Shown here one piece after another: positions 1 to 64,000 of a stretch of DNA of 64,000 nt; position 1 is the stretch's first letter, and every line of letters begins with the position of its first letter. Position numbers and translations under genes: made by a program. The stretch comes from Oceanicola sp. 22II-s10i (GTDB lineage Bacteria > Pseudomonadota > Alphaproteobacteria > Rhodobacterales > Rhodobacteraceae): the NCBI RefSeq assembly GCF_002210105.1, contig NZ_AQQU01000003.1, forward strand, positions 124,001-188,000. The letters run 5' to 3'. The notes under the pieces are model-generated. The model was given only the letters and a program-made list of their open reading frames with translations. It had not been told where the DNA came from and searched no databases.

Positions 1-771
1 ACCCGCGCGGTCAAGGAAGGCGACTACTGGATCGTCAACGGGCAGAAGACCTGGACCACGCTGGCGCAGCACGCCGACTGGATCTTCGCGCTGGTCCGGA
101 CCTCGAACGAGGGCAAGAAACAGGAAGGCATCAGCTTCCTGCTGATCGACATGAAGTCGCCCGGCGTCGAGGTGCACCCGATCCAGACGATGGACGGCGG
201 GCACGAGATCAACTCGGTCTTCTTCACCGACGTGAAAGTGCCGGCCGAAAACATGGTGGGCGAGGTCAACAAGGGCTGGACCTATGCCAAGTTCCTGCTG
301 GGCAACGAACGCCTCGGCGCGCCGCGCGTCGGCGCATCGCAGGCCAAGCTGAAGGAACTGAAGGAGATCGCGCAGAAGCGGATCGTCCGGGGCAAGCCGC
401 TCTGGGATCATCCGCGGTTCCGCGACAAGTATGTCGAGGCGCAGATCGAACTGAAGGCGCTGGAAATGACCGTGATGCGCGTACTGTCGGGCATCGCCAA
501 CGGCGCGGACCAGTCCAAGCCCGATCCGGCGACCTCGGTCATCAAGATCAAGGGCGCGCAGATGGTGCAGCGCATGACCGAGCTCTACGTCGAAGCGGCG
601 GGCGAGCAGGCGGCTCCCTGGATCGACGACGAGGGCGGCAACGCTCTGGTCGGTCCGGACTGGACCGTGCGCGCGGCGCCGAACTACTTCAACTTCCGTA
701 AATCCTCGATCTATGGCGGCTCGGACCAGGTGCAGAAGGGCATCATTTCCAAGGCGATCCTCGGGCTGTAA
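1..771 (+). CDS. Acyl-CoA dehydrogenase, large-subunit type (5' end cut by window)
   Basis: Flavin-dependent acyl-CoA dehydrogenase that would introduce an alpha,beta double bond into a CoA thioester in the cytoplasm. The frame is open from base 1, so the N-terminus lies outside the window; about 256 residues remain. The middle domain (VNGQKTWTT, then a beta-barrel ending near EINSVFF) and the C-terminal helical domain are visible. The last stretch, IYGGSDQVQKGIISKAILGL, is the family signature in which a Gly-Gly turn and a Gln contact FAD. The next gene is a shorter relative 15 bases downstream, the usual arrangement for heteromeric enzymes such as the pimeloyl-CoA dehydrogenase PimC/PimD pair. 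Substrate is not determinable from sequence; the family call is secure. Confidence 0.93.
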   Translation, partial: TRAVKEGDYWIVNGQKTWTTLAQHADWIFALVRTSNEGKKQEGISFLLIDMKSPGVEVHPIQTMDGGHEINSVFFTDVKVPAENMVGEVNKGWTYAKFLLGNERLGAPRVGASQAKLKELKEIAQKRIVRGKPLWDHPRFRDKYVEAQIELKALEMTVMRVLSGIANGADQSKPDPATSVIKIKGAQMVQRMTELYVEAAGEQAAPWIDDEGGNALVGPDWTVRAAPNYFNFRKSSIYGGSDQVQKGIISKAILGL

Positions 772-786
772 GGGACTGACAACACA

Positions 787-1893
787 ATGAACTTCGAACT
801 GAACGACGAACAGCGGATGCTGTCGGAAAGCCTGACCCGCTTCCTGAACGACCGCTACGATTTCGAGAAACGCAAGAAATACGTCGCCATGGACGGCGGG
901 TTCGATCCCGCCGTCTGGAAGAGCTACGCCGAGATGGGCCTGTTTGCCCTGCCGTTCTCCGAGGACGAGGGCGGGCTTGGCGGCACGGCCACCGACACCA
1001 TGCTGGTGGCCGAGGCCATGGGCCACGCCATCACCGTCGAGCCCTGGCTCGAGGCGATGGTGATCGCGCCGGAACTGCTGAAAGCGGGCTCGGCCGAGCA
1101 GCGCGCCACGGTGGCCGAGGGCATCATCGGGGGCGAGATCGTGCCCGCCTATGCGCATCTCGAACCCGGCATGATCGAGCGTGACGAGTCGCTGAAGACG
1201 CAGGAAAACGGCGGCAAGCTGTCGGGAACCAAGACCGTGGTGGGCTTCGGCGAAGAGGCCGACGTGATCTTCGTCACCGCCGTGGACGGTGCGGGCAAGA
1301 CCGGCATCTACATGGTCAGGAAGGGCGCGGACGGCATGGAAGCCCGCGGCTACCGCACGCAGGACGAACAGCGCGCGGCGGAACTGACCTTCGACGGCAC
1401 CCCGGCCGAGAAGCTCAAAGGCGGCGTGGCGGCCGAAAAGGCCATCAGCTCTGCCGAGGCCAAGGCGCTGGCCGCCTCGATCGCCGAGTCGTTGGGCGCG
1501 ATGGAAGAGGCGATCGACCTGACCGTCGAATACATCAAGGGCCGCGAACAGTTCGGCCGCCCCATCGGGACCTTCCAGGCGCTCCAGCACATCGCGGCGC
1601 AGGCCGTGGTGGAAAAGGAGCAGGTCAAGTCGATGGCGATGTATGCCGCGCTGATGTGCGAGGACGAGAACGAGGAAAACCGCGATCTCGCCATGTCCAC
1701 GGCCAAGGTCAAGATGTGCGACAGCTCGCGCTTTGTCGGCCAGATGTCGATCCAGCTGCACGGCGGTGTCGGCATGACGATGGAATATTCCATCGGGCGC
1801 TACTTCAAGCGGCTGACGATGCTGGAAATCGCATGGGGTGACCGGGACTTCCACATGGATCGTCTCTGCGCCGCGGGCGGGTTGGCTGCCTGA
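787..1893 (+). CDS. Acyl-CoA dehydrogenase, small-subunit (PimD-like) type
   Basis: A 368-residue acyl-CoA dehydrogenase paralogue, probably the partner of the preceding gene. The N-terminal helical domain starts NFELNDEQRML, a Rossmann-free beta middle domain follows (about residues 120-210), and the C-terminal FAD-binding helices contain REQFGRPIGTFQALQH (about 250-265) and QLHGGVGMTMEYSIGRYFKR (about 320-340). The spacing of 15 bases from the upstream stop indicates one transcript. The length suits the small-subunit members of heteromeric dehydrogenases acting on dicarboxylyl or branched acyl-CoAs. Nothing in the sequence identifies the acyl chain. A GC hairpin and repeat element begin within 10 bases of the stop codon. 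Confidence 0.92.
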   Translation: MNFELNDEQRMLSESLTRFLNDRYDFEKRKKYVAMDGGFDPAVWKSYAEMGLFALPFSEDEGGLGGTATDTMLVAEAMGHAITVEPWLEAMVIAPELLKAGSAEQRATVAEGIIGGEIVPAYAHLEPGMIERDESLKTQENGGKLSGTKTVVGFGEEADVIFVTAVDGAGKTGIYMVRKGADGMEARGYRTQDEQRAAELTFDGTPAEKLKGGVAAEKAISSAEAKALAASIAESLGAMEEAIDLTVEYIKGREQFGRPIGTFQALQHIAAQAVVEKEQVKSMAMYAALMCEDENEENRDLAMSTAKVKMCDSSRFVGQMSIQLHGGVGMTMEYSIGRYFKRLTMLEIAWGDRDFHMDRLCAAGGLAA

Positions 1894-1900
1894 TAGCGGG

Positions 1901-1978
1901 GAGGGGGGCCAGCCCCCCGCCGCGGCCCGTTGGGCCGCGACTCCCCCCGGAGTTTATCGGGCCAGATGAAGCAGGGGG
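1901..1978 (+). repeat. Dispersed hairpin repeat, copy A
   Basis: Two GC hairpins (a GGGGGG/CCCCCC stem with loop CCA, then CGCGGCCC-GTT-GGGCCGCG) are followed by the family core ending GGGCCAGATGAAGCAGGGGG. It lies directly after the acyl-CoA dehydrogenase stop codon and before the nitroreductase. The core belongs to the GATGAAGCAGGGG variant subgroup shared with copies B and G. Confidence 0.85.
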
Positions 1979-2020
1979 CGGGGTGATCCGCCCCCGGCGG
2001 GTTTTACAGGGAGAGCAGGG

Positions 2021-2698
2021 ATGGAACTGGATCAGGCGATGCACGACCGGCGGTCGATCCGCGGGTTTCAGGACAAACCGGTGCCGAGGGCGCTGATCGA
2101 GGAATTGATCTCGCTCGCGATCCGGGCGCCGTCCTCGATGAACACGCAGCCATGGCACATGCATGTGCTGACGGGCGAGCCGCTGCGCCGCGTGCGCGAG
2201 GGGAACACCGAGCGGATGCTGGCGGGGGTGCCGCCCAAGCGGGAGATTCCGAGCCACGGCAAGTATGAGGGCATCCACCGCGACCGGCAGGTCGAGATCG
2301 CCAAGATGCTGTTCGCGGCCATGGGGATCGAACGGCACGACGCCGATGCGCGGCAGGACTGGGTGATGCGCGGCTTCCGCCAGTTCGACGCACCGGTGTC
2401 CATCGTCGTGACCTACGACCGGTCGCTGAACGACCATGGCCCCGTCGCGATCTTCGACGCGGGTGCGGCGGTCTATGGCCTCGTGCTGGCGGCATGGAGC
2501 CGGGGGCTGGGCTGCGTCATCAACGGGCAGGGGATCATGCAGTCCCCGGTGGTCCGCGAAAGCGCCGAGATCCCCGAGGACGAGGTCATCCTGACCTGCG
2601 TCGCGCTCGGCTGGCCGAACGAGGATTTCGCGGCCAACGACGTGAAATCGCTCCGCCGCCCGATCGAGGAGGTCGCGACCTTCCAGGGGTTCGACTGA
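2021..2698 (+). CDS. Nitroreductase family FMN-dependent oxidoreductase
   Basis: A 225-residue NAD(P)H:FMN oxidoreductase of the nitroreductase superfamily, normally a cytoplasmic homodimer reducing nitro groups, quinones or activated double bonds. The N-terminal motif RRSIRGF (residues 10-16) supplies the FMN-phosphate arginines, RAPSSMNTQPWHMHV (about 35-49) is the second flavin-contact segment, and GLGCVINGQG (about 164-173) is the C-terminal one. Length is typical. An AGAG/AGGG purine stretch (about 2009-2019) precedes the ATG. The gene ends five bases before the convergent dddL stop. The true substrate is unknown; family assignment is firm. Confidence 0.92.
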   Translation: MELDQAMHDRRSIRGFQDKPVPRALIEELISLAIRAPSSMNTQPWHMHVLTGEPLRRVREGNTERMLAGVPPKREIPSHGKYEGIHRDRQVEIAKMLFAAMGIERHDADARQDWVMRGFRQFDAPVSIVVTYDRSLNDHGPVAIFDAGAAVYGLVLAAWSRGLGCVINGQGIMQSPVVRESAEIPEDEVILTCVALGWPNEDFAANDVKSLRRPIEEVATFQGFD

Positions 2699-2702
2699 CC
2701 CG

Positions 2703-3407
2703 TCAGATGCCCTGCACCATCCGCGCCTTGCGGGTGGATGTCAGCTTCATCCCCGGATCGGCCAGCTTGCCCTCGGACCCGACCCAGGCATAGGCCAGCA
2801 GGCAGGGTTCAAGCTCCGCCGTGGTGATCCTGTGCTCGTCGCCGGGCCGGTTCAGGATCAACGAGCCGGGGGCGTGCACCGCAACCTCGTTCTCGGACCA
2901 GTCGCCTGAGACGGAGATGTAGCTCTCCTCGATCTCCTTGTGGGAATGCTGCGGATAGGTGGTGCGCGGCGCGAAGAGGACGAAGCCGAGGATCAGCCGC
3001 TCGGCCTTCACCGGTCCGCGCGGCCCCAGCACCTCGCAATAGGCGTATTTCTGCGCCAGCGCCTTCGGCACCTTCTCGTAGCCGTATTCCCAAGTCAGCT
3101 TGTCCGCCACCCGGCTCAGCGCGCGGCCCAGTCCGGCGACCGCCCCGCGCTCGGCCTTGTCGAAGGCGCGGTTGAGGTAGGCGGTGACGGGTTTCTCTTG
3201 GGGGGCCCGTGCGACCAGCTCGGGGTTCGCGTCGATGATCGCCGCCAGCGTGTCGCGCACCTTTTTCCGGTGGCTGCGGATCGGGCGGCTGCCCCCGGCC
3301 GAGCCGAAGCGGTAGAGCGCCTCGAACTCGCGCAGCAGGAACAGCCAGTCGGGCCGGTCCATCAGGCGGGTGATCGTTTCGGGTGCGGGGGAGCTGTCGT
3401 TGGGCAT
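2703..3407 (-). CDS. dddL: Dimethylsulfoniopropionate (DMSP) lyase, DddL-type cupin
   Basis: Predicted to cleave the algal osmolyte DMSP to dimethyl sulfide, acrylate and a proton, in the cytoplasm. The 234-residue length matches DddL. The C-terminal cupin barrel carries YPQHSHKEIEESY (residues 151-163), giving the metal ligands and catalytic tyrosine of DMSP-lyase cupins (His154, His156, Glu160, Tyr163), and GDEHRITT with a further ligand His192. The helical N-terminal half (DRPDWLFLLREFEALYR) also looks like DddL rather than DddQ or DddW. No acrylate-handling genes (acuI, acuN/K) are adjacent, which is common for dddL. It runs in the direction of tfoX-C and ilvD but is 63 bases beyond them, so linkage is uncertain. 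Confidence 0.85.
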   Translation of the reverse strand: MPNDSSPAPETITRLMDRPDWLFLLREFEALYRFGSAGGSRPIRSHRKKVRDTLAAIIDANPELVARAPQEKPVTAYLNRAFDKAERGAVAGLGRALSRVADKLTWEYGYEKVPKALAQKYAYCEVLGPRGPVKAERLILGFVLFAPRTTYPQHSHKEIEESYISVSGDWSENEVAVHAPGSLILNRPGDEHRITTAELEPCLLAYAWVGSEGKLADPGMKLTSTRKARMVQGI

Positions 3408-3470
3408 CGGGCCGGTCCGTCTTGCGTGCCGGCCGAGGAAACCACAGCCCGTGCCCTGCGCAAAGCCCTG

Positions 3471-3806
3471 TCAGCGGGGTTTCGCCCGGACCCCGATCTC
3501 GTCCAGTATCTTCTCGATCCCCGCCGGTGCGCGGCTGCCCGCCGCTTCGGACTTCAGCCGGTCGAAGACCACGCGCAGCGCCGCCTTCTCCTCCGGCCCG
3601 CAGTCGTTCCAGGGCCGCCCCTGCAGGCCCATGACAAGCGCGTAGAACCCGATGAAATGCGGCATGCCCCCGGCGCGGAGATAGGCGAGATAGGCGGCCT
3701 CGGCCCCCATCTGCCGTATCTCGTCGGCGCTGGTGATCCCGGCGCGGTGGAAATCCTCCGCCGTCGCCGGGCCGATGTTGCGGATGGCGGTGACAGGCTC
3801 CGCCAT
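3471..3806 (-). CDS. TfoX C-terminal-domain protein (HhH-like)
   Basis: A 111-residue protein consisting only of the TfoX C-terminal domain, a small helix-hairpin-helix-type fold: IRNIGPATAEDFHRAGITSA (residues 8-27) is the diagnostic segment. The N-terminal TfoX domain of competence regulators is absent. A competence role is not implied; family function is unsettled. The ATG (3804-3806) lies five bases after the ilvD stop, so it is probably translated from the ilvD message, with its ribosome site inside the end of ilvD. Confidence 0.85.
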   Translation of the reverse strand: MAEPVTAIRNIGPATAEDFHRAGITSADEIRQMGAEAAYLAYLRAGGMPHFIGFYALVMGLQGRPWNDCGPEEKAALRVVFDRLKSEAAGSRAPAGIEKILDEIGVRAKPR

Positions 3807-3811
3807 CTGGG

Positions 3812-5641
3812 TCAGATCTGCCGGACCGCGCCCTTGGCCGCCGAGGTCGTCAGGGCCGCATAGGCCTTGAGCGCGCTCGACACCTTGCGCTTGCGCGGCT
3901 TGGCCGGGACCCAGCCCTTGGCCTCCTGCGCCTCGCGGCGGGCGGCCAGCGTGGCGTCGTCGACGGCAAGGTTGATCGTGCGGTTCGGGATGTCGATCTC
4001 GATCAGGTCGCCATGCTCGACCAGCCCGATCAGGCCGCCCTCGGCCGCCTCGGGCGAGACGTGGCCGATGGACAGGCCCGAGGTGCCGCCCGAGAAGCGC
4101 CCGTCGGTGATCAGGGCGCAGTCTTTGCCGAGGCCCTTCGATTTGAGGTAGGAGGTCGGGTAGAGCATCTCCTGCATCCCCGGCCCGCCGCGCGGCCCCT
4201 CGTAGCGGATCAGCACCACGTCGCCCGCCTTGACCTTGCCGGTCAGGATGTCGCTGACGGCGTCGTCCTGGCTCTCGACCACATAGGCGGGGCCCGAGAA
4301 CTTCAGGATCGAATCGTCGACGCCCGCCGTCTTCACGATGCAGCCTTCCTCGGCCAGGTTGCCGAAGAGCACGGCCAGACCGCCGTCCTGGCTGAAAGCG
4401 TGTTCCTTGCTGCGGATCACGCCACCCTCGCGGTCGAGGTCGACGTTCTTGTAGCGCCGGTCCTGGCTGAACGCGACCTGCGTCGGCACGCCGCCGGGGG
4501 CCGCCGAGTAGAACTCGTGCACCGAGTTGGACTGCGTCTGCGCGATGTCCCACTGTTTCAGCGCCTCGCCGAGGCTGGCGGCATCGACCCGCGGCACATC
4601 GGTGTGCAGCAGGCCCGCGCGGTCCAGTTCGCCCAGGATCGCCATGATCCCGCCGGCGCGGTGAACGTCCTCCATGTGCACGTCGCTCTTGGCGGGTGCG
4701 ACCTTGCACAGGCAGGGCACGCGGCGCGACAGGCGGTCGATGTCGGTCATGGTGAACTCCACCTCGCCCTCGATCGCGGCGGCCAGCAGGTGCAGCACGG
4801 TGTTGGTCGATCCGCCCATGGCGATGTCGAGGCTCATTGCGTTCTCGAAGGCCTCGAAGGTCGCGATGTTGCGGGGCAGGGCGGTCACGTCCTCCTGCTC
4901 GTAGTAGCGGCGGCAGAGGTCGACGACGAGGTGCCCCGCCTCCACAAACAGCCGCTTGCGGTCCGCATGCGTGGCCAGTGTCGAGCCGTTGCCGGGCAGC
5001 GACAGGCCGAGCGCCTCGGTCAGGCAGTTCATCGAGTTGGCGGTGAACATGCCGGAACAGGAGCCGCAGGTCGGGCAGGCGGCCTGCTCGATTTCCTTGA
5101 CCTGCTCGTCGGAGTACTTGTCATCGGCGGCGGCGACCATCGCGTCGATCAGGTCGAGCGCGTGTTCCTTGCCCTCGATCACCACCTTGCCGGCCTCCAT
5201 CGGTCCGCCAGAGACGAAGACGCAGGGGATGTTCAGCCGCATCGCCGCCATCAGCATGCCGGGGGTGATCTTGTCGCAGTTCGAGATGCAGACCATCGCG
5301 TCGGCACAGTGGGCATTCACCATGTACTCGACCGAGTCGGCGATGATCTCGCGCGAAGGGAGCGAATAGAGCATCCCGTCATGGCCCATGGCGATCCCGT
5401 CGTCGACGGCGATGGTGTTGAACTCCTTCGCGACACCGCCCGCCGCCTCGACCTCGCGCGCCACAAGCTGGCCCAGGTCCTTGAGGTGGACATGGCCGGG
5501 CACGAACTGGGTGAAGCTGTTGCAGATGGCGACGATCGGCTTGCCGAAGTCGCCGTCCTTCATGCCGGTCGCGCGCCAGAGGCCGCGGGCACCGGCCATG
5601 TTGCGGCCATGGGTGGATGTGCGGGAACGGTAATGGGGCAT
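3812..5641 (-). CDS. ilvD: Dihydroxy-acid dehydratase
   Basis: Dehydrates 2,3-dihydroxy-isovalerate and 2,3-dihydroxy-3-methylvalerate to the 2-keto acids of valine, leucine and isoleucine synthesis. The 609 residues align end to end with IlvD: N-terminal [18 protein letters not shown] (10-27), Asp80-Asp81 Mg-binding segment, [10 protein letters not shown] with cluster ligand Cys122, and [17 protein letters not shown] with Cys195. Cys40 (in AICNSF) sits where E. coli IlvD has valine, so the Fe-S cluster type cannot be assumed to match E. coli. C-terminal [16 protein letters not shown] is intact. A GGAGGA-like ribosome site (about 5648-5653) precedes the ATG. tfoX-C follows closely. Confidence 0.97.
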
Positions 5642-5679
5642 CTCAATCCTCCTGAACTTGATACCCCCATAAATGAAAC

Positions 5680-5708
5680 GCGCGGCCTAGGCCATGCCCA
5701 AGCCGCGC
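5680..5708 (-). terminator. Weak hairpin upstream of ilvD
   Basis: A 7-bp stem GCGCGGC/GCCGCGC with a 15-base loop. Read on the minus strand it is followed by GTTTCATTTATG, moderately U-rich. It could end transcription of the small gene at 5739-5867 or attenuate entry into ilvD. No Leu/Ile/Val-rich leader peptide was found here. Confidence 0.3.
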
Positions 5709-5738
5709 GTGCTGAGACCCGAGGGAAAGGTCAGCGTC

Positions 5739-5867
5739 TCAGATATCCGCCCAGTCGGTGAACTGCCGGGGCGCCGCGGGGGCGCTCGGCTGGGCCGCGG
5801 GGGCCGGCTGTGCCTGCTGGGGCTGCGACGGCTGCGGCTGCACGGTCGGGGCTTTGGGGGTCGTCAT
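5739..5867 (-). CDS. Small Pro/Gln/Ala-rich protein
   Basis: A 42-residue open frame starting MTTPKAPTV, composed largely of Pro, Gln and Ala and ending RQFTDWADI. It looks intrinsically disordered; no domain, signal peptide or membrane segment is visible. An in-frame upstream ATG at 5931-5933 would give 64 residues, but that extension is Arg/Asp-rich and has no clear ribosome site. Only an AGAG-like sequence precedes the chosen start. Low-complexity frames arise by chance in GC-rich DNA, so the call is tentative. Confidence 0.4.
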   Translation of the reverse strand: MTTPKAPTVQPQPSQPQQAQPAPAAQPSAPAAPRQFTDWADI

Positions 5868-6029
5868 GATCTCTGTCACACTGTCTGCTCTCGCGGCTGA
5901 TCCGCGATCACCGCGCATCTGCGCTTCGGCCATGACAAAAGCAAGCCCCCGCAGATCACGTCCCCGCGCGGGCTGTGGCGCCGCCGCCTCAGGCGGCAGG
6001 GCCCCGCCGAAACGGGCTCACGAAATGTG

Positions 6030-6368
6030 TCAGATCGCGACCGCCGACAGCCGCTCGCGCCACCGCGCCGCCATGTCCTTCAGCGCCCGCGCACGGGCCA
6101 CGCCCGGCGTCTCGGGATCGAGCTCTTCCAGCCGTTCGAACACCACGCCATCCGCCCCGTGCGCATCCCATGCCGCCTGCAGCGACCGGTGCGGATTGCC
6201 GCCCTGCCGCAGCGTGAACAGCACCCGGTTCTCGATGGTCGCCAGGTCCGGCGCACTGCCCACCCAGACCTCGCCCGAGGCCGCACAGCGCAGCGCATAG
6301 ACACCCGCCGCCTTCGGCACCTCCTGCCAGGCCGCCACCGCCGCCTTGCGCTCCGACTTGCTCACCAT
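6030..6368 (-). CDS. GIY-YIG-like nuclease-fold protein
   Basis: A 112-residue protein with a degenerate GIY-YIG core: GVYALRC (about residues 22-28) stands in for GIY and VWVGSA (about 34-39) for YIG, followed by a helical segment NRVLFTLRQGGNPHRSLQAA that places the conserved helix arginine. Stand-alone proteins of this size are common in Rhodobacteraceae and have no proven substrate; DNA cleavage is only inferred from the fold. I chose the ATG giving MVSKSERK because upstream codons run into the repeat element. Copy B of the repeat family begins eight bases beyond the start codon. Confidence 0.72.
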   Translation of the reverse strand: MVSKSERKAAVAAWQEVPKAAGVYALRCAASGEVWVGSAPDLATIENRVLFTLRQGGNPHRSLQAAWDAHGADGVVFERLEELDPETPGVARARALKDMAARWRERLSAVAI

Positions 6369-6375
6369 CGCACGA

Positions 6376-6448
6376 TCCCCTGCTTCATCTGGCCCGCTAA
6401 ACTCCGGGGGAGTCGCGGCCACAGGCCGCGACGGGGGCAGCGCCCCCA
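6376..6448 (-). repeat. Dispersed hairpin repeat, copy B
   Basis: Minus-orientation copy. The core reads GGGCCAGATGAAGCAGGGG on the minus strand and is preceded by hairpins TCGCGGCC/GGCCGCGA and GGGGGC-AGC-GCCCCC. It sits immediately upstream of the GIY-YIG start and 45 bases from copy C. Confidence 0.83.
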
Positions 6449-6492
6449 GTCCGACATCCCCGCAAGACGCCGACGGCCCCGGAAAGCCCGGC

Positions 6493-6574
6493 CTCCCATC
6501 TTCATCTTGCCCGAAATATGCCGGGGGGTGTGGGGGGCAGCGCCCCCCACCTGCGGCGCGGGCCCCGCCCGCGC
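6493..6574 (-). repeat. Dispersed hairpin repeat, copy C (divergent core)
   Basis: Minus orientation, tandem to copy B. It holds GTGGGGGGC/GCCCCCCAC and GCGCGGG/CCCGCGC stems followed by a core with CATATTTCGGGCAAGATGAA. The core terminus (GATGGGAGG) is the most degraded in the set. It begins right after the stop of the flavoprotein gene at 6579. Confidence 0.75.
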
Positions 6575-6578
6575 AACG

Positions 6579-7568
6579 TCACTTCTTCCAGCCGAGCTGT
6601 CCGCACAGCCGCTGCTGCGCCGCCTCGAACTCGTCCGCCAGCCGGTCGATCAGCACCGACGCCGGAACGACCTCCTTGACCATCCCGATGCCCTGTCCGG
6701 ACCCCCAGATGTCCTTCCACCGCTTGCCCTTCGACCCTTCGCCCGAGCCGAAGTTCATCTTGGACGGGTCGGCCTGCTCCAGCGCGTTCGGGTCCATGCC
6801 GGCCCGCGCGATGGAGGGCTTCAGGTAGTTCCCCCAAACCCCGGTGAAGAGGTTCGAATAGACGATGTCCGACGCCCCGTGCTGGGTGATCATCTCCTTA
6901 TAGCCCTCGACCGCATTGGCTTCCTCGGTCGCGATGAAGGCCGTCCCGGCATAGCCGCCGTCCGCCCCCATGGCGAGCGCCGCCAGCAGCGAATCGCCCT
7001 TGGCGATGGCCCCCGACAGGTAGAGCGGCCCGTCGAACCACTCCCGGATCTCCTGCACCAGCGCGAAGGGCGACAGCGCCCCGGCGTGACCGCCGGCCCC
7101 GGCGGCAACGGCGATCAGCCCGTCCGCGCCCTTCGAGATCGCCTTGCGGGCGAACATGTCGTTGATGATGTCGTGCAGCACGATGGCGCCAACCGAATGC
7201 GCGGCCTCGTAGACCCATTCCTGCGCGCCGAGCGAGGTGATCCAGACCGGCACCTTGTGCTTGACGCAAAGCTCCACGTCCCGCTCCAGCCGCGCGTTCG
7301 TGCGGTGCACGATCTGGTTCACCGCGTAGGGCGCGGCGGGGGCGTCCGGATTCGCCTGGTTGTAGGCGTCGAGTTCCTCGTTCAGCCGGACCAGCCACTT
7401 CTCCAGCTCGATCTCCTCGCCCTCCTTCTCGCGCGCGTTCAGCGCGGGGAACGAGCCGACGACGCCGGACTTGCACTGGGCCAGAACGAGGTCGGGGTTC
7501 GAGATGATGAAAAGCGGGCTGCCGATCAGCGGGATGCGCAGCTTTTCCAGCACGGCTGGTACGGTCAT
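6579..7568 (-). CDS. Nitronate monooxygenase / 2-nitropropane dioxygenase family flavoprotein
   Basis: A 329-residue FMN TIM-barrel protein of the nitronate monooxygenase family, which oxidises alkyl nitronates; relatives include enoyl-reductase-like enzymes. The phosphate/flavin motif GAGGHAGALSPF contains the family histidine (His161), LSGAIAKGDSLLAALAMGADG (about 193-213) is the FMN-phosphate site, and TAFIATEEA follows. The start has a strong GGGAGG ribosome site eight bases upstream. It is co-oriented with hyuB (90 bases away) and may be part of the catabolic island, but no shared operator lies directly before it. Confidence 0.88.
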   Translation of the reverse strand: MTVPAVLEKLRIPLIGSPLFIISNPDLVLAQCKSGVVGSFPALNAREKEGEEIELEKWLVRLNEELDAYNQANPDAPAAPYAVNQIVHRTNARLERDVELCVKHKVPVWITSLGAQEWVYEAAHSVGAIVLHDIINDMFARKAISKGADGLIAVAAGAGGHAGALSPFALVQEIREWFDGPLYLSGAIAKGDSLLAALAMGADGGYAGTAFIATEEANAVEGYKEMITQHGASDIVYSNLFTGVWGNYLKPSIARAGMDPNALEQADPSKMNFGSGEGSKGKRWKDIWGSGQGIGMVKEVVPASVLIDRLADEFEAAQQRLCGQLGWKK

Positions 7569-7658
7569 TCAGGGTCCTCCCTTGGTCATTCGCCATGCGG
7601 AAAGACATTCCGGCGGCGATCGCGACCACCCTATCGGCCCGGACCGGAGGCGCAATCG

Positions 7659-9413
7659 CTAGTTCGCCGGTTTCCCGTCCGTGGCAGTCCGAAGCGCGCG
7701 AGTCGCCGCAACGTCAATCCCGCCATCGGCATCCAGCACGACCGAGAACAGCGTCCGCGCCGCCTCGGCGGAATAGTAGCCAAGCCGCACATCCTCCGCG
7801 ACCGCCTCGGGATCACGGGTCGCCGGATCGCCCCAGCCCCCGCCACCGGGGGTCCTGACATGGACAACGTCGCCGGGCCCCAGCGGGATGTCCTGTTCCT
7901 TGGACAGGTGCGGCGGCACATGGGCCACGCCGTCCCGGATCACCTCCACCCGGTTCACCCCGCCATCGCCGCCGCCAAGGGCGCCCTGCGGCCCGACCCG
8001 CCCGTGATCCATGACGAAGCTCGCCCGCGCCGCGCCCCGACGCAGTTCCAGCGCGTAGTCCAGCCCGAAGCCGCCCCGCTGCGCACCCGCGCCGCCCGAC
8101 CCCTCGTGCAGCGCGTAGTGGTGGTAGAGCACCGGAAAGGCCTGCTCCATGATCTCCACCGGCGGCGCCTTGGAGATCCCGATGGTCGAGCACCCGTTCG
8201 ACAGCCCGTCGTGATCCGCATTGCCGCCGTAGCCGCCGCCCGACAGCTGGTACATCACGAAATCCCGCCCGCGCTCCGGATCGTGCCCGCCGAGGGCGAA
8301 GTTCCCGCTGGTGCCCGCCGGGGCGGCCGTGCAGCGGTCGGGCAGGGCGGGGGCCAGCGCGGCAAAGACCGCCTCCGCGATCCGCTGGCTCACCTCCGCC
8401 GCGCAGCCCGACACGGGCCGGGGATAGCGCGCGTCGAGGAAGGTGCCCTCGACCCCCGTCACCGTCAGCGGCTCGAACGCGCCCGCGCTGATCGGCACCT
8501 CGGGGAATATGTGCCGCATGGCGAGGTAGACCGAGGACAGCGTCGTCGCCATGACCGAATTCATCGGCCCGGTGCAGGGGGGCGAGGATCCGGCGAAGTC
8601 GAAGACCAGCCCGTCGCCCGCGCGCGTCACCGCCAGCCGGATCGCCAGCGGCGTGTCCACGACACCGTCGCTGTCCACCCAGGCCACGCTCTCGTGCCGC
8701 CCCTCGGGGATCTGCGCCACGAAGGCGCGCATCTGCTGCGCCGCCCGCGCGCGCAGCTCCGCGATGGCCCCGCGCACCGTGTCGTCACCGTAGCCGTCGA
8801 GCAGGGCGGTCAGCCTTTCCGCGCCCACCTCCAGCGCGGCGGCCTGCGCCTGCACATCGCCGATCCGCTGATCCGCCACCCGGATGTTGGAGCAGATGAT
8901 CGCGTAGATCTCCGGGTCCAGCACGCCTTGCTTGAACAGCCGAACGGGCGGCAGCCGCAGTCCTTCCTGTTCGACACTCGTGGCAGAGGCCGAGAACCCG
9001 CCCGGCACCGCGCCGCCGGTATCCGGCCAGTGCCCGGTGTTCGACAGCCAGCAGAAGATCTCGCCGTCGCGGTAGAACGGTTTCGCGAACCGCACGTCCA
9101 TAAGGTGCGTGCCGCCGAGGTAGGGATCGTTGACGATATAGATGTCGCCCGGCTGCGGCGCGGGGGTCAGCCCGTCGCGGATCCGCTCCACCAGAACCCG
9201 CGTCGAATATTGCATCACGCCGACGAAGACCGGCAGGCCGCCGGCCCCCTGCGCGATCAGCGCGCCGTCGGTGGCGTAGATGCCGTCGGACCGGTCGTTC
9301 GCCTCGGCGATCACGGGCGAGAAGGCGGCGCGGGAAAAGGCGAGGTCCATCTCGTCGCAGACCTGCTGCAGCCCCGCCTGGATGACGGACAGGGTGATCG
9401 GATCTAGCGTCAT
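7659..9413 (-). CDS. hyuB: Hydantoinase B / oxoprolinase beta-type subunit
   Basis: The B subunit of ATP-dependent N-methylhydantoinase, acetone-carboxylase and 5-oxoprolinase-type enzymes, which open lactam or imide rings (or carboxylate ketones) with phosphoryl transfer. The 584 residues contain the family landmarks PGDIYIVNDPYLGGTHLMDV (about 87-106), SATSVEQEGLRLPP and FSNTGHWPDTGG-like segment CWLSNTGHWPD, and the C-terminal GGGGWGDP loop. The partner hyuA lies upstream on the same strand, 130 bases away. Family membership is secure; the actual substrate is not resolved by sequence. Confidence 0.92.
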   Translation of the reverse strand: MTLDPITLSVIQAGLQQVCDEMDLAFSRAAFSPVIAEANDRSDGIYATDGALIAQGAGGLPVFVGVMQYSTRVLVERIRDGLTPAPQPGDIYIVNDPYLGGTHLMDVRFAKPFYRDGEIFCWLSNTGHWPDTGGAVPGGFSASATSVEQEGLRLPPVRLFKQGVLDPEIYAIICSNIRVADQRIGDVQAQAAALEVGAERLTALLDGYGDDTVRGAIAELRARAAQQMRAFVAQIPEGRHESVAWVDSDGVVDTPLAIRLAVTRAGDGLVFDFAGSSPPCTGPMNSVMATTLSSVYLAMRHIFPEVPISAGAFEPLTVTGVEGTFLDARYPRPVSGCAAEVSQRIAEAVFAALAPALPDRCTAAPAGTSGNFALGGHDPERGRDFVMYQLSGGGYGGNADHDGLSNGCSTIGISKAPPVEIMEQAFPVLYHHYALHEGSGGAGAQRGGFGLDYALELRRGAARASFVMDHGRVGPQGALGGGDGGVNRVEVIRDGVAHVPPHLSKEQDIPLGPGDVVHVRTPGGGGWGDPATRDPEAVAEDVRLGYYSAEAARTLFSVVLDADGGIDVAATRALRTATDGKPAN

Positions 9414-9543
9414 GACCGGCCCTCCGCAGGGCGGGGTTCAACTCTCGATACACATGGTGATGAAGCAGCGAGCCCTGCATGGACGCTAAATTCGGCGCGA
9501 GACCGAAGCGCAATCGACATGATACAGACGTGTCCCGACCCCA

Positions 9544-11592
9544 TCACACCGCCCCTCCGACCGTCACCACGATGTTCCCGATCCCGTCTCCCGCGGCCCG
9601 GTCGCCCGGCGGGATCAGGATCGTCGTGTCCATCTGTTCCAGCACCGCCGGTCCCTCGATCACCGCATCGAGGGGCAGCGCCTCGCGCCGGTAGACTGGG
9701 GTGTCGTGCCATACACCGTCGAACATCACCTGACGCCGCTCCCTCAGCGCCGCCGCGACAGTATCCAGCCGACCCTCCGGGTCGATCAGCGTCGACAGAT
9801 CCAGCGCGGGGCGTTGACCGATGACCGAGCAATTGGCGTTCACGACGACCGCGCGGATCGTCTCCAGCCGCACCCGGAAGCGGTTCCAGTAGACCTCTTC
9901 GAACCGCGCCTGCAGGGCCTCCCGCGTCACCTCCGGGACATCAAGATCGACCCGCAACATATGTGTCTGTCCCAGAAACTGCATGTCGAGCGACCAGATC
10001 GCGCGCACGCCGTCGAGCGCGACGCTCTCCCTGCCGACCAACGCGCGCCCCTCGGCCTCCTGCGCCCGCAGCACCCGGGCCAGTTCGTTCATGTCCAGCG
10101 TGTCGAGCGGCCGGTTCACCGTCGTGACGAAGTCATGCCGCAGGTCCGCCACCACGCAGCCGAGCGCGTTTGTGATCCCCGGCCGGGCTGGGATCAGCAC
10201 CCGTGGCACCCCCAATTCCCGCGCCAGCGCGCAGGCATGCAGCGGCCCGGCACCACCGAAGGCGAACAGGGCGAAATCGCGCGGATCGGCGCCCAGAGAC
10301 ACCGAGACCATCCGGATCGCGCCCGCCATCTTCACATTCGCCATCCGCACCACGGCCTCGGCTGAGCTTTCCACGCTAACCCCCAGAGGTCGCGCAAGTT
10401 TCTCATCGAAGACACGCCGCACATGCTCCAGCGTCACGCCGCCCTCGACGGACTTCAGCCGGCCCGGATCGAGCCGTCCGAGGATCAGGTTCGCGTCCGA
10501 AATCGTCGGGGCTTCGCCGCCACGACCGTAACAGATCGGCCCCGGCACCGCGCCCGCGCTCTCCGGCCCGACCTCGAGCAGACCGGCGGCGTTCACCCGC
10601 GCGATCGATCCGCCGCCCGCACCCACGGTGCGCACGTCGACCATCGGCACGTGGATCGGCATCGCGTATTCGACCTCGATCTCGTTCGACACCGCCGGCT
10701 GCGCCCGCCGGATCAGCGCCACGTCGGTCGAGGTGCCGCCCATGTCGTAGGTGATCAGGTCCTCCATCCCCGCCGCGCGCCCCGTGACCGCCGCCGCCAT
10801 CACGCCCGACGCGGGGCCCGACATCACCGTCTTGGCCGCCTCCCGCGCGACGCGCGAGGCCGAGACCATGCCGCCGTTCCCGTTCATCACCAGCAGGTCG
10901 CCGCGATAGCCGCCGCCCCGCAATTCTCCCGCGAGCCTGGACACGTAGCGTTCCAGGAGCGGCTGGACCGAGGCATTGACGGCCGCCGTCACCCCGCGTT
11001 CGAACTCTCGGCTTTCGGACAACAGGGCGTGGCCCAGCGTGACGTGATCGTTCGGCCAGAGCCGGGCCAGAATCTCGCCTGCGCGCAGTTCATGCGCGGG
11101 GTTCGCGTAGGCGTGCAGGAAATGCACGACGACCGAGACGCATCCCGCCGCGATTAGCCGCTCCGCCGCCGCCGCCAGCGCGTTTTCGTCCAGCGGTGTC
11201 ACGACGCGGCCCTGCGCGTCCATCCGCTCGGGCACCTCCAGCCGCAGGTCGCGTGGGATGACGGGGCGGAATTCGCCTTTCATTCCGTAGGCTTGCGGGC
11301 GCGTCCTGCGGCCCAGTTCCAGCACGTCCCGAAAGCCCGCCGTGGTGATCAGCCCGGTCCGGGCCAGCTTGCGCTCCAGCACCGCGTTGGTCGTGGTCGT
11401 GGTCCCGTGCACGATCAGCCCGACGCGGGACAGATCGGCCCCGGCCTCGTTATGCGCCGCGATCACGCCGCGCGCCTGGTTGTCGAGCGTGGTCGGCACC
11501 TTGGCCAGACGCACGGCGCCGGTGGCCGGGTCCATGAGAATCAGGTCGGTGAAGGTTCCGCCGACATCGACGCCGACGACCTGATCGGACAT
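9544..11592 (-). CDS. hyuA: Hydantoinase A / oxoprolinase alpha-type ATPase subunit
   Basis: The ATP-binding A subunit partnering hyuB, member of the actin-like ATPase superfamily. N-terminal GVDVGGTFTDLILMD (residues 5-19) is phosphate loop 1; HGTTTTTNAVLERK, MSGPASGVMAA, YDMGGTSTDVALI and FGGAGPLHACALA complete the nucleotide-site motifs in order. The 682-residue length is normal. I start at MSDQVV because the family begins just before the GVDVGG strand. Fourteen to thirty bases upstream of the ATG lies an inverted repeat matching those before the importer and beside marR, so expression is probably controlled by the MarR protein at 18130-18546. Confidence 0.93.
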   Translation of the reverse strand: MSDQVVGVDVGGTFTDLILMDPATGAVRLAKVPTTLDNQARGVIAAHNEAGADLSRVGLIVHGTTTTTNAVLERKLARTGLITTAGFRDVLELGRRTRPQAYGMKGEFRPVIPRDLRLEVPERMDAQGRVVTPLDENALAAAAERLIAAGCVSVVVHFLHAYANPAHELRAGEILARLWPNDHVTLGHALLSESREFERGVTAAVNASVQPLLERYVSRLAGELRGGGYRGDLLVMNGNGGMVSASRVAREAAKTVMSGPASGVMAAAVTGRAAGMEDLITYDMGGTSTDVALIRRAQPAVSNEIEVEYAMPIHVPMVDVRTVGAGGGSIARVNAAGLLEVGPESAGAVPGPICYGRGGEAPTISDANLILGRLDPGRLKSVEGGVTLEHVRRVFDEKLARPLGVSVESSAEAVVRMANVKMAGAIRMVSVSLGADPRDFALFAFGGAGPLHACALARELGVPRVLIPARPGITNALGCVVADLRHDFVTTVNRPLDTLDMNELARVLRAQEAEGRALVGRESVALDGVRAIWSLDMQFLGQTHMLRVDLDVPEVTREALQARFEEVYWNRFRVRLETIRAVVVNANCSVIGQRPALDLSTLIDPEGRLDTVAAALRERRQVMFDGVWHDTPVYRREALPLDAVIEGPAVLEQMDTTILIPPGDRAAGDGIGNIVVTVGGAV

Positions 11593-11605
11593 GGGGAGCC
11601 TCGCT

Positions 11606-11622
11606 TTGTTGGTATGCAAATG
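11606..11622 (-). promoter_or_regulatory. Putative MarR operator upstream of hyuA
   Basis: On the minus strand it reads CATTTGCATACCAACAA, identical at 14 of 17 positions to the site between marR and the hydroxylase operon (18605-18621). Its core is TTGC-N6-ACAA, one mismatch from a perfect TTGT-N6-ACAA inverted repeat. It lies 14 bases from the hyuA start codon, a repressor position. Confidence 0.6.
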
Positions 11623-11700
11623 ATTTGCGCGGGGCGGGGGTGCTGTCAATCCGGGGTTTCATCCGGTGTCATTGGCATCGACCGATGGTACCGGTGTCGA

Positions 11701-11758
11701 CCCCCGGGGGCTCTGCCCCCGGACCCCCGAAGTATTTGTGACCAGAAGAAGCAGGGGA
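11701..11758 (+). repeat. Dispersed hairpin repeat, copy D
   Basis: A single hairpin CCGGGGGC-TCT-GCCCCCGG followed by the core GTATTTGTGACCAGAAGAAG then CAGGGG. The core is identical over 26 bases to copy J, 50 kb away. It lies between divergent hyuA and the membrane-protein gene, with the core pointing toward the latter. Confidence 0.87.
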
Positions 11759-11803
11759 CGATTTGTCTCTGGCACCGGCGGCGGGAACGGGGATGATGCG
11801 GAC

Positions 11804-13189
11804 ATGCGCATTGTCCTGATCTTCCTTGGTCTTCTGCTGCCCGGACGGGCATTGGCCCACACGTCGGAAGGCGCCTTCGTGCTGCTGCTGCCGACCGGGC
11901 ATTACATCGCGGGGGGCGTGGCGACCGTTGCCGTGACCGTTCTGCTGATGGCCCTGCTGCCCGCCCGGCGGGCCGAGGCGATTTTCCGGCCCGTGCCCCT
12001 GCACCGTGTCGGGCGCAGGGGGCGGAGACCCTGGCCGAGCCTGCTCAGCCTGCTGGTGCTGCTCTGCGCGCTGTGGATGGGGCGGACGGGCAGCCAAGAC
12101 CCGACGATCAATGCGCTGCCGCTGCTGGTCTGGACGGGGTTCTGGCTGTTTCTGGTGTCGCTGCAGGCGGTTGTCGGCGACATCTGGCGCGTGCTGAATC
12201 CGTGGACCGGCCTCTGGGCGCTGGCGGGGCGGCGGGCGTGGCTGAACTATCCGCGCGGGTTGGGGCGCTGGCCGGGGCTGGTGTCGCTGATGGCCTTCGC
12301 CGCCTTCCTGCTGGCCGACATCGCGCCGGCCGCGCCGGAGCGTCTTGCGCTCGCGGCGGGGGGCTACTGGGCGTTTCACATGGCGGGCACGCTGATCTTC
12401 GGGCTGCGCTGGCTGCTGAGCGCCGAGGCGCTGACGATCCTCATGCGCGCCTATGCCGGGCTGGCCCCCGTCGGCCGGAGGCGAGGGCGGCGGTCGCTGG
12501 GGCTGCCCGGATGGCGCTGGATGGCGCGGCCCGCGCCGCCGATGGCGCTGGCGGTCGTCATGATCGCGCTGCTCGGGATCGGGAGCTTCGACGGCATCAA
12601 CGAGACCTTCTGGTGGCTGGCGCGGATCGGGATGAACCCGCTGGAGTTCACCGGGCGTTCGGCGGTCACGATCCAGACGCTGACCGGGCTGTTCCTGTCC
12701 GTCGGGCTGCTGGTCGCCGTCTTTGCCGCCACGCTGCAGACGGGGATGATACTGGCCGAGGGCGAGGAGGGCGGCGCCGGCCGGGGCGGGCTGGCCCATG
12801 CGTTCCGCGTCTTTGCGCCGACGATCCTCCCGATCGCCATCGCCTACCACGTCGCGCATTACCTGACCGCGATGCTGGTCGAGGGGCAGTACCTGGCGCT
12901 CTACCTCAACGACCCGTTCCGGCAGGGCTGGCACCTGCTGGGGATCGAGGCGCGGCACGTGACGACCGGGTTCTTCAACACGCGCGCCACCGTTCAGGTG
13001 ATCTTCCTCGCGCAGGCCGGGACGGTGGTTCTGGGGCACGTTCTGGCGATCCTGATGGCGCATGTCCTCGCGCTGCGGCTCTACGGAGACGGGCGCCGCG
13101 CGCTGCTGTCGCAACTGCCGCTTGCCGCTTTCATGATCGCCTACACGCTTTTCGGGCTCTGGCTGCTCGCTTCGCCGCGCGGGGCATGA
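11804..13189 (+). CDS. Polytopic membrane protein of unknown function
   Basis: A 461-residue inner-membrane protein. The N-terminus MRIVLIFLGLLLPGRALAHTS looks like a signal peptide cleaved after ALA or a first helix. About nine or ten further hydrophobic segments follow, including the clear ones SLLSLLVLLCALWMG, LPLLVWTGFWLFLVSLQAV, APPMALAVVMIALLGIGSF, LTGLFLSVGLLVAVFAA and VVLGHVLAILMAHVLAL. A conserved-looking His pair (AYHVAHYL) lies within a helix. I do not recognise the family with confidence; similar proteins are sometimes labelled fenitrothion-hydrolase-like, without functional proof. Its position between hyuA and the importer suggests membership of the island but it has no operator of its own. 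Confidence 0.75.
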   Translation: MRIVLIFLGLLLPGRALAHTSEGAFVLLLPTGHYIAGGVATVAVTVLLMALLPARRAEAIFRPVPLHRVGRRGRRPWPSLLSLLVLLCALWMGRTGSQDPTINALPLLVWTGFWLFLVSLQAVVGDIWRVLNPWTGLWALAGRRAWLNYPRGLGRWPGLVSLMAFAAFLLADIAPAAPERLALAAGGYWAFHMAGTLIFGLRWLLSAEALTILMRAYAGLAPVGRRRGRRSLGLPGWRWMARPAPPMALAVVMIALLGIGSFDGINETFWWLARIGMNPLEFTGRSAVTIQTLTGLFLSVGLLVAVFAATLQTGMILAEGEEGGAGRGGLAHAFRVFAPTILPIAIAYHVAHYLTAMLVEGQYLALYLNDPFRQGWHLLGIEARHVTTGFFNTRATVQVIFLAQAGTVVLGHVLAILMAHVLALRLYGDGRRALLSQLPLAAFMIAYTLFGLWLLASPRGA

Positions 13190-13215
13190 CCCGCGCGGCA
13201 ATTTTCTGGACAACT

Positions 13216-13232
13216 CGTTTGTGTGCATACAG
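13216..13232 (+). promoter_or_regulatory. Putative MarR operator upstream of the Liv-type importer
   Basis: CGTTTGTGTGCATACAG, matching the marR-intergenic site at 11 of 17 positions, with core TTGT-N6-ACAG. It lies 54 bases upstream of the binding-protein ATG, where it would overlap or abut a promoter. It is the weakest of the three sites. Confidence 0.45.
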
Positions 13233-13286
13233 ACTTTCAGCACGTCCCCCGGCTAGAGGGGACCAGTCACAACAGGGAAGACCGTC

Positions 13287-14579
13287 ATGACCAAGTCCAT
13301 CGACCGCCCCCAGTCCGCCTCGCGCCGCTCCGCACTCAAGACGCTCGGCGCGGCCGGCGCCGCCGCGACGCTGCCGCTCTGGGCGCGCTATACGAACGCG
13401 CAGACCGCCGAGCCGATCCGCATCGGGTTCCAGAAGCACGTCACGGGAATCGGCGCCGCCTATGGCCGCTGGTATGACCGCACCAGCCAGGCGGCGGTCG
13501 CCAAGATCAATGCCGAGGGCGGCATCAACGGCCGCATGATCGAGCTGGTCACCGAGGATGACGGCACCGATCCCAAGCGCGGCGCGGAAGTGCTGGAGAA
13601 ATTCGCCAACCAGTCGAACTGCGACGTCGCCTTCGGGACGCTGTTCAGCCACGTCGTCATCGGCTCCGCCCCCCGCGCGGGCGAGCTGAAGCTGCCCTAT
13701 TTCGTCGTCTCCGAAGGGCACCACGTCGCCTCGGGCATGCTGAACCGCTGGACCTTGCAGCCGGGCATCACGGACGTGAAGAGCCAGGTTCAGGCGATGG
13801 CGCCCTTCGTCAGCAACAATCTCGGCAAGAAGGTCACGATGATCTTCCCCGACTTCGCCTTCGGTCACGATCACCGCGACTACTTCTCCAAGGCGATCGA
13901 GGCGCAGGGCGGGCAGGTGCTGGAGATGATCGCCATCCCGCCGACCGAGACCTCGTTCACCAAGTATTTCCCCAAGATCCCGCGCGACACCGAGGTGATC
14001 TATCACGTGATGGTCGGCCCTGCCGTGCTGACCTTCGTCAAGGAAATGGGCGAGTTCTTCGGCCCCTCGCGGCCCGAGATCTTCGGCTTCATCGACTCGC
14101 TGGAGGCGGTGGACCTGTCCTCGCCCGGCCTCGATTTCCTCGAAGGCACCTATTTCTGGGAGGGGATGCCCCGCTACCTGCAGCCGGACGCTGCGGATTA
14201 CGTCAAGAGCTACCGCGACGCGGTCGGCGTGGACGAGAACGGGGCGAGCACCGAGGACGCGAAGGACGTGTCGACGGCGGCCCACATGTTCGGATGCTGG
14301 GAGACGCTGCACATCATCAAGGCGGGGATGGAGGCCAGCGGCTATTCCGGCCCCGGCGACCGCCAGGCGCTGGTCGAGGCGGTCGAGGCGATGACCGACA
14401 TGCCCGCCGGGATCGAGCATCCGCAGGGGGCCAAGGTCTTCAACGGCAAGACGCACCAGGTCTTCGGCTCGCAATACATCAGCCAGGTCGAGGGCGGAAA
14501 GTTGATCGTCAAGCACACCGCCTCGATCGAGGACACGCTCTATCCGGACGAGGTGGATTACACCACGCAGAGCTTCTGA
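13287..14579 (+). CDS. ABC transporter substrate-binding protein, Leu/amide (type I) family
   Basis: The 430-residue periplasmic receptor for the following importer. The N-terminus carries a twin-arginine-like signal (SRRSALK, residues 12-18, then an Ala/Gly-rich hydrophobic stretch ending near TNAQTAEP), so export may be Tat-dependent. The mature part begins PIRIGFQKHVTG and has the two-lobed Peripla_BP_6 layout (GMLNRWTLQPG, GKKVTMIFPDFAFGHDH, VEAMTDMPAGIEHPQG). Binding proteins of this family recognise amino acids, amides, urea or aromatic acids. Its place beside catabolic genes points to the island's substrate, but specificity cannot be read off. A hairpin follows the stop codon. Confidence 0.93.
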   Translation: MTKSIDRPQSASRRSALKTLGAAGAAATLPLWARYTNAQTAEPIRIGFQKHVTGIGAAYGRWYDRTSQAAVAKINAEGGINGRMIELVTEDDGTDPKRGAEVLEKFANQSNCDVAFGTLFSHVVIGSAPRAGELKLPYFVVSEGHHVASGMLNRWTLQPGITDVKSQVQAMAPFVSNNLGKKVTMIFPDFAFGHDHRDYFSKAIEAQGGQVLEMIAIPPTETSFTKYFPKIPRDTEVIYHVMVGPAVLTFVKEMGEFFGPSRPEIFGFIDSLEAVDLSSPGLDFLEGTYFWEGMPRYLQPDAADYVKSYRDAVGVDENGASTEDAKDVSTAAHMFGCWETLHIIKAGMEASGYSGPGDRQALVEAVEAMTDMPAGIEHPQGAKVFNGKTHQVFGSQYISQVEGGKLIVKHTASIEDTLYPDEVDYTTQSF

Positions 14580-14590
14580 TATCGGACAGC

Positions 14591-14618
14591 CGCCCCGCCC
14601 GGATCTCTGGGCGGGGCG
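14591..14618 (+). terminator. Intercistronic hairpin after binding-protein gene
   Basis: A perfect 10-bp stem CGCCCCGCCC / GGGCGGGGCG with an 8-base loop and no U-run. Stable stems of this kind after the receptor gene of ABC operons often protect the upstream mRNA and let the receptor outnumber the permease. Partial termination is the alternative. Confidence 0.55.
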
Positions 14619-14666
14619 CTTGACGCGGGCGGCATAAGCGTCGCCGCGTAACACTCAGGGAACAAT

Positions 14667-15593
14667 ATGGAATTCGGCCCCTACCTGATGCTGGCCATGC
14701 TTGAGGGCGCGGTGCTGGCCGCTGTCCTTGCGCTCATGGCTTCGGGCCTGTCGCTGACCTTCGGCGTGATGCGCGTGGTCAACGTGGCGCATGGCGAGTT
14801 CTACATGCTGGGCGCGGTCATGGCATGGTTCGTGGCGCATCTGGTGGGCGGCGGCGCGGCTATTGCGTTCATCGCGGCGGCGGTGATCGCGCCGCTGGCG
14901 GTCGGGGCGATGGCGGCGGCGGCGGACATGACGATCCTCAAGCGGATCGACTATGATCCCGAACGCACCATCGTGGCCACCATCGGCCTGCTTTACGTCA
15001 TCCAGCAGGTCACGCTGATGACCTACGGCGCCGACGCGCGGCCGGTGGAGCCGCCGTTCAACAGCCGTATCGCGCTGCCATGGTTCGAATGGGGCGAGGA
15101 GGGGCTGGCGCTCTACTATCCGTGGGGGCTGTCCACGACATCCTACAAGCTCTTCGTGATCGCCGCGGCGGCGGTTCTGATCCTTGCCGTGCGTCTGTTC
15201 ATGACGCGGACCAAGGCCGGTCTGATCATGCGCGCGACGCAGCTCGACAGCGAGATGGCGACGGCTTTCGGCATTCCGGTCGAACGGGTCTATGCGGCGG
15301 TCTTCGGGATCGGCGCGGGGCTTGCGGCGCTGGCGGGGGTGCTGATCGTGCCGGTCCAGCAGGCGCATTACCTGATGGGGGGCGACGCGCTGCTCTTGTC
15401 CTTCATCGTGGTCATCATCGGCGGGCTTGGCTCGATGGCGGGCACCATCGTCGCGGCGATCCTGATCGGGATGTCGGACGGGATCATCTCGGTCTTCTTC
15501 TCGCCGACGCTGGCCAAGATCCTCGCCACGCTGCTGGTCGCGCTGGTGTTGGTATTCCGGCCGCAGGGCCTGTTCGGGAGCCGCCCGAGATGA
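14667..15593 (+). CDS. ABC transporter permease, LivH type
   Basis: A 308-residue inner-membrane permease. It starts with GPYLMLAMLEGAVLAAVLALMASGL as the first helices, followed by the family motif GLSLTFGVMRVVNVAHGEFYMLGA (about 27-50) and a cytoplasmic loop with AFGIPVERVYAAVFGIGAGLAALAG that contacts the ATPases. Around eight helices are evident, as in LivH. The stop overlaps the next start (ATGA at 15590), so LivH and LivM are translationally coupled. A palindromic hairpin separates it from the receptor gene. Confidence 0.94.
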   Translation: MEFGPYLMLAMLEGAVLAAVLALMASGLSLTFGVMRVVNVAHGEFYMLGAVMAWFVAHLVGGGAAIAFIAAAVIAPLAVGAMAAAADMTILKRIDYDPERTIVATIGLLYVIQQVTLMTYGADARPVEPPFNSRIALPWFEWGEEGLALYYPWGLSTTSYKLFVIAAAAVLILAVRLFMTRTKAGLIMRATQLDSEMATAFGIPVERVYAAVFGIGAGLAALAGVLIVPVQQAHYLMGGDALLLSFIVVIIGGLGSMAGTIVAAILIGMSDGIISVFFSPTLAKILATLLVALVLVFRPQGLFGSRPR

Positions 15594-16525
15594 GCCGCAG
15601 CCTGATCCTGCACCTCGGACTGATCGCGGTCCTCTTCGCGCTGAACTTCGTCCTGCCGCCCTATGCGCATGGCAATATCGCGCGGGTCATGACGCTGGCG
15701 GTCTATGCCATCGGCTACAACATCGCCTTCGGGTACACCGGGCTGCTGTCGCTGGGTCACGCTATGTTCTTTGCCGCCGGGATGTATGGCGCGGGGCTGC
15801 TGCTCCGGTTCACGGACATGGGCGCTCTTCCGGCCTATGCGGCCGGCCTCGCCGCCGGTGGCGCGCTGGCGCTGGCGGTCGGGCTGCTGGCGCTCAGGAC
15901 GGCGGGTGTGTCGTTCATGATCGTGACGCTGATGTTCAGCCAGGCGGTCTACCTCGCCATCCTCTATTTCGGCGAGTGGACGCGGGGCGACGAAGGTTTC
16001 GTCATCGCGAGCGCCGACCGGATGATCGCGGGCGTCGACCTCGCCGCGCCGCAGGCGCGCTACCTCGTGGCCTGGGGGCTGTTCTCGGTGGCTCTGATGT
16101 TCCTGCTGTGGCTGGTGCGCCGTCCCTCGGGCCGGGTCTTTGTCGCGATCCGCGAGAACGAGGACCGTGCGCGGCTGCTCGGTTATGACACCTTCCGGCT
16201 CAAGCTGCTGTCGCTGGTGATCTCGGGTGTGATCTCCGCCGCCTCGGGCGCGGCCTATGCGATCCTCTTCGGCTATGCGGGGGCGAGTTTCGCGGGGGTG
16301 CAATACTCGATCTTCCCAATGCTCTGGGTGCTGCTCGGCGGCGCGGGGACGGTGATCGGGCCGTTCCTCGGCACGCTCTTCATGTTCTACCTGATCGACC
16401 TGTCCTCGGGCCTGACCGACGCCTACATGCTGATCGCGGGCGTGGCGCTGATCGGCCTCACGCTGTTCGCGCCGCAGGGCATCGCGGGCGAGATCCGGCG
16501 GCGGTTCTGGAAGGACCTGCCATGA
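15590..16525 (+). CDS. ABC transporter permease, LivM type
   Basis: A 311-residue second permease that forms the channel with LivH. Recognisable elements are GYNIAFGYTGLLSLGHAMFFAAGMYGAG (about 42-69), the LivM counterpart of the LivH motif, and the coupling loop FVAIRENEDRARLLGYDTFRLKL (about 183-205), where EAA-like residues dock with LivG/LivF. It overlaps livH by four bases upstream and livG by four bases downstream (ATGA in both cases), so stoichiometric production is expected. Confidence 0.94.
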   Translation: MSRSLILHLGLIAVLFALNFVLPPYAHGNIARVMTLAVYAIGYNIAFGYTGLLSLGHAMFFAAGMYGAGLLLRFTDMGALPAYAAGLAAGGALALAVGLLALRTAGVSFMIVTLMFSQAVYLAILYFGEWTRGDEGFVIASADRMIAGVDLAAPQARYLVAWGLFSVALMFLLWLVRRPSGRVFVAIRENEDRARLLGYDTFRLKLLSLVISGVISAASGAAYAILFGYAGASFAGVQYSIFPMLWVLLGGAGTVIGPFLGTLFMFYLIDLSSGLTDAYMLIAGVALIGLTLFAPQGIAGEIRRRFWKDLP

Positions 16526-17250
16526 GCACGATCCTGTCCACACGCGGGCTGTCCCGCTCCTTCGCCGGGCTGCGCGCGGTGCACGAGGTGGATTTCGACC
16601 TGCCGCAGGGCGAGATCCGCGCGCTGATCGGGCCGAACGGGGCGGGCAAGACGACCTTCGTGTCGATGCTGATCGGCCGCCTGCCGCCGTCCTCGGGCCA
16701 GATCAGTTTCGACGGGCGCGACGTCACGCGCCTCTCCGCACCCGAACGTGTACGGCTCGGCATGGCCTACACGTTCCAGATCACCTCGGTCTTTTCGCGT
16801 TTGTCGGCGCATGAGAACGTCGCGCTCGCCGCCCGCCGGCGGCTCGGCACGGACGCGGCTGCGGTCGAGGCGGAAGTCGCCGGCGCGCTGGAGCGGACGG
16901 GGCTGAGCGGGCGCGGCGGGGAGGTGGCCGAGGATCTGTCCTACGGGCACCAGCGCCTGCTGGAGATCGCCATGGGCCTCGCGCAAAGGCCGCGGCTGAT
17001 GATCCTCGACGAGCCGACGCAGGGTCTGGCCGAGAGCGAGATCGAGAGCTTCAAGGCGCTGATCCGCGATCTGGCGCGCGAGACGACGATCCTGCTGATC
17101 GAGCACAACATGGCCGTGGTCATGGCGCTGGCGCAGCGGATCACCGTGCTGAACTTCGGCGAGGTGCTGGCCGAGGGGACACCGGAGGAGATCCATGCCA
17201 ACCCGGAGGTTCAGGCGGCCTATCTCGGGACGGGAGGGGCCGATGTGTGA
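16522..17250 (+). CDS. ABC transporter ATP-binding protein, LivG type
   Basis: A 242-residue cytoplasmic ATPase energising the importer. Walker A GPNGAGKT is at residues 37-44, the signature is the LivG-typical non-canonical LSYGHQ (about residue 140), Walker B is LMILDEPTQGL, and the switch histidine follows in LLIEHNMAVV. The start overlaps the livM stop. The following ATPase gene is not immediately adjacent: a 180-base gap with an 82-bp palindrome intervenes, unusual for livG-livF. Confidence 0.95.
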   Translation: MSTILSTRGLSRSFAGLRAVHEVDFDLPQGEIRALIGPNGAGKTTFVSMLIGRLPPSSGQISFDGRDVTRLSAPERVRLGMAYTFQITSVFSRLSAHENVALAARRRLGTDAAAVEAEVAGALERTGLSGRGGEVAEDLSYGHQRLLEIAMGLAQRPRLMILDEPTQGLAESEIESFKALIRDLARETTILLIEHNMAVVMALAQRITVLNFGEVLAEGTPEEIHANPEVQAAYLGTGGADV

Positions 17251-17308
17251 CCGGGCGCTCCGCTGGACCCGCATGCCTTCTGGCTGGGGGCGGAAGTTAG
17301 ATTTCATG

Positions 17309-17390
17309 CCTCCGGCGGAAGTATTTTCGGCCAGAGGAAGCAGGGGAACCGGTTCCGGCTTCCTCTGGCCCCAAATATCCCCGCCGGAGG
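17309..17390. repeat. Dispersed repeat, copy E: two cores head to head as an 82-bp inverted repeat
   Basis: Left arm starts CCTCCGGCGGAAGTATTTTC and continues into GGCCAGAGGAAGCAGGGG; the right arm is its near complement, ending CCGCCGGAGG. The dyad centre is between 17350 and 17351 inside GGAACCGGTTCC. Transcribed within the liv operon it would fold into one very long stem. This is the only copy with paired cores. Confidence 0.88.
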
Positions 17391-17430
17391 CTGCGCCCCC
17401 GGGCGCATCCGGACGCGACGGAGGCCGCAA

Positions 17431-18126
17431 GTGCTGAGGATCGAGGGACTGACCGCCGGATACGGGGCCGCGACCGTGTTGCGCGACCTGACGCTCAGCG
17501 CCGCGCCGGGGCGGATCACCTGCCTGATGGGGCGCAACGGGGCGGGCAAGACGACGACGCTCAAGGCGATCATGGGGCTGGTGCGGCCGCAGGCGGGGCG
17601 CATCCAGCTGGACGATACTGTCATCTCCGACCTGTCGCCGCACAGGGTGCCGGCGCAGGGGATCGGCTATGTCCCGCAGGGGCGGCGGCTCTTCGGCGAG
17701 TTGAGCGTGGCGCAGAACCTGAGGGTCGGGCTGATGACGCGTGGCAGCGGGGCCGAGGTGCAGGAGGAGGTGCTGGACCTGTTCCCGCGCCTGCGCGAGC
17801 GGATGGGGCAGCGGGCGGACACGCTGTCGGGGGGCGAGCAGCAGATGCTGGCCACCGCGCGGGCGCTCTGCCTGCGCCCGCGTCTGCTGCTGCTGGACGA
17901 GCCGACCGAAGGGCTCCAGCCCTCGATGATCGAGGCGATCCGGCAGGTGATCCTGACACTGCGCGACCGTGGCGCCGCCGTGTTGCTGGTCGAACAGCGG
18001 ATCGACGCGGTGCTGGCGATGGCGGACCATGTCCACTTGATCGAGAACGGTCGCAACCTCGAGGATTTCGACGCGGCCCAGCTGACCCGCGCGCCGGACC
18101 GGCTGCGGCGGCACCTCGGGGTCTGA
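17431..18126 (+). CDS. ABC transporter ATP-binding protein, LivF type
   Basis: The 231-residue second ATPase of the importer. Walker A is GRNGAGKTTT (about 32-41), signature LSGGEQQM (about 133-140), Walker B LLLLDEPTEGL, and the segment ending VEQRIDAVLAMADHVHLIENG holds the switch region. It starts with GTG, preceded by GGAGG (17419-17423) eight bases away, so it has its own ribosome site and is not coupled to livG. The stop is four bases from the end of the convergent marR gene. Confidence 0.94.
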   Translation: MLRIEGLTAGYGAATVLRDLTLSAAPGRITCLMGRNGAGKTTTLKAIMGLVRPQAGRIQLDDTVISDLSPHRVPAQGIGYVPQGRRLFGELSVAQNLRVGLMTRGSGAEVQEEVLDLFPRLRERMGQRADTLSGGEQQMLATARALCLRPRLLLLDEPTEGLQPSMIEAIRQVILTLRDRGAAVLLVEQRIDAVLAMADHVHLIENGRNLEDFDAAQLTRAPDRLRRHLGV

Positions 18127-18129
18127 TCC

Positions 18130-18546
18130 TCAGCCGAGCCGGGCGAGCAGGTCGAGGAACTGGCGCTGTTCGTCCTGCGACAGCGGCGAGAGGGTTTCAT
18201 CGGACACCGCGAGCCCTTCGTCCACCAGCCGCTCGAACAGGGTCTGCCCGGTGGCGGTCGCCGACAGGATCATCCGCCGCCGGTCGTCGGGATCGGGCGC
18301 GGCGGTCACCAGCCCCTTGGCCCGCAGCCGGTCGGCGACGCCCTTGATCGTCGCCGCATCCATCGCCACCGCACGGCCGAGCGCGTTCTGCGACAGCGGT
18401 CCGATCTCGCAGAGCCGGGCGAGGGCCGCGAATTGCGTCGGCGTCAGCGCCGGGATATGGGCCGCGAAGATCGCGAGGTGGCGCTGGTTCGCCCGGCGCA
18501 TCAGGTAGCCGACCTGTGCGTCCAGAGAGTAGGCCGGTTGTGTCAT
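18130..18546 (-). CDS. MarR-family transcriptional regulator
   Basis: A 138-residue winged-helix dimeric regulator. The fold is visible as LTPTQFAALARLCEIGPLSQ (helices 2-3), ALGRAVAMDAATIKGVADRLRAKGLV (recognition helix) and DPDDRRRMILSATATG (wing). MarR proteins are typically repressors released by an aromatic or heterocyclic ligand. I take MTQPAYSLD as the start; a longer frame upstream would cover the operator. It is divergent from the hydroxylase operon and the 113-base gap holds a TTGT-N6-ACAA inverted repeat, so autoregulation and control of the island are likely. Confidence 0.9.
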   Translation of the reverse strand: MTQPAYSLDAQVGYLMRRANQRHLAIFAAHIPALTPTQFAALARLCEIGPLSQNALGRAVAMDAATIKGVADRLRAKGLVTAAPDPDDRRRMILSATATGQTLFERLVDEGLAVSDETLSPLSQDEQRQFLDLLARLG

Positions 18547-18604
18547 CGCTCGCGCTCTCCAGTCCGGCGCCGCTTGACAGGGTGGGTCCGCGGCGCTCAC
18601 AATC

Positions 18605-18621
18605 CGTTTGTACACCAACAA
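18605..18621 (+). promoter_or_regulatory. Putative MarR operator between marR and the hydroxylase operon
   Basis: CGTTTGTACACCAACAA contains a perfect TTGT-N6-ACAA inverted repeat. It lies 58 bases from the marR start and 38 bases from the FAD-subunit start, positioned to affect both promoters. Related sites precede hyuA and the importer. Confidence 0.65.
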
Positions 18622-18659
18622 TTCCGCGCGCCCCAAGGCGCCGAGCCGAAAGCGCCCCG

Positions 18660-19493
18660 ATGTCCGCCTTTCACCGGCCGACCGACCTGACCGAAGCCCT
18701 TGCCATCGCGGCCGGGCCGGGGGTCAGGCCTGCGGCGGGCTGTACCGATCTGTTTCCGGCGACCGAGGCGCAGGTGCTGGCTGGCCCGGTGCTGGACCTG
18801 ACCGCCATCTCCGGCCTACGCGGCATCGCGCGCGACGGCAAGGGCTGGCGGATCGGGGCGGTGACCACCTGGGCCGACGTAATCGCGGCGGACCTGCCGC
18901 CGGCCTTCGACGGGCTCAAGGCGGCCGCGCGGGAGGTCGGGTCGGTCCAGATCCAGACCTCGGGCACTGTCGCGGGGAATCTGTGCAACGCCTCGCCCGC
19001 CGCCGACGGGGTGCCGCCGCTGCTGACCCTCGGGGCGGAGGTGGAGATCGCGTCGGCCACCGGTATGCGCCGCCTGCCGCTCGGGGCCTTCCTGACCGGC
19101 GTGCGGCAGACGGCGCTTGCGCCGGGCGAGATCGTGACGGCGATCCTGATCCCAGAGGTGGCCGGACAGGGCGCGTTCCTGAAGCTGGGGGCGCGGCGGT
19201 ATCTCGTGATCTCGATCGCGATGGTCGCCGTGCGGCTTGTGGTCGTCGACGGACGGATCGCTGAGGTCTCACTGGCGGTCGGCGCCTGTTCTCCTGTGGC
19301 GCAGCGGCTTTCGGCTCAGGAGGCCGCACTGGCGGGTCTGACACTGGCCGAAGCCGAAGGCGCGGTGACCGAGACGCTGGTGGCCGATGCCCTGTCGCCG
19401 ATCGCGGATGTGCGGGCGGACGCGGCCTATCGCATCGCGGCGGCGACCGATCTGGTCCGTCGCGCGGTGGCTGAGGCGGGGAGGGGCGCATGA
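18660..19493 (+). CDS. Molybdenum hydroxylase FAD-binding subunit (CoxM/XdhB-like)
   Basis: The 277-residue medium subunit of a xanthine-dehydrogenase-family enzyme. It carries electrons from the 2Fe-2S centres to FAD and on to an acceptor. The FAD pyrophosphate motif AAGCTDLFP lies near residue 25, and TSGTVAGNLCNASPAADGVPP (about 100-120) is the second FAD-binding loop; SIAMVAVRL marks the C-terminal CO_deh_flav_C domain. It overlaps the next gene by ATGA. Together they give a two-polypeptide enzyme. Confidence 0.92.
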   Translation: MSAFHRPTDLTEALAIAAGPGVRPAAGCTDLFPATEAQVLAGPVLDLTAISGLRGIARDGKGWRIGAVTTWADVIAADLPPAFDGLKAAAREVGSVQIQTSGTVAGNLCNASPAADGVPPLLTLGAEVEIASATGMRRLPLGAFLTGVRQTALAPGEIVTAILIPEVAGQGAFLKLGARRYLVISIAMVAVRLVVVDGRIAEVSLAVGACSPVAQRLSAQEAALAGLTLAEAEGAVTETLVADALSPIADVRADAAYRIAAATDLVRRAVAEAGRGA

Positions 19494-22216
19494 CCATCCG
19501 GCAACCGGTTCCGCTGGGTCTGACCGTCAACGGGCGCGATCACCACGTCGCCACCGATCCGACGCGGCGGTTGTCCGACGTGCTGCGGCGCGATCTGGGG
19601 CTGACCGGCACGAAATCCGGCTGCGACGCGGGCGACTGCGGGGCCTGCACGGTGCTGATCGACGGCGCGCCTGTCTGTGCCTGCCTGACACCTGCCGCGC
19701 AGGCGGTCGGGCGCCGGGTCGAGACGGTCGAGGCGCTGGCTGCCGCGCCGGAAACCGCGGCGTTGCAGGACGCCTTTCTGCGCCACGGGGCCGCGCAATG
19801 CGGGATCTGTACGCCGGGCATGCTGATGGCCGCGACCGCCCTGATCCGCCGGACGCCGCATCCGACGCGGGCCGAGGCGGAGGCGGCGCTCGGTGGTGTG
19901 CTCTGCCGGTGCACGGGTTATGCAAAGATCATCGACGCGGTTTGCAACGTTCATCCCGGTCCCACGCCCGAGATGCCGCAGGCGGGCGCCGCGGTCGGGG
20001 CCCGGCTGCCGCGTCTTGACGGGGCCGACAAGGTCACCGGCGCGGAACGGTTCGGGGCCGATCACCTGCCCGAGGGCGCGCTTGTGGTCCGTGCCATCCG
20101 CTCGCCGCACCCCGCGGCGCGGTTCGTGTTCAGCGACCTCGACGGGTTCGCGCGCCGCACCGGCCTTATGGTGTTCACCGCCGCCGACATCCCCGGCGAG
20201 AACCGCTTCGGCGTGATCCCGCCCTTCGCCGATCAGCCCGCGCTGGCCGAGACCGAGGCGCGGCTGCGGGGCGAGGCCATCGCGCTGGTCGCAGGCCCGC
20301 GGGCGGCGATCGAGGCTGCGGACCTCTCAGCCTTTCCCGTGAGTTGGGAAATACTGGACCCCGTGACCGACCCGGCACAGGCGCAGGGTGCGCGGCCGGT
20401 TCTGGCGGAGCGTCCCGACAACGTGCTGACCCGTGGCCGCGTGGTCCGTGGCGATGCAGCCACCGGAATTGCCGATGCAGAGCATGTGGTTACGGGCGAA
20501 ACCTCAACCGCGTTTGTCGAGCATGCCTATATCGAGCCCGAAGCCGGTGCCGCGTGGATGGAGGGCGAAACGCTCTGCATCCGCGCCTGCACGCAGGCCC
20601 CTGTCATGGACCGCGACGACGTGGCAAAGCTGCTCGCCCTGCCGGTGGAACGCGTCCGCATCCTGCCCTCGGGCACCGGCGGCGGCTTCGGCTCCAAGCT
20701 CGATGTCTCCCTCCAGCCACTGATCGGGCTGGTGGCGCTGAAGACGGGCCGCCCCGCCGTCATGACCTACACGCGGCGCGAGTCGATGCAATCGACCACC
20801 AAGCGGCACCCGGCCCGTATGACCGCCAGCATCGGTTGCGACGCCGGGGGCCGGATCACCGCGATGGAATTCGACGGCACCTTCGACACCGGCGCCTATG
20901 CCTCCTGGGGGCCGACGGTGGCGAACAGGGTGCCGGTCCATGCCTCCGGCCCCTATTTCACGCCCACCTACCGGGCCGAAACCATCGCGCTCCACACCAA
21001 CAATCCGATCGGCGGCGCATTCCGGGGCTTCGGCGTGCCGCAGGCGGCAATCCTGCAGGAAACGCTCTACGACGACCTCGCCGAAAAGGCCGGGATCGAC
21101 CGGCTGGAATTCCGCCGGATCAACGCTTTGCGGGACGGTCAGCCCACGGTCTGCGGCCAGAGCCTCGGCGGTGTCGGGATCGGCGCCTGCCTCGATGCGC
21201 TGTCGGTGGAATGGGTTCGCGCCGTGGCCGAGGCCGAGAGCTTCAACGCCACGGCGGGGCGCATGCGCCGCGGCGTCGGGGTCGCCTCATGCTGGTATGG
21301 CTGCGGCAACACCGCGCTGCCGAACCCCTCGACCATGCGTGTCGGGCTGACTCCCTCGGGCCGTGTCGTGCTGCATCAGGGCGCGACGGATATCGGGCAG
21401 GGGTCGAACACGGTGATCCCGCAGATCTGCGCCGATGCGCTCGGCCTGCCGCTGGCCGCGTTCGACCTGATCGGCCCCGACACCGCGCTGACACCCGACG
21501 GCGGCAAGACCTCGGCCTCGCGCCAGACCTACGTGTCGGGCAAGGCCGCGATGCTGGCCGGGCAGGCGCTCAGGGCGCAGGTCCTCGCCCTGACCAACCG
21601 CGCCCCGGATGCCGCGCTTTTGCTCTCAGGCGCGATCCTGACCGTCCGCGACAGCGCCGGTGAAACCACGCTCGACCTCGCCCGGCTGCCGGTGGCGGAG
21701 GGTTACGCACTGGTGGCCGAGGAAAGCTACGACCCGCCGACCGCGCCGCTGGACGCGGACGGGCAGGGCGCGCCCTATGCGGTCTACGGCTATGGCGCGC
21801 AACTGGCCGAGGTGGAGGTCGACACGGTCCTCGGCACCACCCGTGTCCTGCGGATCGTCGCGGCCCATGACCTCGGCCGGGTCATCAACCCGCTGCTGGC
21901 CGAAGGCCAGATCGAGGGCGGCATCGCGCAGGGCCTCGGCCTCGCGCTGATGGAGGAATACCTGCCCGGCCGCACCGAGAACCTGCACGATTACCTGATA
22001 CCGACGACGGGCGACATGCCCGAAATCCGCTCGATCCTGCTGGAGGTCCCCGATCCCGAGGGACCCATGGGCGCCAAGGGCCTCGGCGAACACGCCCTGA
22101 TCCCGACCGCCCCGGCGATCCTCAACGCGATCCGCCACGCCACCGGCGCCCGCATCCGCCAGCTGCCCGCGCTGCCGCACCGCGTCCTCGCCGCCATGTG
22201 GGAGGCGGGCAGATGA
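19490..22216 (+). CDS. Molybdenum hydroxylase, fused 2Fe-2S and molybdopterin subunits
   Basis: A 908-residue fusion of the small Fe-S and large Mo subunits of a xanthine-dehydrogenase-family hydroxylase. Such enzymes insert water-derived oxygen into N-heterocycles or aldehydes. The plant-type ferredoxin domain binds one cluster with Cys45, Cys50, Cys53 and Cys65. The second, helical domain has CGICTPGM (Cys104, Cys107) and CRCTGY (Cys139, Cys141). The Mo domain begins near residue 165; GGFGSK (about 400) and GAFRGFG contact the cofactor, and the GAKGLGE motif ends with the catalytic glutamate Glu867. Length and glutamate position resemble the fused aldehyde oxidoreductase Mop of Desulfovibrio gigas, but the substrate here is unknown. 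Confidence 0.93.
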   Translation: MTIRQPVPLGLTVNGRDHHVATDPTRRLSDVLRRDLGLTGTKSGCDAGDCGACTVLIDGAPVCACLTPAAQAVGRRVETVEALAAAPETAALQDAFLRHGAAQCGICTPGMLMAATALIRRTPHPTRAEAEAALGGVLCRCTGYAKIIDAVCNVHPGPTPEMPQAGAAVGARLPRLDGADKVTGAERFGADHLPEGALVVRAIRSPHPAARFVFSDLDGFARRTGLMVFTAADIPGENRFGVIPPFADQPALAETEARLRGEAIALVAGPRAAIEAADLSAFPVSWEILDPVTDPAQAQGARPVLAERPDNVLTRGRVVRGDAATGIADAEHVVTGETSTAFVEHAYIEPEAGAAWMEGETLCIRACTQAPVMDRDDVAKLLALPVERVRILPSGTGGGFGSKLDVSLQPLIGLVALKTGRPAVMTYTRRESMQSTTKRHPARMTASIGCDAGGRITAMEFDGTFDTGAYASWGPTVANRVPVHASGPYFTPTYRAETIALHTNNPIGGAFRGFGVPQAAILQETLYDDLAEKAGIDRLEFRRINALRDGQPTVCGQSLGGVGIGACLDALSVEWVRAVAEAESFNATAGRMRRGVGVASCWYGCGNTALPNPSTMRVGLTPSGRVVLHQGATDIGQGSNTVIPQICADALGLPLAAFDLIGPDTALTPDGGKTSASRQTYVSGKAAMLAGQALRAQVLALTNRAPDAALLLSGAILTVRDSAGETTLDLARLPVAEGYALVAEESYDPPTAPLDADGQGAPYAVYGYGAQLAEVEVDTVLGTTRVLRIVAAHDLGRVINPLLAEGQIEGGIAQGLGLALMEEYLPGRTENLHDYLIPTTGDMPEIRSILLEVPDPEGPMGAKGLGEHALIPTAPAILNAIRHATGARIRQLPALPHRVLAAMWEAGR

Positions 22217-22275
22217 CCGCCAACGCCGCATCATCCCGTGTCGTCGCCCGGCACGCCCGAGGGTCTCTGACATGA
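22213..22275 (+). CDS. 20-codon bridging ORF in the hydroxylase operon
   Basis: The stop of the hydroxylase gene forms ATGA with an ATG that opens 20 codons (MTANAASSRVVARHARGSLT); these end in another ATGA overlapping the start of the next gene. It exactly fills the 55-base gap. No domain is visible. It may act only to carry terminating ribosomes to the next start (translational coupling). It may also be fortuitous. Confidence 0.3.
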   Translation: MTANAASSRVVARHARGSLT

Positions 22276-23720
22276 CCGAACCGGCCCCGAAACCCGACAA
22301 GATCCGCTGCGACGCCTGCCCGGTGATGTGCTACGTGGCCGAGGGCCGGACCGGCGCCTGCGACCGCTATGCCAACGAGAACGGGCGGATCGTCCGCTGC
22401 GATCCGCTGACCATCCTGGAGGAGGCCACAGCCCACGGGACACCGTTGCGCCCCTTCCTCGGCGCCGGCTGGACGGGCGATCTGACTCCTGATGACGGGC
22501 GCGTGGTGACGGCGATCGGGGCGGGCACGACCTATCCGGATTTCAAACCGGCACCCTTCATCGTCTCGCGCCAGTTCGACGGGATCGACGCCGTGACCGT
22601 GGTGACCGAGGCGATCTATTCCTACTGCGGTGTCAAGGTGAAGATCGACACCGACCGCCATCTCGGCCGCGAAGGCGCTCGCGTTCTGGCGCAGGGCGAA
22701 GAGGTGGGGCTGGTCATCACCTCGGAATACGGGTCCCAGATGCTGTCGCTCGGTGGGGTCGACCACCTGACCGGCGGCTCGAAATCCGAAGGCCGGGCCA
22801 CCTGCGACACGCTCCTCGCGCTTTGCAACTGCGAAGCGGTGGATTTGCAAATCGACGGAGGCGCGCAGGTCACCGTTCAGGCTGGCCGTCCGCCGATCGT
22901 CGACGGCCAGCCCGAGATCCGGATGCGCGTCGGCTGCGGCTCGGCCACCATCGGCATGTTCGCCTCGCAATGGCAGGGGCTGGTGGACGAGGTGGTGGTG
23001 GTCGACGACCACATCACCGGCGTCGTGTCGGAGCATCAGGCCGGCAAGGTCATCGGCTGGCCCGACACCGGCATCCGCATCCGCGGCCACCGCTCCACGC
23101 CCGGTCGCTATTTCCGGGTGGCCGAGCCGGGGCTCGGCTGGGGCGGCACCGATATCGACGACCCGCTGTCGATCCTGAACCCTTGGCTGGCGAAAAAGGG
23201 TGCGCGGCCGGGCCTGACGCTGCTCATGGTCTCGACCACCGGCGAGCACGCGGCGTACTACGTGCTCGACGACGACCTCGTCCCGCGGCAACAGCCGATG
23301 CCCGCCGCCCTTCAGCCCAGTGTCGACCTGATCGCCGAGAACTGCGAACCCGCGCTCTGCACGGTGATGTTCCAGGCCGGCGCGGGCGGATCGCTCCGGT
23401 CCGGGGCGACAAAGAACCCGGTGCAACTGACGCGCGCCGTCCAGTCCGGCGCGGTCCGGGTCACCGTCGGCGGGGCGCCGGCCTACGTCTGGCCCGGCGG
23501 CGGCATCACCCTGATGGTGGACGTCACCCGCCTGCCACCCGGCAGTTTCGGCTACGTCCCCACACCGGCCCTCGTCGCTCCGCTGGAGTTCACCACCGAC
23601 CGCGCCACTTACCGGGCGCTCGGCGGCCACGACGACGCGGTGCGTGACATTGCCGAGGTTCTCGCCAACGGCAATGAATACGGCGCGCGCCACCGCATTC
23701 TCGGAGAGGGCGACCGGTGA
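22272..23720 (+). CDS. 6-hydroxynicotinate reductase-like iron-sulfur protein
   Basis: A 482-residue protein resembling the 6-hydroxynicotinate reductase (Hnr) of anaerobic nicotinate fermentation, which reduces the pyridone ring with ferredoxin. The N-terminal cluster motif has Cys13, Cys16, Cys20 and Cys30 (CDACPVMC, then GACDRYAN). Further conserved stretches include SYCGVKVKIDTDRHLGREGA, VITSEYGSQMLSLGG and MRVGCGSATIGMFA. Its place directly behind a molybdenum hydroxylase repeats the order of the known pathway's first two steps (ring hydroxylation, then ring reduction). The name is inherited from homology; the reaction in an aerobe is unproved. Confidence 0.72.
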   Translation: MTEPAPKPDKIRCDACPVMCYVAEGRTGACDRYANENGRIVRCDPLTILEEATAHGTPLRPFLGAGWTGDLTPDDGRVVTAIGAGTTYPDFKPAPFIVSRQFDGIDAVTVVTEAIYSYCGVKVKIDTDRHLGREGARVLAQGEEVGLVITSEYGSQMLSLGGVDHLTGGSKSEGRATCDTLLALCNCEAVDLQIDGGAQVTVQAGRPPIVDGQPEIRMRVGCGSATIGMFASQWQGLVDEVVVVDDHITGVVSEHQAGKVIGWPDTGIRIRGHRSTPGRYFRVAEPGLGWGGTDIDDPLSILNPWLAKKGARPGLTLLMVSTTGEHAAYYVLDDDLVPRQQPMPAALQPSVDLIAENCEPALCTVMFQAGAGGSLRSGATKNPVQLTRAVQSGAVRVTVGGAPAYVWPGGGITLMVDVTRLPPGSFGYVPTPALVAPLEFTTDRATYRALGGHDDAVRDIAEVLANGNEYGARHRILGEGDR

Positions 23721-24544
23721 CCGGCCCGCAGGCCGCATGGCTGGCGGACGGACGTCTGCACCTGAATCACGGACCCATCGACCTGATCGTCAGTGCCGAG
23801 GGGCAGGGCGCCCAGACCGCCTATGACGCCGCCGCCGCCCGCTTCGCCAGCGTCCTGACCGAGCTTGTGGCCGATCTCCCGCGCCTCCGCCAGCCGGAGC
23901 CCCGGCCCTTCACTGCTCCGATTGCCCGTGCCATGGCCGCCGCCACGCGGCCCTTCGCCCCTGAATTCATCACCCCGATGGCCGCCGTCGCGGGTGCCGT
24001 GGCCGACGATATCCTTTTGCAAATGACCCGCGCGGCGAATTTGCATAAGGCGATCGTGAACAACGGCGGCGACATCGCCCTGCACCTCGCCCCCGGCGCG
24101 TCCTTCACCGCGATGATGCCCGGCGGCCGCATCACGCTCGACCACGTCTCGCCATCCCGCGGCATCGCCACCTCGGGCCGGGGCGGCCGGTCGCATTCTC
24201 TCGGTATCGCTGACGCCGTCACGGTCCTCGCGGCCAACGCCGCCGCCGCAGATGCCGCCGCCACGATGATCGCAAATCAAGTCGATCTGCCCGGCCACCC
24301 TTCCGTGCTCAGGACCCCGGCCAACCTGCTCTCGCCCGACAGCGACCTCGGCGACCGACCCGTCACCACCGGCCTCGGCCCGCTCACCGCGGATGAGGTC
24401 GCGCAGGCTCTCGCCCGCGGGGCCGCCTATGCCGCTGCACTTATCGCCCGCGGACTGATCCACGCCGCGCATCTCTGCCTGAATGACCAAAGCCGAACGG
24501 TCGACCCCGAGACTGCAATCGAAAAGGACCCGGCCCATGCCTGA
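23717..24544 (+). CDS. UPF0280 family protein
   Basis: A 275-residue uncharacterised protein that I assign to UPF0280 from overall pattern: the Gly-rich C-terminal half has MMPGGRITLDHVSPSRGIATSGRGGRSHSLG broken by loops, and IARAMAAATRPF, VAGAVADDILLQM and NGGDIALHL precede it. The fold is related to ApbE-like proteins in some classifications, which is not a functional assignment. It starts with GTG overlapping the upstream stop (GTGA), and its stop overlaps the next gene's start by eight bases, so it belongs to the same translational unit as the Hnr-like protein. Confidence 0.7.
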   Translation: MTGPQAAWLADGRLHLNHGPIDLIVSAEGQGAQTAYDAAAARFASVLTELVADLPRLRQPEPRPFTAPIARAMAAATRPFAPEFITPMAAVAGAVADDILLQMTRAANLHKAIVNNGGDIALHLAPGASFTAMMPGGRITLDHVSPSRGIATSGRGGRSHSLGIADAVTVLAANAAAADAAATMIANQVDLPGHPSVLRTPANLLSPDSDLGDRPVTTGLGPLTADEVAQALARGAAYAAALIARGLIHAAHLCLNDQSRTVDPETAIEKDPAHA

Positions 24545-25115
24545 CTTCACCCTCCGCAAGACCATGCTTTTCGTCGAGGAGGTCCACCATGACGGTGGCC
24601 CGGCACCGGACACCCCGCGCCTCCGCGCCGCCATCGTCGCCCTCGTCACCAACCCTTTCGCCGGCCGCTACGAGCCCGACCTGCAGTCGGCGATGGACGA
24701 CCTGAAACCGCTCGGCCTGATGATGACCGACCGCCTGATCGCCGCTCTCGGGCGCGACGGCATCGACGGCTACGGCAAAGCGGCGATGTGCGGCACGGGC
24801 GGAGAGCTGGAACACACGGCGCTCTGGCACGTCCCCGGCGGCTACGCCATGCGCGACCGTCTTGGCCAGGCGCTGGCGATTGTCCCCTCGGCCATGAAGC
24901 AGGGCGGCCCCGGCACCCGCATCGACGTGCCCCTCGGCCATATCGACGCCGCCTATGTCCGCTCCCATTTCGACGCGATGGAGGTCGGCCTTCCCGACGG
25001 CCCGCGCGAAAACGAACTCCTCTTCGCCCTCGCGATGTCCAGGGGCCCGCGCATCCATTCCCGCATGGGTGGCCTCGAATCCCACCAGATCGAAAAACGC
25101 GACGGCCTCAGGTAA
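24537..25115 (+). CDS. DUF1185 (amino acid synthesis family) protein
   Basis: A 192-residue DUF1185 protein. Structures of this family show a trimeric YjgF/chorismate-mutase-like fold and suggest a role in amino-acid metabolism; no reaction is established. Visible features are the opening FTLRKTMLFVEEVHHDGG, VTNPFAGRY, GYGKAAMCGTGGELEHTALWH and the C-terminal ENELLFALAMSRGPRIHSRMGGL. The start overlaps the UPF0280 stop by eight bases. It is the last gene of the hydroxylase operon; repeat copy F follows within 10 bases. Confidence 0.82.
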   Translation: MPDFTLRKTMLFVEEVHHDGGPAPDTPRLRAAIVALVTNPFAGRYEPDLQSAMDDLKPLGLMMTDRLIAALGRDGIDGYGKAAMCGTGGELEHTALWHVPGGYAMRDRLGQALAIVPSAMKQGGPGTRIDVPLGHIDAAYVRSHFDAMEVGLPDGPRENELLFALAMSRGPRIHSRMGGLESHQIEKRDGLR

Positions 25116-25122
25116 GGCGCGG

Positions 25123-25183
25123 TTCCCCTGCTTCTCCTGGTTACAAATACTTTGGGGGAGCGCGAGGGGGCAAAGCCCCCTCG
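25123..25183 (-). repeat. Dispersed hairpin repeat, copy F
   Basis: Minus-orientation copy between the ends of two convergent genes. The hairpin CGAGGGGGC-AAA-GCCCCCTCG precedes a core reading GTATTTGTAACCAGGAGAAG then CAGGGG. It may terminate transcription from both sides, though no U-run follows the stem. Confidence 0.86.
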
Positions 25184-25240
25184 TCCACAACCAGTGAAAA
25201 GAATGCGCCGCAGGCGCGCAATCCGGTCAGACCCGGCCCG

Positions 25241-26263
25241 TCAGGCGAACCCGCGGGCCTCCTCGATCGCGCGCAGCATCGCCGTCGCCAGCTCCAGGTT
25301 CGGCATGGGCACCCCGCGCGCCGCGCCGAGCGCCACCGTCGCGCCGAAGATCGGCTCGATCTCCAGCGGTTTGCCCGCGCGCAGATCCTGCAGCGTCGAA
25401 GGCGCGTGATCCGGCCCGTTCGCCGCATGATACAGCCGCTTCTCCGAGGTCATCCGGATCTCCGCCCCCTCGACAAGGCCGAGCGCCCGCACCTCTTCCA
25501 TGATCCCCGCCGCCATCCGGCTCAGCACCGGGTCGGTCGCGATCCGCTTCTGCGCGGCCTGCGAGATCGCCGCGACCGAATTCATCGCGCAGTTGCTGAA
25601 AAGCTTGGAGAACAGCGAGTTCTGGAACGGCTCCGTCTCGCGCACCGTCCAGCCCGCGCCGCGCAGCATCTCCGCCACCCGCACAACATCGGATCTGTCT
25701 TCGCCCGGCAGACGCCCGAGGTCCAGATAGCCCTCGATCTCGACCGAGATCACCCCCGGCTCCGGCACCGAAGCACCCATGTAGGCGATGGACCCGATCG
25801 CCCGCTCCGGCCCGACCTCGCGCCACAGCGCGCCGCCCGGATCGACGGCCTCGGCGCCACGGAACCCGCCCTGGCCGTCCGGCAGCGGATACCACCAGGG
25901 CAGCCCGTTCACGACCGGCAGCATCCGCCCCTCCGGCGCCAGCAGCCGCCCGAGCGCTGCTGCCATCGGTGGGATCTGGTGCCCCTTGAGTGCGGTGATC
26001 ACGATGTCCTGCGGCGGCAGGTTGTCCGGATCGGACACCGCCTCGACCTCGACCGTCACATCCTCGGTCGGCGTCACCAGCCGCAGACCCTTATCGCGGA
26101 TCGCCGCCAGATGCGCGCCCCGCGCGACGACCGACACGCGACCGATGTCCCCGGTCCCGGAGGCCGCGGCCAGCCGTGCGGCAATGGTGCCCCCGATGGC
26201 ACCGGGGCCGACGACGCAGATGGACAGGGGGCGGTCGGGCAGGGGCGGCGGGGTGGTGGTCAC
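25241..26263 (-). CDS. Ketopantoate reductase (PanE/ApbA) family protein
   Basis: A 340-residue NAD(P)H-dependent 2-oxo-acid reductase. The N-terminal Rossmann motif is GPGAIGG (19-25), and the C-terminal helical ApbA_C domain contains FSKLFSNCAMNSVAAIS, holding the catalytic lysine and the conserved Asn pair. Family members include ketopantoate reductase of pantothenate synthesis and many paralogues with other 2-keto acid substrates, so a panE name is not justified. It is convergent with the island and 26 bases outside copy F context; its operon status is unclear. Confidence 0.83.
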   Translation of the reverse strand: MTTTPPPLPDRPLSICVVGPGAIGGTIAARLAAASGTGDIGRVSVVARGAHLAAIRDKGLRLVTPTEDVTVEVEAVSDPDNLPPQDIVITALKGHQIPPMAAALGRLLAPEGRMLPVVNGLPWWYPLPDGQGGFRGAEAVDPGGALWREVGPERAIGSIAYMGASVPEPGVISVEIEGYLDLGRLPGEDRSDVVRVAEMLRGAGWTVRETEPFQNSLFSKLFSNCAMNSVAAISQAAQKRIATDPVLSRMAAGIMEEVRALGLVEGAEIRMTSEKRLYHAANGPDHAPSTLQDLRAGKPLEIEPIFGATVALGAARGVPMPNLELATAMLRAIEEARGFA

Positions 26264-26350
26264 GGGACGGTCCTTTCACTTCGGTGCGGGCGGAATACGG
26301 GCGGGACGATAGCAGCGCCGCTCCGGGGGGCAAGCCCGCCCCGGCAATGG

Positions 26351-26379
26351 TTTACAAGCCAAGGGGCGCTTGCTAGAGC
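26351..26379 (+). promoter_or_regulatory. Putative trp promoter
   Basis: A -35-like TTTACA (26351-26356), a 17-base spacer and a weak -10-like TAGAGC (26374-26379). A start about seven bases further on would leave a short leader before the putative leader-peptide ATG at 26411. The -10 match is poor. Confidence 0.35.
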
Positions 26380-26410
26380 TATCGCGCCTGAAGAAGGAGC
26401 CGGGCCCTTA

Positions 26411-26476
26411 ATGTGCACTCTGCGATGGCAAAGCCGGAACGAAAACGGGCGATGGCGCGGGCTGTCGCCGCTCTGA
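26411..26476 (+). CDS. trpL: Putative trp leader peptide
   Basis: A 21-codon ORF (MCTLRWQSRNENGRWRGLSPL) with two Trp codons, 56 bases upstream of the anthranilate synthase gene. GGAG (26396-26399) lies 11 bases before its ATG. Leader peptides with Trp codons control trpE(G) by attenuation in rhizobia, where the Trp codons are usually adjacent; here they are nine codons apart. The following GC stem has no U-run, so the attenuation mechanism is not proved. Confidence 0.4.
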   Translation: MCTLRWQSRNENGRWRGLSPL

Positions 26477-26492
26477 CCCTTTTCCGGAAACG

Positions 26493-26511
26493 GGGCGCCT
26501 GCGATGCGCCC
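26493..26511 (+). promoter_or_regulatory. Hairpin between trp leader ORF and trpE(G)
   Basis: A 6-bp stem GGGCGC / GCGCCC with a 7-base loop, ending 21 bases before the trpE(G) ATG. It could mask or expose the ribosome site depending on leader translation. The palindrome TTTCCGGAAA lies just upstream at 26481-26490. Confidence 0.35.
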
Positions 26512-26532
26512 GGCACATGAGATCCTGACCAG

Positions 26533-28683
26533 ATGACCGACCTGACCTTTGTGACCAAGGGTGGCGTGACAGTTTCGCGCCGCGAAACCGAAGCCCGATA
26601 CCTCGAGACCGCCGAAGAGCTGATCCAGACGCTCGACAACCGGCACGGTGCGCTGTTCTCGTCCAATTACGAATACCCCGGCCGCTACACCCGTTGGGAA
26701 TTCGGCTTTGCCGAGCCGCCGGTGATGATCGAGGCGCGCGGCCGCCGCATGGCGATCCGCGCCCTGAACGAACGCGGGACCGTGCTGATCGGCATCATGC
26801 GCCCGGCGCTCGAAGGGCTGGACGCCCTGTCCGCCGTCGAGACGGCCGACGACGGCCTGACCCTGACCATCCGCGAGCCCGACCGGGTCTACAACGAAGA
26901 GGAACGCTCGCGCGCGCCCTCCGTCTTCTCGGTCCTGCGGGCGCTGACGGACCTGTTCCACACCGACGAGGATCATCACCTCGGCCTCTACGGCGCGTTC
27001 GGCTACGATCTTGCCTTCCAGTTCGAGCCGATCCAGCTCAAGCTCGAACGCCCGGCCGACCAGCGAGACCTCGTGCTGTTCCTGATCGACAGCCTGCTGG
27101 TCACGGATCACTATTCGACCCGGTCCTACTGGCTGCATTACGATTTCGCGCAGGGCGGGGCCTCGACACAGGGCCTTCTGGGCGGCAGCCCCGAGGCGGC
27201 CTTCGTGCCCGGCCCGACGGACGTTCCGCGCGGCGACCACGTGCCCGGCGAATATGCCGAACTGGTCAAGGAGGCCAAGAAGAGCTTTCGTCGCGGCGAC
27301 CTGTTCGAGGTCGTCCCTGGCCAGGTGTTCTACGAGCCCTGCAAGGATCTGCCGTCCGACATCTTCCGCCGCCTGAAACGGATCAACCCCGCGCCCTTCG
27401 GCTTCATGATGAACCTCGGCGATCAGGAATACCTCGTCGGCGCAAGCCCCGAGATGTTCGTCCGCGTCACCGGCCGCCGGGTCGAGACCTGCCCGATCTC
27501 AGGCACCATCAAGCGCGGTGCGGATCCGATCGAGGACAGCGAACAGATCCTCAAGCTGCTGATGTCCAAGAAGGACGAGAGCGAGCTGACCATGTGCTCG
27601 GACGTCGACCGCAACGACAAGAGCCGTGTCTGCGTCCCCGGTTCCGTCCGTGTCATCGGTCGCCGCCAGATCGAGATGTATTCCCGCCTGATCCACACGG
27701 TCGACCATATCGAGGGGCGGCTGCGCGAGGGGATGGATGCCTTCGACGCCTTCCTCAGCCACGCATGGGCCGTGACCGTGACCGGCGCGCCCAAGCTCTG
27801 GGCGATGCGGTTCATCGAGAACCACGAAAAAAGCACCCGCTTCTGGTATGGCGGCGCGGTCGGGGCCATCGGCTTCGACGGCGACATGAACACCGGCCTG
27901 ACCCTGCGCACCATCCGCATCAAGAACGGCGTGGCCGAGGTGCGGGCGGGCGCGACCCTGCTGAACGACAGCGATCCGGACGAGGAAGAGGCCGAGACCG
28001 AGCTCAAGGCCTCTGCCATGCGTGCGGCCATCCGCGGCGACGTGAAGGGCAACGAGGGTGGCGGCGACGGCTACCGCGTGCCGGTCGGCAAGGGGCGGCG
28101 CATCCTGCTGGTCGATCACGAGGACAGTTTCGTCCACACGCTGGCCAACTATTTCCGCCAGACCGGGGCCGAGGTGCTGACCACCCGGACGCCGGTCGCG
28201 GACACGGTGTTCGAGGACTACAGGCCCGACCTCGTCGTCCTGTCGCCCGGACCCGGCAACCCCTCGGACTTCGACTGCCGCGCCACCATCGGCAAGGCGC
28301 TCGACCGCGATCTGCCGCTGTTCGGGGTCTGCCTCGGGCTTCAGGCCATCGCGGATTATTTCGGCGCTGAGCTCGACCAGTTGGACGACCCGATGCACGG
28401 CAAGCCGTCGCGCGTCAGCGTGCATCACGCGGGCACGGTCTTTGCGGGCCTGCCCGAGGCCGTGACGATCGGGCGGTATCATTCGCTCTACGCCCGTCGC
28501 GATACGCTCCCGAACGAGCTGACCGTGACCGCGACGACCGAAGACGGCACCGTGATGGGGCTGGAACATGCGAATCGCCCGATCGCAGCGGTTCAGTTTC
28601 ACCCCGAAAGCATCATGTCGCTGGGGCAGGACGCGGGCATTCGGATGATCGAGAACGTGGTCAGCCGATTGGGCATTCGGTAA
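26533..28683 (+). CDS. trpE(G): Anthranilate synthase, fused TrpE-TrpG
   Basis: A 716-residue fusion that converts chorismate and glutamine to anthranilate, the first step of tryptophan synthesis. Residues 1 to about 510 are the chorismate-binding TrpE part ([43 protein letters not shown]). From about 520 the TrpG glutamine amidotransferase follows, with nucleophile Cys600 in GVCLGLQ and the triad His690/Glu692 in HPES. This fused form is the alphaproteobacterial clade of TrpE. No other trp genes are adjacent. A Trp-codon leader ORF lies upstream, and a strong rho-independent terminator follows the stop codon, so it is monocistronic. Confidence 0.97.
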
Positions 28684-28694
28684 TATTACCTGTG

Positions 28695-28728
28695 TGCCCG
28701 GAAAGTCTTATTTCCGGGCATTTATTTT
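28695..28728 (+). terminator. Rho-independent terminator after trpE(G)
   Basis: A perfect 10-bp stem TGCCCGGAAA / TTTCCGGGCA with loop GTCTTA, followed by TTTATTTT. It starts 12 bases after the stop codon. Confidence 0.92.
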
Positions 28729-29003
28729 GCATTAATTAATTTCGGCTAATTTCGGCGGAATGTCGCCTGTGCCACCGGTTGCTCGGTTCCCGAAATGGCA
28801 CATGTTTGCCACGAACAGGAATACATGCCCCGAACAGGGCACATGATTGTTTCCCACCTGAATTTGCCGTGATGCAACAATGCGTTGTGCGGGCATTGAT
28901 ACGCACCTGACACAATCCGCTTCTTGACGGCCATGTGCTTCTGGTTCAGATCGGACATTACGCCTCCGTCGAAACCACGTAACAAGTTGCAGAGGAAACG
29001 CAA
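28729..29003 (+). other. Gene-free AT-richer region upstream of the H-NS-like gene
   Basis: About 275 bases with clearly lower G+C than the rest (for example ATTAATTAATTTCGG at 28731). No convincing ORF is present on either strand; a minus-strand open frame here shadows the H-NS gene. A TTGACG hexamer at 28925-28930 could be a -35, but no good -10 lies at the right distance. Low G+C upstream DNA is typical for genes that bind their own nucleoid protein. Confidence 0.4.
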
Positions 29004-29327
29004 TTGACCAGGACGATTGATCTGGACGCGCTGTCGCTGGATGAGCTCAAGCAGCTCAGGAAAGACACCGATACCGCGATCCGCTCCTATCAGGACCGTG
29101 AGCGAAAGAAGGCGCTCACCGCCTTGGAGGACAAAGCGCGGGAAATGGGGTTCAGCCTGTCTGAACTGACCGGCAACAGCCCCAAGTCCCGCAAGGTTCA
29201 TCCCCCCAAATACCGCGATCCGTCCGATCCGGCCAACACCTGGAGCGGCCGTGGCCGACAACCTGGTTGGGTCAAGGACATCCTTGCCAGCGGAAAAGAC
29301 CTAGAAGATTACCTGATAAAACGGTAA
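29004..29327 (+). CDS. H-NS/HvrA-family nucleoid protein
   Basis: A 107-residue H-NS-like DNA-binding protein. The N-terminal half (LDELKQLRKDTDTAIRSYQD, then RERKKALTALEDKARE) is a charged coiled-coil oligomerisation region. The C-terminal domain KYRDPSDPANTWSGRGRQPGW (residues about 69-89, written without the full run) carries the WSGRGR loop that enters the AT minor groove. HvrA of Rhodobacter, the closest named relative type, regulates photosynthesis and nitrogen-fixation genes. The start is TTG, chosen because GAGGAA (28992-28997) is spaced correctly and the next ATG would delete the coiled coil. Confidence 0.9.
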   Translation: MTRTIDLDALSLDELKQLRKDTDTAIRSYQDRERKKALTALEDKAREMGFSLSELTGNSPKSRKVHPPKYRDPSDPANTWSGRGRQPGWVKDILASGKDLEDYLIKR

Positions 29328-29348
29328 TCGCGGTCTCCGCACTTCCCA

Positions 29349-30614
29349 TCAGATGAATGCGCCCTGCGCAATCAGACGGTTCTGCAATTCCGCAGGAATG
29401 ACCGTGCCCTGACCCTGTGCCGCGAAATGGGCTGCGACCCCTGCCGCTTCGCCGGTGGCAAAGGCCGTGCCCATTACGCGGGTGGAGCCGTAGGCGCGGG
29501 CATCGGCGCCGATGACGCGGCCCGCGTAGAACAGGTTGTCGATGCCCTCTGCGCGGATCGCATCCAGCGGCACGTGGTAGAACCCGCGGCCGCCGATGAA
29601 TTCGTAGACGGGCTTGCCCGCCTCGGAATGCAGCTCGATCGGCCAGGAGGCGCGGGCGATCCCGTCGTCGCGCTGACGGCCGGAGAGCACGTCGGCATGG
29701 GTGATCTCGTAACGGGCCGCCGGATGGCGCGTCTCGCGGATGCCGATCTGCGGGCCGGTCTGCACCAGCCAGGCATTGCCGAACCCCTCGACCGTGTCGC
29801 GCAGCGTCTCGAGCATGACCTGCGCCATCTCGCGGGCTGACTGCTCAGCGGCGGTGAAGCTGCGGATCGACAGGTCGGGCATGTCGCGGTCGATGATCAG
29901 CCACCAGAAATCCGGCGTGCCCTCGACACGGGTGTAGATGCCGCCGTCGGTGCGGTGGATCGGGTAGGGCGAGCGGGTGTTGAACTCCTCCACCGCCGCC
30001 TGCATCCGCGTCCGGTCGATCCTCAGATCGGGCGAGAGGCCGCCGAACCGCAGCGGCATGGTGTAGGCGTTGATCCGGCCTTCGCCATTGCCGACGCGGC
30101 AGTCCTGGTCGGCCACCAGCGCCAGCGCCGCATCCCCGGTGGCATCCACGTAGGCGCCGGCGGACAGGTGCAGCACGTCGTCATGGCCCTCGACGGTCAC
30201 GCCGTTCAGCACGGCGCCCCGCCGGTCCGCACCGGTGACGCGGGCGTGCAGCATGACATCGACGCCGTGTGCGCGCAGCAACCGGTCAAGGCCCAATTTG
30301 AGCCGCTCGGGGTCCAGCAGGACAATCCAGTTGCCGGTGGTCGGGGAATGATAGGGCTGACAGGACAGGCCGAGGCGCTGCATTTCATCCAGCACATCCT
30401 GTCCAACGCCTTTCACGGACTGGGTCGCCGCATTGCCGCCGTGGTGAAAGAAGCCGCAATAGGCCAGCACCTGCGCGTTGGTGGCCGCACCGCCCGGAAA
30501 GCCGTATTTCTCGACCAGCGCCACCTTCGCCCCGGCCTTGGCCGCCCCGATCGCGGCACCGACGCCGCCGGCACCGCCGCCTGCGACAATGACATCGTAA
30601 TCGCGGGCGGGCAT
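29349..30614 (-). CDS. FAD-dependent oxidoreductase coupled to an ABC importer
   Basis: A 421-residue FAD_oxidored-type flavoprotein. The N-terminal dinucleotide motif VAGGGAGGVGAAIGAAKAG (about 10-28) is followed by the acidic ribose-binding VALVEKYGFPGGAATNA. YVDATGDAALA (about 163-173) is the second FAD motif, and GRVIGADARAYGSTRVMG with GTAFATGEAAGVAA completes the C-terminal FAD site. Relatives oxidise thiamine or heterocycle precursors, or act as generic dehydrogenases; the substrate here is not known. Its ATG overlaps the permease stop (ATGA), so it is made in step with the transporter and probably acts on the imported compound. Confidence 0.87.
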   Translation of the reverse strand: MPARDYDVIVAGGGAGGVGAAIGAAKAGAKVALVEKYGFPGGAATNAQVLAYCGFFHHGGNAATQSVKGVGQDVLDEMQRLGLSCQPYHSPTTGNWIVLLDPERLKLGLDRLLRAHGVDVMLHARVTGADRRGAVLNGVTVEGHDDVLHLSAGAYVDATGDAALALVADQDCRVGNGEGRINAYTMPLRFGGLSPDLRIDRTRMQAAVEEFNTRSPYPIHRTDGGIYTRVEGTPDFWWLIIDRDMPDLSIRSFTAAEQSAREMAQVMLETLRDTVEGFGNAWLVQTGPQIGIRETRHPAARYEITHADVLSGRQRDDGIARASWPIELHSEAGKPVYEFIGGRGFYHVPLDAIRAEGIDNLFYAGRVIGADARAYGSTRVMGTAFATGEAAGVAAHFAAQGQGTVIPAELQNRLIAQGAFI

Positions 30615-31456
30615 CAGTTCCTCCAGCTCAGGAAATGGCGTTCGGCGCGGGTGATCAGGAAGTTCACCGTCAGCCCGAGGATCGACAGCATCGCGACGCC
30701 AGCGATCAGCTGATCGGTGGACATCAGGTTGCCGGCCAGCAGGACATAGGCCCCGATCCCGTATTCGGCGCCGATCATTTCCGCCGCGACCAGCAGGATG
30801 ATGGAAATGGAGGCCGAGATTCGCATGCCCGACAGGATCGCGGGCAGGGCGGCGGGCAATACGATCTTGCGGATGATGTGCCACCTGCTGAGGCCGAAGG
30901 ACTGGCCCATCCGGATCAGGGCCCGGTCGACGCTGTCGATACCGCCGTAGGTGGCGATGACGGTCGGAAAGAAGCAGCCGAAGAGAATGGTGGCGACTTT
31001 CGATCCCTCGCCGATGCCGAACCAGATGATGAAGAGCGGCAGCAATGCGATTTTCGGGATCGGGAAAATGGCGGAAACGAGCGGGGCGATCGCGGCGCGG
31101 GCGAGGGAGCTGAGCCCGACCGCCGTGCCGACGATGAGACCGAGAAGCGTGCCCGCGGTGAAGCCGAGGGCAAGACGCTGGAGCGAGGCGCTGACATGTT
31201 TCTGCAGGTTGCCGGAGGCGGCGAGGTCGGTGAACGCCTCCCACGCCTCGGAGGGTGCGGGCAGGACGAGGGCCGAGATGACCCCGGTGCGGCTGCCGAT
31301 TTCCCAAAGGACGATGAGGACGAGGAACACGGCGAGCCCGACGAAGCGGCGCGGGCGGGGCAGGAAGCCGCCGCCGCGGAAGCGGACGGGGCGCGCCTCG
31401 TCGCGCTCTTGCGTGCGCGCCTCGGGGGATACGGGGGCGGCGGTCAGGTCGGCCAT
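30614..31456 (-). CDS. ABC transporter permease, SsuC/TauC type
   Basis: A 280-residue BPD_transp_1 inner-membrane permease. A cytosolic N-terminal tail (about 40 residues) precedes the first helix FVGLAVFLVLIVLWEIGS. The ATPase-coupling EAA loop reads RALIRMGQSFGLSRWHIIRKIVLP (about 170-193). Around six helices are present. Family members import sulfonates, taurine, nitrate or pyrimidine/thiamine precursors. An upstream in-frame start exists but would read through the repeat; I chose MADLTAAPV. Repeat copy G separates it from its ATPase gene. Confidence 0.92.
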   Translation of the reverse strand: MADLTAAPVSPEARTQERDEARPVRFRGGGFLPRPRRFVGLAVFLVLIVLWEIGSRTGVISALVLPAPSEAWEAFTDLAASGNLQKHVSASLQRLALGFTAGTLLGLIVGTAVGLSSLARAAIAPLVSAIFPIPKIALLPLFIIWFGIGEGSKVATILFGCFFPTVIATYGGIDSVDRALIRMGQSFGLSRWHIIRKIVLPAALPAILSGMRISASISIILLVAAEMIGAEYGIGAYVLLAGNLMSTDQLIAGVAMLSILGLTVNFLITRAERHFLSWRN

Positions 31457-31490
31457 CGTGCGGGCTCCTTCGCGGGGTGGAGAGGGGGGA

Positions 31491-31566
31491 CGGGGGCTGT
31501 CTGCCCCCGCGCGGTCCGTTCCGGACCGCTCCCCCGAGCATACTTGGGGCAAGATGAAGCAGGGGG
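31491..31566 (+). repeat. Dispersed hairpin repeat, copy G
   Basis: The hairpins CGGGGGC/GCCCCCG and GCGGTCC/GGACCGC precede a core ending GGGGCAAGATGAAGCAGGGGG. It sits inside an ABC operon and is oriented against transcription, so the operon message carries its complement. Confidence 0.82.
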
Positions 31567-31588
31567 CCTTGCGCTATGCGGGGCCGGG

Positions 31589-32356
31589 TCAGCCATCTGC
31601 CAGTTCGTGGTCGGCGGCCTTGGCCTCGTCCCGCATCATGGTCCAGAGCTGCTGCTGGATCTCGCCGATGCGCGGGTTGGACAGGCTGCGGTCCTTGAGG
31701 GGCATGTCGATCTCGACGATGTCGCGGATCATGCCGGGGCGGCGCGACAGGACCACCACCTTGTGGCCGAGGCGGACCGCTTCGGCGAGGTTGTGGGTGA
31801 TGTAGCACGAGGTGAAGCGTTCGCGGTCCCACAGGTCGATCAGGTCGTCCATCAGGAGCTCGCGCGTCTGGCTGTCGAGCGCCGAGAGCGGTTCGTCCAT
31901 CAGCAGGACCGCCGGGTTGACCGAGAGCGCGCGGGCGATGGCCACGCGCTGTTTCATGCCGCCCGAGAGCTGCTTGGGCACCGCGCGGCGGAAATCCGAG
32001 AGCCGCGTGCGGTCCAGCACGTCGGCGATCCGCTCTTCCTTTTCGGCGGCGGAGAGGCCGTGGCCCTCGAGGACCAGCGACACGTTGCCCTCGACCGTGC
32101 GCCAGGGCAGCAGGGCGAAGTCCTGGAACACGTAGGTGAGGGGGTTGAGAGAGCCGGCGGGCGGCTCTCCCACTTGCAGGACCTGTCCCGAAGTCGGCTG
32201 TTCCAGCCCGCCGAGCATCCTGAGCAGGGTGGACTTGCCGCAGCCCGAGGGCCCGATCACGCAGACGATCTCGCCCGCCCGGATCTCCAGGTCGATGTCC
32301 CTGAGGACCTCGAGCCGGTCATACAGGTGGGACAGGCGGTCGACGCGCAGATCCAT
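31589..32356 (-). CDS. ABC transporter ATP-binding protein, SsuB/TauB type
   Basis: A 255-residue ATPase of the importer. Walker A GPSGCGKST (about 36-44), Q-loop YVFQDFALLPWRTV, signature LSGGMKQR, Walker B VLLMDEPLSALD and switch YITHNLAEAV are all present. These are the patterns of nitrate/sulfonate/taurine-type transporters. Start MDLRVDRLSH was chosen because the upstream extension would run into the binding-protein gene. It lies 17 bases downstream of that gene and 132 bases before the permease. Confidence 0.94.
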   Translation of the reverse strand: MDLRVDRLSHLYDRLEVLRDIDLEIRAGEIVCVIGPSGCGKSTLLRMLGGLEQPTSGQVLQVGEPPAGSLNPLTYVFQDFALLPWRTVEGNVSLVLEGHGLSAAEKEERIADVLDRTRLSDFRRAVPKQLSGGMKQRVAIARALSVNPAVLLMDEPLSALDSQTRELLMDDLIDLWDRERFTSCYITHNLAEAVRLGHKVVVLSRRPGMIRDIVEIDMPLKDRSLSNPRIGEIQQQLWTMMRDEAKAADHELADG

Positions 32357-32373
32357 GCCTTCGGGCCTTTCGC

Positions 32374-33402
32374 TCAGTAGGTTTCGACGAAGGAGCTGTC
32401 GACCAGCTGGTCGACGTTCAGGTCGCTGTCCACCAGCTTCTGATCCTTGAACCACTGCATCTGCGCGGCCACGTCGGTCTTGTTCAGCGCCATGCCCTCG
32501 TTCAGGTACATCGCGCCCTTCTGGATCGACGGCGCGGCCTTTTCGTAGGGCTGGTCGGGCGAGACGTATTTCGCGACCATCTTCGTCATCTCTTCCAGTT
32601 CCGCCGGGTCGGCGTTCGGGTCGAGGAAGACGCGGTTCATGTCCGCGATCCCCTTGGAATAGGCGCGGACGAAGCGTTCGACGACATCGCGGCGGTCCTC
32701 GATGTTCTTCACCGAGGTCAGCATGGCCGAGATCTGGTATTCCGTGTACTCGTTCAGCCAGCCGAGCTCATGCGCGGCGCCCGCGCCGGTCAGCGCCTTG
32801 GCGATATGCGGCACCATGATCATCACGTCGACCTGGCCCGACTTGAGCGCGGCGACCATCGCGCCGACCTTCTGCAGCGGGACCATCTTCATGTCGTCCA
32901 TCGACCAGCCTTTGCTGTTGGCGATCAGGTTGGTCATGTAGTGGAAGGTGGAGCCGACCTGCGTCATCGCGACCGTGTGGCCCTTGATGTCGTCGACCGT
33001 TTTCATGCCCGCGTCATAGGCCTGGTTCGAGGCCATGATCATCATGCCGTCGACGCCCTTCTTCTCGTGCAGGACGCCGCCGACCAGGCGCACGGCGTTC
33101 TTTTCCGCCAGGTTCATCAGGCCGCCGGTCACGCCGGCGATGCCGAAGTCCACGTCGCCGCTGGCGGTGGCGACGGCGATCGGCTGTGCGGCCTGGAAGA
33201 ATTCGAACGACACGTCGAGTCCTTCATCCGCGAAATAGCCCTTTTCGAAGGCGACGAAGCCCGCGCCGTGGCTGGTGAAGCGCAGCGCGCCGACCTTGAT
33301 CGCGTCGTTGGCGGTGGCGGCGGTGGCGCCGAGCGTCATGACGCCCGCGGTGACGGCAGAGACGCCGGCAAGCCACGCGCGGCGTGTGAGTTTCGTGAAC
33401 AT
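32374..33402 (-). CDS. ABC transporter substrate-binding protein, NMT1/SsuA type
   Basis: A 342-residue periplasmic receptor. The signal region has TRRAWLAG (residues 6-13) followed by a hydrophobic stretch ending ATAATAND, so Sec or Tat export is possible. The mature protein begins AIKVGALRFTSHGAGFVAFEKGYF, the NMT1/THI5-like lobe, with GDVDFGIAGVTGGLMNLAEK (about 80-99) as a ligand-pocket segment. Proteins of this type bind taurine, sulfonates, nitrate, or formyl-aminopyrimidine and other thiamine precursors. No sulfonatase or thi gene is adjacent, so substrate is open. Confidence 0.9.
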   Translation of the reverse strand: MFTKLTRRAWLAGVSAVTAGVMTLGATAATANDAIKVGALRFTSHGAGFVAFEKGYFADEGLDVSFEFFQAAQPIAVATASGDVDFGIAGVTGGLMNLAEKNAVRLVGGVLHEKKGVDGMMIMASNQAYDAGMKTVDDIKGHTVAMTQVGSTFHYMTNLIANSKGWSMDDMKMVPLQKVGAMVAALKSGQVDVMIMVPHIAKALTGAGAAHELGWLNEYTEYQISAMLTSVKNIEDRRDVVERFVRAYSKGIADMNRVFLDPNADPAELEEMTKMVAKYVSPDQPYEKAAPSIQKGAMYLNEGMALNKTDVAAQMQWFKDQKLVDSDLNVDQLVDSSFVETY

Positions 33403-33482
33403 TGGTGGTCCTCCCTTATCCCCGTTCGGGGTCGTTCTGTCCTGTCGCGGGGCAAGACGCCCCGAGGTCGCGAGACTTTGGC

Positions 33483-34298
33483 CTAAAACGTCTGTTTAGA
33501 AAAGGGGGTGTACTTATCAATTCCGGCAAAGCCAAGCAGGTCCAGCACGAGGGGAAGCTGAGCCGCGGCCATCTCGGCGCCGGTCTGGATCGGGGCGCCC
33601 TGCGCGGCGGCGCGGGTGAGGAACGGGGTGCGTTCGGGGCTGGTCACGACATCCGCCACGAGGGTGCCGGGGGCGAGGCCGGCAAGGTCGTGGGGCAGGC
33701 CGTTGCCATATAGCCCGACGGCACTGGCGTTCACGATCAGGCGGTAGGGCGAGACGTCTTCGGGGGAAGGGATCGCGCGCGCCTGCGGTCCGAGTGCTGC
33801 GGCAAGTGCGGCGGCCCGGTCGCCCTGCGGATCGGTCAGGTCGAGTGTCGCGCCGGCCTGCGCCAGCGCCACGGCGATGGCCGATCCCGCGCCGCCGCAG
33901 CCGAGGATCAGGGCGCGGAGGCCCTTCGGATCGACGCCATGCGCGGTCATGGCCGCAAGTAAACCGGCGCCGTCGGTGTTGTCCCCCCAAAGCGAGTCGC
34001 TCCCGCGCCGCGCCACCACGTTCACCGCCCCGGCCAGCCGGGCGGCGTCGGACATCGCATCGACCGCCCGCGCCGCCGCCTGTTTGTGCGGGGCGGTGAT
34101 CACTGCTCCCGCAAGGTTCGGCGCGCGCCTCAGCAGCTCCATCACGCCCATGAACCCTTCGGGCGGGACGTCGAGCGGCACCATCACGGCGTCCGCGCCG
34201 GTCTCCGACGCCCATGCGTTGAAGCACCCCGGCATCACCGTCTGCGCGACCGGATGGCCGATCATCAGCACAACCCGCGACGCCGCCGTCACGCCCAT
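33483..34298 (-). CDS. Shikimate dehydrogenase-like protein with altered shikimate-binding motif
   Basis: A 271-residue AroE/YdiB-superfamily NAD(P)-dependent dehydrogenase. The N-terminal domain has catalytic Lys72 (ITAPHK) and Asp109 (GDNTDG), and LILGCGGAGSA (about 130-140) is the nucleotide loop. The usual shikimate-binding segment, ending H-S-x-S-P, reads GHPVAQTVMP (14-23): both serines are replaced by Thr20 and Met22. That argues against a housekeeping AroE and for another hydroxy-acid or quinate-like substrate. It is divergent from the isochorismate-synthase-like gene across a 69-base gap. Confidence 0.82.
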   Translation of the reverse strand: MGVTAASRVVLMIGHPVAQTVMPGCFNAWASETGADAVMVPLDVPPEGFMGVMELLRRAPNLAGAVITAPHKQAAARAVDAMSDAARLAGAVNVVARRGSDSLWGDNTDGAGLLAAMTAHGVDPKGLRALILGCGGAGSAIAVALAQAGATLDLTDPQGDRAAALAAALGPQARAIPSPEDVSPYRLIVNASAVGLYGNGLPHDLAGLAPGTLVADVVTSPERTPFLTRAAAQGAPIQTGAEMAAAQLPLVLDLLGFAGIDKYTPFSKQTF

Positions 34299-34367
34299 TG
34301 CCGCCCCCTCTGGACCCTTGCCGTCATCCCGGCCATCTTGCCGCCCGGAATCGGGAGAGGAAAGACG

Positions 34368-35519
34368 ATGACGCAACTCACGCCGCAGCAACGCGCCGCC
34401 TGCGCCCGCGCCGCCGGGGGCGGTCTGCCTTTCGCGCTGTGGCGGATGCCGGGGGCTGATGCGTTCTCGATGATCGTCTCGACCTCCGATCCGTTCGAGG
34501 GGCCGGTATTCGGCGACGACATCGCGCCTGCCTTCGCCGTCGCCCCGTTCCGGACGGAGGACGGCAACGTCGCGTGGCACCTGCCTGCGGATATCGTCGT
34601 GACCGATACGCTGGCCTATCGCCATGGGGCGGAGTTCCGGCCCGATGCCGCGACCAACGCGCAGGACGCCTTCGCGGCGCTGCCACAGGCGGAGCCTGTG
34701 CAGGCCGCACCGTCGGACCTGCCCGATCCCGCGCCGACACCACGCGCGGCGTATGAGGCGCGCGTTGCCCGTGCCGTCGCGGCGATCAAACGGGGCGAGG
34801 CGGAAAAGATCGTCTGTTCCCGAGTCGACCCGCGCCCGCTGGCGCCGGACCACGACCTGCGCGACTTGGCGGAAGCGCTGGCGCGGGCTTATCCGGCGGC
34901 CTTTGTCTGTCTTATCTCATCCGCACCCTCGGGCACATGGCTGGTGGCGACGCCGGAAATCCTGCTCTCCGCCGACGACAGCGGGGTCGAGACGATGGCG
35001 CTGGCCGGGACCCAGTGGCCCGAACCGGGGGCGGACATCGCGGCGCTGACGTGGCCGGAGAAGATCGTCGACGAACAGGCCGTGGTCGCCCGCGAGATCC
35101 GGCGCGCTTTCGAGGCGGCGGGGCTCAGCCGCTTCACCGAAACTCCGGCGGGCACCGTGCAGGCCGCGAACCTCTGCCACCTGCGGTCCGACTTCCACGC
35201 GCCGCCCGCTCCGCCCGCGCAGCTGGCCGATCTTCTCCGCCGCCTGCATCCGACCTCGGCCGTCTGCGGCATGCCGCGGGCCGCCGCCCGTGACTTCATC
35301 CTGGACGAAGAGGGTGCGACGCGCGGCTTCTACACGGGTTATCTCGGACCCGTGGCGCTGGACGGTCTGACCCGGCTTCAGGTGAACCTGCGCACGGCAC
35401 GGATCACGCCGACCCATGCCTTCCTGCATGTCGGCGGCGGGATCGTCGCGGCCTCGGACCCGGCGACGGAATACGAGGAAACGGTGCAGAAGGCCCGCAC
35501 CATCGGGGCCGTGCTCTAG
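34368..35519 (+). CDS. Isochorismate synthase-like chorismate-binding enzyme
   Basis: A 383-residue single-domain chorismate-utilising enzyme resembling EntC/MenF/DhbC, which isomerise chorismate to isochorismate. Evidence: KIVCSRVDPRPL (active-site lysine strand), SGTWLVATPEILL, ALAGTQ, EKIVDEQAVVAREIRRAF and LHPTSAVCGMPRAAARDFI, then GFYTGYLGPV. TrpE/PabB-type features are weaker. Isochorismate normally feeds 2,3-dihydroxybenzoate siderophores, salicylate or menaquinone; no partner gene is present in the window. AGAGGAAAG lies just before the ATG. The stop abuts the end of the convergent thioesterase array. Confidence 0.8.
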   Translation: MTQLTPQQRAACARAAGGGLPFALWRMPGADAFSMIVSTSDPFEGPVFGDDIAPAFAVAPFRTEDGNVAWHLPADIVVTDTLAYRHGAEFRPDAATNAQDAFAALPQAEPVQAAPSDLPDPAPTPRAAYEARVARAVAAIKRGEAEKIVCSRVDPRPLAPDHDLRDLAEALARAYPAAFVCLISSAPSGTWLVATPEILLSADDSGVETMALAGTQWPEPGADIAALTWPEKIVDEQAVVAREIRRAFEAAGLSRFTETPAGTVQAANLCHLRSDFHAPPAPPAQLADLLRRLHPTSAVCGMPRAAARDFILDEEGATRGFYTGYLGPVALDGLTRLQVNLRTARITPTHAFLHVGGGIVAASDPATEYEETVQKARTIGAVL

Positions 35520-35520
35520 G

Positions 35521-35988
35521 CTACTTGCGGATGCCCATGGGGCGACCGACCCAGTCGGGCACCGGATCCTTGCTGTGCTCGGCCAGCATCGCCTCCATCT
35601 TCGCCAGCACCTCGGGCGGGTAGGGCACGACCTTGGGCCCGGTCCGGTCGACATGCAGCGAGATGCCTTCGCCGGTGGCCGACAGCCAGCCGTCCTCGTG
35701 ATAGAGCTCCTGGCAGAAGTGATAGGCCTTGGGCCCCACGTCCAGCAGGCGGAAGATCGAATAGACCGTCGAGCCGGGCGGCAGTTCCCGGACATAGCGG
35801 ATCCGGAACTCGGCCGAGAAGGTTGTGAACGGATGATCCGCGTCGGAATAGGGCACGCCGAGGCCGAAGACCTCCTGCACCTCGTCCACGCCCCAGTCGA
35901 ACAGGACCACGTAATAGGCCATGTTCAGATGGCCGTTGTGGTCGATCCATTCGGGTTTCAGCGTCTGGTTGGCGGCGCGGTAGCTCAT
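35521..35988 (-). CDS. Hotdog-fold thioesterase, tandem copy 3
   Basis: A 155-residue acyl-CoA thioesterase of the 4HBT/FcbC-like hotdog family. The signature LKPEWIDHNGHLNMAYYVVLFDWG spans residues 10-33; the Asp-His-Asn-Gly-His segment lines the active site. Related proteins include betainyl-CoA thioesterase of carnitine breakdown. The C-terminal VPDWVGRPMGIRK repeats in all three tandem copies. The start overlaps the previous stop by four bases (ATGA). Last gene of a four-gene unit with a rhodanese. Confidence 0.85.
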   Translation of the reverse strand: MSYRAANQTLKPEWIDHNGHLNMAYYVVLFDWGVDEVQEVFGLGVPYSDADHPFTTFSAEFRIRYVRELPPGSTVYSIFRLLDVGPKAYHFCQELYHEDGWLSATGEGISLHVDRTGPKVVPYPPEVLAKMEAMLAEHSKDPVPDWVGRPMGIRK

Positions 35989-36458
35989 GCGGGTTCCTTT
36001 CTCAGCCCCATCGGGCGGCCGACCCAGTCGAGGGGCGGCAGGTCTTTCTGGCTCTCGTGGATCGCCAGCAGCTTGTCCATGATCTCCGGCGGATAGGGCG
36101 CAACGCGCGGGCCGGACTTGTCGATATGCAGGCTGATGTTCTCGCCCGTGGCCGCCAGCCAGCCGTCGACGTGGCGCAGTTCCTGAGCGTAATGGAACGC
36201 CTTGGGCCCGACCTCGAGCATGCGGAAACTGACGCGGACCTTGTCCTCCAGCTTCAGCTCGCGGATGTAGCGGACCCGGAATTCCCCGGCAAAGGTCGTG
36301 TGCCGCGTCGCCTCGCGGTACTTGGGACCGAAACCGATCTGGCGGAACACGAAGCTGCATCCGGTGTCGAACAGCACGCCGTAGAAGGCCATGTTCAGGT
36401 GCCCATTGTGGTCGATCCACTCGGGTCTCAGCGTCATCTCGGGCGAGATCAGTTCCAT
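35985..36458 (-). CDS. Hotdog-fold thioesterase, tandem copy 2
   Basis: A 157-residue paralogue of its two neighbours. LRPEWIDHNGHLNMAFYGVLFD (about 10-31), FRVRYIRELKLEDKVRVSF and the end LDWVGRPMGLRK show the same architecture. It overlaps copy 3 by ATGA and abuts copy 1 by one base. All three are intact, which suggests subfunctionalised enzymes (possibly a hetero-oligomer) rather than a decaying duplication. Confidence 0.85.
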   Translation of the reverse strand: MELISPEMTLRPEWIDHNGHLNMAFYGVLFDTGCSFVFRQIGFGPKYREATRHTTFAGEFRVRYIRELKLEDKVRVSFRMLEVGPKAFHYAQELRHVDGWLAATGENISLHIDKSGPRVAPYPPEIMDKLLAIHESQKDLPPLDWVGRPMGLRKEPA

Positions 36459-36970
36459 CAGCCGCGTACTCCCAATGGCGCGCCCACCCAGTCCGGCAGG
36501 CCGATCGCCCTGTGTTCCTGTTCCATCGCCTCCAGCCGCGCCTGAACCTCGGGCGGATGCGGCACGACCTTGCGGGTCTGCATGTCCACGTGAAGGTTCA
36601 GTGTCTCGGCGGTGGCCGATATCCAGCCGTCCTCATGGACCAGCTCCTGCGCGAAGTGGAAGGTCTTGGTGCCCGCCTTCACGAGTATGAAGCTGCAGCG
36701 CACCATGTCGCCCGAGTGGATTTCGCGCAGGTAGCGGACGCGGAAATCCCCGGTGAACGAGGTGAAGCCCGAGGCGTCCCGATGCGGGCCGCCCAGCCCG
36801 AGCGCGCGGAAGCCGGGGCCCGAGCCCCAGTCGAACAGCACGCCGTAAAAGGCCATGTTCAGATGCCCGTTGAAGTCCTCCCATTCCGGGCGGACCTCCA
36901 TCGGGTCGCTCATGTAGCGGTTGCCGACCATAGCGCCCTGAAGGACAGGGCGCTGCAGGTCAAAGCTCAT
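36458..36970 (-). CDS. Hotdog-fold thioesterase, tandem copy 1
   Basis: A 170-residue member of the same array with a longer N-terminal segment (about 24 residues) before VRPEWEDFNGHLNMAFYGVLFDWG, where the usual D-H-N is D-F-N: the histidine is a phenylalanine. C-terminus LPDWVGAPLGVRG aligns with copies 2 and 3. It overlaps the rhodanese gene by four bases. The first Met may be too far upstream; internal MVGNRYM or MEVRPEW would give lengths closer to the paralogues. Confidence 0.83.
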   Translation of the reverse strand: MSFDLQRPVLQGAMVGNRYMSDPMEVRPEWEDFNGHLNMAFYGVLFDWGSGPGFRALGLGGPHRDASGFTSFTGDFRVRYLREIHSGDMVRCSFILVKAGTKTFHFAQELVHEDGWISATAETLNLHVDMQTRKVVPHPPEVQARLEAMEQEHRAIGLPDWVGAPLGVRG

Positions 36971-37362
36971 GCGCCCTTGGCCTTTCGCTCGGCCACGGGC
37001 AGCTCGGCTTTCTTCCAGCCGCCGAAGCCGCCCTTGAGGTTGATCGCCTTGACGCCCATCTCCTGCGCGACCTGCGTCGCCAGCAGGCTGCGCCAGCCCG
37101 ACGCGCAGTAGAAGACGAAGGTCTTGTCCTCGGCGAACCAGTCCTTGTGGTAGGGGCTTTCCGGGTCGATCCAGAATTCGAGCATCCCGCGCGGCGCGTG
37201 CTTGGCGCCGGGGATCATGCCGTCACGTTCCAGTTCGCGCACGTCGCGGATGTCGACGAACACCACGTCCGCGTCATCGCGCTTGGTGTTGGCATCCGTG
37301 TTTTCCCAGCTCGTCACCTGCGCTTCGGCGCGGGCCATGAGGTCCTTGATTCCGACGGCCAT
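36967..37362 (-). CDS. Rhodanese-domain sulfurtransferase
   Basis: A 131-residue single rhodanese domain. DVVFVDIRDVRELERDGMIPGAKHAPRGML forms the first half (written in the family order DIR, EL, G-IPGA, A-R), and FYCASGWRSLLA carries the active-site Cys86. It could transfer sulfur to cyanide, thioredoxin or other acceptors. Four-base overlap with the first thioesterase gene shows it leads that operon; the functional link between a sulfurtransferase and thioesterases is not obvious. An AGGAAGAG-like ribosome site precedes the ATG. Confidence 0.9.
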   Translation of the reverse strand: MAVGIKDLMARAEAQVTSWENTDANTKRDDADVVFVDIRDVRELERDGMIPGAKHAPRGMLEFWIDPESPYHKDWFAEDKTFVFYCASGWRSLLATQVAQEMGVKAINLKGGFGGWKKAELPVAERKAKGA

Positions 37363-37762
37363 TGTCTCTTCCTCCGTATGGTTGCCGGGAAGGTGCCGCG
37401 TGGTGCGGGGAAGGGCAAGGGGGAGGTGGGAGATTGGTGGTGTTGGCGGGTATGTGGGCGAAGTGAATGCGCGTTTGCCCGCTGGATACCTCTCCCGACC
37501 GGGCGCGGAATCAAGGCGAAGCCGCCGCGCCGAGCGCCTGCCCGTCCCGGCGGGTAGGCGCTGTGTCACCCGCGCGATGACCTTGGGCAGAGGAGGAACG
37601 TGGGGGGATAAAGTGCGTCGTTCGGTCGTCAGGGCGCCCACCCACGGGCAGGCTTGCCCGGCGTTGTGAATGCGGAGAGAGCCTGCAGTCTGCGCAGCCG
37701 CACCCGAGCGACAACGGGGCCCCGTGCGGCCGCGCAGGGCGGGGATCACCCCGCCCGCCGCC
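37363..37762. other. 400-bp gene-free region with a strong hairpin
   Basis: Between the rhodanese start and the gatB stop. No convincing ORF or repeat-family copy. The notable structure is a 12-bp stem at 37533-37544 / 37551-37562 (AGCGCCTGCCCG with CGGGTAGGCGCT, one G-U pair) with loop TCCCGG. It has no U-run on either strand. Promoter for the rhodanese-thioesterase operon should lie at the left end but no convincing -35/-10 is visible. Confidence 0.5.
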
Positions 37763-39274
37763 TCACAGACCGAGCTTCTGCGTCACCAGTTCGTTGACCG
37801 CCGCCGGGTTGGCCTTGCCGCCGGTGGCCTTCATCACCTGACCGACGAACCAGCCCGCCAGCTTTGGGTTCTGCTTGGCCTTCTCGACCTGCGCCGGGTT
37901 GGCCGCGATCACCTCGTCCACCGCCGCTTCGATCGCGCCGGTGTCGGTGACCTGCTTCATGCCCTCGGTCTCGACGATCTCTTCCGGATCACGACCGGAA
38001 GTATACGCGATTTCAAAGACATCCTTGGCGATCTTGCCGCTGATGTCGCCCTTGGTGATCAGGCCCACGATCTTGCCGAGCGCCTCGGGAGTGATCGGGC
38101 TGTCGGTGATCTCGTGATCTTCCTTCTTCAGCCGGCCGAACAGCTCGTTGATGACCCAGTTCGCCGCGAGCTTGCCGTCGCGCCCCTCGGCCACCTTCTC
38201 GAAGAAGGCCGCGTTCTCGGCCTCGGCGGTCAGCACAGACGCGTCGTATTCGGAAAGGCCGAAGTCATTGACGAACCGCGCCTTCTTCGCATCCGGCAGT
38301 TCCGGCAGCGATCCCGCGATCTCGTCCACCCACGCCTGTTCGATCTCCAGCGGCAGGAGGTCCGGGTCGGGGAAATAGCGGTAATCCTGCGCCTCTTCCT
38401 TTGACCGCATCGACCGGGTTTCGCCCTTGTCGGGATCGTAGAGCCGTGTCTCCTGATCGACTTTGCCGCCGGCCTCAAGGATCTGGATCTGCCGACGCGC
38501 TTCGTAATCAATGGCTTGCTGGATGAACCTCATGGAGTTCATGTTCTTGATCTCGCACCGCGTCCCCAGATGCGAGAAATCGCCGCTCTCGCGGTATTTC
38601 TCGTACTGCCCGATCCGGCAGACCGAAACATTGACGTCCGCGCGCAGGTTGCCGTTCTGCATGTTGCCGTCGCAGGTCCCGAGATAGCGCAGGATCTGGC
38701 GCAGCTTGCCCATGTAGGCGGCGGCTTCTTCCGGGCCGCGGATGTCGGGGCGCGACACGATCTCCATCAGCGGCACGCCGGTGCGGTTGATGTCGATGAA
38801 GGACATGTTCGGATCCATGTCATGGATCGACTTGCCCGCGTCCTGTTCCAGATGAATGCGCTCGATCCGCACCAAGCGTGCCACGCCCGGAGCCATGTCG
38901 ACCAGGATTTCCCCTTCGCCGACAATAGGATGGTAGAGCTGGCTGATCTGATAGCCCTGCGGGTTGTCGGGGTAGAAGTAGTTCTTGCGGTCAAAGGCCG
39001 AGAACAGGTTGATCTCCGCCCGCAGTCCAAGCCCCGTCCGGACCGCCTGCGCCACGCAGAATTCATTGATCACGGGCAGCATGCCCGGCATGGCCGCATC
39101 CACGAAAGAGACGTTGGAATTGGGTTCCGCCCCGAACTGCGTCGAGGCGCCCGAGAACAGCTTGGCGCGGGCCGAGACCTGTGCGTGCACCTCCATCCCG
39201 ATGACCAGTTCCCAGTCGTGCTTCGCCCCTGCGATCACCTTGGGTTTCGGCGTCTCATACGCGAGATCCAGCAT
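37763..39274 (-). CDS. gatB: Aspartyl/glutamyl-tRNA amidotransferase subunit B
   Basis: A 503-residue GatB, the kinase/transamidase-linking subunit of GatCAB, which converts Glu-tRNAGln (and Asp-tRNAAsn) to the amidated forms. [21 protein letters not shown] (about 26-46) begins the cradle domain, [13 protein letters not shown] and [21 protein letters not shown] follow, and the C-terminal YqeY-like tail ends [15 protein letters not shown]. Start [10 protein letters not shown] chosen over an upstream Met with no ribosome site. gatA and gatC are not in the window. The conserved hypothetical upstream may share the transcript. Confidence 0.97.
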
Positions 39275-39338
39275 GGCCCGTCCTTTCCGGCTGTCGATCA
39301 CAGCCTTCTAGGACAGGGCCGATAGGGGGGCAAGTGCC

Positions 39339-40685
39339 TCAGTCCGCCTCGCGCAGATGAACGCCTTCGGCGGTGAATTCGACGATGTGTCCCTGTGCGA
39401 GTTCCTCGTGAAACTCGCGCGAGATCAGCGAACGCGCGATGGCCTCGCCTTCCTCGGCCAGCACGTCGGAGGCGGGCAGGGCGACAAAGGGCGACTGCTG
39501 GGCTTCGGCCCAGTAACGCGGGTAGAGTTCGCGCAGGTCGTTGCGCAGGACCTTTCCGAACCGTTCATGGATGGCGGCACGGTTTTCACGCGCGCCGGCA
39601 CGCATGTCGTCGGGCGCGCTGCTCGGGTCCATGACGATGCCGCAATGCGCGGCGATCAGGTTGGCCATCCGCTGGCCGGGGCGGAACTGCAGGATGTCGT
39701 TCAGCCCCTCGAGATAGCGGTCGAGGTCCAGCCGCCCGGCCGCTTCGGGCACGGCGCGCAGCACGTCGAGCCAGACCCAGGCATACCCGGCATCTCCCCA
39801 CAGGTCCTCGGTCCGTTCGGCGGTCTCGTGGGCCTGATCGTCCAGCATCTCGAAGGACCCGAACCACCGAGGCAGCAGCTGGAGGCCGTAGGTGCGCATG
39901 TGGCGCGGGTTCGTGGGGTCGAGGTCGATCAGATCGGCATAGTCGTCCGCCACCCGGTCCCGCGCATCGGGCGCACCCAGAAGCGCGGTGCAGCGGGCCT
40001 CGGCCAGCAGGGCGCTGTTTTCCTCGACCGGGCAGAACTGGTCCAGGATCTCGCCCGCGCGGCGGAAGTGATACAGGAACTCGGGGTTGTCCGCGGGCGG
40101 ACGGGCCGAGGGCCGGCGGGGGCCGAGCATGGCCATGCCGATGTCCATATGCGCCTGCGCGACGACGACGCCCACACCCCAGGACGAGCTGTAATCCTCC
40201 AGCGCTTCCTCCAGCGAGGCGATGATCGAGGTGTCGGGTGCCTCGCCCGCCGCGACGGCGACGCGGGCGGCTTCCACGAAATCGGATCGCGCACCGAGCG
40301 ACAGCAGCGCCGCATGGCTCTGACCGTCCATGATGGTTTCGCGGTTCCGGTCGGTTTCCGCGATCAGGCGGCCGAGCACGTCCCACTGGTCCTGCCGGAC
40401 AAGGAACTGGCCCTTGCCGATATAGGTCTGGCGCACCTGATCTTCCTGCGCATGCGAGTGCACGGGGAGCAGCAAGCCGCGATCGCGGCTGTTTCGCGGC
40501 TGGCGCCCCTTGGTCAGGCTCATGGCGAACTGGGCAAAGCCTACGGCGTCGGTCTGGCTGCGGGCCGCTGGCTTCGGTGCACCTTTACGCGCCTTGCCAT
40601 CGGCACCGGGCGAACGCCCGCGATCTCCGCGCCCGGAGAGGGGCAGGGCAGAAAAGATGTCGTTGATCCGGTCGATACCGCGCAT
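39339..40685 (-). CDS. Conserved hypothetical, TPR-like helical protein
   Basis: A 448-residue protein with no family I can name. The first 60 residues are basic and low-complexity (RGDRGRSPGADGKARKGAPKP). From about 85 the sequence is alpha-helical with tetratricopeptide-like spacing: ARVAVAAGEAPDTSIIASLEEALEDY, ADDYADLIDLDPTNPRHMRTYG, and EILDQFCPVEENSALLAEARCTALLG. LPRWFGSFEMLDDQA and WGDAGYAWVWLDVL are Trp-rich. No signal peptide or membrane helix. It is 64 bases upstream of gatB on the same strand. Codon use is normal for the window, supporting a real gene; the start could be a downstream Met (MSLTKGRQ). Confidence 0.7.
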   Translation of the reverse strand: MRGIDRINDIFSALPLSGRGDRGRSPGADGKARKGAPKPAARSQTDAVGFAQFAMSLTKGRQPRNSRDRGLLLPVHSHAQEDQVRQTYIGKGQFLVRQDQWDVLGRLIAETDRNRETIMDGQSHAALLSLGARSDFVEAARVAVAAGEAPDTSIIASLEEALEDYSSSWGVGVVVAQAHMDIGMAMLGPRRPSARPPADNPEFLYHFRRAGEILDQFCPVEENSALLAEARCTALLGAPDARDRVADDYADLIDLDPTNPRHMRTYGLQLLPRWFGSFEMLDDQAHETAERTEDLWGDAGYAWVWLDVLRAVPEAAGRLDLDRYLEGLNDILQFRPGQRMANLIAAHCGIVMDPSSAPDDMRAGARENRAAIHERFGKVLRNDLRELYPRYWAEAQQSPFVALPASDVLAEEGEAIARSLISREFHEELAQGHIVEFTAEGVHLREAD

Positions 40686-40785
40686 GTCGTGGCTCCGCTG
40701 ATGCGATGCACAACAGATGCGCGTGGTTTCCGGCTGAATAATGGCTGCTTTCAGGAGATACGGCGGAAGTTTCGCGAAGGATAAC

Positions 40786-40825
40786 CATGAAAATGCCCCC
40801 GGTCAGCGGGATTGTGACCGGGGGC
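40786..40825 (-). terminator. Rho-independent terminator after the DJ-1/PfpI gene
   Basis: A 10-bp stem GCCCCCGGTC / GACCGGGGGC with an 11-base loop; on the minus strand it is followed by ATTTTCATGG. It begins about 40 bases after the stop of the gene at 40865-41425. Confidence 0.72.
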
Positions 40826-40864
40826 GGGGGCGTCAAAGCCCTGATTCACAGGCGATATCAGCGC

Positions 40865-41425
40865 TTATGCGGCGCGGCGGGTGTGTTCGCCTTCCTCGAT
40901 TTCCTCGACGATTTTCGCCACGAAGGCGTCAAGATCGCCCGGATTTCGGCTTGTTACGATGCCCTTGTCGCAGGCCACCGCGGTGTCACGCCACTTGCCG
41001 CCCGCGTTTTCGACGTCGCGGCGGATGGAATGATAGGACGTCACCTCGCGGCCCTTGACCGCATCGGCCTCGATCAGCAGCCACGGCGCGTGGCAGATCG
41101 CGGCGACGACTTTGCCGGACTCGAGGAAGTCGTGGATCACCGACATCGCGTCTTCGTCCACCCGCAGCAGGTCGGGGTTGATCTGGCCGCCGGGCAGGAC
41201 CAGCGCGTCGTAATCCACGGCCTTGGCGCCGTCGATCTTGTCATCGACAGGGACTTCGCGACCCCAGTCGCTTTCGTCCCAGCCCTTGATCGGCTTGCCG
41301 TCGGGGCTGCGGACCTCGACCGTGGCGCCATGTTCGCGCAGCTTGTCGCGGGGGACCTCAAGTTCCGATTGTTCGAACCCGTGGGTGGCGATGATGAGGA
41401 TGCGTGCGTTCTTGATGGAAGGCAT
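40865..41425 (-). CDS. DJ-1/PfpI family protein (protein/nucleotide deglycase or protease-like)
   Basis: A 186-residue flavodoxin-like DJ-1/PfpI protein. The nucleophile elbow AAICHAPWLLIEAD places Cys111 next to His112, as in PfpI/YhbO, and Glu18-like acidic residue lies in HGFEQSELEVP. Such proteins form hexamers or dimers and have been assigned glyoxalase, deglycase and stress-protection activities. ILIIATHGFEQSELEVP opens strand 1. AAGGAAAGGAG lies upstream of the ATG. It has its own terminator and is 70 bases downstream of the SDR gene. Confidence 0.92.
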   Translation of the reverse strand: MPSIKNARILIIATHGFEQSELEVPRDKLREHGATVEVRSPDGKPIKGWDESDWGREVPVDDKIDGAKAVDYDALVLPGGQINPDLLRVDEDAMSVIHDFLESGKVVAAICHAPWLLIEADAVKGREVTSYHSIRRDVENAGGKWRDTAVACDKGIVTSRNPGDLDAFVAKIVEEIEEGEHTRRAA

Positions 41426-41495
41426 GTCCGTCTCCTTTCCTTTGTTGGTAGGAGAAACGGACGGCCCCGGCACCTTGTTCCAGCCTGTCGGGCTC

Positions 41496-42248
41496 TCAGC
41501 GGCCTCCCGCCACGTCAAGGATCGTGCGGGTGGTGTAGGATGCGGCATCCGACAGCAGCCACAGCACCGCCTGTGCCACCTCGTCCGCCGTTCCGGCCCG
41601 GCCCATGGGCAGGTTGGGCGCGAAGCGCGCTGCGCGGTCGGGTTCGCCGCCCTTGCCGTGGATCCCGGTGTCGATGATGCCGGGGCGGACGCCGTTCACG
41701 CGGATGCCCTCGGCGACCAGCTCATCCGCCAGCCCGAGGGTGAAGGTGTCGATGGCCCCCTTCGAGGCGGCATAGTCGAGATACTGGTTACCCGATCCGA
41801 TCCGTGCCGCGACCGACGAGATGTTGACGATCCCGCCGCCCGCGCCGCGCCGCCGCATCAGCCCGACGGCCCCGCGTGCGGCGAGGATGGCCGAGATGAC
41901 GTTGACGTTGAACATGCGGGTCAGCCGTTCGGGGGTCATGTCGGTGATCGTGCCCTTGCTGTCGACCACGCCCGCGTTGTTGACGAAGTCGAGCGGCAGG
42001 GCGGGATCGGTCATCGCCGCCGCCTCGGCGATCATCGGCGCCACCCGGTCGGGATAGGCGAGGTCGGTCTGCAGCAGATGCGCCGTGGCCCCCCGGTCGC
42101 GCGCCTCGGCGGCGACCGCTTCGGCCCCGCTCAGGTTGCCGCTGAAGTGGACGAGGACGGTGAGGCCGGGCCGGGCCGCCTGTCGGACGACGGCGGCCCC
42201 GATGCCCGAGCTTGCGCCGGTGACGAACAGCGTACGCGGGTCAGCCAT
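41496..42248 (-). CDS. Short-chain dehydrogenase/reductase (SDR)
   Basis: A 250-residue classical SDR. NAD(P)-binding TGASSGIG (10-17), NNAG (90-93), catalytic Ser144/145 and YAASK (Tyr159, Lys163) are in register. The N-terminal VLVHFSGN after strand 2 suggests NADP preference. Substrate is unknown. It overlaps the end of pepN by eight bases, so the two genes are co-transcribed with pepN first. Confidence 0.92.
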   Translation of the reverse strand: MADPRTLFVTGASSGIGAAVVRQAARPGLTVLVHFSGNLSGAEAVAAEARDRGATAHLLQTDLAYPDRVAPMIAEAAAMTDPALPLDFVNNAGVVDSKGTITDMTPERLTRMFNVNVISAILAARGAVGLMRRRGAGGGIVNISSVAARIGSGNQYLDYAASKGAIDTFTLGLADELVAEGIRVNGVRPGIIDTGIHGKGGEPDRAARFAPNLPMGRAGTADEVAQAVLWLLSDAASYTTRTILDVAGGR

Positions 42249-44790
42249 TTAGGATCCTCGTGACCATCTCGGTGGTGTCGCGGCTCAGCCCGTCGGAGGC
42301 GAGGATGCGGCGCAGTTCCTCCGCCGCGAGGTCCTGCCGGTCGGCATCGTAGCGGCGCCATGTCTGGAAGGCGGTCGACATGCGCGCGGTCGTCTGCGGG
42401 TTCAGCCGGTCGAGCGCGATCAGCGCATCCGCCATCGCCCGGTAGCCCGCGCCGCTGGCATGGTTGAACCCGGCCTGGTTCATCGCAAGCGCGCCATAGA
42501 CCGCGCGGAACCGGTTGGGGTTCTTCATGGTGAAATCGGGATGTGCCGCCAGTTTCGCCACGATCTCGGCGGTCTCCGCCGGTTCCGCATGGGCGACCTG
42601 CAGGGCGAACCACTTGTCCATGACCAGCCGGTCGCCGCGCCACTGGGTTTCGAACGCCTTCAGCGCCACGTCGCCCGCACCGGCGGTCAGCAGGGCCGAA
42701 AGCCCGGCCAGTTGCTGGGTCATGTTGTCCGCCGCCGCGAACTGCTGCTGCGCCAGCTTGCCGCCGTCCCGGCGCGAGATCAGCATCAGCGCCGTGTTGG
42801 CCAGCGACCGCGCCGCGGCATGGCCCGCGTCCGGCTGGAACGTGCCGGGGATCTGGTTGACCTCGTAGGCATGGCGCAGCGACTGTTCCAGCGCCGCGGC
42901 CATTGCGTCCAGCAACCGCTCGCGCGTGTCGTGGATGGCCTGTGGATCGGGCACCCGGCCCGCATCCACCTGTGCCTGCGCGATGTCGTCTTCGGACGGC
43001 AAGGCCAGCACCAGCGCCACGAAGGCCGGGTCGAGGCTCTCGTCCGCGAGCAGCGCTTCCAGCGCGCCGAGGTAGGCCGGGTCCGGCGCCGCGCCGTCGA
43101 GCATCCGTACCAGCACGTCCCGAGCCAGCGCGCGGCCCGCTTCCCACTTGCAGAACGGATCTGTGTCGTTCGCCAGCAGGAAGGCGCGCTCGGCATTGTC
43201 GGTTTCGCGGTCGAGGATCACGGGCGCGGAGAAGCCGCGCAGGATCGACGGCACGGGGCGCGCGGACAGGCCGGTGAAGGTGAAGGTCTGCTCCGCCTCT
43301 TTCAGTTCCAGAACCGTTGTGGCCTGCACCTCGTCCCCGTTGGGACCCAGCAGGCCGACCGCCACCGGGATCACCCGCGCGGGCTTGTCCGGCTGGCCGG
43401 GGGTGGGGGGCGTGGCCTGGCGGAGGGTCAGCGAATAGGTGCCGTCGTCCCACGCCTCGCTCACCTTGACGCGGGGGGTGCCCGCGTCGGTGTACCAGCG
43501 CTTGAACTGGGTCAGGTCGCGGCTGGTGGCGTCCTCGAACACCTTCAGCCAGTCCTCGATCGTGCAGGCCTGACCGTCGTGGCGTTCGAAGTAGAGGTCC
43601 AGCGCCCGCTCGTAGCCGCCTTCACCGACCAGCGTCCTGAGCATGCCGATCACCTCGGCGCCCTTTTCATACACCGTGGCGGTGTAGAAATTGTTGATCT
43701 CGACGAAGTGGTCGGGGCGCGGGGGATGGGCGAGGGGGCCGTTGTCCTCGCGGAACTGGCGTCCGCGCAGGTCGATCACGTCGGTGATCCGTTTGACGGC
43801 GGGCGACCGCATGTCGGCGGTGAACTGGGCGTCGCGGAAGACCGTCAGCCCTTCCTTGAGGCACAGCTGGAACCAGTCGCGGCAGGTGATCCGGTTGCCG
43901 GTCCAGTTGTGGAAATACTCGTGCGCGATGATCGCCTCGATCCGCTCGAAATTCGCGTCGGTCGAGGTCTCCGGGCTGGCCAACACGGCGGCGGAGTTGA
44001 AGATGTTCAGCCCCTTGTTCTCCATCGCGCCCATGTTGAAATCGTCGACAGCCACGATGTTGAAGATGTCGAGATCGTATTCACGACCGTACACATCTTC
44101 GTCCCATTTCATGGATTTCTTCAGGCTCTCCATCGCGAAGGCGCACTTGCCCTCGTCGCCGGGCCGCACCCATACGTTGAGTTCGACCTTGCGGCCCGAG
44201 CGTGTGGTGAAGCTGCCGGTATGGGCGATCAGGTCGCCCGCGACCAGCGCGAACAGGTAGGCGGGCTTGGGCCACGGGTCGTGCCATTCGGCAAAGCCCT
44301 TGCCGCTGGATTTGGGGTTGCCGTTCGACAGCAGGACCGGCAGGTCCGACTCGATCCGCACCCGGAACGGCGCCATCACGTCGGGGCGATCGGGGTAGTA
44401 GGTGATCTTGCGGAAGCCTTCGGCCTCGCACTGTGTGCAATACATGCCGTTCGACATGTAAAGCCCTTCCAGTGCTGTGTTTTCCGCCGGTGCGATTTCC
44501 ACCTCGGACTCCCACAGGAAGGCGGTGTCGGGCACCGTGCAGGTCAGGCCCTCGGGCGTCACCTCGGGGGTGACCGGCGTGCCGTCGATGCTGGCCGAGA
44601 TCAGTTTCAGCTCTTCCCCGTGCAGAAAGAAATGCCGGTCGGTCGTGTCGGGGTTGGGACGGAACCGGACCGAGGATCTGACCCGCGTGGCCGTCGGGGA
44701 CAGCACGAACGTCAGGCTCACGCTCGTCACCAGCCAGGCCGGGGGGGTGTAATCGTCTAGGTAGATCGTCCTGTCCGGTGCGGCCGTCAT
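42241..44790 (-). CDS. pepN: Aminopeptidase N (M1 family)
   Basis: An 849-residue Zn aminopeptidase releasing N-terminal residues from peptides in the cytoplasm. GAMEN exopeptidase motif (254-258), zinc motif HEYFHNW (His290, Glu291, His294) and third ligand Glu313 (LKEGLTVF) are intact. The C-terminal third (after about 540) is the helical Armadillo-like domain of PepN. The length suits the proteobacterial PepN type (E. coli 870). The ATG is preceded by AGGAGGACCC. A long upstream extension in frame lacks homology and was rejected. Confidence 0.96.
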   Translation of the reverse strand: MTAAPDRTIYLDDYTPPAWLVTSVSLTFVLSPTATRVRSSVRFRPNPDTTDRHFFLHGEELKLISASIDGTPVTPEVTPEGLTCTVPDTAFLWESEVEIAPAENTALEGLYMSNGMYCTQCEAEGFRKITYYPDRPDVMAPFRVRIESDLPVLLSNGNPKSSGKGFAEWHDPWPKPAYLFALVAGDLIAHTGSFTTRSGRKVELNVWVRPGDEGKCAFAMESLKKSMKWDEDVYGREYDLDIFNIVAVDDFNMGAMENKGLNIFNSAAVLASPETSTDANFERIEAIIAHEYFHNWTGNRITCRDWFQLCLKEGLTVFRDAQFTADMRSPAVKRITDVIDLRGRQFREDNGPLAHPPRPDHFVEINNFYTATVYEKGAEVIGMLRTLVGEGGYERALDLYFERHDGQACTIEDWLKVFEDATSRDLTQFKRWYTDAGTPRVKVSEAWDDGTYSLTLRQATPPTPGQPDKPARVIPVAVGLLGPNGDEVQATTVLELKEAEQTFTFTGLSARPVPSILRGFSAPVILDRETDNAERAFLLANDTDPFCKWEAGRALARDVLVRMLDGAAPDPAYLGALEALLADESLDPAFVALVLALPSEDDIAQAQVDAGRVPDPQAIHDTRERLLDAMAAALEQSLRHAYEVNQIPGTFQPDAGHAAARSLANTALMLISRRDGGKLAQQQFAAADNMTQQLAGLSALLTAGAGDVALKAFETQWRGDRLVMDKWFALQVAHAEPAETAEIVAKLAAHPDFTMKNPNRFRAVYGALAMNQAGFNHASGAGYRAMADALIALDRLNPQTTARMSTAFQTWRRYDADRQDLAAEELRRILASDGLSRDTTEMVTRILNG

Positions 44791-44913
44791 ATGGGTCCTC
44801 CTGCTGCGCTGGCGCATTGCTGGGGCAGGCAGGGCGGAAATGCAAGTGCTCCGGCCCGTGGAACCGGGCCGGACGGCAGACGTTGTCAGGTCATAAGAGA
44901 CAAGGAGAAAAAC

Positions 44914-45114
44914 ATGTCCGCACCCGACACGAACATCGAGCGCCAGAAGAAACACCACGCCATTCCGATCTGGGGCATTGTCCTCGCCATCGTGTTCGGC
45001 GTGATCTTCGGGGGTCTGCTGACCACCGGCGCCGCGCTCTACAACGGATCCACCCCGGACGGGGCCGCCGTGCAGATCGACGGCCGGACCGGGACGGAGG
45101 AAGCTGCCGACTGA
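44914..45114 (+). CDS. Small single-pass membrane protein
   Basis: A 66-residue protein. A charged N-terminal tail (MSAPDTNIERQKKHH) is followed by one hydrophobic helix, IPIWGIVLAIVFGVIFGGLL (about residues 17-36), and a short acidic C-terminal tail with GRTGTEEAAD. AAGGAGAAA (44902-44910) is a good ribosome site. Divergent from pepN, with a perfect terminator after it, so it is an independent small gene. No family recognised; topology would put the basic end inside. Confidence 0.75.
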   Translation: MSAPDTNIERQKKHHAIPIWGIVLAIVFGVIFGGLLTTGAALYNGSTPDGAAVQIDGRTGTEEAAD

Positions 45115-45139
45115 TCGGACGCTCACACGACGATGCTTT

Positions 45140-45170
45140 GCGGACGCCACAGGCGTCCGCTTTCGTTTTC
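45140..45170 (+). terminator. Rho-independent terminator
   Basis: A 9-bp perfect stem GCGGACGCC / GGCGTCCGC with loop ACA and tail TTTCGTTTTC. It terminates the 66-residue membrane protein gene and lies eight bases before the stop of the convergent SRPBCC gene. Confidence 0.9.
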
Positions 45171-45177
45171 GGCGGGA

Positions 45178-46071
45178 TCACAGGGTGCGCGCGGTTTCCG
45201 CCAGTTTCGACAGGGTCTCGTACCCTTTTTCCAGCGCACCGAACTTGCGGGCATCCGCTGTCTTCATGTCGACCATCGTCATGTGAAGCGTGACCCGCGT
45301 GCCGCCGTTTTCCGGCGCGAAGGTCACCACAACGTCTGCATGGTGACGCATGTCGTCGAACCCCGACAGCCTGTAGGTCAGCCGCTTTTCGGGGACCATC
45401 TCGCCGAATTCGTGCAGGTTCGGGAACCGCTGGCCGTCCCCGACCATGGTAAACCGCCAGCGCCCGCCGGGCCGCAGGTCGATTTCTTCGGTTTCGCAGT
45501 GATAACCTGCCGGCCCCCACCACGACTGCAGCAGCTCCGGGTCCGTCCAGGCTTGCCACACCTGTGCGGGGGTCGCGTCCATCTGCCGGGTGACGACCAT
45601 CTCGTGTTCGGGCTTCGGGCCCTGCTGCGCCACGGCGAACGCGCCAAGCTGATCTGCCACGGTGCCCCAGCCGTCGAAGAAGCCCATGTCCTTGTGGCGC
45701 TCTGCGGCCTCCGCATTCCGGTGGCGGACGGTCACGGTGTATTCGGTCCCGTCCTCATGGTCGGCCAGGTCGATGATCGCGGTCATGAAGGGCTCTGGGT
45801 TGGGTTTCCAGCCTGGTTCATAGGTGTCGGTGAAGACGAACCGCCGGGCCGGCACCGCTTCCAGCACGACGCCGGGGTTCTTCATCACGTTGCCGTTCAC
45901 TTCCATCTCGACGATGAAGGCACCGCCGGGTCGCAGGTCGATCTCGGCCGAAAGGGCGCGGTGCGGTTTCGGCATGAACCACTCGGTCACCAGTTTCGGA
46001 TCGGTCCAGCAGGCCCAGACGAGGTCGCGGGGCGCGGGCAGGATGCGGGTGAAAGTCAGGTCGGTCGACAT
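45178..46071 (-). CDS. Tandem-domain SRPBCC (AHSA1-like) protein
   Basis: A 297-residue fusion of two START/Bet v1-like (AHSA1) domains. Each begins with the family pattern: FTRILPAPRDLVWACWTDPK (residues 6-25) in the first and VTRQMDATPAQVWQAWTDPE (about 160-179) in the second. Each continues with EIDLRPGG and a TRVTLHMTM-like strand. Such cavities bind hydrophobic ligands. Most ArsR-linked SRPBCC proteins are single-domain, so the doubling is notable. It follows arsR by 34 bases in the same operon. Confidence 0.9.
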   Translation of the reverse strand: MSTDLTFTRILPAPRDLVWACWTDPKLVTEWFMPKPHRALSAEIDLRPGGAFIVEMEVNGNVMKNPGVVLEAVPARRFVFTDTYEPGWKPNPEPFMTAIIDLADHEDGTEYTVTVRHRNAEAAERHKDMGFFDGWGTVADQLGAFAVAQQGPKPEHEMVVTRQMDATPAQVWQAWTDPELLQSWWGPAGYHCETEEIDLRPGGRWRFTMVGDGQRFPNLHEFGEMVPEKRLTYRLSGFDDMRHHADVVVTFAPENGGTRVTLHMTMVDMKTADARKFGALEKGYETLSKLAETARTL

Positions 46072-46105
46072 GGCGTGCCTTTCCGGGGATGCCTTGGTGG
46101 GTGTT

Positions 46106-46447
46106 TCAGTCTTTGTCCTTGGCGGCCAGCATCCGGACGAGGGCGTCCAGCCGGTCCAGCCGTCCGCTCCACATCGCGCGCTGTTCCTCCAGCCAGTCGA
46201 AGGCCGGGGTGAACGCCGCCGGATTCAGCGTGCAGGACCGCACGCGGCCGGTCTTTTCCGTTTCGATCAGACCTGCGGCCTCCAGCTTTCTCAGGTGACC
46301 CATGAACGAGGGCAGGGCCATGCCCGAGGGGGCCGCGAGGTCCGACACCGTCGCCGGGCCCGAAGCGAGGCGGGCGAGGATCGCGCGCCGGGTCGGGTCG
46401 CCAAGCGCCGAGAAGATGTGGTCGAGGGACGGATCATGCTTAGCCAT
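46106..46447 (-). CDS. ArsR-family regulator
   Basis: A 113-residue winged-helix repressor. [23 protein letters not shown] (8-30), [28 protein letters not shown] (recognition helix region) and [14 protein letters not shown] (wing) fit the ArsR/YdhM branch that pairs with SRPBCC proteins. No cysteine metal site (CxC) is present, so it is not an arsenic/cadmium sensor of the classic kind. Two CTTAG-N8-CTAAG inverted repeats lie at its start codon and 40-63 bases upstream, implying autorepression. Confidence 0.92.
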
Positions 46448-46456
46448 ATGCCTAAG
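46439..46456 (-). promoter_or_regulatory. ArsR operator O1
   Basis: CTTAG-N8-CTAAG, perfect arms, overlapping the arsR start codon (46445-46447). Same geometry as O2, 31 bases away arm to arm. Repressor at this site would block translation start or elongation of the arsR message. Confidence 0.75.
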
Positions 46457-46486
46457 TAATTCCGCCGGGGCGGGGCCGTCAATCGG

Positions 46487-46510
46487 AAACTTAGTTGATG
46501 GGCTAAGTTT
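46487..46510. promoter_or_regulatory. ArsR operator O2
   Basis: AAACTTAG-N8-CTAAGTTT, an 8-bp perfect inverted repeat with the same CTTAG-N8-CTAAG core as O1. It lies in the divergent gap, 40 bases from the arsR start and 68 bases from the glcB ATG, so it could also influence glcB. Confidence 0.78.
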
Positions 46511-46577
46511 TGCCCGCCTTGCCGTGCGGGCGGTGCAGGGCTACCGTCCTCCGGATATTTTTCACGGGAGTGTGACC

Positions 46578-48740
46578 ATGACGGACCGAGTCGAACTTCA
46601 CGGCCTGAAGGTGGCCGCCATCCTTCATGACTTCGTGAACGACAAGGTTCTGCCCGGCACCGGCGTGACGCCCGATGCCTTCTGGTCCGGCTTTGCCGCG
46701 ATGCTGGCCGATCTGACCCCGCAGAACCGCGCGCTGCTCAAGACCCGCGACGTGATGCAGCAGAAGATCGACTCGTGGCACCTGTCGCGCAGGGGCGAGG
46801 CGCATGATCCCGCCGCCTATCGCGCCTATCTGGAGGAGATCGGCTATCTCGTGGCCGAGGGCGAGGATTTCCGGATCGACACCGGCGACATCGACCCCGA
46901 GATCGCGCGCATCGCCGGGCCGCAGCTGGTCGTGCCGGTGACCAACGCGCGCTACGCGCTGAACGCCGCGAACGCCCGCTGGGGGTCGCTCTACGATGCG
47001 CTCTACGGCACCGATGCGCTTGGCGACCTGCCGTCGGGCTCGGGCTACGACGCCGAACGCGGCGCGCGGGTCATCGCGCGGGCCAAGGCGCATCTGGATG
47101 CCGCCGTCCCGCTGAAGGGCGCAAGCTGGGCCGACGCCAAGGGGCTGACGGTGCAGGAGGACGGGACGTTTGTCGTCGCGACCGACGCGGGGCCGACGGG
47201 CCTGGCCGACAGCGCGCAATACGTGGGCGCACGGGCCGACGCGCAGTCGCCGCTGAGCGTGCTGCTCAGGAAGAACGGGCTGCTGATCGAGGTGGTCGTG
47301 GATCACGACACGGCGGTCGGCAAGACTGATCCGGCCGGCATTTCGGACGTGCGGATCGAAAGCGCGGTCTCGGCCATCATGGATTGCGAGGACAGCGTCG
47401 CGGCGGTGGATGCCGAGGAGAAGGTCGGCGCCTACAGGAACTGGCTGGGCCTGATGAAGGGCGATCTGACCGAGGTCATCGAGAAGGACGGCCGCAGCTT
47501 CACCCGCCGCCTGAACCGCGACACGGAATACACCCTGCCGGACGGAGAGCTGCTGCGCGTCAAGGGCCGGGCGCTGATGCTGGTCCGCAATGTCGGGCAC
47601 CTGATGACCAACCCGGCCATCCTCGACGCCGAGGGCAAGGAGGTCTACGAGGGACTGATGGATGCCGCGATCACCGTGGCCTGCGCGATGCACGACATCG
47701 CCAAGTCCGGCGGCGACCGCAATTCCGAGGTCGGCGCGGTCTATGTCGTGAAGCCCAAGATGCACGGCCCGGACGAGGTGGCCTTCGCGGACGAGATCTT
47801 TACCCGCGTGGAGGAAATGCTCGGGCTGAAGCCGAACACCGTCAAGATCGGCATCATGGACGAGGAGCGGCGCACCAGCGTCAATCTCAAGGAATGCATC
47901 CGCGCCGCGAAGAACCGGGTGGCGTTCATCAACACCGGCTTCCTCGACCGGACGGGGGACGAGATCCACACGAGCATGGAGGCCGGGCCGTTCCTGCCCA
48001 AGGGCGAGATGAAGACCACGGCGTGGATCCAGTCCTACGAGGACCGCAATGTCGACATCGGGCTGGCCTGCGGGCTGAAGGGCCGTGCGCAGATCGGCAA
48101 GGGAATGTGGGCGATGCCGGACCGGATGGCCGACATGCTGGAGCAGAAGATCGGCCACCCGAAGGCCGGCGCGAACTGCGCATGGGTGCCGTCGCCGACG
48201 GCGGCCACGCTGCACGCGCTGCACTACCACCTTGTCGACGTCGCCGACCGGCAGGCCGAGATCGCCGCGGGCGGGCCGCGCGGGACGCTGGACGACCTGC
48301 TGACGATCCCGGTGCTGCATGGGCGGAACCTGAGCGCCGAAGAGGTTGTGCGCGAGGTCGAGAACAACGCGCAGGGGATCCTCGGCTATGTGGTCCGCTG
48401 GGTCGACCAGGGCGTCGGCTGTTCCAAGGTGCCGGACATCAACGACGTCGGCCTGATGGAGGACCGCGCGACCTGCCGGATCTCCTCGCAGGCGCTGGCG
48501 AACTGGCTGCATCACGGGGTGATCGACGACCAGCAGGTGATGGAGGCGATGCGCAAGATGGCCGCGGTGGTGGACCGCCAGAACGAAGGCGATCCGGACT
48601 ATCAGCCGATGGCGCCGGGGTTCGACGGCTTCGCGTTCCAGGCCGCCTGCGATCTGGTGTTCAAGGGGCGGGTCACGCCGTCGGGTTACACCGAGCCGGT
48701 GCTGCACCGGCGGCGGCTGGAGATGAAGGCGGCGGGGTAG
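46578..48740 (+). CDS. glcB: Malate synthase G
   Basis: A 720-residue malate synthase G, condensing glyoxylate with acetyl-CoA to give malate in the glyoxylate shunt. The length and layout match GlcB (E. coli 723): [21 protein letters not shown] (about 274-294) and [19 protein letters not shown] (TIM-barrel core), [27 protein letters not shown] with catalytic-site arginine, and C-terminal [12 protein letters not shown] with the catalytic aspartate region. Upstream is an ArsR operator pair shared with the divergent arsR gene. A heme-binding-like glcG homologue follows after repeat copy H, echoing the E. coli glc order. Confidence 0.97.
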
Positions 48741-48761
48741 GCGCCTTGTGGTGAGGGAGGA

Positions 48762-48834
48762 GGGGGGCGCTGCCCCCCATCGGCCCCTTGGGCCGAGTCC
48801 CCCCGAGGTATTTGGAACCAGAAGAAGCAGGGGA
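48762..48834 (+). repeat. Dispersed hairpin repeat, copy H
   Basis: Stems GGGGGGC/GCCCCCC and CGGCCC/GGGCCG, then a core reading GTATTTGGAACCAGAAGAAG followed by CAGGGG. The last bases run into GGGAGG (48831-48836), which is the ribosome site of the downstream TTG-started gene. Confidence 0.88.
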
Positions 48835-48842
48835 GGATTGCT

Positions 48843-49280
48843 TTGGCCGAGATCACTTTGAGAAAGGCGCGCACGATCGTGCGCAAGGCGCTCGAGACGG
48901 GGCGCGAGCTGGAGCTGAAGCCGCTGGCGGTGGTGGTGCTGGACGCGGGCGGGCACGTGAAGGCCTTCGAGCGCGAGGACGGGGCCTCGCCGGGGCGGTT
49001 CGGGATCGCGCACGGCAAGGCCTATGGCGCCGTCATGCTGCACATGGGCGGCGAGGCGCTGGCGGCGCGGGTCGAGACCGGCGCGCTTGGCGCGGCTTTC
49101 GTCGGGGCGGCGAACGGCGTCTTCGGCGGTGCGATGGTGCCGGTGCCGGGCGGCGTGCTGGTGCGCGACGCCAAGGGCGTGGTGCTGGGCGCGGTCGGGG
49201 TCTCGGGCGACGCCTCGGACAACGACGCGAAGGCGGCGGTCGCGGGGATCGAGGCGGCGGGCTACACGCCCGAGCCGTGA
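48843..49280 (+). CDS. GlcG/HbpS-family protein
   Basis: A 145-residue DUF336 protein related to GlcG of glycolate operons and to the heme-binding HbpS. VVVLDAGGHVKAFEREDGAS (about 29-48), HGKAYGAVMLHMGGEAL and GGVLVRDAKGVVLGAVGVSGDASDNDAKAA (about 102-130, written as the last conserved block) are the family landmarks. It starts with TTG, supported by GGGAGG six bases upstream; the next Met would remove a conserved strand. The same-strand order after glcB supports a role linked to glyoxylate/glycolate, but the biochemical role of this family is not established. Confidence 0.88.
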   Translation: MAEITLRKARTIVRKALETGRELELKPLAVVVLDAGGHVKAFEREDGASPGRFGIAHGKAYGAVMLHMGGEALAARVETGALGAAFVGAANGVFGGAMVPVPGGVLVRDAKGVVLGAVGVSGDASDNDAKAAVAGIEAAGYTPEP

Positions 49281-49403
49281 GCGCTCACGCTGCACAATCC
49301 GCGGGCAGGGGGGCTGGTCGTGCATGGGTGCACATGTTTCGCGGTTCATTCCCGGCCCGGTGCAGGCTATTGTAACGGCAGGATGAACTGAGCAGGACTC
49401 ATC

Positions 49404-50183
49404 ATGACGCGCCCCCGTGTCGGCATCATCACCAACCTTCACGTCATCAACGACACCTACCGCACGCATGCCGGCGGGATCATGACGACCGAGGCCGTGG
49501 CCGAGGTTTCGGGCGGGCTGCCGCTGCTGATCCCCGCCGACCCGCGCTACGTGACGGTGAACGACCTGCTGGAGATGTTCGACGGCTTCGTCCTGACCGG
49601 CGGACGCCCGAACGTGCACCCCGAGGAATACGGCGAGGAAGCGACCGAGGCGCATGGCACCTTCGACCGGGCGCGCGACGCGATCGCCCTGCCGCTGGTG
49701 CGCGCCTGTGTCGAGCGCGGGCAGCCGTTCCTGGGCATTTGCCGGGGCTTCCAGGAGGTGGCGGTCGCCATGGGCTCGACCCTGCATCCCGAGATCCGGG
49801 ATATTCCGGGCCGGATGAACCACCGGATGCCGCCTGACGGCACGCTGGAGGAAAAGTTTGCCCTGCGCCACAAGGTGTCCTTCACCGAGGGGGGGCCGTT
49901 CCACAAGCTCATGGGCGCGCCCGAGGTGATGACCAACACGCTGCACGGGCAGGGCGTGGTCAAGGCCGGGCGGCGCTTCGTCATCGACGGGACCGCGCCG
50001 GACGGCACGCCCGAAGCGGCCTATATCGAGGGCGCGGCGGGCTTTACCATGGCCGTCCAGTGGCACCCGGAATACAACGCGGCCGCCGATCCGGTGTCGC
50101 GGCCGCTGTTCGAGGGATTCGGCGAAGCGGCGCGGGCCTGGGCCGAGGGCAAGCGCCCGGAACGGGCCCTCAAGAGCGCCTGA
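49404..50183 (+). CDS. Class I glutamine amidotransferase, gamma-glutamyl-GABA hydrolase (PuuD-like)
   Basis: A 259-residue peptidase C26 family protein. The nucleophile Cys113 lies in FLGICRGFQEVA and the triad is completed by His221 and Glu223 in QWHPEYN. Homologues hydrolyse gamma-glutamyl bonds, for example gamma-glutamyl-GABA in putrescine breakdown. No glutamyl-polyamine ligase or puu genes are nearby, so the substrate is inferred from family only. A 9-bp hairpin follows the stop codon. Confidence 0.9.
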   Translation: MTRPRVGIITNLHVINDTYRTHAGGIMTTEAVAEVSGGLPLLIPADPRYVTVNDLLEMFDGFVLTGGRPNVHPEEYGEEATEAHGTFDRARDAIALPLVRACVERGQPFLGICRGFQEVAVAMGSTLHPEIRDIPGRMNHRMPPDGTLEEKFALRHKVSFTEGGPFHKLMGAPEVMTNTLHGQGVVKAGRRFVIDGTAPDGTPEAAYIEGAAGFTMAVQWHPEYNAAADPVSRPLFEGFGEAARAWAEGKRPERALKSA

Positions 50184-50189
50184 GGTCAG

Positions 50190-50211
50190 GTCACCGCCGG
50201 GCGGCGGTGAC
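50190..50211. terminator. Hairpin between convergent genes
   Basis: A 9-bp stem GTCACCGCC / GGCGGTGAC with loop GGGC, just after the amidotransferase stop. No U-run, so if it terminates it is of the U-less kind. Confidence 0.4.
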
Positions 50212-50296
50212 AGGCGGATCCTCCCACAACCTGCAGGTCATGATCCCGGCCGGCCGGGCGACGGCAGCGCAGGATGTCCGGCGCGCCGAAGTCCGC

Positions 50297-51049
50297 TCAG
50301 ACCGGTCCGCCGATGATCTCGACCTCGGTGCCATTCACCGACTGGCAGACCGGGTTGCAGATCCACAGCGCCGCCGCGCCGATCTCTTCCGGTGCGATCA
50401 GTCGCTTGTGGCGGTTCACGTCGACCATGACCTGCCGGGCGGCGTCGGAATCCATGCCGGTGCGCTGCGCGATGGCATCGGTGTTCCGGCTGACGATCGG
50501 CGTGTCGACATAGCCGGGGCAGATCGAGTTGAACGTGTAGGGCTGGCCGAGGAAATCCTCGGCAAAGCTGCGCATCATCCCGAGTACCCCGTGTTTGGAC
50601 GCCGAGTAGGCCCCTGCGCCCGGCTGGCCCTTGAGGCCGGCAATGGACGAGATCGCGATGACCCGGCCCCAGTCGGTGGTCAGCATGGAATTCAGGCTCT
50701 CGCGCACGGTGTAGAAGCAGCCGTCGAGGTTGGTCGCCATGACCTTGCGCCAGAACTCCCCGCTGGTCTTGTGAAGCTTGCGGCCCTCCGCGATGCCGGC
50801 ATTGGCCACGCAGATCTGGATGGGCCCGCGCGCCTCGACCGCGGCGGCGGTCACGTCGGCGACCATGCGTTCGTCGGTCACGTCCATGACCATCGGATGC
50901 ATCCCCGGCTCGGCCACCTCTTTCAGCACGTCGATCCGGCGGCCGGTGATGGTGACCTCGGCGCCCTCGGACACCAGTGCCCGCGCGATGGCGAGGCCGA
51001 TGCCCGTGCCGCCGCCGGTGACGATCGCGTGTTTGCCCTGCAGATACAT
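50297..51049 (-). CDS. Short-chain dehydrogenase/reductase (FabG-like)
   Basis: A 250-residue classical SDR. TGGGTGIG (11-18), NAG (83-85), Ser134/135 and YSASK (Tyr148, Lys152) are present. The C-terminal VNGTEVEIIGGPV resembles 3-oxoacyl-ACP reductase or 3-hydroxybutyrate-dehydrogenase-like members. ISSIAGLKGQPGAGAYSASKHG fits the standard active-site run. It is isolated: convergent with the amidotransferase and divergent from the ICMT-like gene, so context gives no substrate. Confidence 0.92.
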   Translation of the reverse strand: MYLQGKHAIVTGGGTGIGLAIARALVSEGAEVTITGRRIDVLKEVAEPGMHPMVMDVTDERMVADVTAAAVEARGPIQICVANAGIAEGRKLHKTSGEFWRKVMATNLDGCFYTVRESLNSMLTTDWGRVIAISSIAGLKGQPGAGAYSASKHGVLGMMRSFAEDFLGQPYTFNSICPGYVDTPIVSRNTDAIAQRTGMDSDAARQVMVDVNRHKRLIAPEEIGAAALWICNPVCQSVNGTEVEIIGGPV

Positions 51050-51201
51050 CCGTTCTCTCCCTGTTGCCGGGGTCAGCTAACCCGGCGCCCGCACCGGGTG
51101 CAAGCCATTGACTGCCCGCCAAAACGGCAGGGGTGCGGCATCGGCGAAACCTGTCGCGCGGGCGATGGCGTCCCGGCGCGACGCAGGGTAACGTGGCGGT
51201 G

Positions 51202-51654
51202 ATGAAGAGATGGATCGACATGCCGCCCGTCTGGCTTGCCGGATGCCTCGCCCTTGCCTGGGCGCAGGCGACATGGTTTCCCATGGGCCTGACCTTCGGC
51301 ACGACCTGGGCGCGGTTCCTCGGCGGGCTGCTGGTCGGCGGCGGTCTGGTGCTGATCGCGCTCGCGGCCTACGAGATGCGGCGTCAGCGCACGACGATCA
51401 TCCCGCACCGCGAGGCGGACCGGCTGGTGACCAGCGGAATATTCTCGCGCTCGCGCAACCCGATCTACGTCGGGGACGTGCTGATCCTGTCGGGGATGAT
51501 CCTTTACTGGGGTGCGGTCTTGACGCTGCCCCTGATACCCATTTTCGTATGGGTGATCGAAAAACGCTTCGTGATACCGGAGGAGAACGGGCTGCGGCGC
51601 AAATTCAGAGTGGATTTCGCGCGCTACAGCCAGAAGGTGCGCAGATGGGTTTGA
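51202..51654 (+). CDS. Isoprenylcysteine carboxyl methyltransferase (ICMT)-like membrane protein
   Basis: A 150-residue integral membrane protein of the PEMT/ICMT superfamily, SAM-dependent methyltransferases. Four hydrophobic segments appear: VWLAGCLALAWAQA, WARFLGGLLVGGGLVLIALAA, NPIYVGDVLILSGMILYW and AVLTLPLIPIFVWVI. Family residues SRSRNPIYVG (about 102-111), the RNP-Y-G turn, and EENGLRRKFRVDFARYSQKVRRW (C-terminal E..F..Y) form the SAM-binding signature. Bacterial substrates are unknown. Start MKRWIDM chosen as the nearest Met to the first helix. Confidence 0.85.
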   Translation: MKRWIDMPPVWLAGCLALAWAQATWFPMGLTFGTTWARFLGGLLVGGGLVLIALAAYEMRRQRTTIIPHREADRLVTSGIFSRSRNPIYVGDVLILSGMILYWGAVLTLPLIPIFVWVIEKRFVIPEENGLRRKFRVDFARYSQKVRRWV

Positions 51655-51692
51655 CACTCTGCGCAAGAACGTGCAATTCCGGCGCTAAGGCT

Positions 51693-51713
51693 GCGCAACA
51701 ATATTGCGCGCAA
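51693..51713. promoter_or_regulatory. Inverted repeat upstream of pntA
   Basis: GCGCAA-CAATA-TTGCGC forms a perfect 6-bp inverted repeat, and the right arm continues into the 10-bp palindrome TTGCGCGCAA. It lies about 70 bases upstream of the pntA start in a 127-base gap. A regulator binding site is plausible; no identity is suggested. Confidence 0.45.
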
Positions 51714-51781
51714 TGGAATTCTGGGCTGTTCCGGGTGATCCGGCGCGGCCCTGACCTTTGTTCAGAAAGGGGACGAACCAA

Positions 51782-53356
51782 GTGAAGATCGGAACGCCAA
51801 AAGAGGTGCTCGAGGGCGAAAACCGGGTCGCGATGACTCCGGACAGCGCCCGGCAGCTTCAGAAGCTCGGGCACGAGTGCATGATCGAGACCGGGGCAGG
51901 CGTGAAGGCCGGATTCGCCGACGCGCTGTACGAAGAGGCGGGCGTGACCGTCGTGCCTTCGGCGGACGCGCTGTGGACCGGGGCGGACATCATCGCCAAG
52001 GTGCGGATCCCGACCGATGCCGAGCTTGACCGGCTGACCCCCGAAAAGACGCTGATCACCTTCTTCAACCCCGGCGGCAACGCCGAGGGGCTTGAAAAGG
52101 CGAAGGAAAAGGGCGCCACCGTCATTGCGATGGAAATGGTGCCCCGTATTTCCCGCGCCCAGAAGATGGACGCGCTGTCGTCGATGGCCAACATCGCGGG
52201 CTACCGCGCGGTGATCGAGGCGGGCAACAACTTCGGCCGCTTCTTCACCGGTCAGGTCACGGCGGCGGGCAAGGTGCCCCCGGCCAAGGTCCTGGTCGTC
52301 GGCGCGGGCGTCGCGGGTCTGGCCGCCATCGGCACCTCGACCTCGCTCGGCGCGATCACCTACGCCTTCGACGTGCGGCCCGAAGTGGCCGAGCAGGTCG
52401 AATCGATGGGTGCGGAATTCGTCTATCTCGACTTCGAGGAAGCGCAGCAGGACGGTGCCGCGACCGGCGGCTATGCCTCTGTTTCCTCGCCGGAATTCCG
52501 TGAAGCGCAGCTCAAGAAGTTCCGCGAGCTGGCGCCCGAGATGGACATCGTGATCACCACCGCGCTGATCCCGAACCGCGAGGCGCCGAAGCTGTGGCTC
52601 GAGGATATGATCAAGGCGATGAAGCCGGGGTCGGTCATCGTGGACCTCGCCGCCGAAAAGGGCGGCAACGCCGAGGGCACGGTGATGGACCAGAAGGTCG
52701 TCACCGACAACGGCGTGACGATCATCGGCTACACCGACTTCCCCAGCCGGATGGCCACCCAGTCGTCGACCCTCTACGCGACCAACATCCGCCACATGAT
52801 GACGGACCTGACGCCCGAGAAGGACGGCGTCGTCAACCACAACATGGAAGACGACGTGATCCGTGGCGCCACGGTCACCCACAAGGGCGAGATCACCTGG
52901 CCGCCGCCGCCGCCCAAGGTCGCGGCCATCGCGGCGCAGAAGCCCAAGGAAAAGGCCAAGGAACTCACGGTCGAGGAGAAGCGCGCGGCCGAGGTCGCGG
53001 CGTTCAAGAAGCAGACCCGCAACCAGGTCACGCTGCTGGCTGTCGGCGGCGCGCTGCTGCTTGGCGTGGGCCTCGTGGCACCCGCCAGCTTCATGCAGCA
53101 CTTCATCGTCTTCGTGCTGTCGGTCTTCGTCGGCTTCCAGGTCATCTGGAACGTGTCGCATTCGCTGCACACCCCGCTGATGGCCGTGACGAACGCGATC
53201 TCGTCGATCATCATCCTCGGCGCACTGATGCAGATCGGATCGGGGAGTTTCCTCGTGATCCTGCTGGCGGCGCTGTCGGTGTTTATGGCCGGGATCAACA
53301 TCTTCGGCGGCTTCCTCGTCACCCGGCGCATGCTCGCCATGTTCCAGAAATCGTAA
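51782..53356 (+). CDS. pntA: NAD(P) transhydrogenase subunit alpha
   Basis: A 524-residue PntA, the NAD(H)-binding dI domain fused to the first transmembrane segments of proton-translocating transhydrogenase, which reduces NADP with NADH using the proton gradient. dI begins [20 protein letters not shown]; the Rossmann loop is [15 protein letters not shown] (about 175-189), then the RQD-loop segment, and after a Lys/Ala-rich linker (about 390-420) come helices [30 protein letters not shown] and [21 protein letters not shown]. It starts with GTG; AAAGGGGA upstream is the ribosome site. pntB follows 15 bases later. Confidence 0.96.
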
Positions 53357-53371
53357 GGGGGAGGTCGAGAC

Positions 53372-54805
53372 ATGGATTTCGGATTCACCACCGCGGCCTA
53401 CGTGGTCGCAGCCGTTCTCTTCATCCTCTCGCTGGGGGGGCTTTCCGGGCAGGAAAGCGCCAAGCGGGCTGTCTGGTACGGCATCGTCGGCATGGCGCTG
53501 GCGGTCTTTGCAACGCTGATCGGGCCGGGCTCCGGCCTGTGGATCCTGTCAGTCATCCTGATCGCGGGCGGCGGTATCCTCGGCTACATGGTGGCCACCA
53601 AGGTCCAGATGACCGAGATGCCGCAGCTTGTCGCCGCGATGCACTCGCTGGTCGGTCTGGCGGCGGTCTTCGTGGGCTACAATGCTCATTTCGAGGTCAG
53701 CCGCGTCCTCGGCATGGACCCGGCCACCCATGACACCCTGCGCGGCTTTGCCGCCGTCGTGGCGCACAAGGCGCCGGTGGAGATCAACATCCTCCGGGTC
53801 GAGCTGTTCCTCGGCGTGTTCATCGGTGCCGTGACCTTCACCGGCTCGGTCATCGCCTATGGCAAGCTGGCGGGCAAGGTCACCTCGGCGGCCACCAAGC
53901 TGCCCGGCGGGCACATCCTGAACGCGGCGGCGGCCGGGCTCTCGGTGCTCTGCCTGGTCTGGTACTTCAACACCGGTGGCTTCCTGCCGCTGTTCCTGAT
54001 GACGATCTTCTCGCTCTTCATCGGGTATCACCTGATCATGGGCATCGGCGGCGCGGACATGCCCGTCGTGGTGTCGATGCTGAACAGCTATTCCGGCTGG
54101 GCGGCGGCGGCGATCGGCTTCTCGCTCGGGAACGACCTGCTGATCGTGGTCGGCGCGCTGGTCGGTTCCTCCGGTGCGATCCTGTCTTACATCATGTGCA
54201 AGGCAATGAACCGGTCCTTCGTCTCGGTCATCCTCGGCGGCTTCGGCGGCACGAGCGGCCCGGCGATGGAGGTCGAGGGCGAACAGGTCGCCATCGACGT
54301 CGACGGCGTGGCGAGCGCACTGGAAGAGGCCGACAGCGTGATCATCGTGCCGGGCTACGGCATGGCGGTGGCGCAGGCGCAGCAGAACGTGGCCGAACTG
54401 ACCCGCAAGCTGCGCGGGCAGGGCAAGGAAGTGCGTTTCGCCATCCACCCCGTCGCGGGTCGTCTGCCGGGGCACATGAACGTGCTGCTGGCCGAGGCCA
54501 AGGTGCCCTACGACATCGTGCTGGAGATGGACGAGATCAACGAGGACTTCCCCGATACGGACGTCGTCATCGTCATCGGCTCGAACGACATCGTGAACCC
54601 GGCGGCGCAGGACGATCCGAACTCTCCGATCGCCGGCATGCCGGTGCTGGAAGTGTGGAAGGCGAAGCAGGTCTTCGTGTCCAAGCGCGGGCAGGGCACC
54701 GGCTATTCGGGCATCGAGAACCCGCTGTTCTACAAGGACAACACGCGGATGTACTACGGCGACGCCAAGGACTCGATCGGCGCGCTGCTGAACAAGCTGG
54801 GCTGA
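53372..54805 (+). CDS. pntB: NAD(P) transhydrogenase subunit beta
   Basis: A 477-residue PntB with eight to nine transmembrane helices (dII) followed by the NADP(H)-binding dIII. The membrane part includes [26 protein letters not shown], with the conserved proton-path histidine HSLVGLAA, and [15 protein letters not shown]. dIII has [14 protein letters not shown] (the Gly-rich NADP loop), [21 protein letters not shown] and [17 protein letters not shown]. Forms the A2B2 enzyme with PntA. A GAGG ribosome site precedes the ATG. A terminator follows. Confidence 0.97.
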
Positions 54806-54828
54806 GGTCCGGGGTCTGAAGAAACGGA

Positions 54829-54861
54829 AAGGGCGGTCCTTGTGGCCGCCCTTCTGCTTTT
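54829..54861 (+). terminator. Rho-independent terminator after pntB
   Basis: An 8-bp stem AAGGGCGG / CCGCCCTT with loop TCCTTGTGG (extendable by two more pairs) and tail CTGCTTTT. Directly followed by repeat copy I. Confidence 0.85.
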
Positions 54862-54931
54862 GGGGGCTCTGCCCCCGCCGCGGCTTTGCCGCGCCTCCCC
54901 CGAAGTATTTGGAACCAGAAGAAGCAGGGGG
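54862..54931 (+). repeat. Dispersed hairpin repeat, copy I
   Basis: Stems GGGGGC/GCCCCC and CGCGGC/GCCGCG precede a core GTATTTGGAACCAGAAGAAG plus CAGGGGG. It sits between a terminator and the end of convergent mnmA. Confidence 0.88.
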
Positions 54932-54950
54932 CCGGCGCCTGCGGTTGGCG

Positions 54951-56093
54951 TCAGCCCTTGTGAATCCAGCCGCCGCCGAGGATGCGGGTGCTGTCGGGGT
55001 CGTAGAAGACGCAGGCCTGTCCGGGCGAGACGCCTTCCTCGGGCGTCAGCAGTTCGACCGTGGCCGTCGTGGCCGACAGCGGACGGATCACCGCCTCGCG
55101 CGGGGGGCGGGTGGAGCGGACCTTGACCGTGACGTGGCGCTCGGCCGTGCCGTCGAAACGACCGTCGCCGAGCCAGTTGATCTCGCGCACCGGGACGTGG
55201 CGGGTGGCGAGCATCTCTTTCGGGCCGACGATCACACGGCGGGTATCGACGTCGAGTTTCACCACGTAGAGCGGGTCGGCGAGGCCGCCGATCCCGAGGC
55301 CGCGGCGCTGGCCGATCGTGTAGTGGATCACCCCGTTGTGCGTGCCGAGGACGCGGCCCTCGGTATCCGTGATCTCGCCCGGTTCCGCCGCGCCGGGGCG
55401 CAGTTTCTCGATCACAGAGGCGTAGTTGCCGTTCGGCACGAAGCAGATGTCCTGGCTGTCGGGCTTGTCCGCCACCGCCAGCCCGTATTTCGCGGCGAGC
55501 GCGCGGGTCTCGGCCTTGGACGGCAGGTGCCCGAGCGGGAAGCGCAGGAAGTCGAGCTGTTCCGGGGTGGTCGAGAACAGGAAGTAGCTCTGATCGCGGT
55601 TCGGGTCGGCGGCGGAGTGCAGCTCAGGGCCGTGCGCGCCGGTCTTGCGCTGGATGTAATGGCCGGTCGCCATGCAGTCGGCGTCGAGGTCGCGGGCGGT
55701 TTCCAGCAGGTCCTTGAACTTGACCCGTTCGTTGCAGCGGATGCAGGGCACGGGGGTGGCCCCGGCCAGATAGCTGTCGGCGAATTCGTCGATCACCGCG
55801 TCGCGAAAGATGTTCTCGTAGTCCAGCACGTAGTGCGGGAATCCCATCTCCTCGGCCACCCGGCGCGCGTCGTGAATGTCGAGCCCGGCACAGCAGGCGC
55901 CCTTTTTCGCCAGCGCCGCGCCGTGGTCGTAAAGCTGCAGCGTGACGCCCACGACGTCATAACCTTCCTCGGCCAGCATCGCGGCCACGACCGAACTGTC
56001 GACGCCGCCGGACATGGCGACGACCACCCGCGTTTCCGAGGGCGGTTTGGCGAAACCGAGCGAATTCAGCGTGTTGGTTTTGTCGAGTGCCAT
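54951..56093 (-). CDS. mnmA: tRNA-specific 2-thiouridylase
   Basis: A 380-residue ATP-dependent enzyme that thiolates wobble U34 of tRNA-Lys, -Glu and -Gln. PP-loop SGGVDSS is at 28-34. Catalytic cysteines are Cys120 (IRCNERVKF) and Cys217 (DSQDICFVP), matching the E. coli pair that relays persulfide sulfur. [10 protein letters not shown] and NRDQSYFLF are also family landmarks. An upstream in-frame extension was rejected because MALDKTN gives the usual N-terminus. The gene runs opposite to sciP-ctrA and is separated from sciP by 146 bases. Confidence 0.96.
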
Positions 56094-56239
56094 GAGCCTA
56101 GCCTGTTGCCGGAACGGAGGTCCGTCAGAAGATGCGGGAAATATAGGAAAATGCGAGGCAGATACAGCCCCCCGTTTCATGCCGCATTAAATCCCCGCCG
56201 CAATTCTGTCCGGCAGGAGAACTGCGGGGATGGGCCGCC

Positions 56240-56521
56240 ATGTATCTTAAGAAGGTTTCCGGGCCAAGGGCCGTGACGCTTGCAGACGGCAGCGTGATGA
56301 CACGGTCAGACCTGCCGCCACCCGATACGGGTCGGTGGGTGGTGTCGCGCAAGCTGGCCGTGGTGCGGGGGGTGGTCTATGGCCTGCTGACCCGCGAGGA
56401 GGCGCTGGAACGCTACGGGCTGAGCCAAGAGGAGTTCATGGGGTGGGTCGCAGCGGTATCGGATCATGGCGAGGAGGCGCTGAAAGCCACCGCCGTGCAA
56501 AAATTCCGGTCCCAATCGTGA
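56240..56521 (+). CDS. sciP: CtrA inhibitor SciP (DUF1153)
   Basis: A 93-residue DUF1153 helix-turn-helix protein. The pattern is characteristic: MYLKKVSGPRAVTLADGSVMTRSDLPPPDTGRWVVSRKLAVV (first 40-odd residues; LPPPDT-RWV is the core) then LLTREEALERYGLSQEEFMGWV. SciP binds CtrA and blocks its ability to activate transcription in Caulobacter; in Rhodobacter it modulates gene-transfer-agent and motility expression. The gene is directly upstream of ctrA, 115 bases before it, an alphaproteobacterial arrangement. Ribosome site is weak (GGGGATGGG). Confidence 0.93.
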   Translation: MYLKKVSGPRAVTLADGSVMTRSDLPPPDTGRWVVSRKLAVVRGVVYGLLTREEALERYGLSQEEFMGWVAAVSDHGEEALKATAVQKFRSQS

Positions 56522-56568
56522 ATGGTATACTGTATTTTATGAATAGCATTATGCGATCGGGGAATATG

Positions 56569-56583
56569 GTAACGGGAGATTAA
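56569..56583 (+). promoter_or_regulatory. Putative CtrA box upstream of ctrA
   Basis: GTAA-N7-TTAA, one mismatch from the TTAA-N7-TTAA CtrA consensus, 53 bases before the ctrA ATG. The AT-rich interval 56521-56583 is unusual for the window and probably holds the ctrA promoter. Suggests CtrA autoregulation. Confidence 0.6.
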
Positions 56584-56636
56584 CCAATTCCGTTCACGAT
56601 CCTGAATGAAAGCTTTGCGAGGAACGGAGATTTGGT

Positions 56637-57353
56637 ATGCGCGTACTGCTGGTAGAAGACGATCCGACGACGGCGAAAAGCATCGAGCTGATGCTGACCC
56701 ATGCCAATCTCAACGTCTATTCGACCGACCTCGGCGAAGAGGGGATCGACCTGGCCAAGCTCTACGACTACGACCTGATCCTGCTGGACCTGGGCCTGCC
56801 GGACATGAACGGGCACGAGGTGCTGCGCCAGCTGAGGCTGGCCAAGATCGAAACGCCGATCCTCATCCTGTCGGGTGCCGACGATACGGAAAACAAGATC
56901 AAGGGTTTCGGGTTCGGCGCCGACGATTACCTGACCAAGCCGTTCCACCGCGAGGAACTGGTCGCCCGGATCCACGCGATCATCCGCAGGTCCAAGGGGC
57001 ATTCGCAATCCATCATCCGGACCGGCAAGGCTTCGGTGAACCTGGATGCCAAGACGGTCGAGGTTTCGGGCAAACCGGTGCATCTGACGGGCAAGGAATA
57101 CCAGATGCTGGAACTGCTCAGCCTGCGCAAGGGCACGACCCTGACCAAGGAGATGTTCCTGAACCATCTCTACGGAGGCATGGACGAACCGGAACTCAAG
57201 ATCATCGACGTGTTCATCTGCAAGCTGCGCAAGAAGCTGTCGACCGCGACCGGGGGTGACAACTACATCGAAACGGTGTGGGGGCGCGGCTATGTCCTGC
57301 GCGATCCGGCGCCGGAAGAGATGGACGACCAGCGCATCGCGCTCGGGGCCTGA
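56637..57353 (+). CDS. ctrA: Cell-cycle response regulator CtrA
   Basis: A 238-residue OmpR-type regulator. Receiver domain: Asp9/Asp10-like acidic pair (VEDDP), phospho-acceptor Asp51 (LLDLGLPD) and Lys101 (DYLTKPF). The effector domain [31 protein letters not shown] leads to the recognition helix [18 protein letters not shown] and wing [11 protein letters not shown]. Identity with CtrA is strong over the whole length, including [28 protein letters not shown]. In Rhodobacteraceae CtrA governs motility, quorum responses and gene transfer agents, and is not essential. sciP upstream and a CtrA box support control. Confidence 0.97.
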
Positions 57354-61804
<4,451 letters not shown>

Positions 61805-61832
61805 CGGCGTTTCAACCATTTTGTTCCGTTTT

Positions 61833-61847
61833 GTTCTCAAAAAGTTC
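61833..61847 (+). promoter_or_regulatory. LexA (SOS) box
   Basis: GTTC-TCAAAAA-GTTC, the exact alphaproteobacterial LexA consensus GTTC-N7-GTTC. A third GTTC at 61823-61826 is spaced six bases from the first arm. A TTGCAC at 61848-61853 immediately follows and could be a -35, putting the box over the promoter of the 40-codon gene at 61920. Confidence 0.85.
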
Positions 61848-61919
61848 TTGCACGACGCGCGCTGATATGAGAACAAATGAGCAACAGAGAGTTAAACGAC
61901 ACAGCGACGGAGCAGGAAG

Positions 61920-62042
61920 ATGATTGACCAGATCAAGATGACCGCAAAACGCGCCCAAGGCACCCTGCTACAGGATGCGATCGGGGCCGCCGCGCTGATG
62001 ACGATGTTGCTGGGCATGCTCTATCTGCCCGCCCTGACCTGA
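61920..62042 (+). CDS. SOS-regulated small membrane peptide (SidA-like candidate)
   Basis: A 40-residue peptide: a basic N-terminal segment (MIDQIKMTAKRAQGTLLQ; Lys6, Lys10, Arg11) followed by one transmembrane helix (DAIGAAALMTMLLGMLYLPA, about 19-38). GGAGCAGGAAG precedes the ATG. A LexA box lies 73 bases upstream. Small, single-pass, LexA-controlled peptides inhibit division by acting on FtsW/FtsN (SidA, 29 residues, in Caulobacter), so a division inhibitor role is plausible; sequence similarity to SidA is not evident. A 16-codon ORF (61877-61927) overlaps its start by eight bases. Confidence 0.7.
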   Translation: MIDQIKMTAKRAQGTLLQDAIGAAALMTMLLGMLYLPALT

Positions 62043-62202
62043 GAGTTTCTGCCTGCGGTTTTCGTGTTTCCGGACCCCGCGCCGTCCCCCCGTGTTCCCC
62101 AAGCGCGGTAGGTGCGCCCCCCTGGATCGCCTGTCCTGGATTGCCGGATTGCCTCATTCCCCGGCCGGGTCCGAAGTCCCCCACGGAAAACGCTTCTCCT
62201 GA
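62043..62202 (+). other. Long 3' untranslated stretch after the SOS peptide gene
   Basis: About 160 bases between the peptide stop and a strong terminator. No ORF with a credible ribosome site. It is unusually long for a 3' end and might form a small RNA or be the tail of the peptide mRNA. Confidence 0.4.
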
Positions 62203-62238
62203 CCGCCGCCTTCCGATCGGAAGTGCGGCGGTTTTTTT
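62203..62238 (+). terminator. Strong rho-independent terminator
   Basis: Stem CCGCCGC / GCGGCGG with an inner TTCC/GGAA pair, followed by seven T residues. It ends the transcript begun at or before the LexA-controlled gene. Confidence 0.92.
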
Positions 62239-62288
62239 ATGGGGTTCGCGCTTTGGGTGATGTCGCGCCTGTGCGGCGGTCAGGGCCG

Positions 62289-62350
62289 ACGAGGGGGCTT
62301 TGCCCCCTCGCGCTCCCCCAAAGTATTTGTGACCAGAAGAAGCAGGGGGG
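62289..62350 (+). repeat. Dispersed hairpin repeat, copy J
   Basis: The hairpin CGAGGGGGC-TTT-GCCCCCTCG precedes the core GTATTTGTGACCAGAAGAAG plus CAGGGGG. Core identical to copy D. The stem is the complement-loop twin of copy F. Confidence 0.88.
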
Positions 62351-62368
62351 CTGTGCGCCTGATGGGGG

Positions 62369-62824
62369 TCAGGCGCAGTTGCTGCGGGCGGCGATGTCGT
62401 CCAGTGCTTCGACCGTCGCGTCGAGGGCCAGGAGGATCGAGGCGTGACGGTTGCGATAGTCGCGGGCGGGGCGCAGCACTTCGAGGTCGGCAAAGGGGGC
62501 GGGCGGCGTGGGGCCGTCTTCCTTGAGCATCCTGGCCAGCGCGTCGCGGGCGGCGCGAATCTCGTCCGGGGTGGCGCCGACGACATGGGCTCCGACGATG
62601 CTGGCCGAGGCCTGACCGAGGGCGCAGGCGCGGACCTCCTGCCCGTAATCGGCGACCCGGCCGTCTTCCAGCTTCACGTCGACCGTTACGGTGGAGCCGC
62701 AGAGCGGTGCGCGTTTCTTGACCGTGGCGTCGGCATCGCTGAGCCGGTCCTGCCGCGGAATGTCCGCCGCGAGCGCGAGGATGCGCGAGGAATACAGCTT
62801 GATCAGGTCGCTTTCACCGGACAT
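62369..62824 (-). CDS. Iron-sulfur cluster scaffold-like protein (NifU/IscU N-terminal type)
   Basis: A 151-residue NifU_N/IscU-like protein. Two of the three scaffold cysteines are in place: PLCGSTVTVDV (about residue 42) and ACALGQASASI (about residue 69), corresponding to the first and second IscU cysteines. The third is not in the usual HCS context; a cysteine occurs only near the end (SNCA). So cluster assembly is plausible but not assured; the motif LPPVK for HscA is missing. It is divergent from hisI across 66 bases. Confidence 0.82.
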   Translation of the reverse strand: MSGESDLIKLYSSRILALAADIPRQDRLSDADATVKKRAPLCGSTVTVDVKLEDGRVADYGQEVRACALGQASASIVGAHVVGATPDEIRAARDALARMLKEDGPTPPAPFADLEVLRPARDYRNRHASILLALDATVEALDDIAARSNCA

Positions 62825-62890
62825 CGGGATTTCCTTTCGGGTCTGGCTCTTAGATAATGTGCCTTCCACGGGATGCAAAAGGTTTCGCAG

Positions 62891-63250
62891 ATGGCATTCG
62901 ATCCGCGCACGCTGAAATACGACGCGAACGGGCTGATCCCCGCCATCGCCCAGGATGCGGGCAGTGGCGAGGTGCTGATGATGGCGTGGATGTCGGCCGA
63001 GTCGGTGGCCGAAACGCTGGCGACGGGGCAGGTGACCTACTGGTCGCGCTCCCGGCAGGAGCTGTGGCGCAAGGGCGAGACCAGCGGGCACCGGCAACGG
63101 CTGGTGGAACTGCGGGTCGACTGCGACCGGGACTGCCTGCTGATGCAGGTGGAACAGGAGGGGCCGGCCTGTCACACGAACCGGCGGTCGTGTTTCTATA
63201 CAACGGTGGATGACGGCGGCGAGACGGTGGTGATGGAGCCGATGGTCTGA
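62891..63250 (+). CDS. hisI: Phosphoribosyl-AMP cyclohydrolase
   Basis: A 119-residue zinc enzyme opening the purine ring of PR-AMP, third step of histidine synthesis. Metal sites are intact: Mg aspartates Asp77/Asp79/Asp81 in VDCDRDC and Zn cysteines Cys78, Cys94 (ACHT) and Cys101 (SCFYT). [20 protein letters not shown] forms the core loop. Start MAFDPRTL chosen; an in-frame ATG six codons upstream is possible. No other his gene in the window; gluQ is convergent four bases away. Confidence 0.96.
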
Positions 63251-63254
63251 GGGA

Positions 63255-64000
63255 CTAGAGGCCGACCATCCGGCGGATGTCGGCCGGGCGCGCGCCTTCG
63301 GCCCGGTATTTCGCGATGGCGCGGGCGTCGTCGCGTTTGGCAAGGCGTTTGCCGGTCTCGTCGCGGATCAGGCGGTGGTGGTGGTAGGCCGGGACCGGCA
63401 GGTCGAGCAGCCTGGCGATCAGGACATGCAGCGGGGTCGCCTCGTATAGGTCGTGGCCACGTGTGACCAGCGTGATGCCCTGCGCGGCGTCGTCCACGAC
63501 CACGGCGAGGTGGTAGGCGGTGCCCCAGCCCCGGCGGGCGAGAACGGCGTCGCCTATGGTGGCGGTCAGGGTGTCGGGGGTCACGGTGATATCACCCGTT
63601 TCGCCGTCCGGTCCTGCACCGGTTTCAGTGAAACCTACCGGACCGGTGAGGGCGGCGGCGCGGGCCATGTCGAGCCGGAGTGCGACGTCGCGCGGACGCG
63701 GGCCCGAGGGGGCGGCATCGGGACGGCAGGTGCCGGGATAGACGATGCCGTCCGGTCCGGTCATCGGCGCGCCCTCCTGCGGGGCGGAGGCGGCGGCGAG
63801 GATGTCGCGGCGGTTGCAGGTGCAGGGGTAGAGCAGGCCCATGGCCCAGAGGCGGTCGAGCGCCGCGTCGTAGGCGGGCTGGCGGTCGGACTGGCGCATC
63901 ACCGGTTCGGGCCAGCTCAGGCCGAGCCAGCGGAGGTCGTCGTAGATCTGCGCCTCCCACTCCGGTCGGGAGCGGTCGCGGTCGATGTCCTCGATCCTTA
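63255..64000 (-). CDS. gluQ: Glutamyl-Q tRNA(Asp) synthetase (5' end cut by window)
   Basis: Attaches glutamate to the queuosine of tRNA-Asp. The frame is open to base 64000, so the N-terminus with the HIGH motif is missing; about 248 residues remain. Visible are RIEDIDRDR (ribose-site segment), IYDDLRWLGL, the GlxRS-like CTCNRRDI, HLAVVVDDAAQGITLVTRGHDL and KRLAKRDDARAI, which is the KMSKS-equivalent. The truncated anticodon-binding half is what distinguishes GluQ from GluRS: the protein ends at residue GARPADIRRMVGL with no anticodon domain. gluQ and hisI are convergent. Confidence 0.92.
   Translation of the reverse strand, partial: RIEDIDRDRSRPEWEAQIYDDLRWLGLSWPEPVMRQSDRQPAYDAALDRLWAMGLLYPCTCNRRDILAAASAPQEGAPMTGPDGIVYPGTCRPDAAPSGPRPRDVALRLDMARAAALTGPVGFTETGAGPDGETGDITVTPDTLTATIGDAVLARRGWGTAYHLAVVVDDAAQGITLVTRGHDLYEATPLHVLIARLLDLPVPAYHHHRLIRDETGKRLAKRDDARAIAKYRAEGARPADIRRMVGL

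What the first reader, a model, noticed from the sequence alone, without database searches (positions are those of the whole stretch)
6579..25115. MarR-controlled catabolic island that pairs a molybdenum hydroxylase with a 6-hydroxynicotinate-reductase-like protein, a hydantoinase and a dedicated importer
Seen: contiguous genes for hyuBA, a Liv-type importer, a MarR regulator, a fused Mo hydroxylase with its FAD subunit, an Hnr-like Fe-S protein, UPF0280 and DUF1185, the last five translationally coupled. Known: in anaerobic nicotinate fermentation a Mo enzyme hydroxylates the ring and Hnr then reduces it; HyuAB-type enzymes open lactams with ATP. Inference: an aerobe takes up an N-heterocycle, hydroxylates it, reduces the ring and opens the lactam, with UPF0280 and DUF1185 filling unassigned steps. 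The substrate and the order of steps are unknown.
Basis: partly seen in the sequence, partly recalled or inferred. Interest (0 to 1): 0.85.

Follow-up and report, generated by a model that had tools for sequence, protein, structure and literature searches.

The report
Pyridine breakdown island with maturation partner
A bacterium carries a gene island, under its own regulator, that probably takes up and breaks down a vitamin-B3-like ring compound by a partly known route; one unexplained gene always travels with the ring-reducing enzyme and looks like a tool that finishes that enzyme by handling its flavin cofactor.

Summary
The genes are real (NMO-like, HyuB, HyuA, a membrane protein, Liv importer, MarR, Mo hydroxylase FAD and fused large subunits, Hnr-like, UPF0280, DUF1185). 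A MarR-type operator recurs at the marR/Mo-Hnr promoter (9 of 9 genomes) and hyuA promoter (8 of 9), so "one regulon" is supported. Hydroxylate-reduce-open is not new in aerobes: it is published for Azorhizobium and Bradyrhizobiaceae. New here: (1) HyuAB stands where related clusters have enamidase; none of 116 loci has both at the threshold used, and the labels interleave on the Hnr tree. (2) The Mo hydroxylase is optional: four congeners lack an orthologue. (3) UPF0280 occurs with Hnr (72 of 72 sampled Hnr genomes; no strong match without Hnr), and its confident model matches only UPF0280 and ApbE-type flavin transferases in the PDB at E below 0.01. I propose that UPF0280 matures Hnr, probably by loading or attaching flavin (E. 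barkeri Hnr is recalled to carry covalent flavin). Against: ApbE's catalytic His is missing, the superposition is only moderate, the acceptor motif is imperfect, and published work on COG2122 points to sulfur. DUF1185 is promiscuous and unexplained. Verdict: new variant of a known pathway with a directly testable function for UPF0280/COG2122.

The parts
6579..7568 (-). NMO/FabK-like flavoprotein, last gene of the hyu unit
   Evidence: PF03060 75.7 bits; beside HyuB in 6 of 8 congeners, not in G005 and G008
7659..9413 (-). HyuB, caprolactamase/oxoprolinase-type subunit
   Evidence: PF02538 513.6 bits; caprolactamase beta model 305.9, under its cut-off of 1000
9544..11592 (-). HyuA, ATP-dependent lactam-opening subunit (ATG at 11592)
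   Evidence: PF01968, PF05378; caprolactamase alpha model 489.8, under its cut-off of 1000; nearest solved N-methylhydantoinase 7hk5 and 5-oxoprolinase 6yra; start
11605..11620 (-). predicted MarR operator at the hyuA promoter
   Evidence: match to a pattern read from this and the other site; a relaxed form is at this promoter in 8 of 9 genomes
11804..13189 (+). multi-pass membrane protein of unknown family, linked to this importer (multi-pass judged by eye)
   Evidence: no Pfam or NCBIfam match; in 8 of 8 congeners and beside the same binding-protein type in L013, L014, L059, L071
13287..14579 (+). Liv-type substrate-binding protein
   Evidence: PF13458 168.5 bits
14667..15593 (+). LivH-type permease
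   Evidence: PF02653
15590..16525 (+). LivM-type permease
   Evidence: PF02653; start
16522..17250 (+). LivG-type ATPase
   Evidence: PF00005, PF12399
17431..18126 (+). LivF-type ATPase
   Evidence: PF00005; start
18130..18546 (-). MarR-family regulator
   Evidence: PF01047 43.5 bits
18607..18622 (+). predicted MarR operator between marR and the Mo/Hnr operon
   Evidence: relaxed form at this promoter in 9 of 9 genomes
18660..19493 (+). FAD subunit of the Mo hydroxylase
   Evidence: PF00941, PF03450; ATG at 18660
19490..22216 (+). fused [2Fe-2S]/molybdopterin subunit of the Mo hydroxylase
   Evidence: PF00111, PF01799, PF02738, PF20256
22272..23720 (+). Hnr-like (6-hydroxynicotinate reductase-like) protein; C13, C16, C20, C30, C119, C222, C358 invariant; candidate flavin acceptor T380 in GAGGSLRSGATKNP
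   Evidence: conservation
23717..24544 (+). UPF0280/COG2122, proposed dedicated maturase (flavin-handling) of Hnr
   Evidence: NF003322 344.9 bits; model pLDDT 94 with ApbE-type fold; pairing with Hnr
24537..25115 (+). DUF1185/AA_synth protein, role unknown
   Evidence: PF06684 216.2 bits; start inferred from the overlap

Best explanation
The island is one MarR-repressed regulon for taking up and degrading a pyridine carboxylate of the nicotinate kind. The importer brings it in; the Mo hydroxylase puts a hydroxyl next to the ring nitrogen; Hnr reduces the pyridone to a cyclic enamide lactam of the tetrahydro-6-oxonicotinate type; HyuAB opens that lactam with ATP, doing the job that enamidase does in related clusters. 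UPF0280 is not a pathway enzyme but the dedicated, cytosolic maturase of Hnr: an ApbE-fold protein that I think loads or covalently attaches its flavin. Shown by computation: gene content, shared operator-like sites, Hnr-UPF0280 pairing, ApbE-type fold, HyuAB/enamidase exclusivity at the threshold used. Inferred: substrate, order of steps, repression, flavin transfer. DUF1185 has no assigned step.
For: Pairing: 44 of 289 alphaproteobacterial genomes have Hnr and the same 44 have UPF0280; 32 of 398 phylum genomes have Hnr and the same 32 have a strong UPF0280 match; 72 distinct genomes, since four are in both samples. In the fetched DNA of 47 of 47 loci, the window's own included, and 79 of 80 genome-contig loci, the other contig ending 229 bases after Hnr. 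Plasmids: 26 with Hnr at E 1e-5, 27 with UPF0280 at E 0.01, the extra one with an Hnr C-terminal remnant behind IS1071. Fold: pLDDT 94.1; the 41 Foldseek matches with E up to 0.0072 are all UPF0280 or ApbE/Ftp/FmnB. Ser and Asp of ApbE's Ser-His-Asp set map to S153 and D179, the same in 78 of 80 rows, 2 being gaps. G009 and G030 have Hnr but no PF02424 (canonical ApbE) match. HyuAB 16, enamidase 83, both 0, neither 17 of 116 loci at 300 bits. Operator.
Against: ApbE's catalytic His is not conserved in UPF0280 (position 160: F 37, H 19, L 14, Q 7 of 80 rows), the segment that holds it is missing in the alignment, PF02424 scores 8.2 against a cut-off of 25.6, and the Foldseek superpositions on ApbE entries are moderate (TM by query 0.35-0.58, rmsd 5.6-13.9 A). 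The Hnr acceptor candidate fits D-x-x-[ST]-G-A-[ST] (PMC12052999, passages) poorly: Ser in place of Asp, and most relatives have AGVT rather than SGAT. Published work ties COG2122/MA1715 to sulfur traffic and homocysteine synthesis (PMC5764234, PMC12068725, passages). Four congeners have no orthologous Mo hydroxylase; one of them (G014) also lacks DUF1185; in G004 HyuB is a 59-residue stub. The Hnr model is weak (pLDDT 73.8) and finds no fold. The covalent flavin of E. barkeri Hnr is recalled, not read here.
Confidence: 0.6

Rival explanations
1. UPF0280 matures the Fe-S centres of Hnr or delivers sulfur (persulfide) to it, as proposed for MA1715/COG2122 with DUF39 and NIL-ferredoxin in homocysteine synthesis, and has nothing to do with flavin.
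For: [quoted passage not shown] PMC12068725 calls MA1715 a sulfur trafficking protein (passage). Hnr has 7 invariant Cys. The ApbE catalytic His is lost.
Against: UPF0280 shows no invariant Cys in the alignment of 32; a Cys kept in 90% or more (position 77) is missing from the window protein. Its fold matches are flavin transferases. No DUF39 (PF01837) match in 398 Pseudomonadota genomes, the window's own included, so its partner here is not DUF39.
Confidence: 0.25
2. UPF0280 is a structural subunit or an ordinary enzyme of the pathway, working on a metabolite that every Hnr pathway makes.
For: Beside Hnr whichever ring-opening enzyme is present.
Against: ApbE-type fold with conserved metal-motif Asp and Thr, and pairing with Hnr kept while hydroxylase type, ring opener, importer and DUF1185 copy number vary, which fits an accessory of Hnr better.
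Confidence: 0.2
3. The island degrades a different lactam-forming compound, such as a pyrimidine, hydantoin or pyrrole, and Hnr does not act on 6-hydroxynicotinate.
For: Four congeners lack an orthologous Mo hydroxylase but keep HyuAB and the importer; the Mo subunit falls under every equivalog cut-off listed.
Against: L071 pairs the same importer type and a fused Mo hydroxylase with an enamidase-like gene; the two enamidase-like proteins tested, from L016 and L017, match 2vun over their length; similar operator sites occur in HyuAB and enamidase clusters.
Confidence: 0.3
4. HyuAB acts on another compound in the same strain and its exclusion of enamidase is only phylogenetic.
For: All 16 HyuAB loci (300 bits or more) are alphaproteobacterial, while the 84 others have enamidase or neither, so a pooled test is inflated by kinship. 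The nearest congener, G004, has only a 59-residue HyuB stub.
Against: Within 32 alphaproteobacterial loci 0 have both (16 HyuAB, 9 enamidase, 7 neither), the labels interleave on the Hnr tree, and hyuA has the same operator.
Confidence: 0.2

Closest known systems
Aerobic nicotinate cluster of Azorhizobium caulinodans, Bradyrhizobium and strain SG-6C (PMC3511419, passages read)
   Same: [quoted passage not shown] in the 80 genome-contig loci here the constant unknown genes beside Hnr are UPF0280 (79) and DUF1185 (77), so I infer that these are the two
   Different: HyuAB instead of enamidase, a fused Mo subunit instead of the NicAB-like set, a different importer type, a membrane protein and an NMO-like gene
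Nicotinate fermentation cluster of Eubacterium barkeri (Alhapel 2006, recalled, paper not held)
   Same: hydroxylate, reduce, open; Hnr homologue (42% identity between E. barkeri and SG-6C Hnr, PMC3511419)
   Different: anaerobic; enamidase; selenium-containing four-subunit hydroxylase (recalled); whether it has UPF0280 could not be checked
ApbE/Ftp/FmnB flavin transferases
   Same: fold, GGD motif, Ser and Asp of the active site, ADxxxT motif
   Different: no conserved catalytic His, under the PF02424 cut-off, no signal peptide by eye, proposed partner is a cytosolic Fe-S-type enzyme
COG2122 of Methanosarcina (MA1715) and Desulfovibrio (2o34 DVU1097)
   Same: same UPF0280 fold and family; also works beside an iron-sulfur protein system (PMC5764234)
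   Different: partner there is DUF39 plus NIL-ferredoxin for homocysteine; here it is Hnr
Caprolactamase CapAB / 5-oxoprolinase / N-methylhydantoinase
   Same: HyuAB domain set; ATP-dependent lactam opening expected
   Different: scores 489.8 and 305.9 against equivalog cut-offs of 1000, so the substrate differs or is unknown

Membership tests
Hnr/THON nicotinate catabolic cluster | Mo hydroxylase encoded with Hnr | tested here: met
   but no orthologue in four congeners with the island
Hnr/THON nicotinate catabolic cluster | Hnr homologue | tested here: inconclusive
   61-73% identical to plasmid proteins, many annotated as 6-hydroxynicotinate reductase; the E. barkeri sequence itself was not available
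Hnr/THON nicotinate catabolic cluster | enamidase opens the reduced ring | tested here: not met
   HyuAB instead; no amidohydrolase among the island genes; the rest of the genome was not searched for one
Hnr/THON nicotinate catabolic cluster | growth on nicotinate through THON | not testable with these tools
   needs growth and metabolite tests
UPF0280/COG2122 | NCBIfam NF003322 at its cut-off | tested here: met
   344.9 bits, cut-off 290
ApbE flavin transferase | ApbE fold | tested here: met
   pLDDT 94 model; Foldseek E 6e-5 to 7e-3, probability 0.98-1.00, TM by query 0.35-0.58 to ApbE/Ftp/FmnB entries
ApbE flavin transferase | PF02424 gathering score | tested here: not met
   8.2 bits against 25.6
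ApbE flavin transferase | Ser-His-Asp active-site set (Vc Ser241, His257, Asp285; PMC12052999) | tested here: not met
   Ser and Asp kept, His not conserved; mapped through three ApbE sequences from relatives, not through the Vc protein itself
ApbE flavin transferase | target carries D-x-x-[ST]-G-A-[ST] | tested here: inconclusive
   SLRSGAT in the window; Thr in 47 of 47, and 42 Thr plus 1 Ser of 43, but SLRAGVT is the common form
ApbE flavin transferase | transfers FMN from FAD to Thr or Ser | not testable with these tools
   needs purified proteins
Caprolactamase CapAB | NF050156/NF050157 at cut-off | tested here: not met
   489.8 and 305.9, cut-offs 1000
HyuAB/oxoprolinase superfamily | Pfam Hydantoinase_A and _B | tested here: met
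   306.3 and 513.6 bits

The most novel reading that the evidence does not exclude
UPF0280 is a new type of cytosolic flavin transferase, without ApbE's catalytic His, that installs the covalent flavin of 6-hydroxynicotinate reductase at the invariant Thr/Ser of its GAGGSLRxGxT loop. This would give the COG2122 family, known from methanogens and sulfate reducers, a molecular function and would make the homocysteine system a second user of it.
Probability: 0.35. Interest if true: 0.8.

Novelty: new variant of a known kind. Interest (0 to 1): 0.6.

Why it matters
UPF0280/COG2122 is a family, known from methanogens and sulfate reducers too, without an agreed biochemical function. Here it can be tied to one partner enzyme and to the flavin-transferase fold, which turns an open question into a two-protein co-expression experiment in E. 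coli. It would also explain how an Fe-S-type reductase of an aerobic pathway gets its flavin. Separately, the apparent swap of enamidase for an ATP-dependent HyuAB enzyme predicts a substrate for a large, badly annotated enzyme family.

Tried and rejected
Homology of Hnr to DUF39/HcyBio (the other COG2122 partner): Pfam at E up to 10 gave no PF01837 match for Hnr, and PF01837 has no match in 398 Pseudomonadota genomes or in G122, so no DUF39 sequence was available to compare; left open. Hnr fold: weak model, no structural match; the IMPDH hit in the PDB (E 0.0075 and 0.032) covers about 100 residues and was set aside as chance. A weak UPF0280-like match without Hnr in G122 (E 3.4e-5) lacks the NNGGD motif and has no Hnr on its 3.8-kb contig; three more weak partial matches (20-22 bits) without Hnr in G324, G426 and G581 were not followed. 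DUF1185 as a strict partner was rejected: 387 plasmids carry a match at E 0.01 against 26 with Hnr at E 1e-5, and 3 of 36 loci lack it by the profile used. Canonical ApbE as the maturase was rejected because Hnr occurs without it in G009 and G030 (both drafts, 93% complete).

Dropped or relabelled rows: for the tree I used 49 of 117 rows (36 loci, 12 of 80 genome-contig loci, the window) and relabelled L073, L074 and L076 as HyuAB after finding it further upstream; in L073's genome, G004, HyuB turned out to be a 59-residue stub. Unknown rows count as not-HyuAB there, so the 8 label changes overstate the swaps. The HyuAB/enamidase count used a 300-bit threshold; L018 has an enamidase and also a 164-bit HyuA hit at its cut edge. 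L014's hydroxylase label rests on a query taken from L014 itself. In one search the FAD-subunit query was in a wrong frame and its hits there mean nothing; it was corrected from then on. The ApbE side of the profile comparison held only 3 of 20 loci that passed my motif filter. The UPF0280 alignment of 80 rows holds the window more than once (79 distinct sequences). The operator pattern was read from the window's two sites and congeners, so its fit there is partly by construction; the background rate in 94 other loci was 7 hits in 1.77 Mb.
Full report
What is there. The window lies on a 374-kb contig of a 5.1-Mb genome. From left to right: an NMO/FabK-like gene, hyuB and hyuA on the minus strand; a membrane protein, binding protein, two permeases and two ATPases on the plus strand; marR on the minus strand; then the Mo hydroxylase FAD subunit, the fused [2Fe-2S]/Mo subunit, Hnr-like, UPF0280 and DUF1185 on the plus strand. 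Three of the four junctions in the last block overlap; Mo hydroxylase and Hnr are 55 bases apart.

One island, one regulator. In eight same-genus genomes the order recurs, with differences: the NMO-like gene is beside HyuB in 6 of 8 (not G005, G008), HyuB of G004 is a 59-residue stub and its FAD subunit matches only from residue 86, the Mo genes are absent in four, and DUF1185 is absent in G014. An operator-like sequence (TTTGYAYACCAACAAW) is found exactly at two places in the 64-kb window, the hyuA promoter (11605-11620) and the marR/Mo promoter (18607-18622); with up to 3 mismatches 4 matches are found and 0.26 expected. A relaxed form (TTTGYRYRCNAAYR) occurs at the marR promoter in 9 of 9 genomes and at the hyuA promoter in 8 of 9 (not G012), and at no other place in the 367 kb read; 94 other loci gave 7 hits in 1.77 Mb. 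The pattern was taken from these sites, so the conservation across genomes, not the match itself, is the evidence. Similar sites occur in more distant Hnr loci with either ring opener (L013, L014, L016, L018, L057, L071, L079-L081), but not in L015 and L059.

The pathway. Hnr is highly conserved (61-73% identity to plasmid relatives from several orders). Of 80 genome-contig loci, by title betaproteobacterial or unassigned, 70 have an enamidase-like amidohydrolase, 62 a NicA-like small subunit, 55 a NicB-like large subunit and 55 a ferredoxin-NADP reductase, many contigs being cut short. Two such amidohydrolases, from L016 and L017, match the solved ENAMIDASE 2vun over their length (E 1e-106 and 2.4e-111). 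So Hnr loci belong to the nicotinate-type route, which is already published for aerobes: passages of PMC3511419 describe reduction of 6-hydroxynicotinate in Azorhizobium, an Hnr homologue in strain SG-6C and a cluster with two conserved unknown proteins; passages of PMC9304392 describe THON opening by the bifunctional enamidase. The window differs in having HyuAB. In 116 loci with a fetched neighbourhood, 16 have HyuAB, 83 enamidase, none both and 17 neither at 300 bits; L018 has in addition a 164-bit HyuA hit at its edge. Within the 32 alphaproteobacterial loci the numbers are 16, 9, 0 and 7. The labels interleave on the Hnr tree: 8 changes of the HyuAB label, at least 6 forced by well supported branches, unknown rows counted as not-HyuAB, so the true number of swaps is lower. 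L071 has the window's importer type and a fused Mo hydroxylase but an enamidase. I read this as replacement of enamidase by an ATP-dependent lactam-opening enzyme. A full-text search for 6-hydroxynicotinate with hydantoinase found no paper; the listings show none on this point by title, though one unread fungal paper (PMC6346535) holds both 'oxoprolinase' and 'nicotinate degradation'.

The Mo hydroxylase is optional. Four congeners (G001, G012, G014, G016) have marR directly followed by Hnr; their matches to the window's Mo subunit are 30-35% identical, against 74-79% in the four that have it. Either these strains take up an already hydroxylated ring or another enzyme does the step.

UPF0280 goes with Hnr. 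In 289 alphaproteobacterial genomes Hnr is in 44 and UPF0280 in 45; the extra one, G122, is a weak match without the family motif. In 398 genomes of the phylum Hnr is in 32 and strong UPF0280 matches in the same 32, plus three weak partial ones of 20-22 bits. The two samples share four Hnr genomes, so 72 distinct Hnr genomes, all with UPF0280. Within the fetched DNA UPF0280 is found in 47 of 47 loci and 79 of 80 genome-contig loci, the exception being a contig that ends first. On plasmids, 26 records have Hnr and 27 UPF0280; in the odd one an Hnr C-terminal remnant lies between IS1071 and UPF0280. By contrast DUF1185 matches 387 plasmids. The pairing persists whatever hydroxylase, importer or ring opener is present, which points to Hnr itself as the partner.

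UPF0280 has the flavin-transferase fold. The model is confident (pLDDT 94.1, pTM 0.92). Foldseek against the PDB lists 2o34 (DVU1097, UPF0280; TM by query 0.59-0.61) first and then only ApbE, Ftp and FmnB flavin transferases down to E 0.007 (TM by query 0.35-0.58, rmsd 5.6-13.9 A); the next match has E 1.2. The topology is shared, the superposition only moderate. A profile comparison with three ApbE sequences from relatives gives E 5.9e-4 over residues 88-184, probability 29%, aligning GGD, TSG and ADxxxT. S153 and D179, which I match to ApbE Ser241 and Asp285 by motif, are the same in 78 of 80 rows with 2 gaps; the His is not conserved and its segment is absent. Price et al. (PMC5764234, passages) noted the distant ApbE link and that homology did not seem to reach the flavin-binding region; nothing here overturns the latter. 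Canonical ApbE is unlikely to stand in for it, since G009 and G030 have Hnr but no PF02424 match, and G006, G007, G025 and G027 have ApbE but no Hnr.

Why flavin. From memory, the abstract of Alhapel et al. 2006 reports a covalently bound flavin and Fe-S clusters in E. barkeri Hnr; the paper is not held, and among the 15 of 38 papers listed none shows the flavin term together with the nicotinate term. Hnr here has one conserved stretch resembling the ApbE target motif, GAGGSLR[AS]G[VA]T-x-N-P: the Thr is kept in 47 of 47 and is Thr in 42 and Ser in 1 of 43, the hydroxyl being the common feature. The resemblance is loose (no Asp, usually Val for Ala), so the acceptor is a candidate only; invariant Cys 119, 222 and 358 are others.

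Weighing. The pairing and the fold are solid. That UPF0280 matures Hnr is likely (about 0.55); that it does so by flavin transfer is plausible (about 0.35), with sulfur or Fe-S delivery the main rival because of the published COG2122 work (PMC5764234, PMC12068725, passages). No paper in the held library contains the term UPF0280; of the nine papers that hold COG2122, DUF1185 or 6-hydroxynicotinate reductase I read passages in four and saw the rest as listings only, so a link to Hnr in print is not excluded. DUF1185 proteins have solved chorismate-mutase-like folds without a known function (PMC2954203, passages); a relative in trigonelline breakdown, TgnF, is said to stimulate another enzyme (PMC7913881, passage).

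Noticed in passing
window 11804-13189 (+): Membrane protein (by eye multi-pass) with no Pfam or NCBIfam match, next to this type of binding protein in 8 of 8 congeners and in L013, L014, L059 and L071, with either HyuAB or enamidase; perhaps an accessory of the importer.
   Followed up: partly
window 6579-7568 (-): NMO/FabK-like flavoprotein at the end of the hyu unit in 6 of 8 congeners; no hit in the Hnr loci of other genera that were scanned.
   Followed up: partly
L188 16443-16625 and L073 5833-6393 (genome G004): In the nearest congener HyuB is a 59-residue stub directly before the NMO-like gene and the Mo FAD subunit matches only from residue 86: the island looks partly decayed there.
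   Followed up: no
L083 (Hydrogenophaga plasmid pBPS33-1): Four places with UPF0280 on one plasmid; repeated units of UPF0280, MarR, Rieske oxygenase and reductase genes alternate with IS1071, one shown with an Hnr C-terminal remnant in front: looks like amplification by a transposon.
   Followed up: partly
L016, L018, L066, L069, L070, L079-L081 and others: A Rieske ring-hydroxylating oxygenase gene recurs in some Hnr loci, suggesting a further route variant.
   Followed up: no
genome-contig loci L084-L163: A ferredoxin-NADP reductase gene lies near Hnr in 55 of 80 loci, a likely electron source for Hnr; none was found among the window's island genes.
   Followed up: no
window 26533-28683 (+): Fused anthranilate synthase (TrpE-clade3, 1170.7 bits) just beyond the island, probably unrelated to it.
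   Followed up: no
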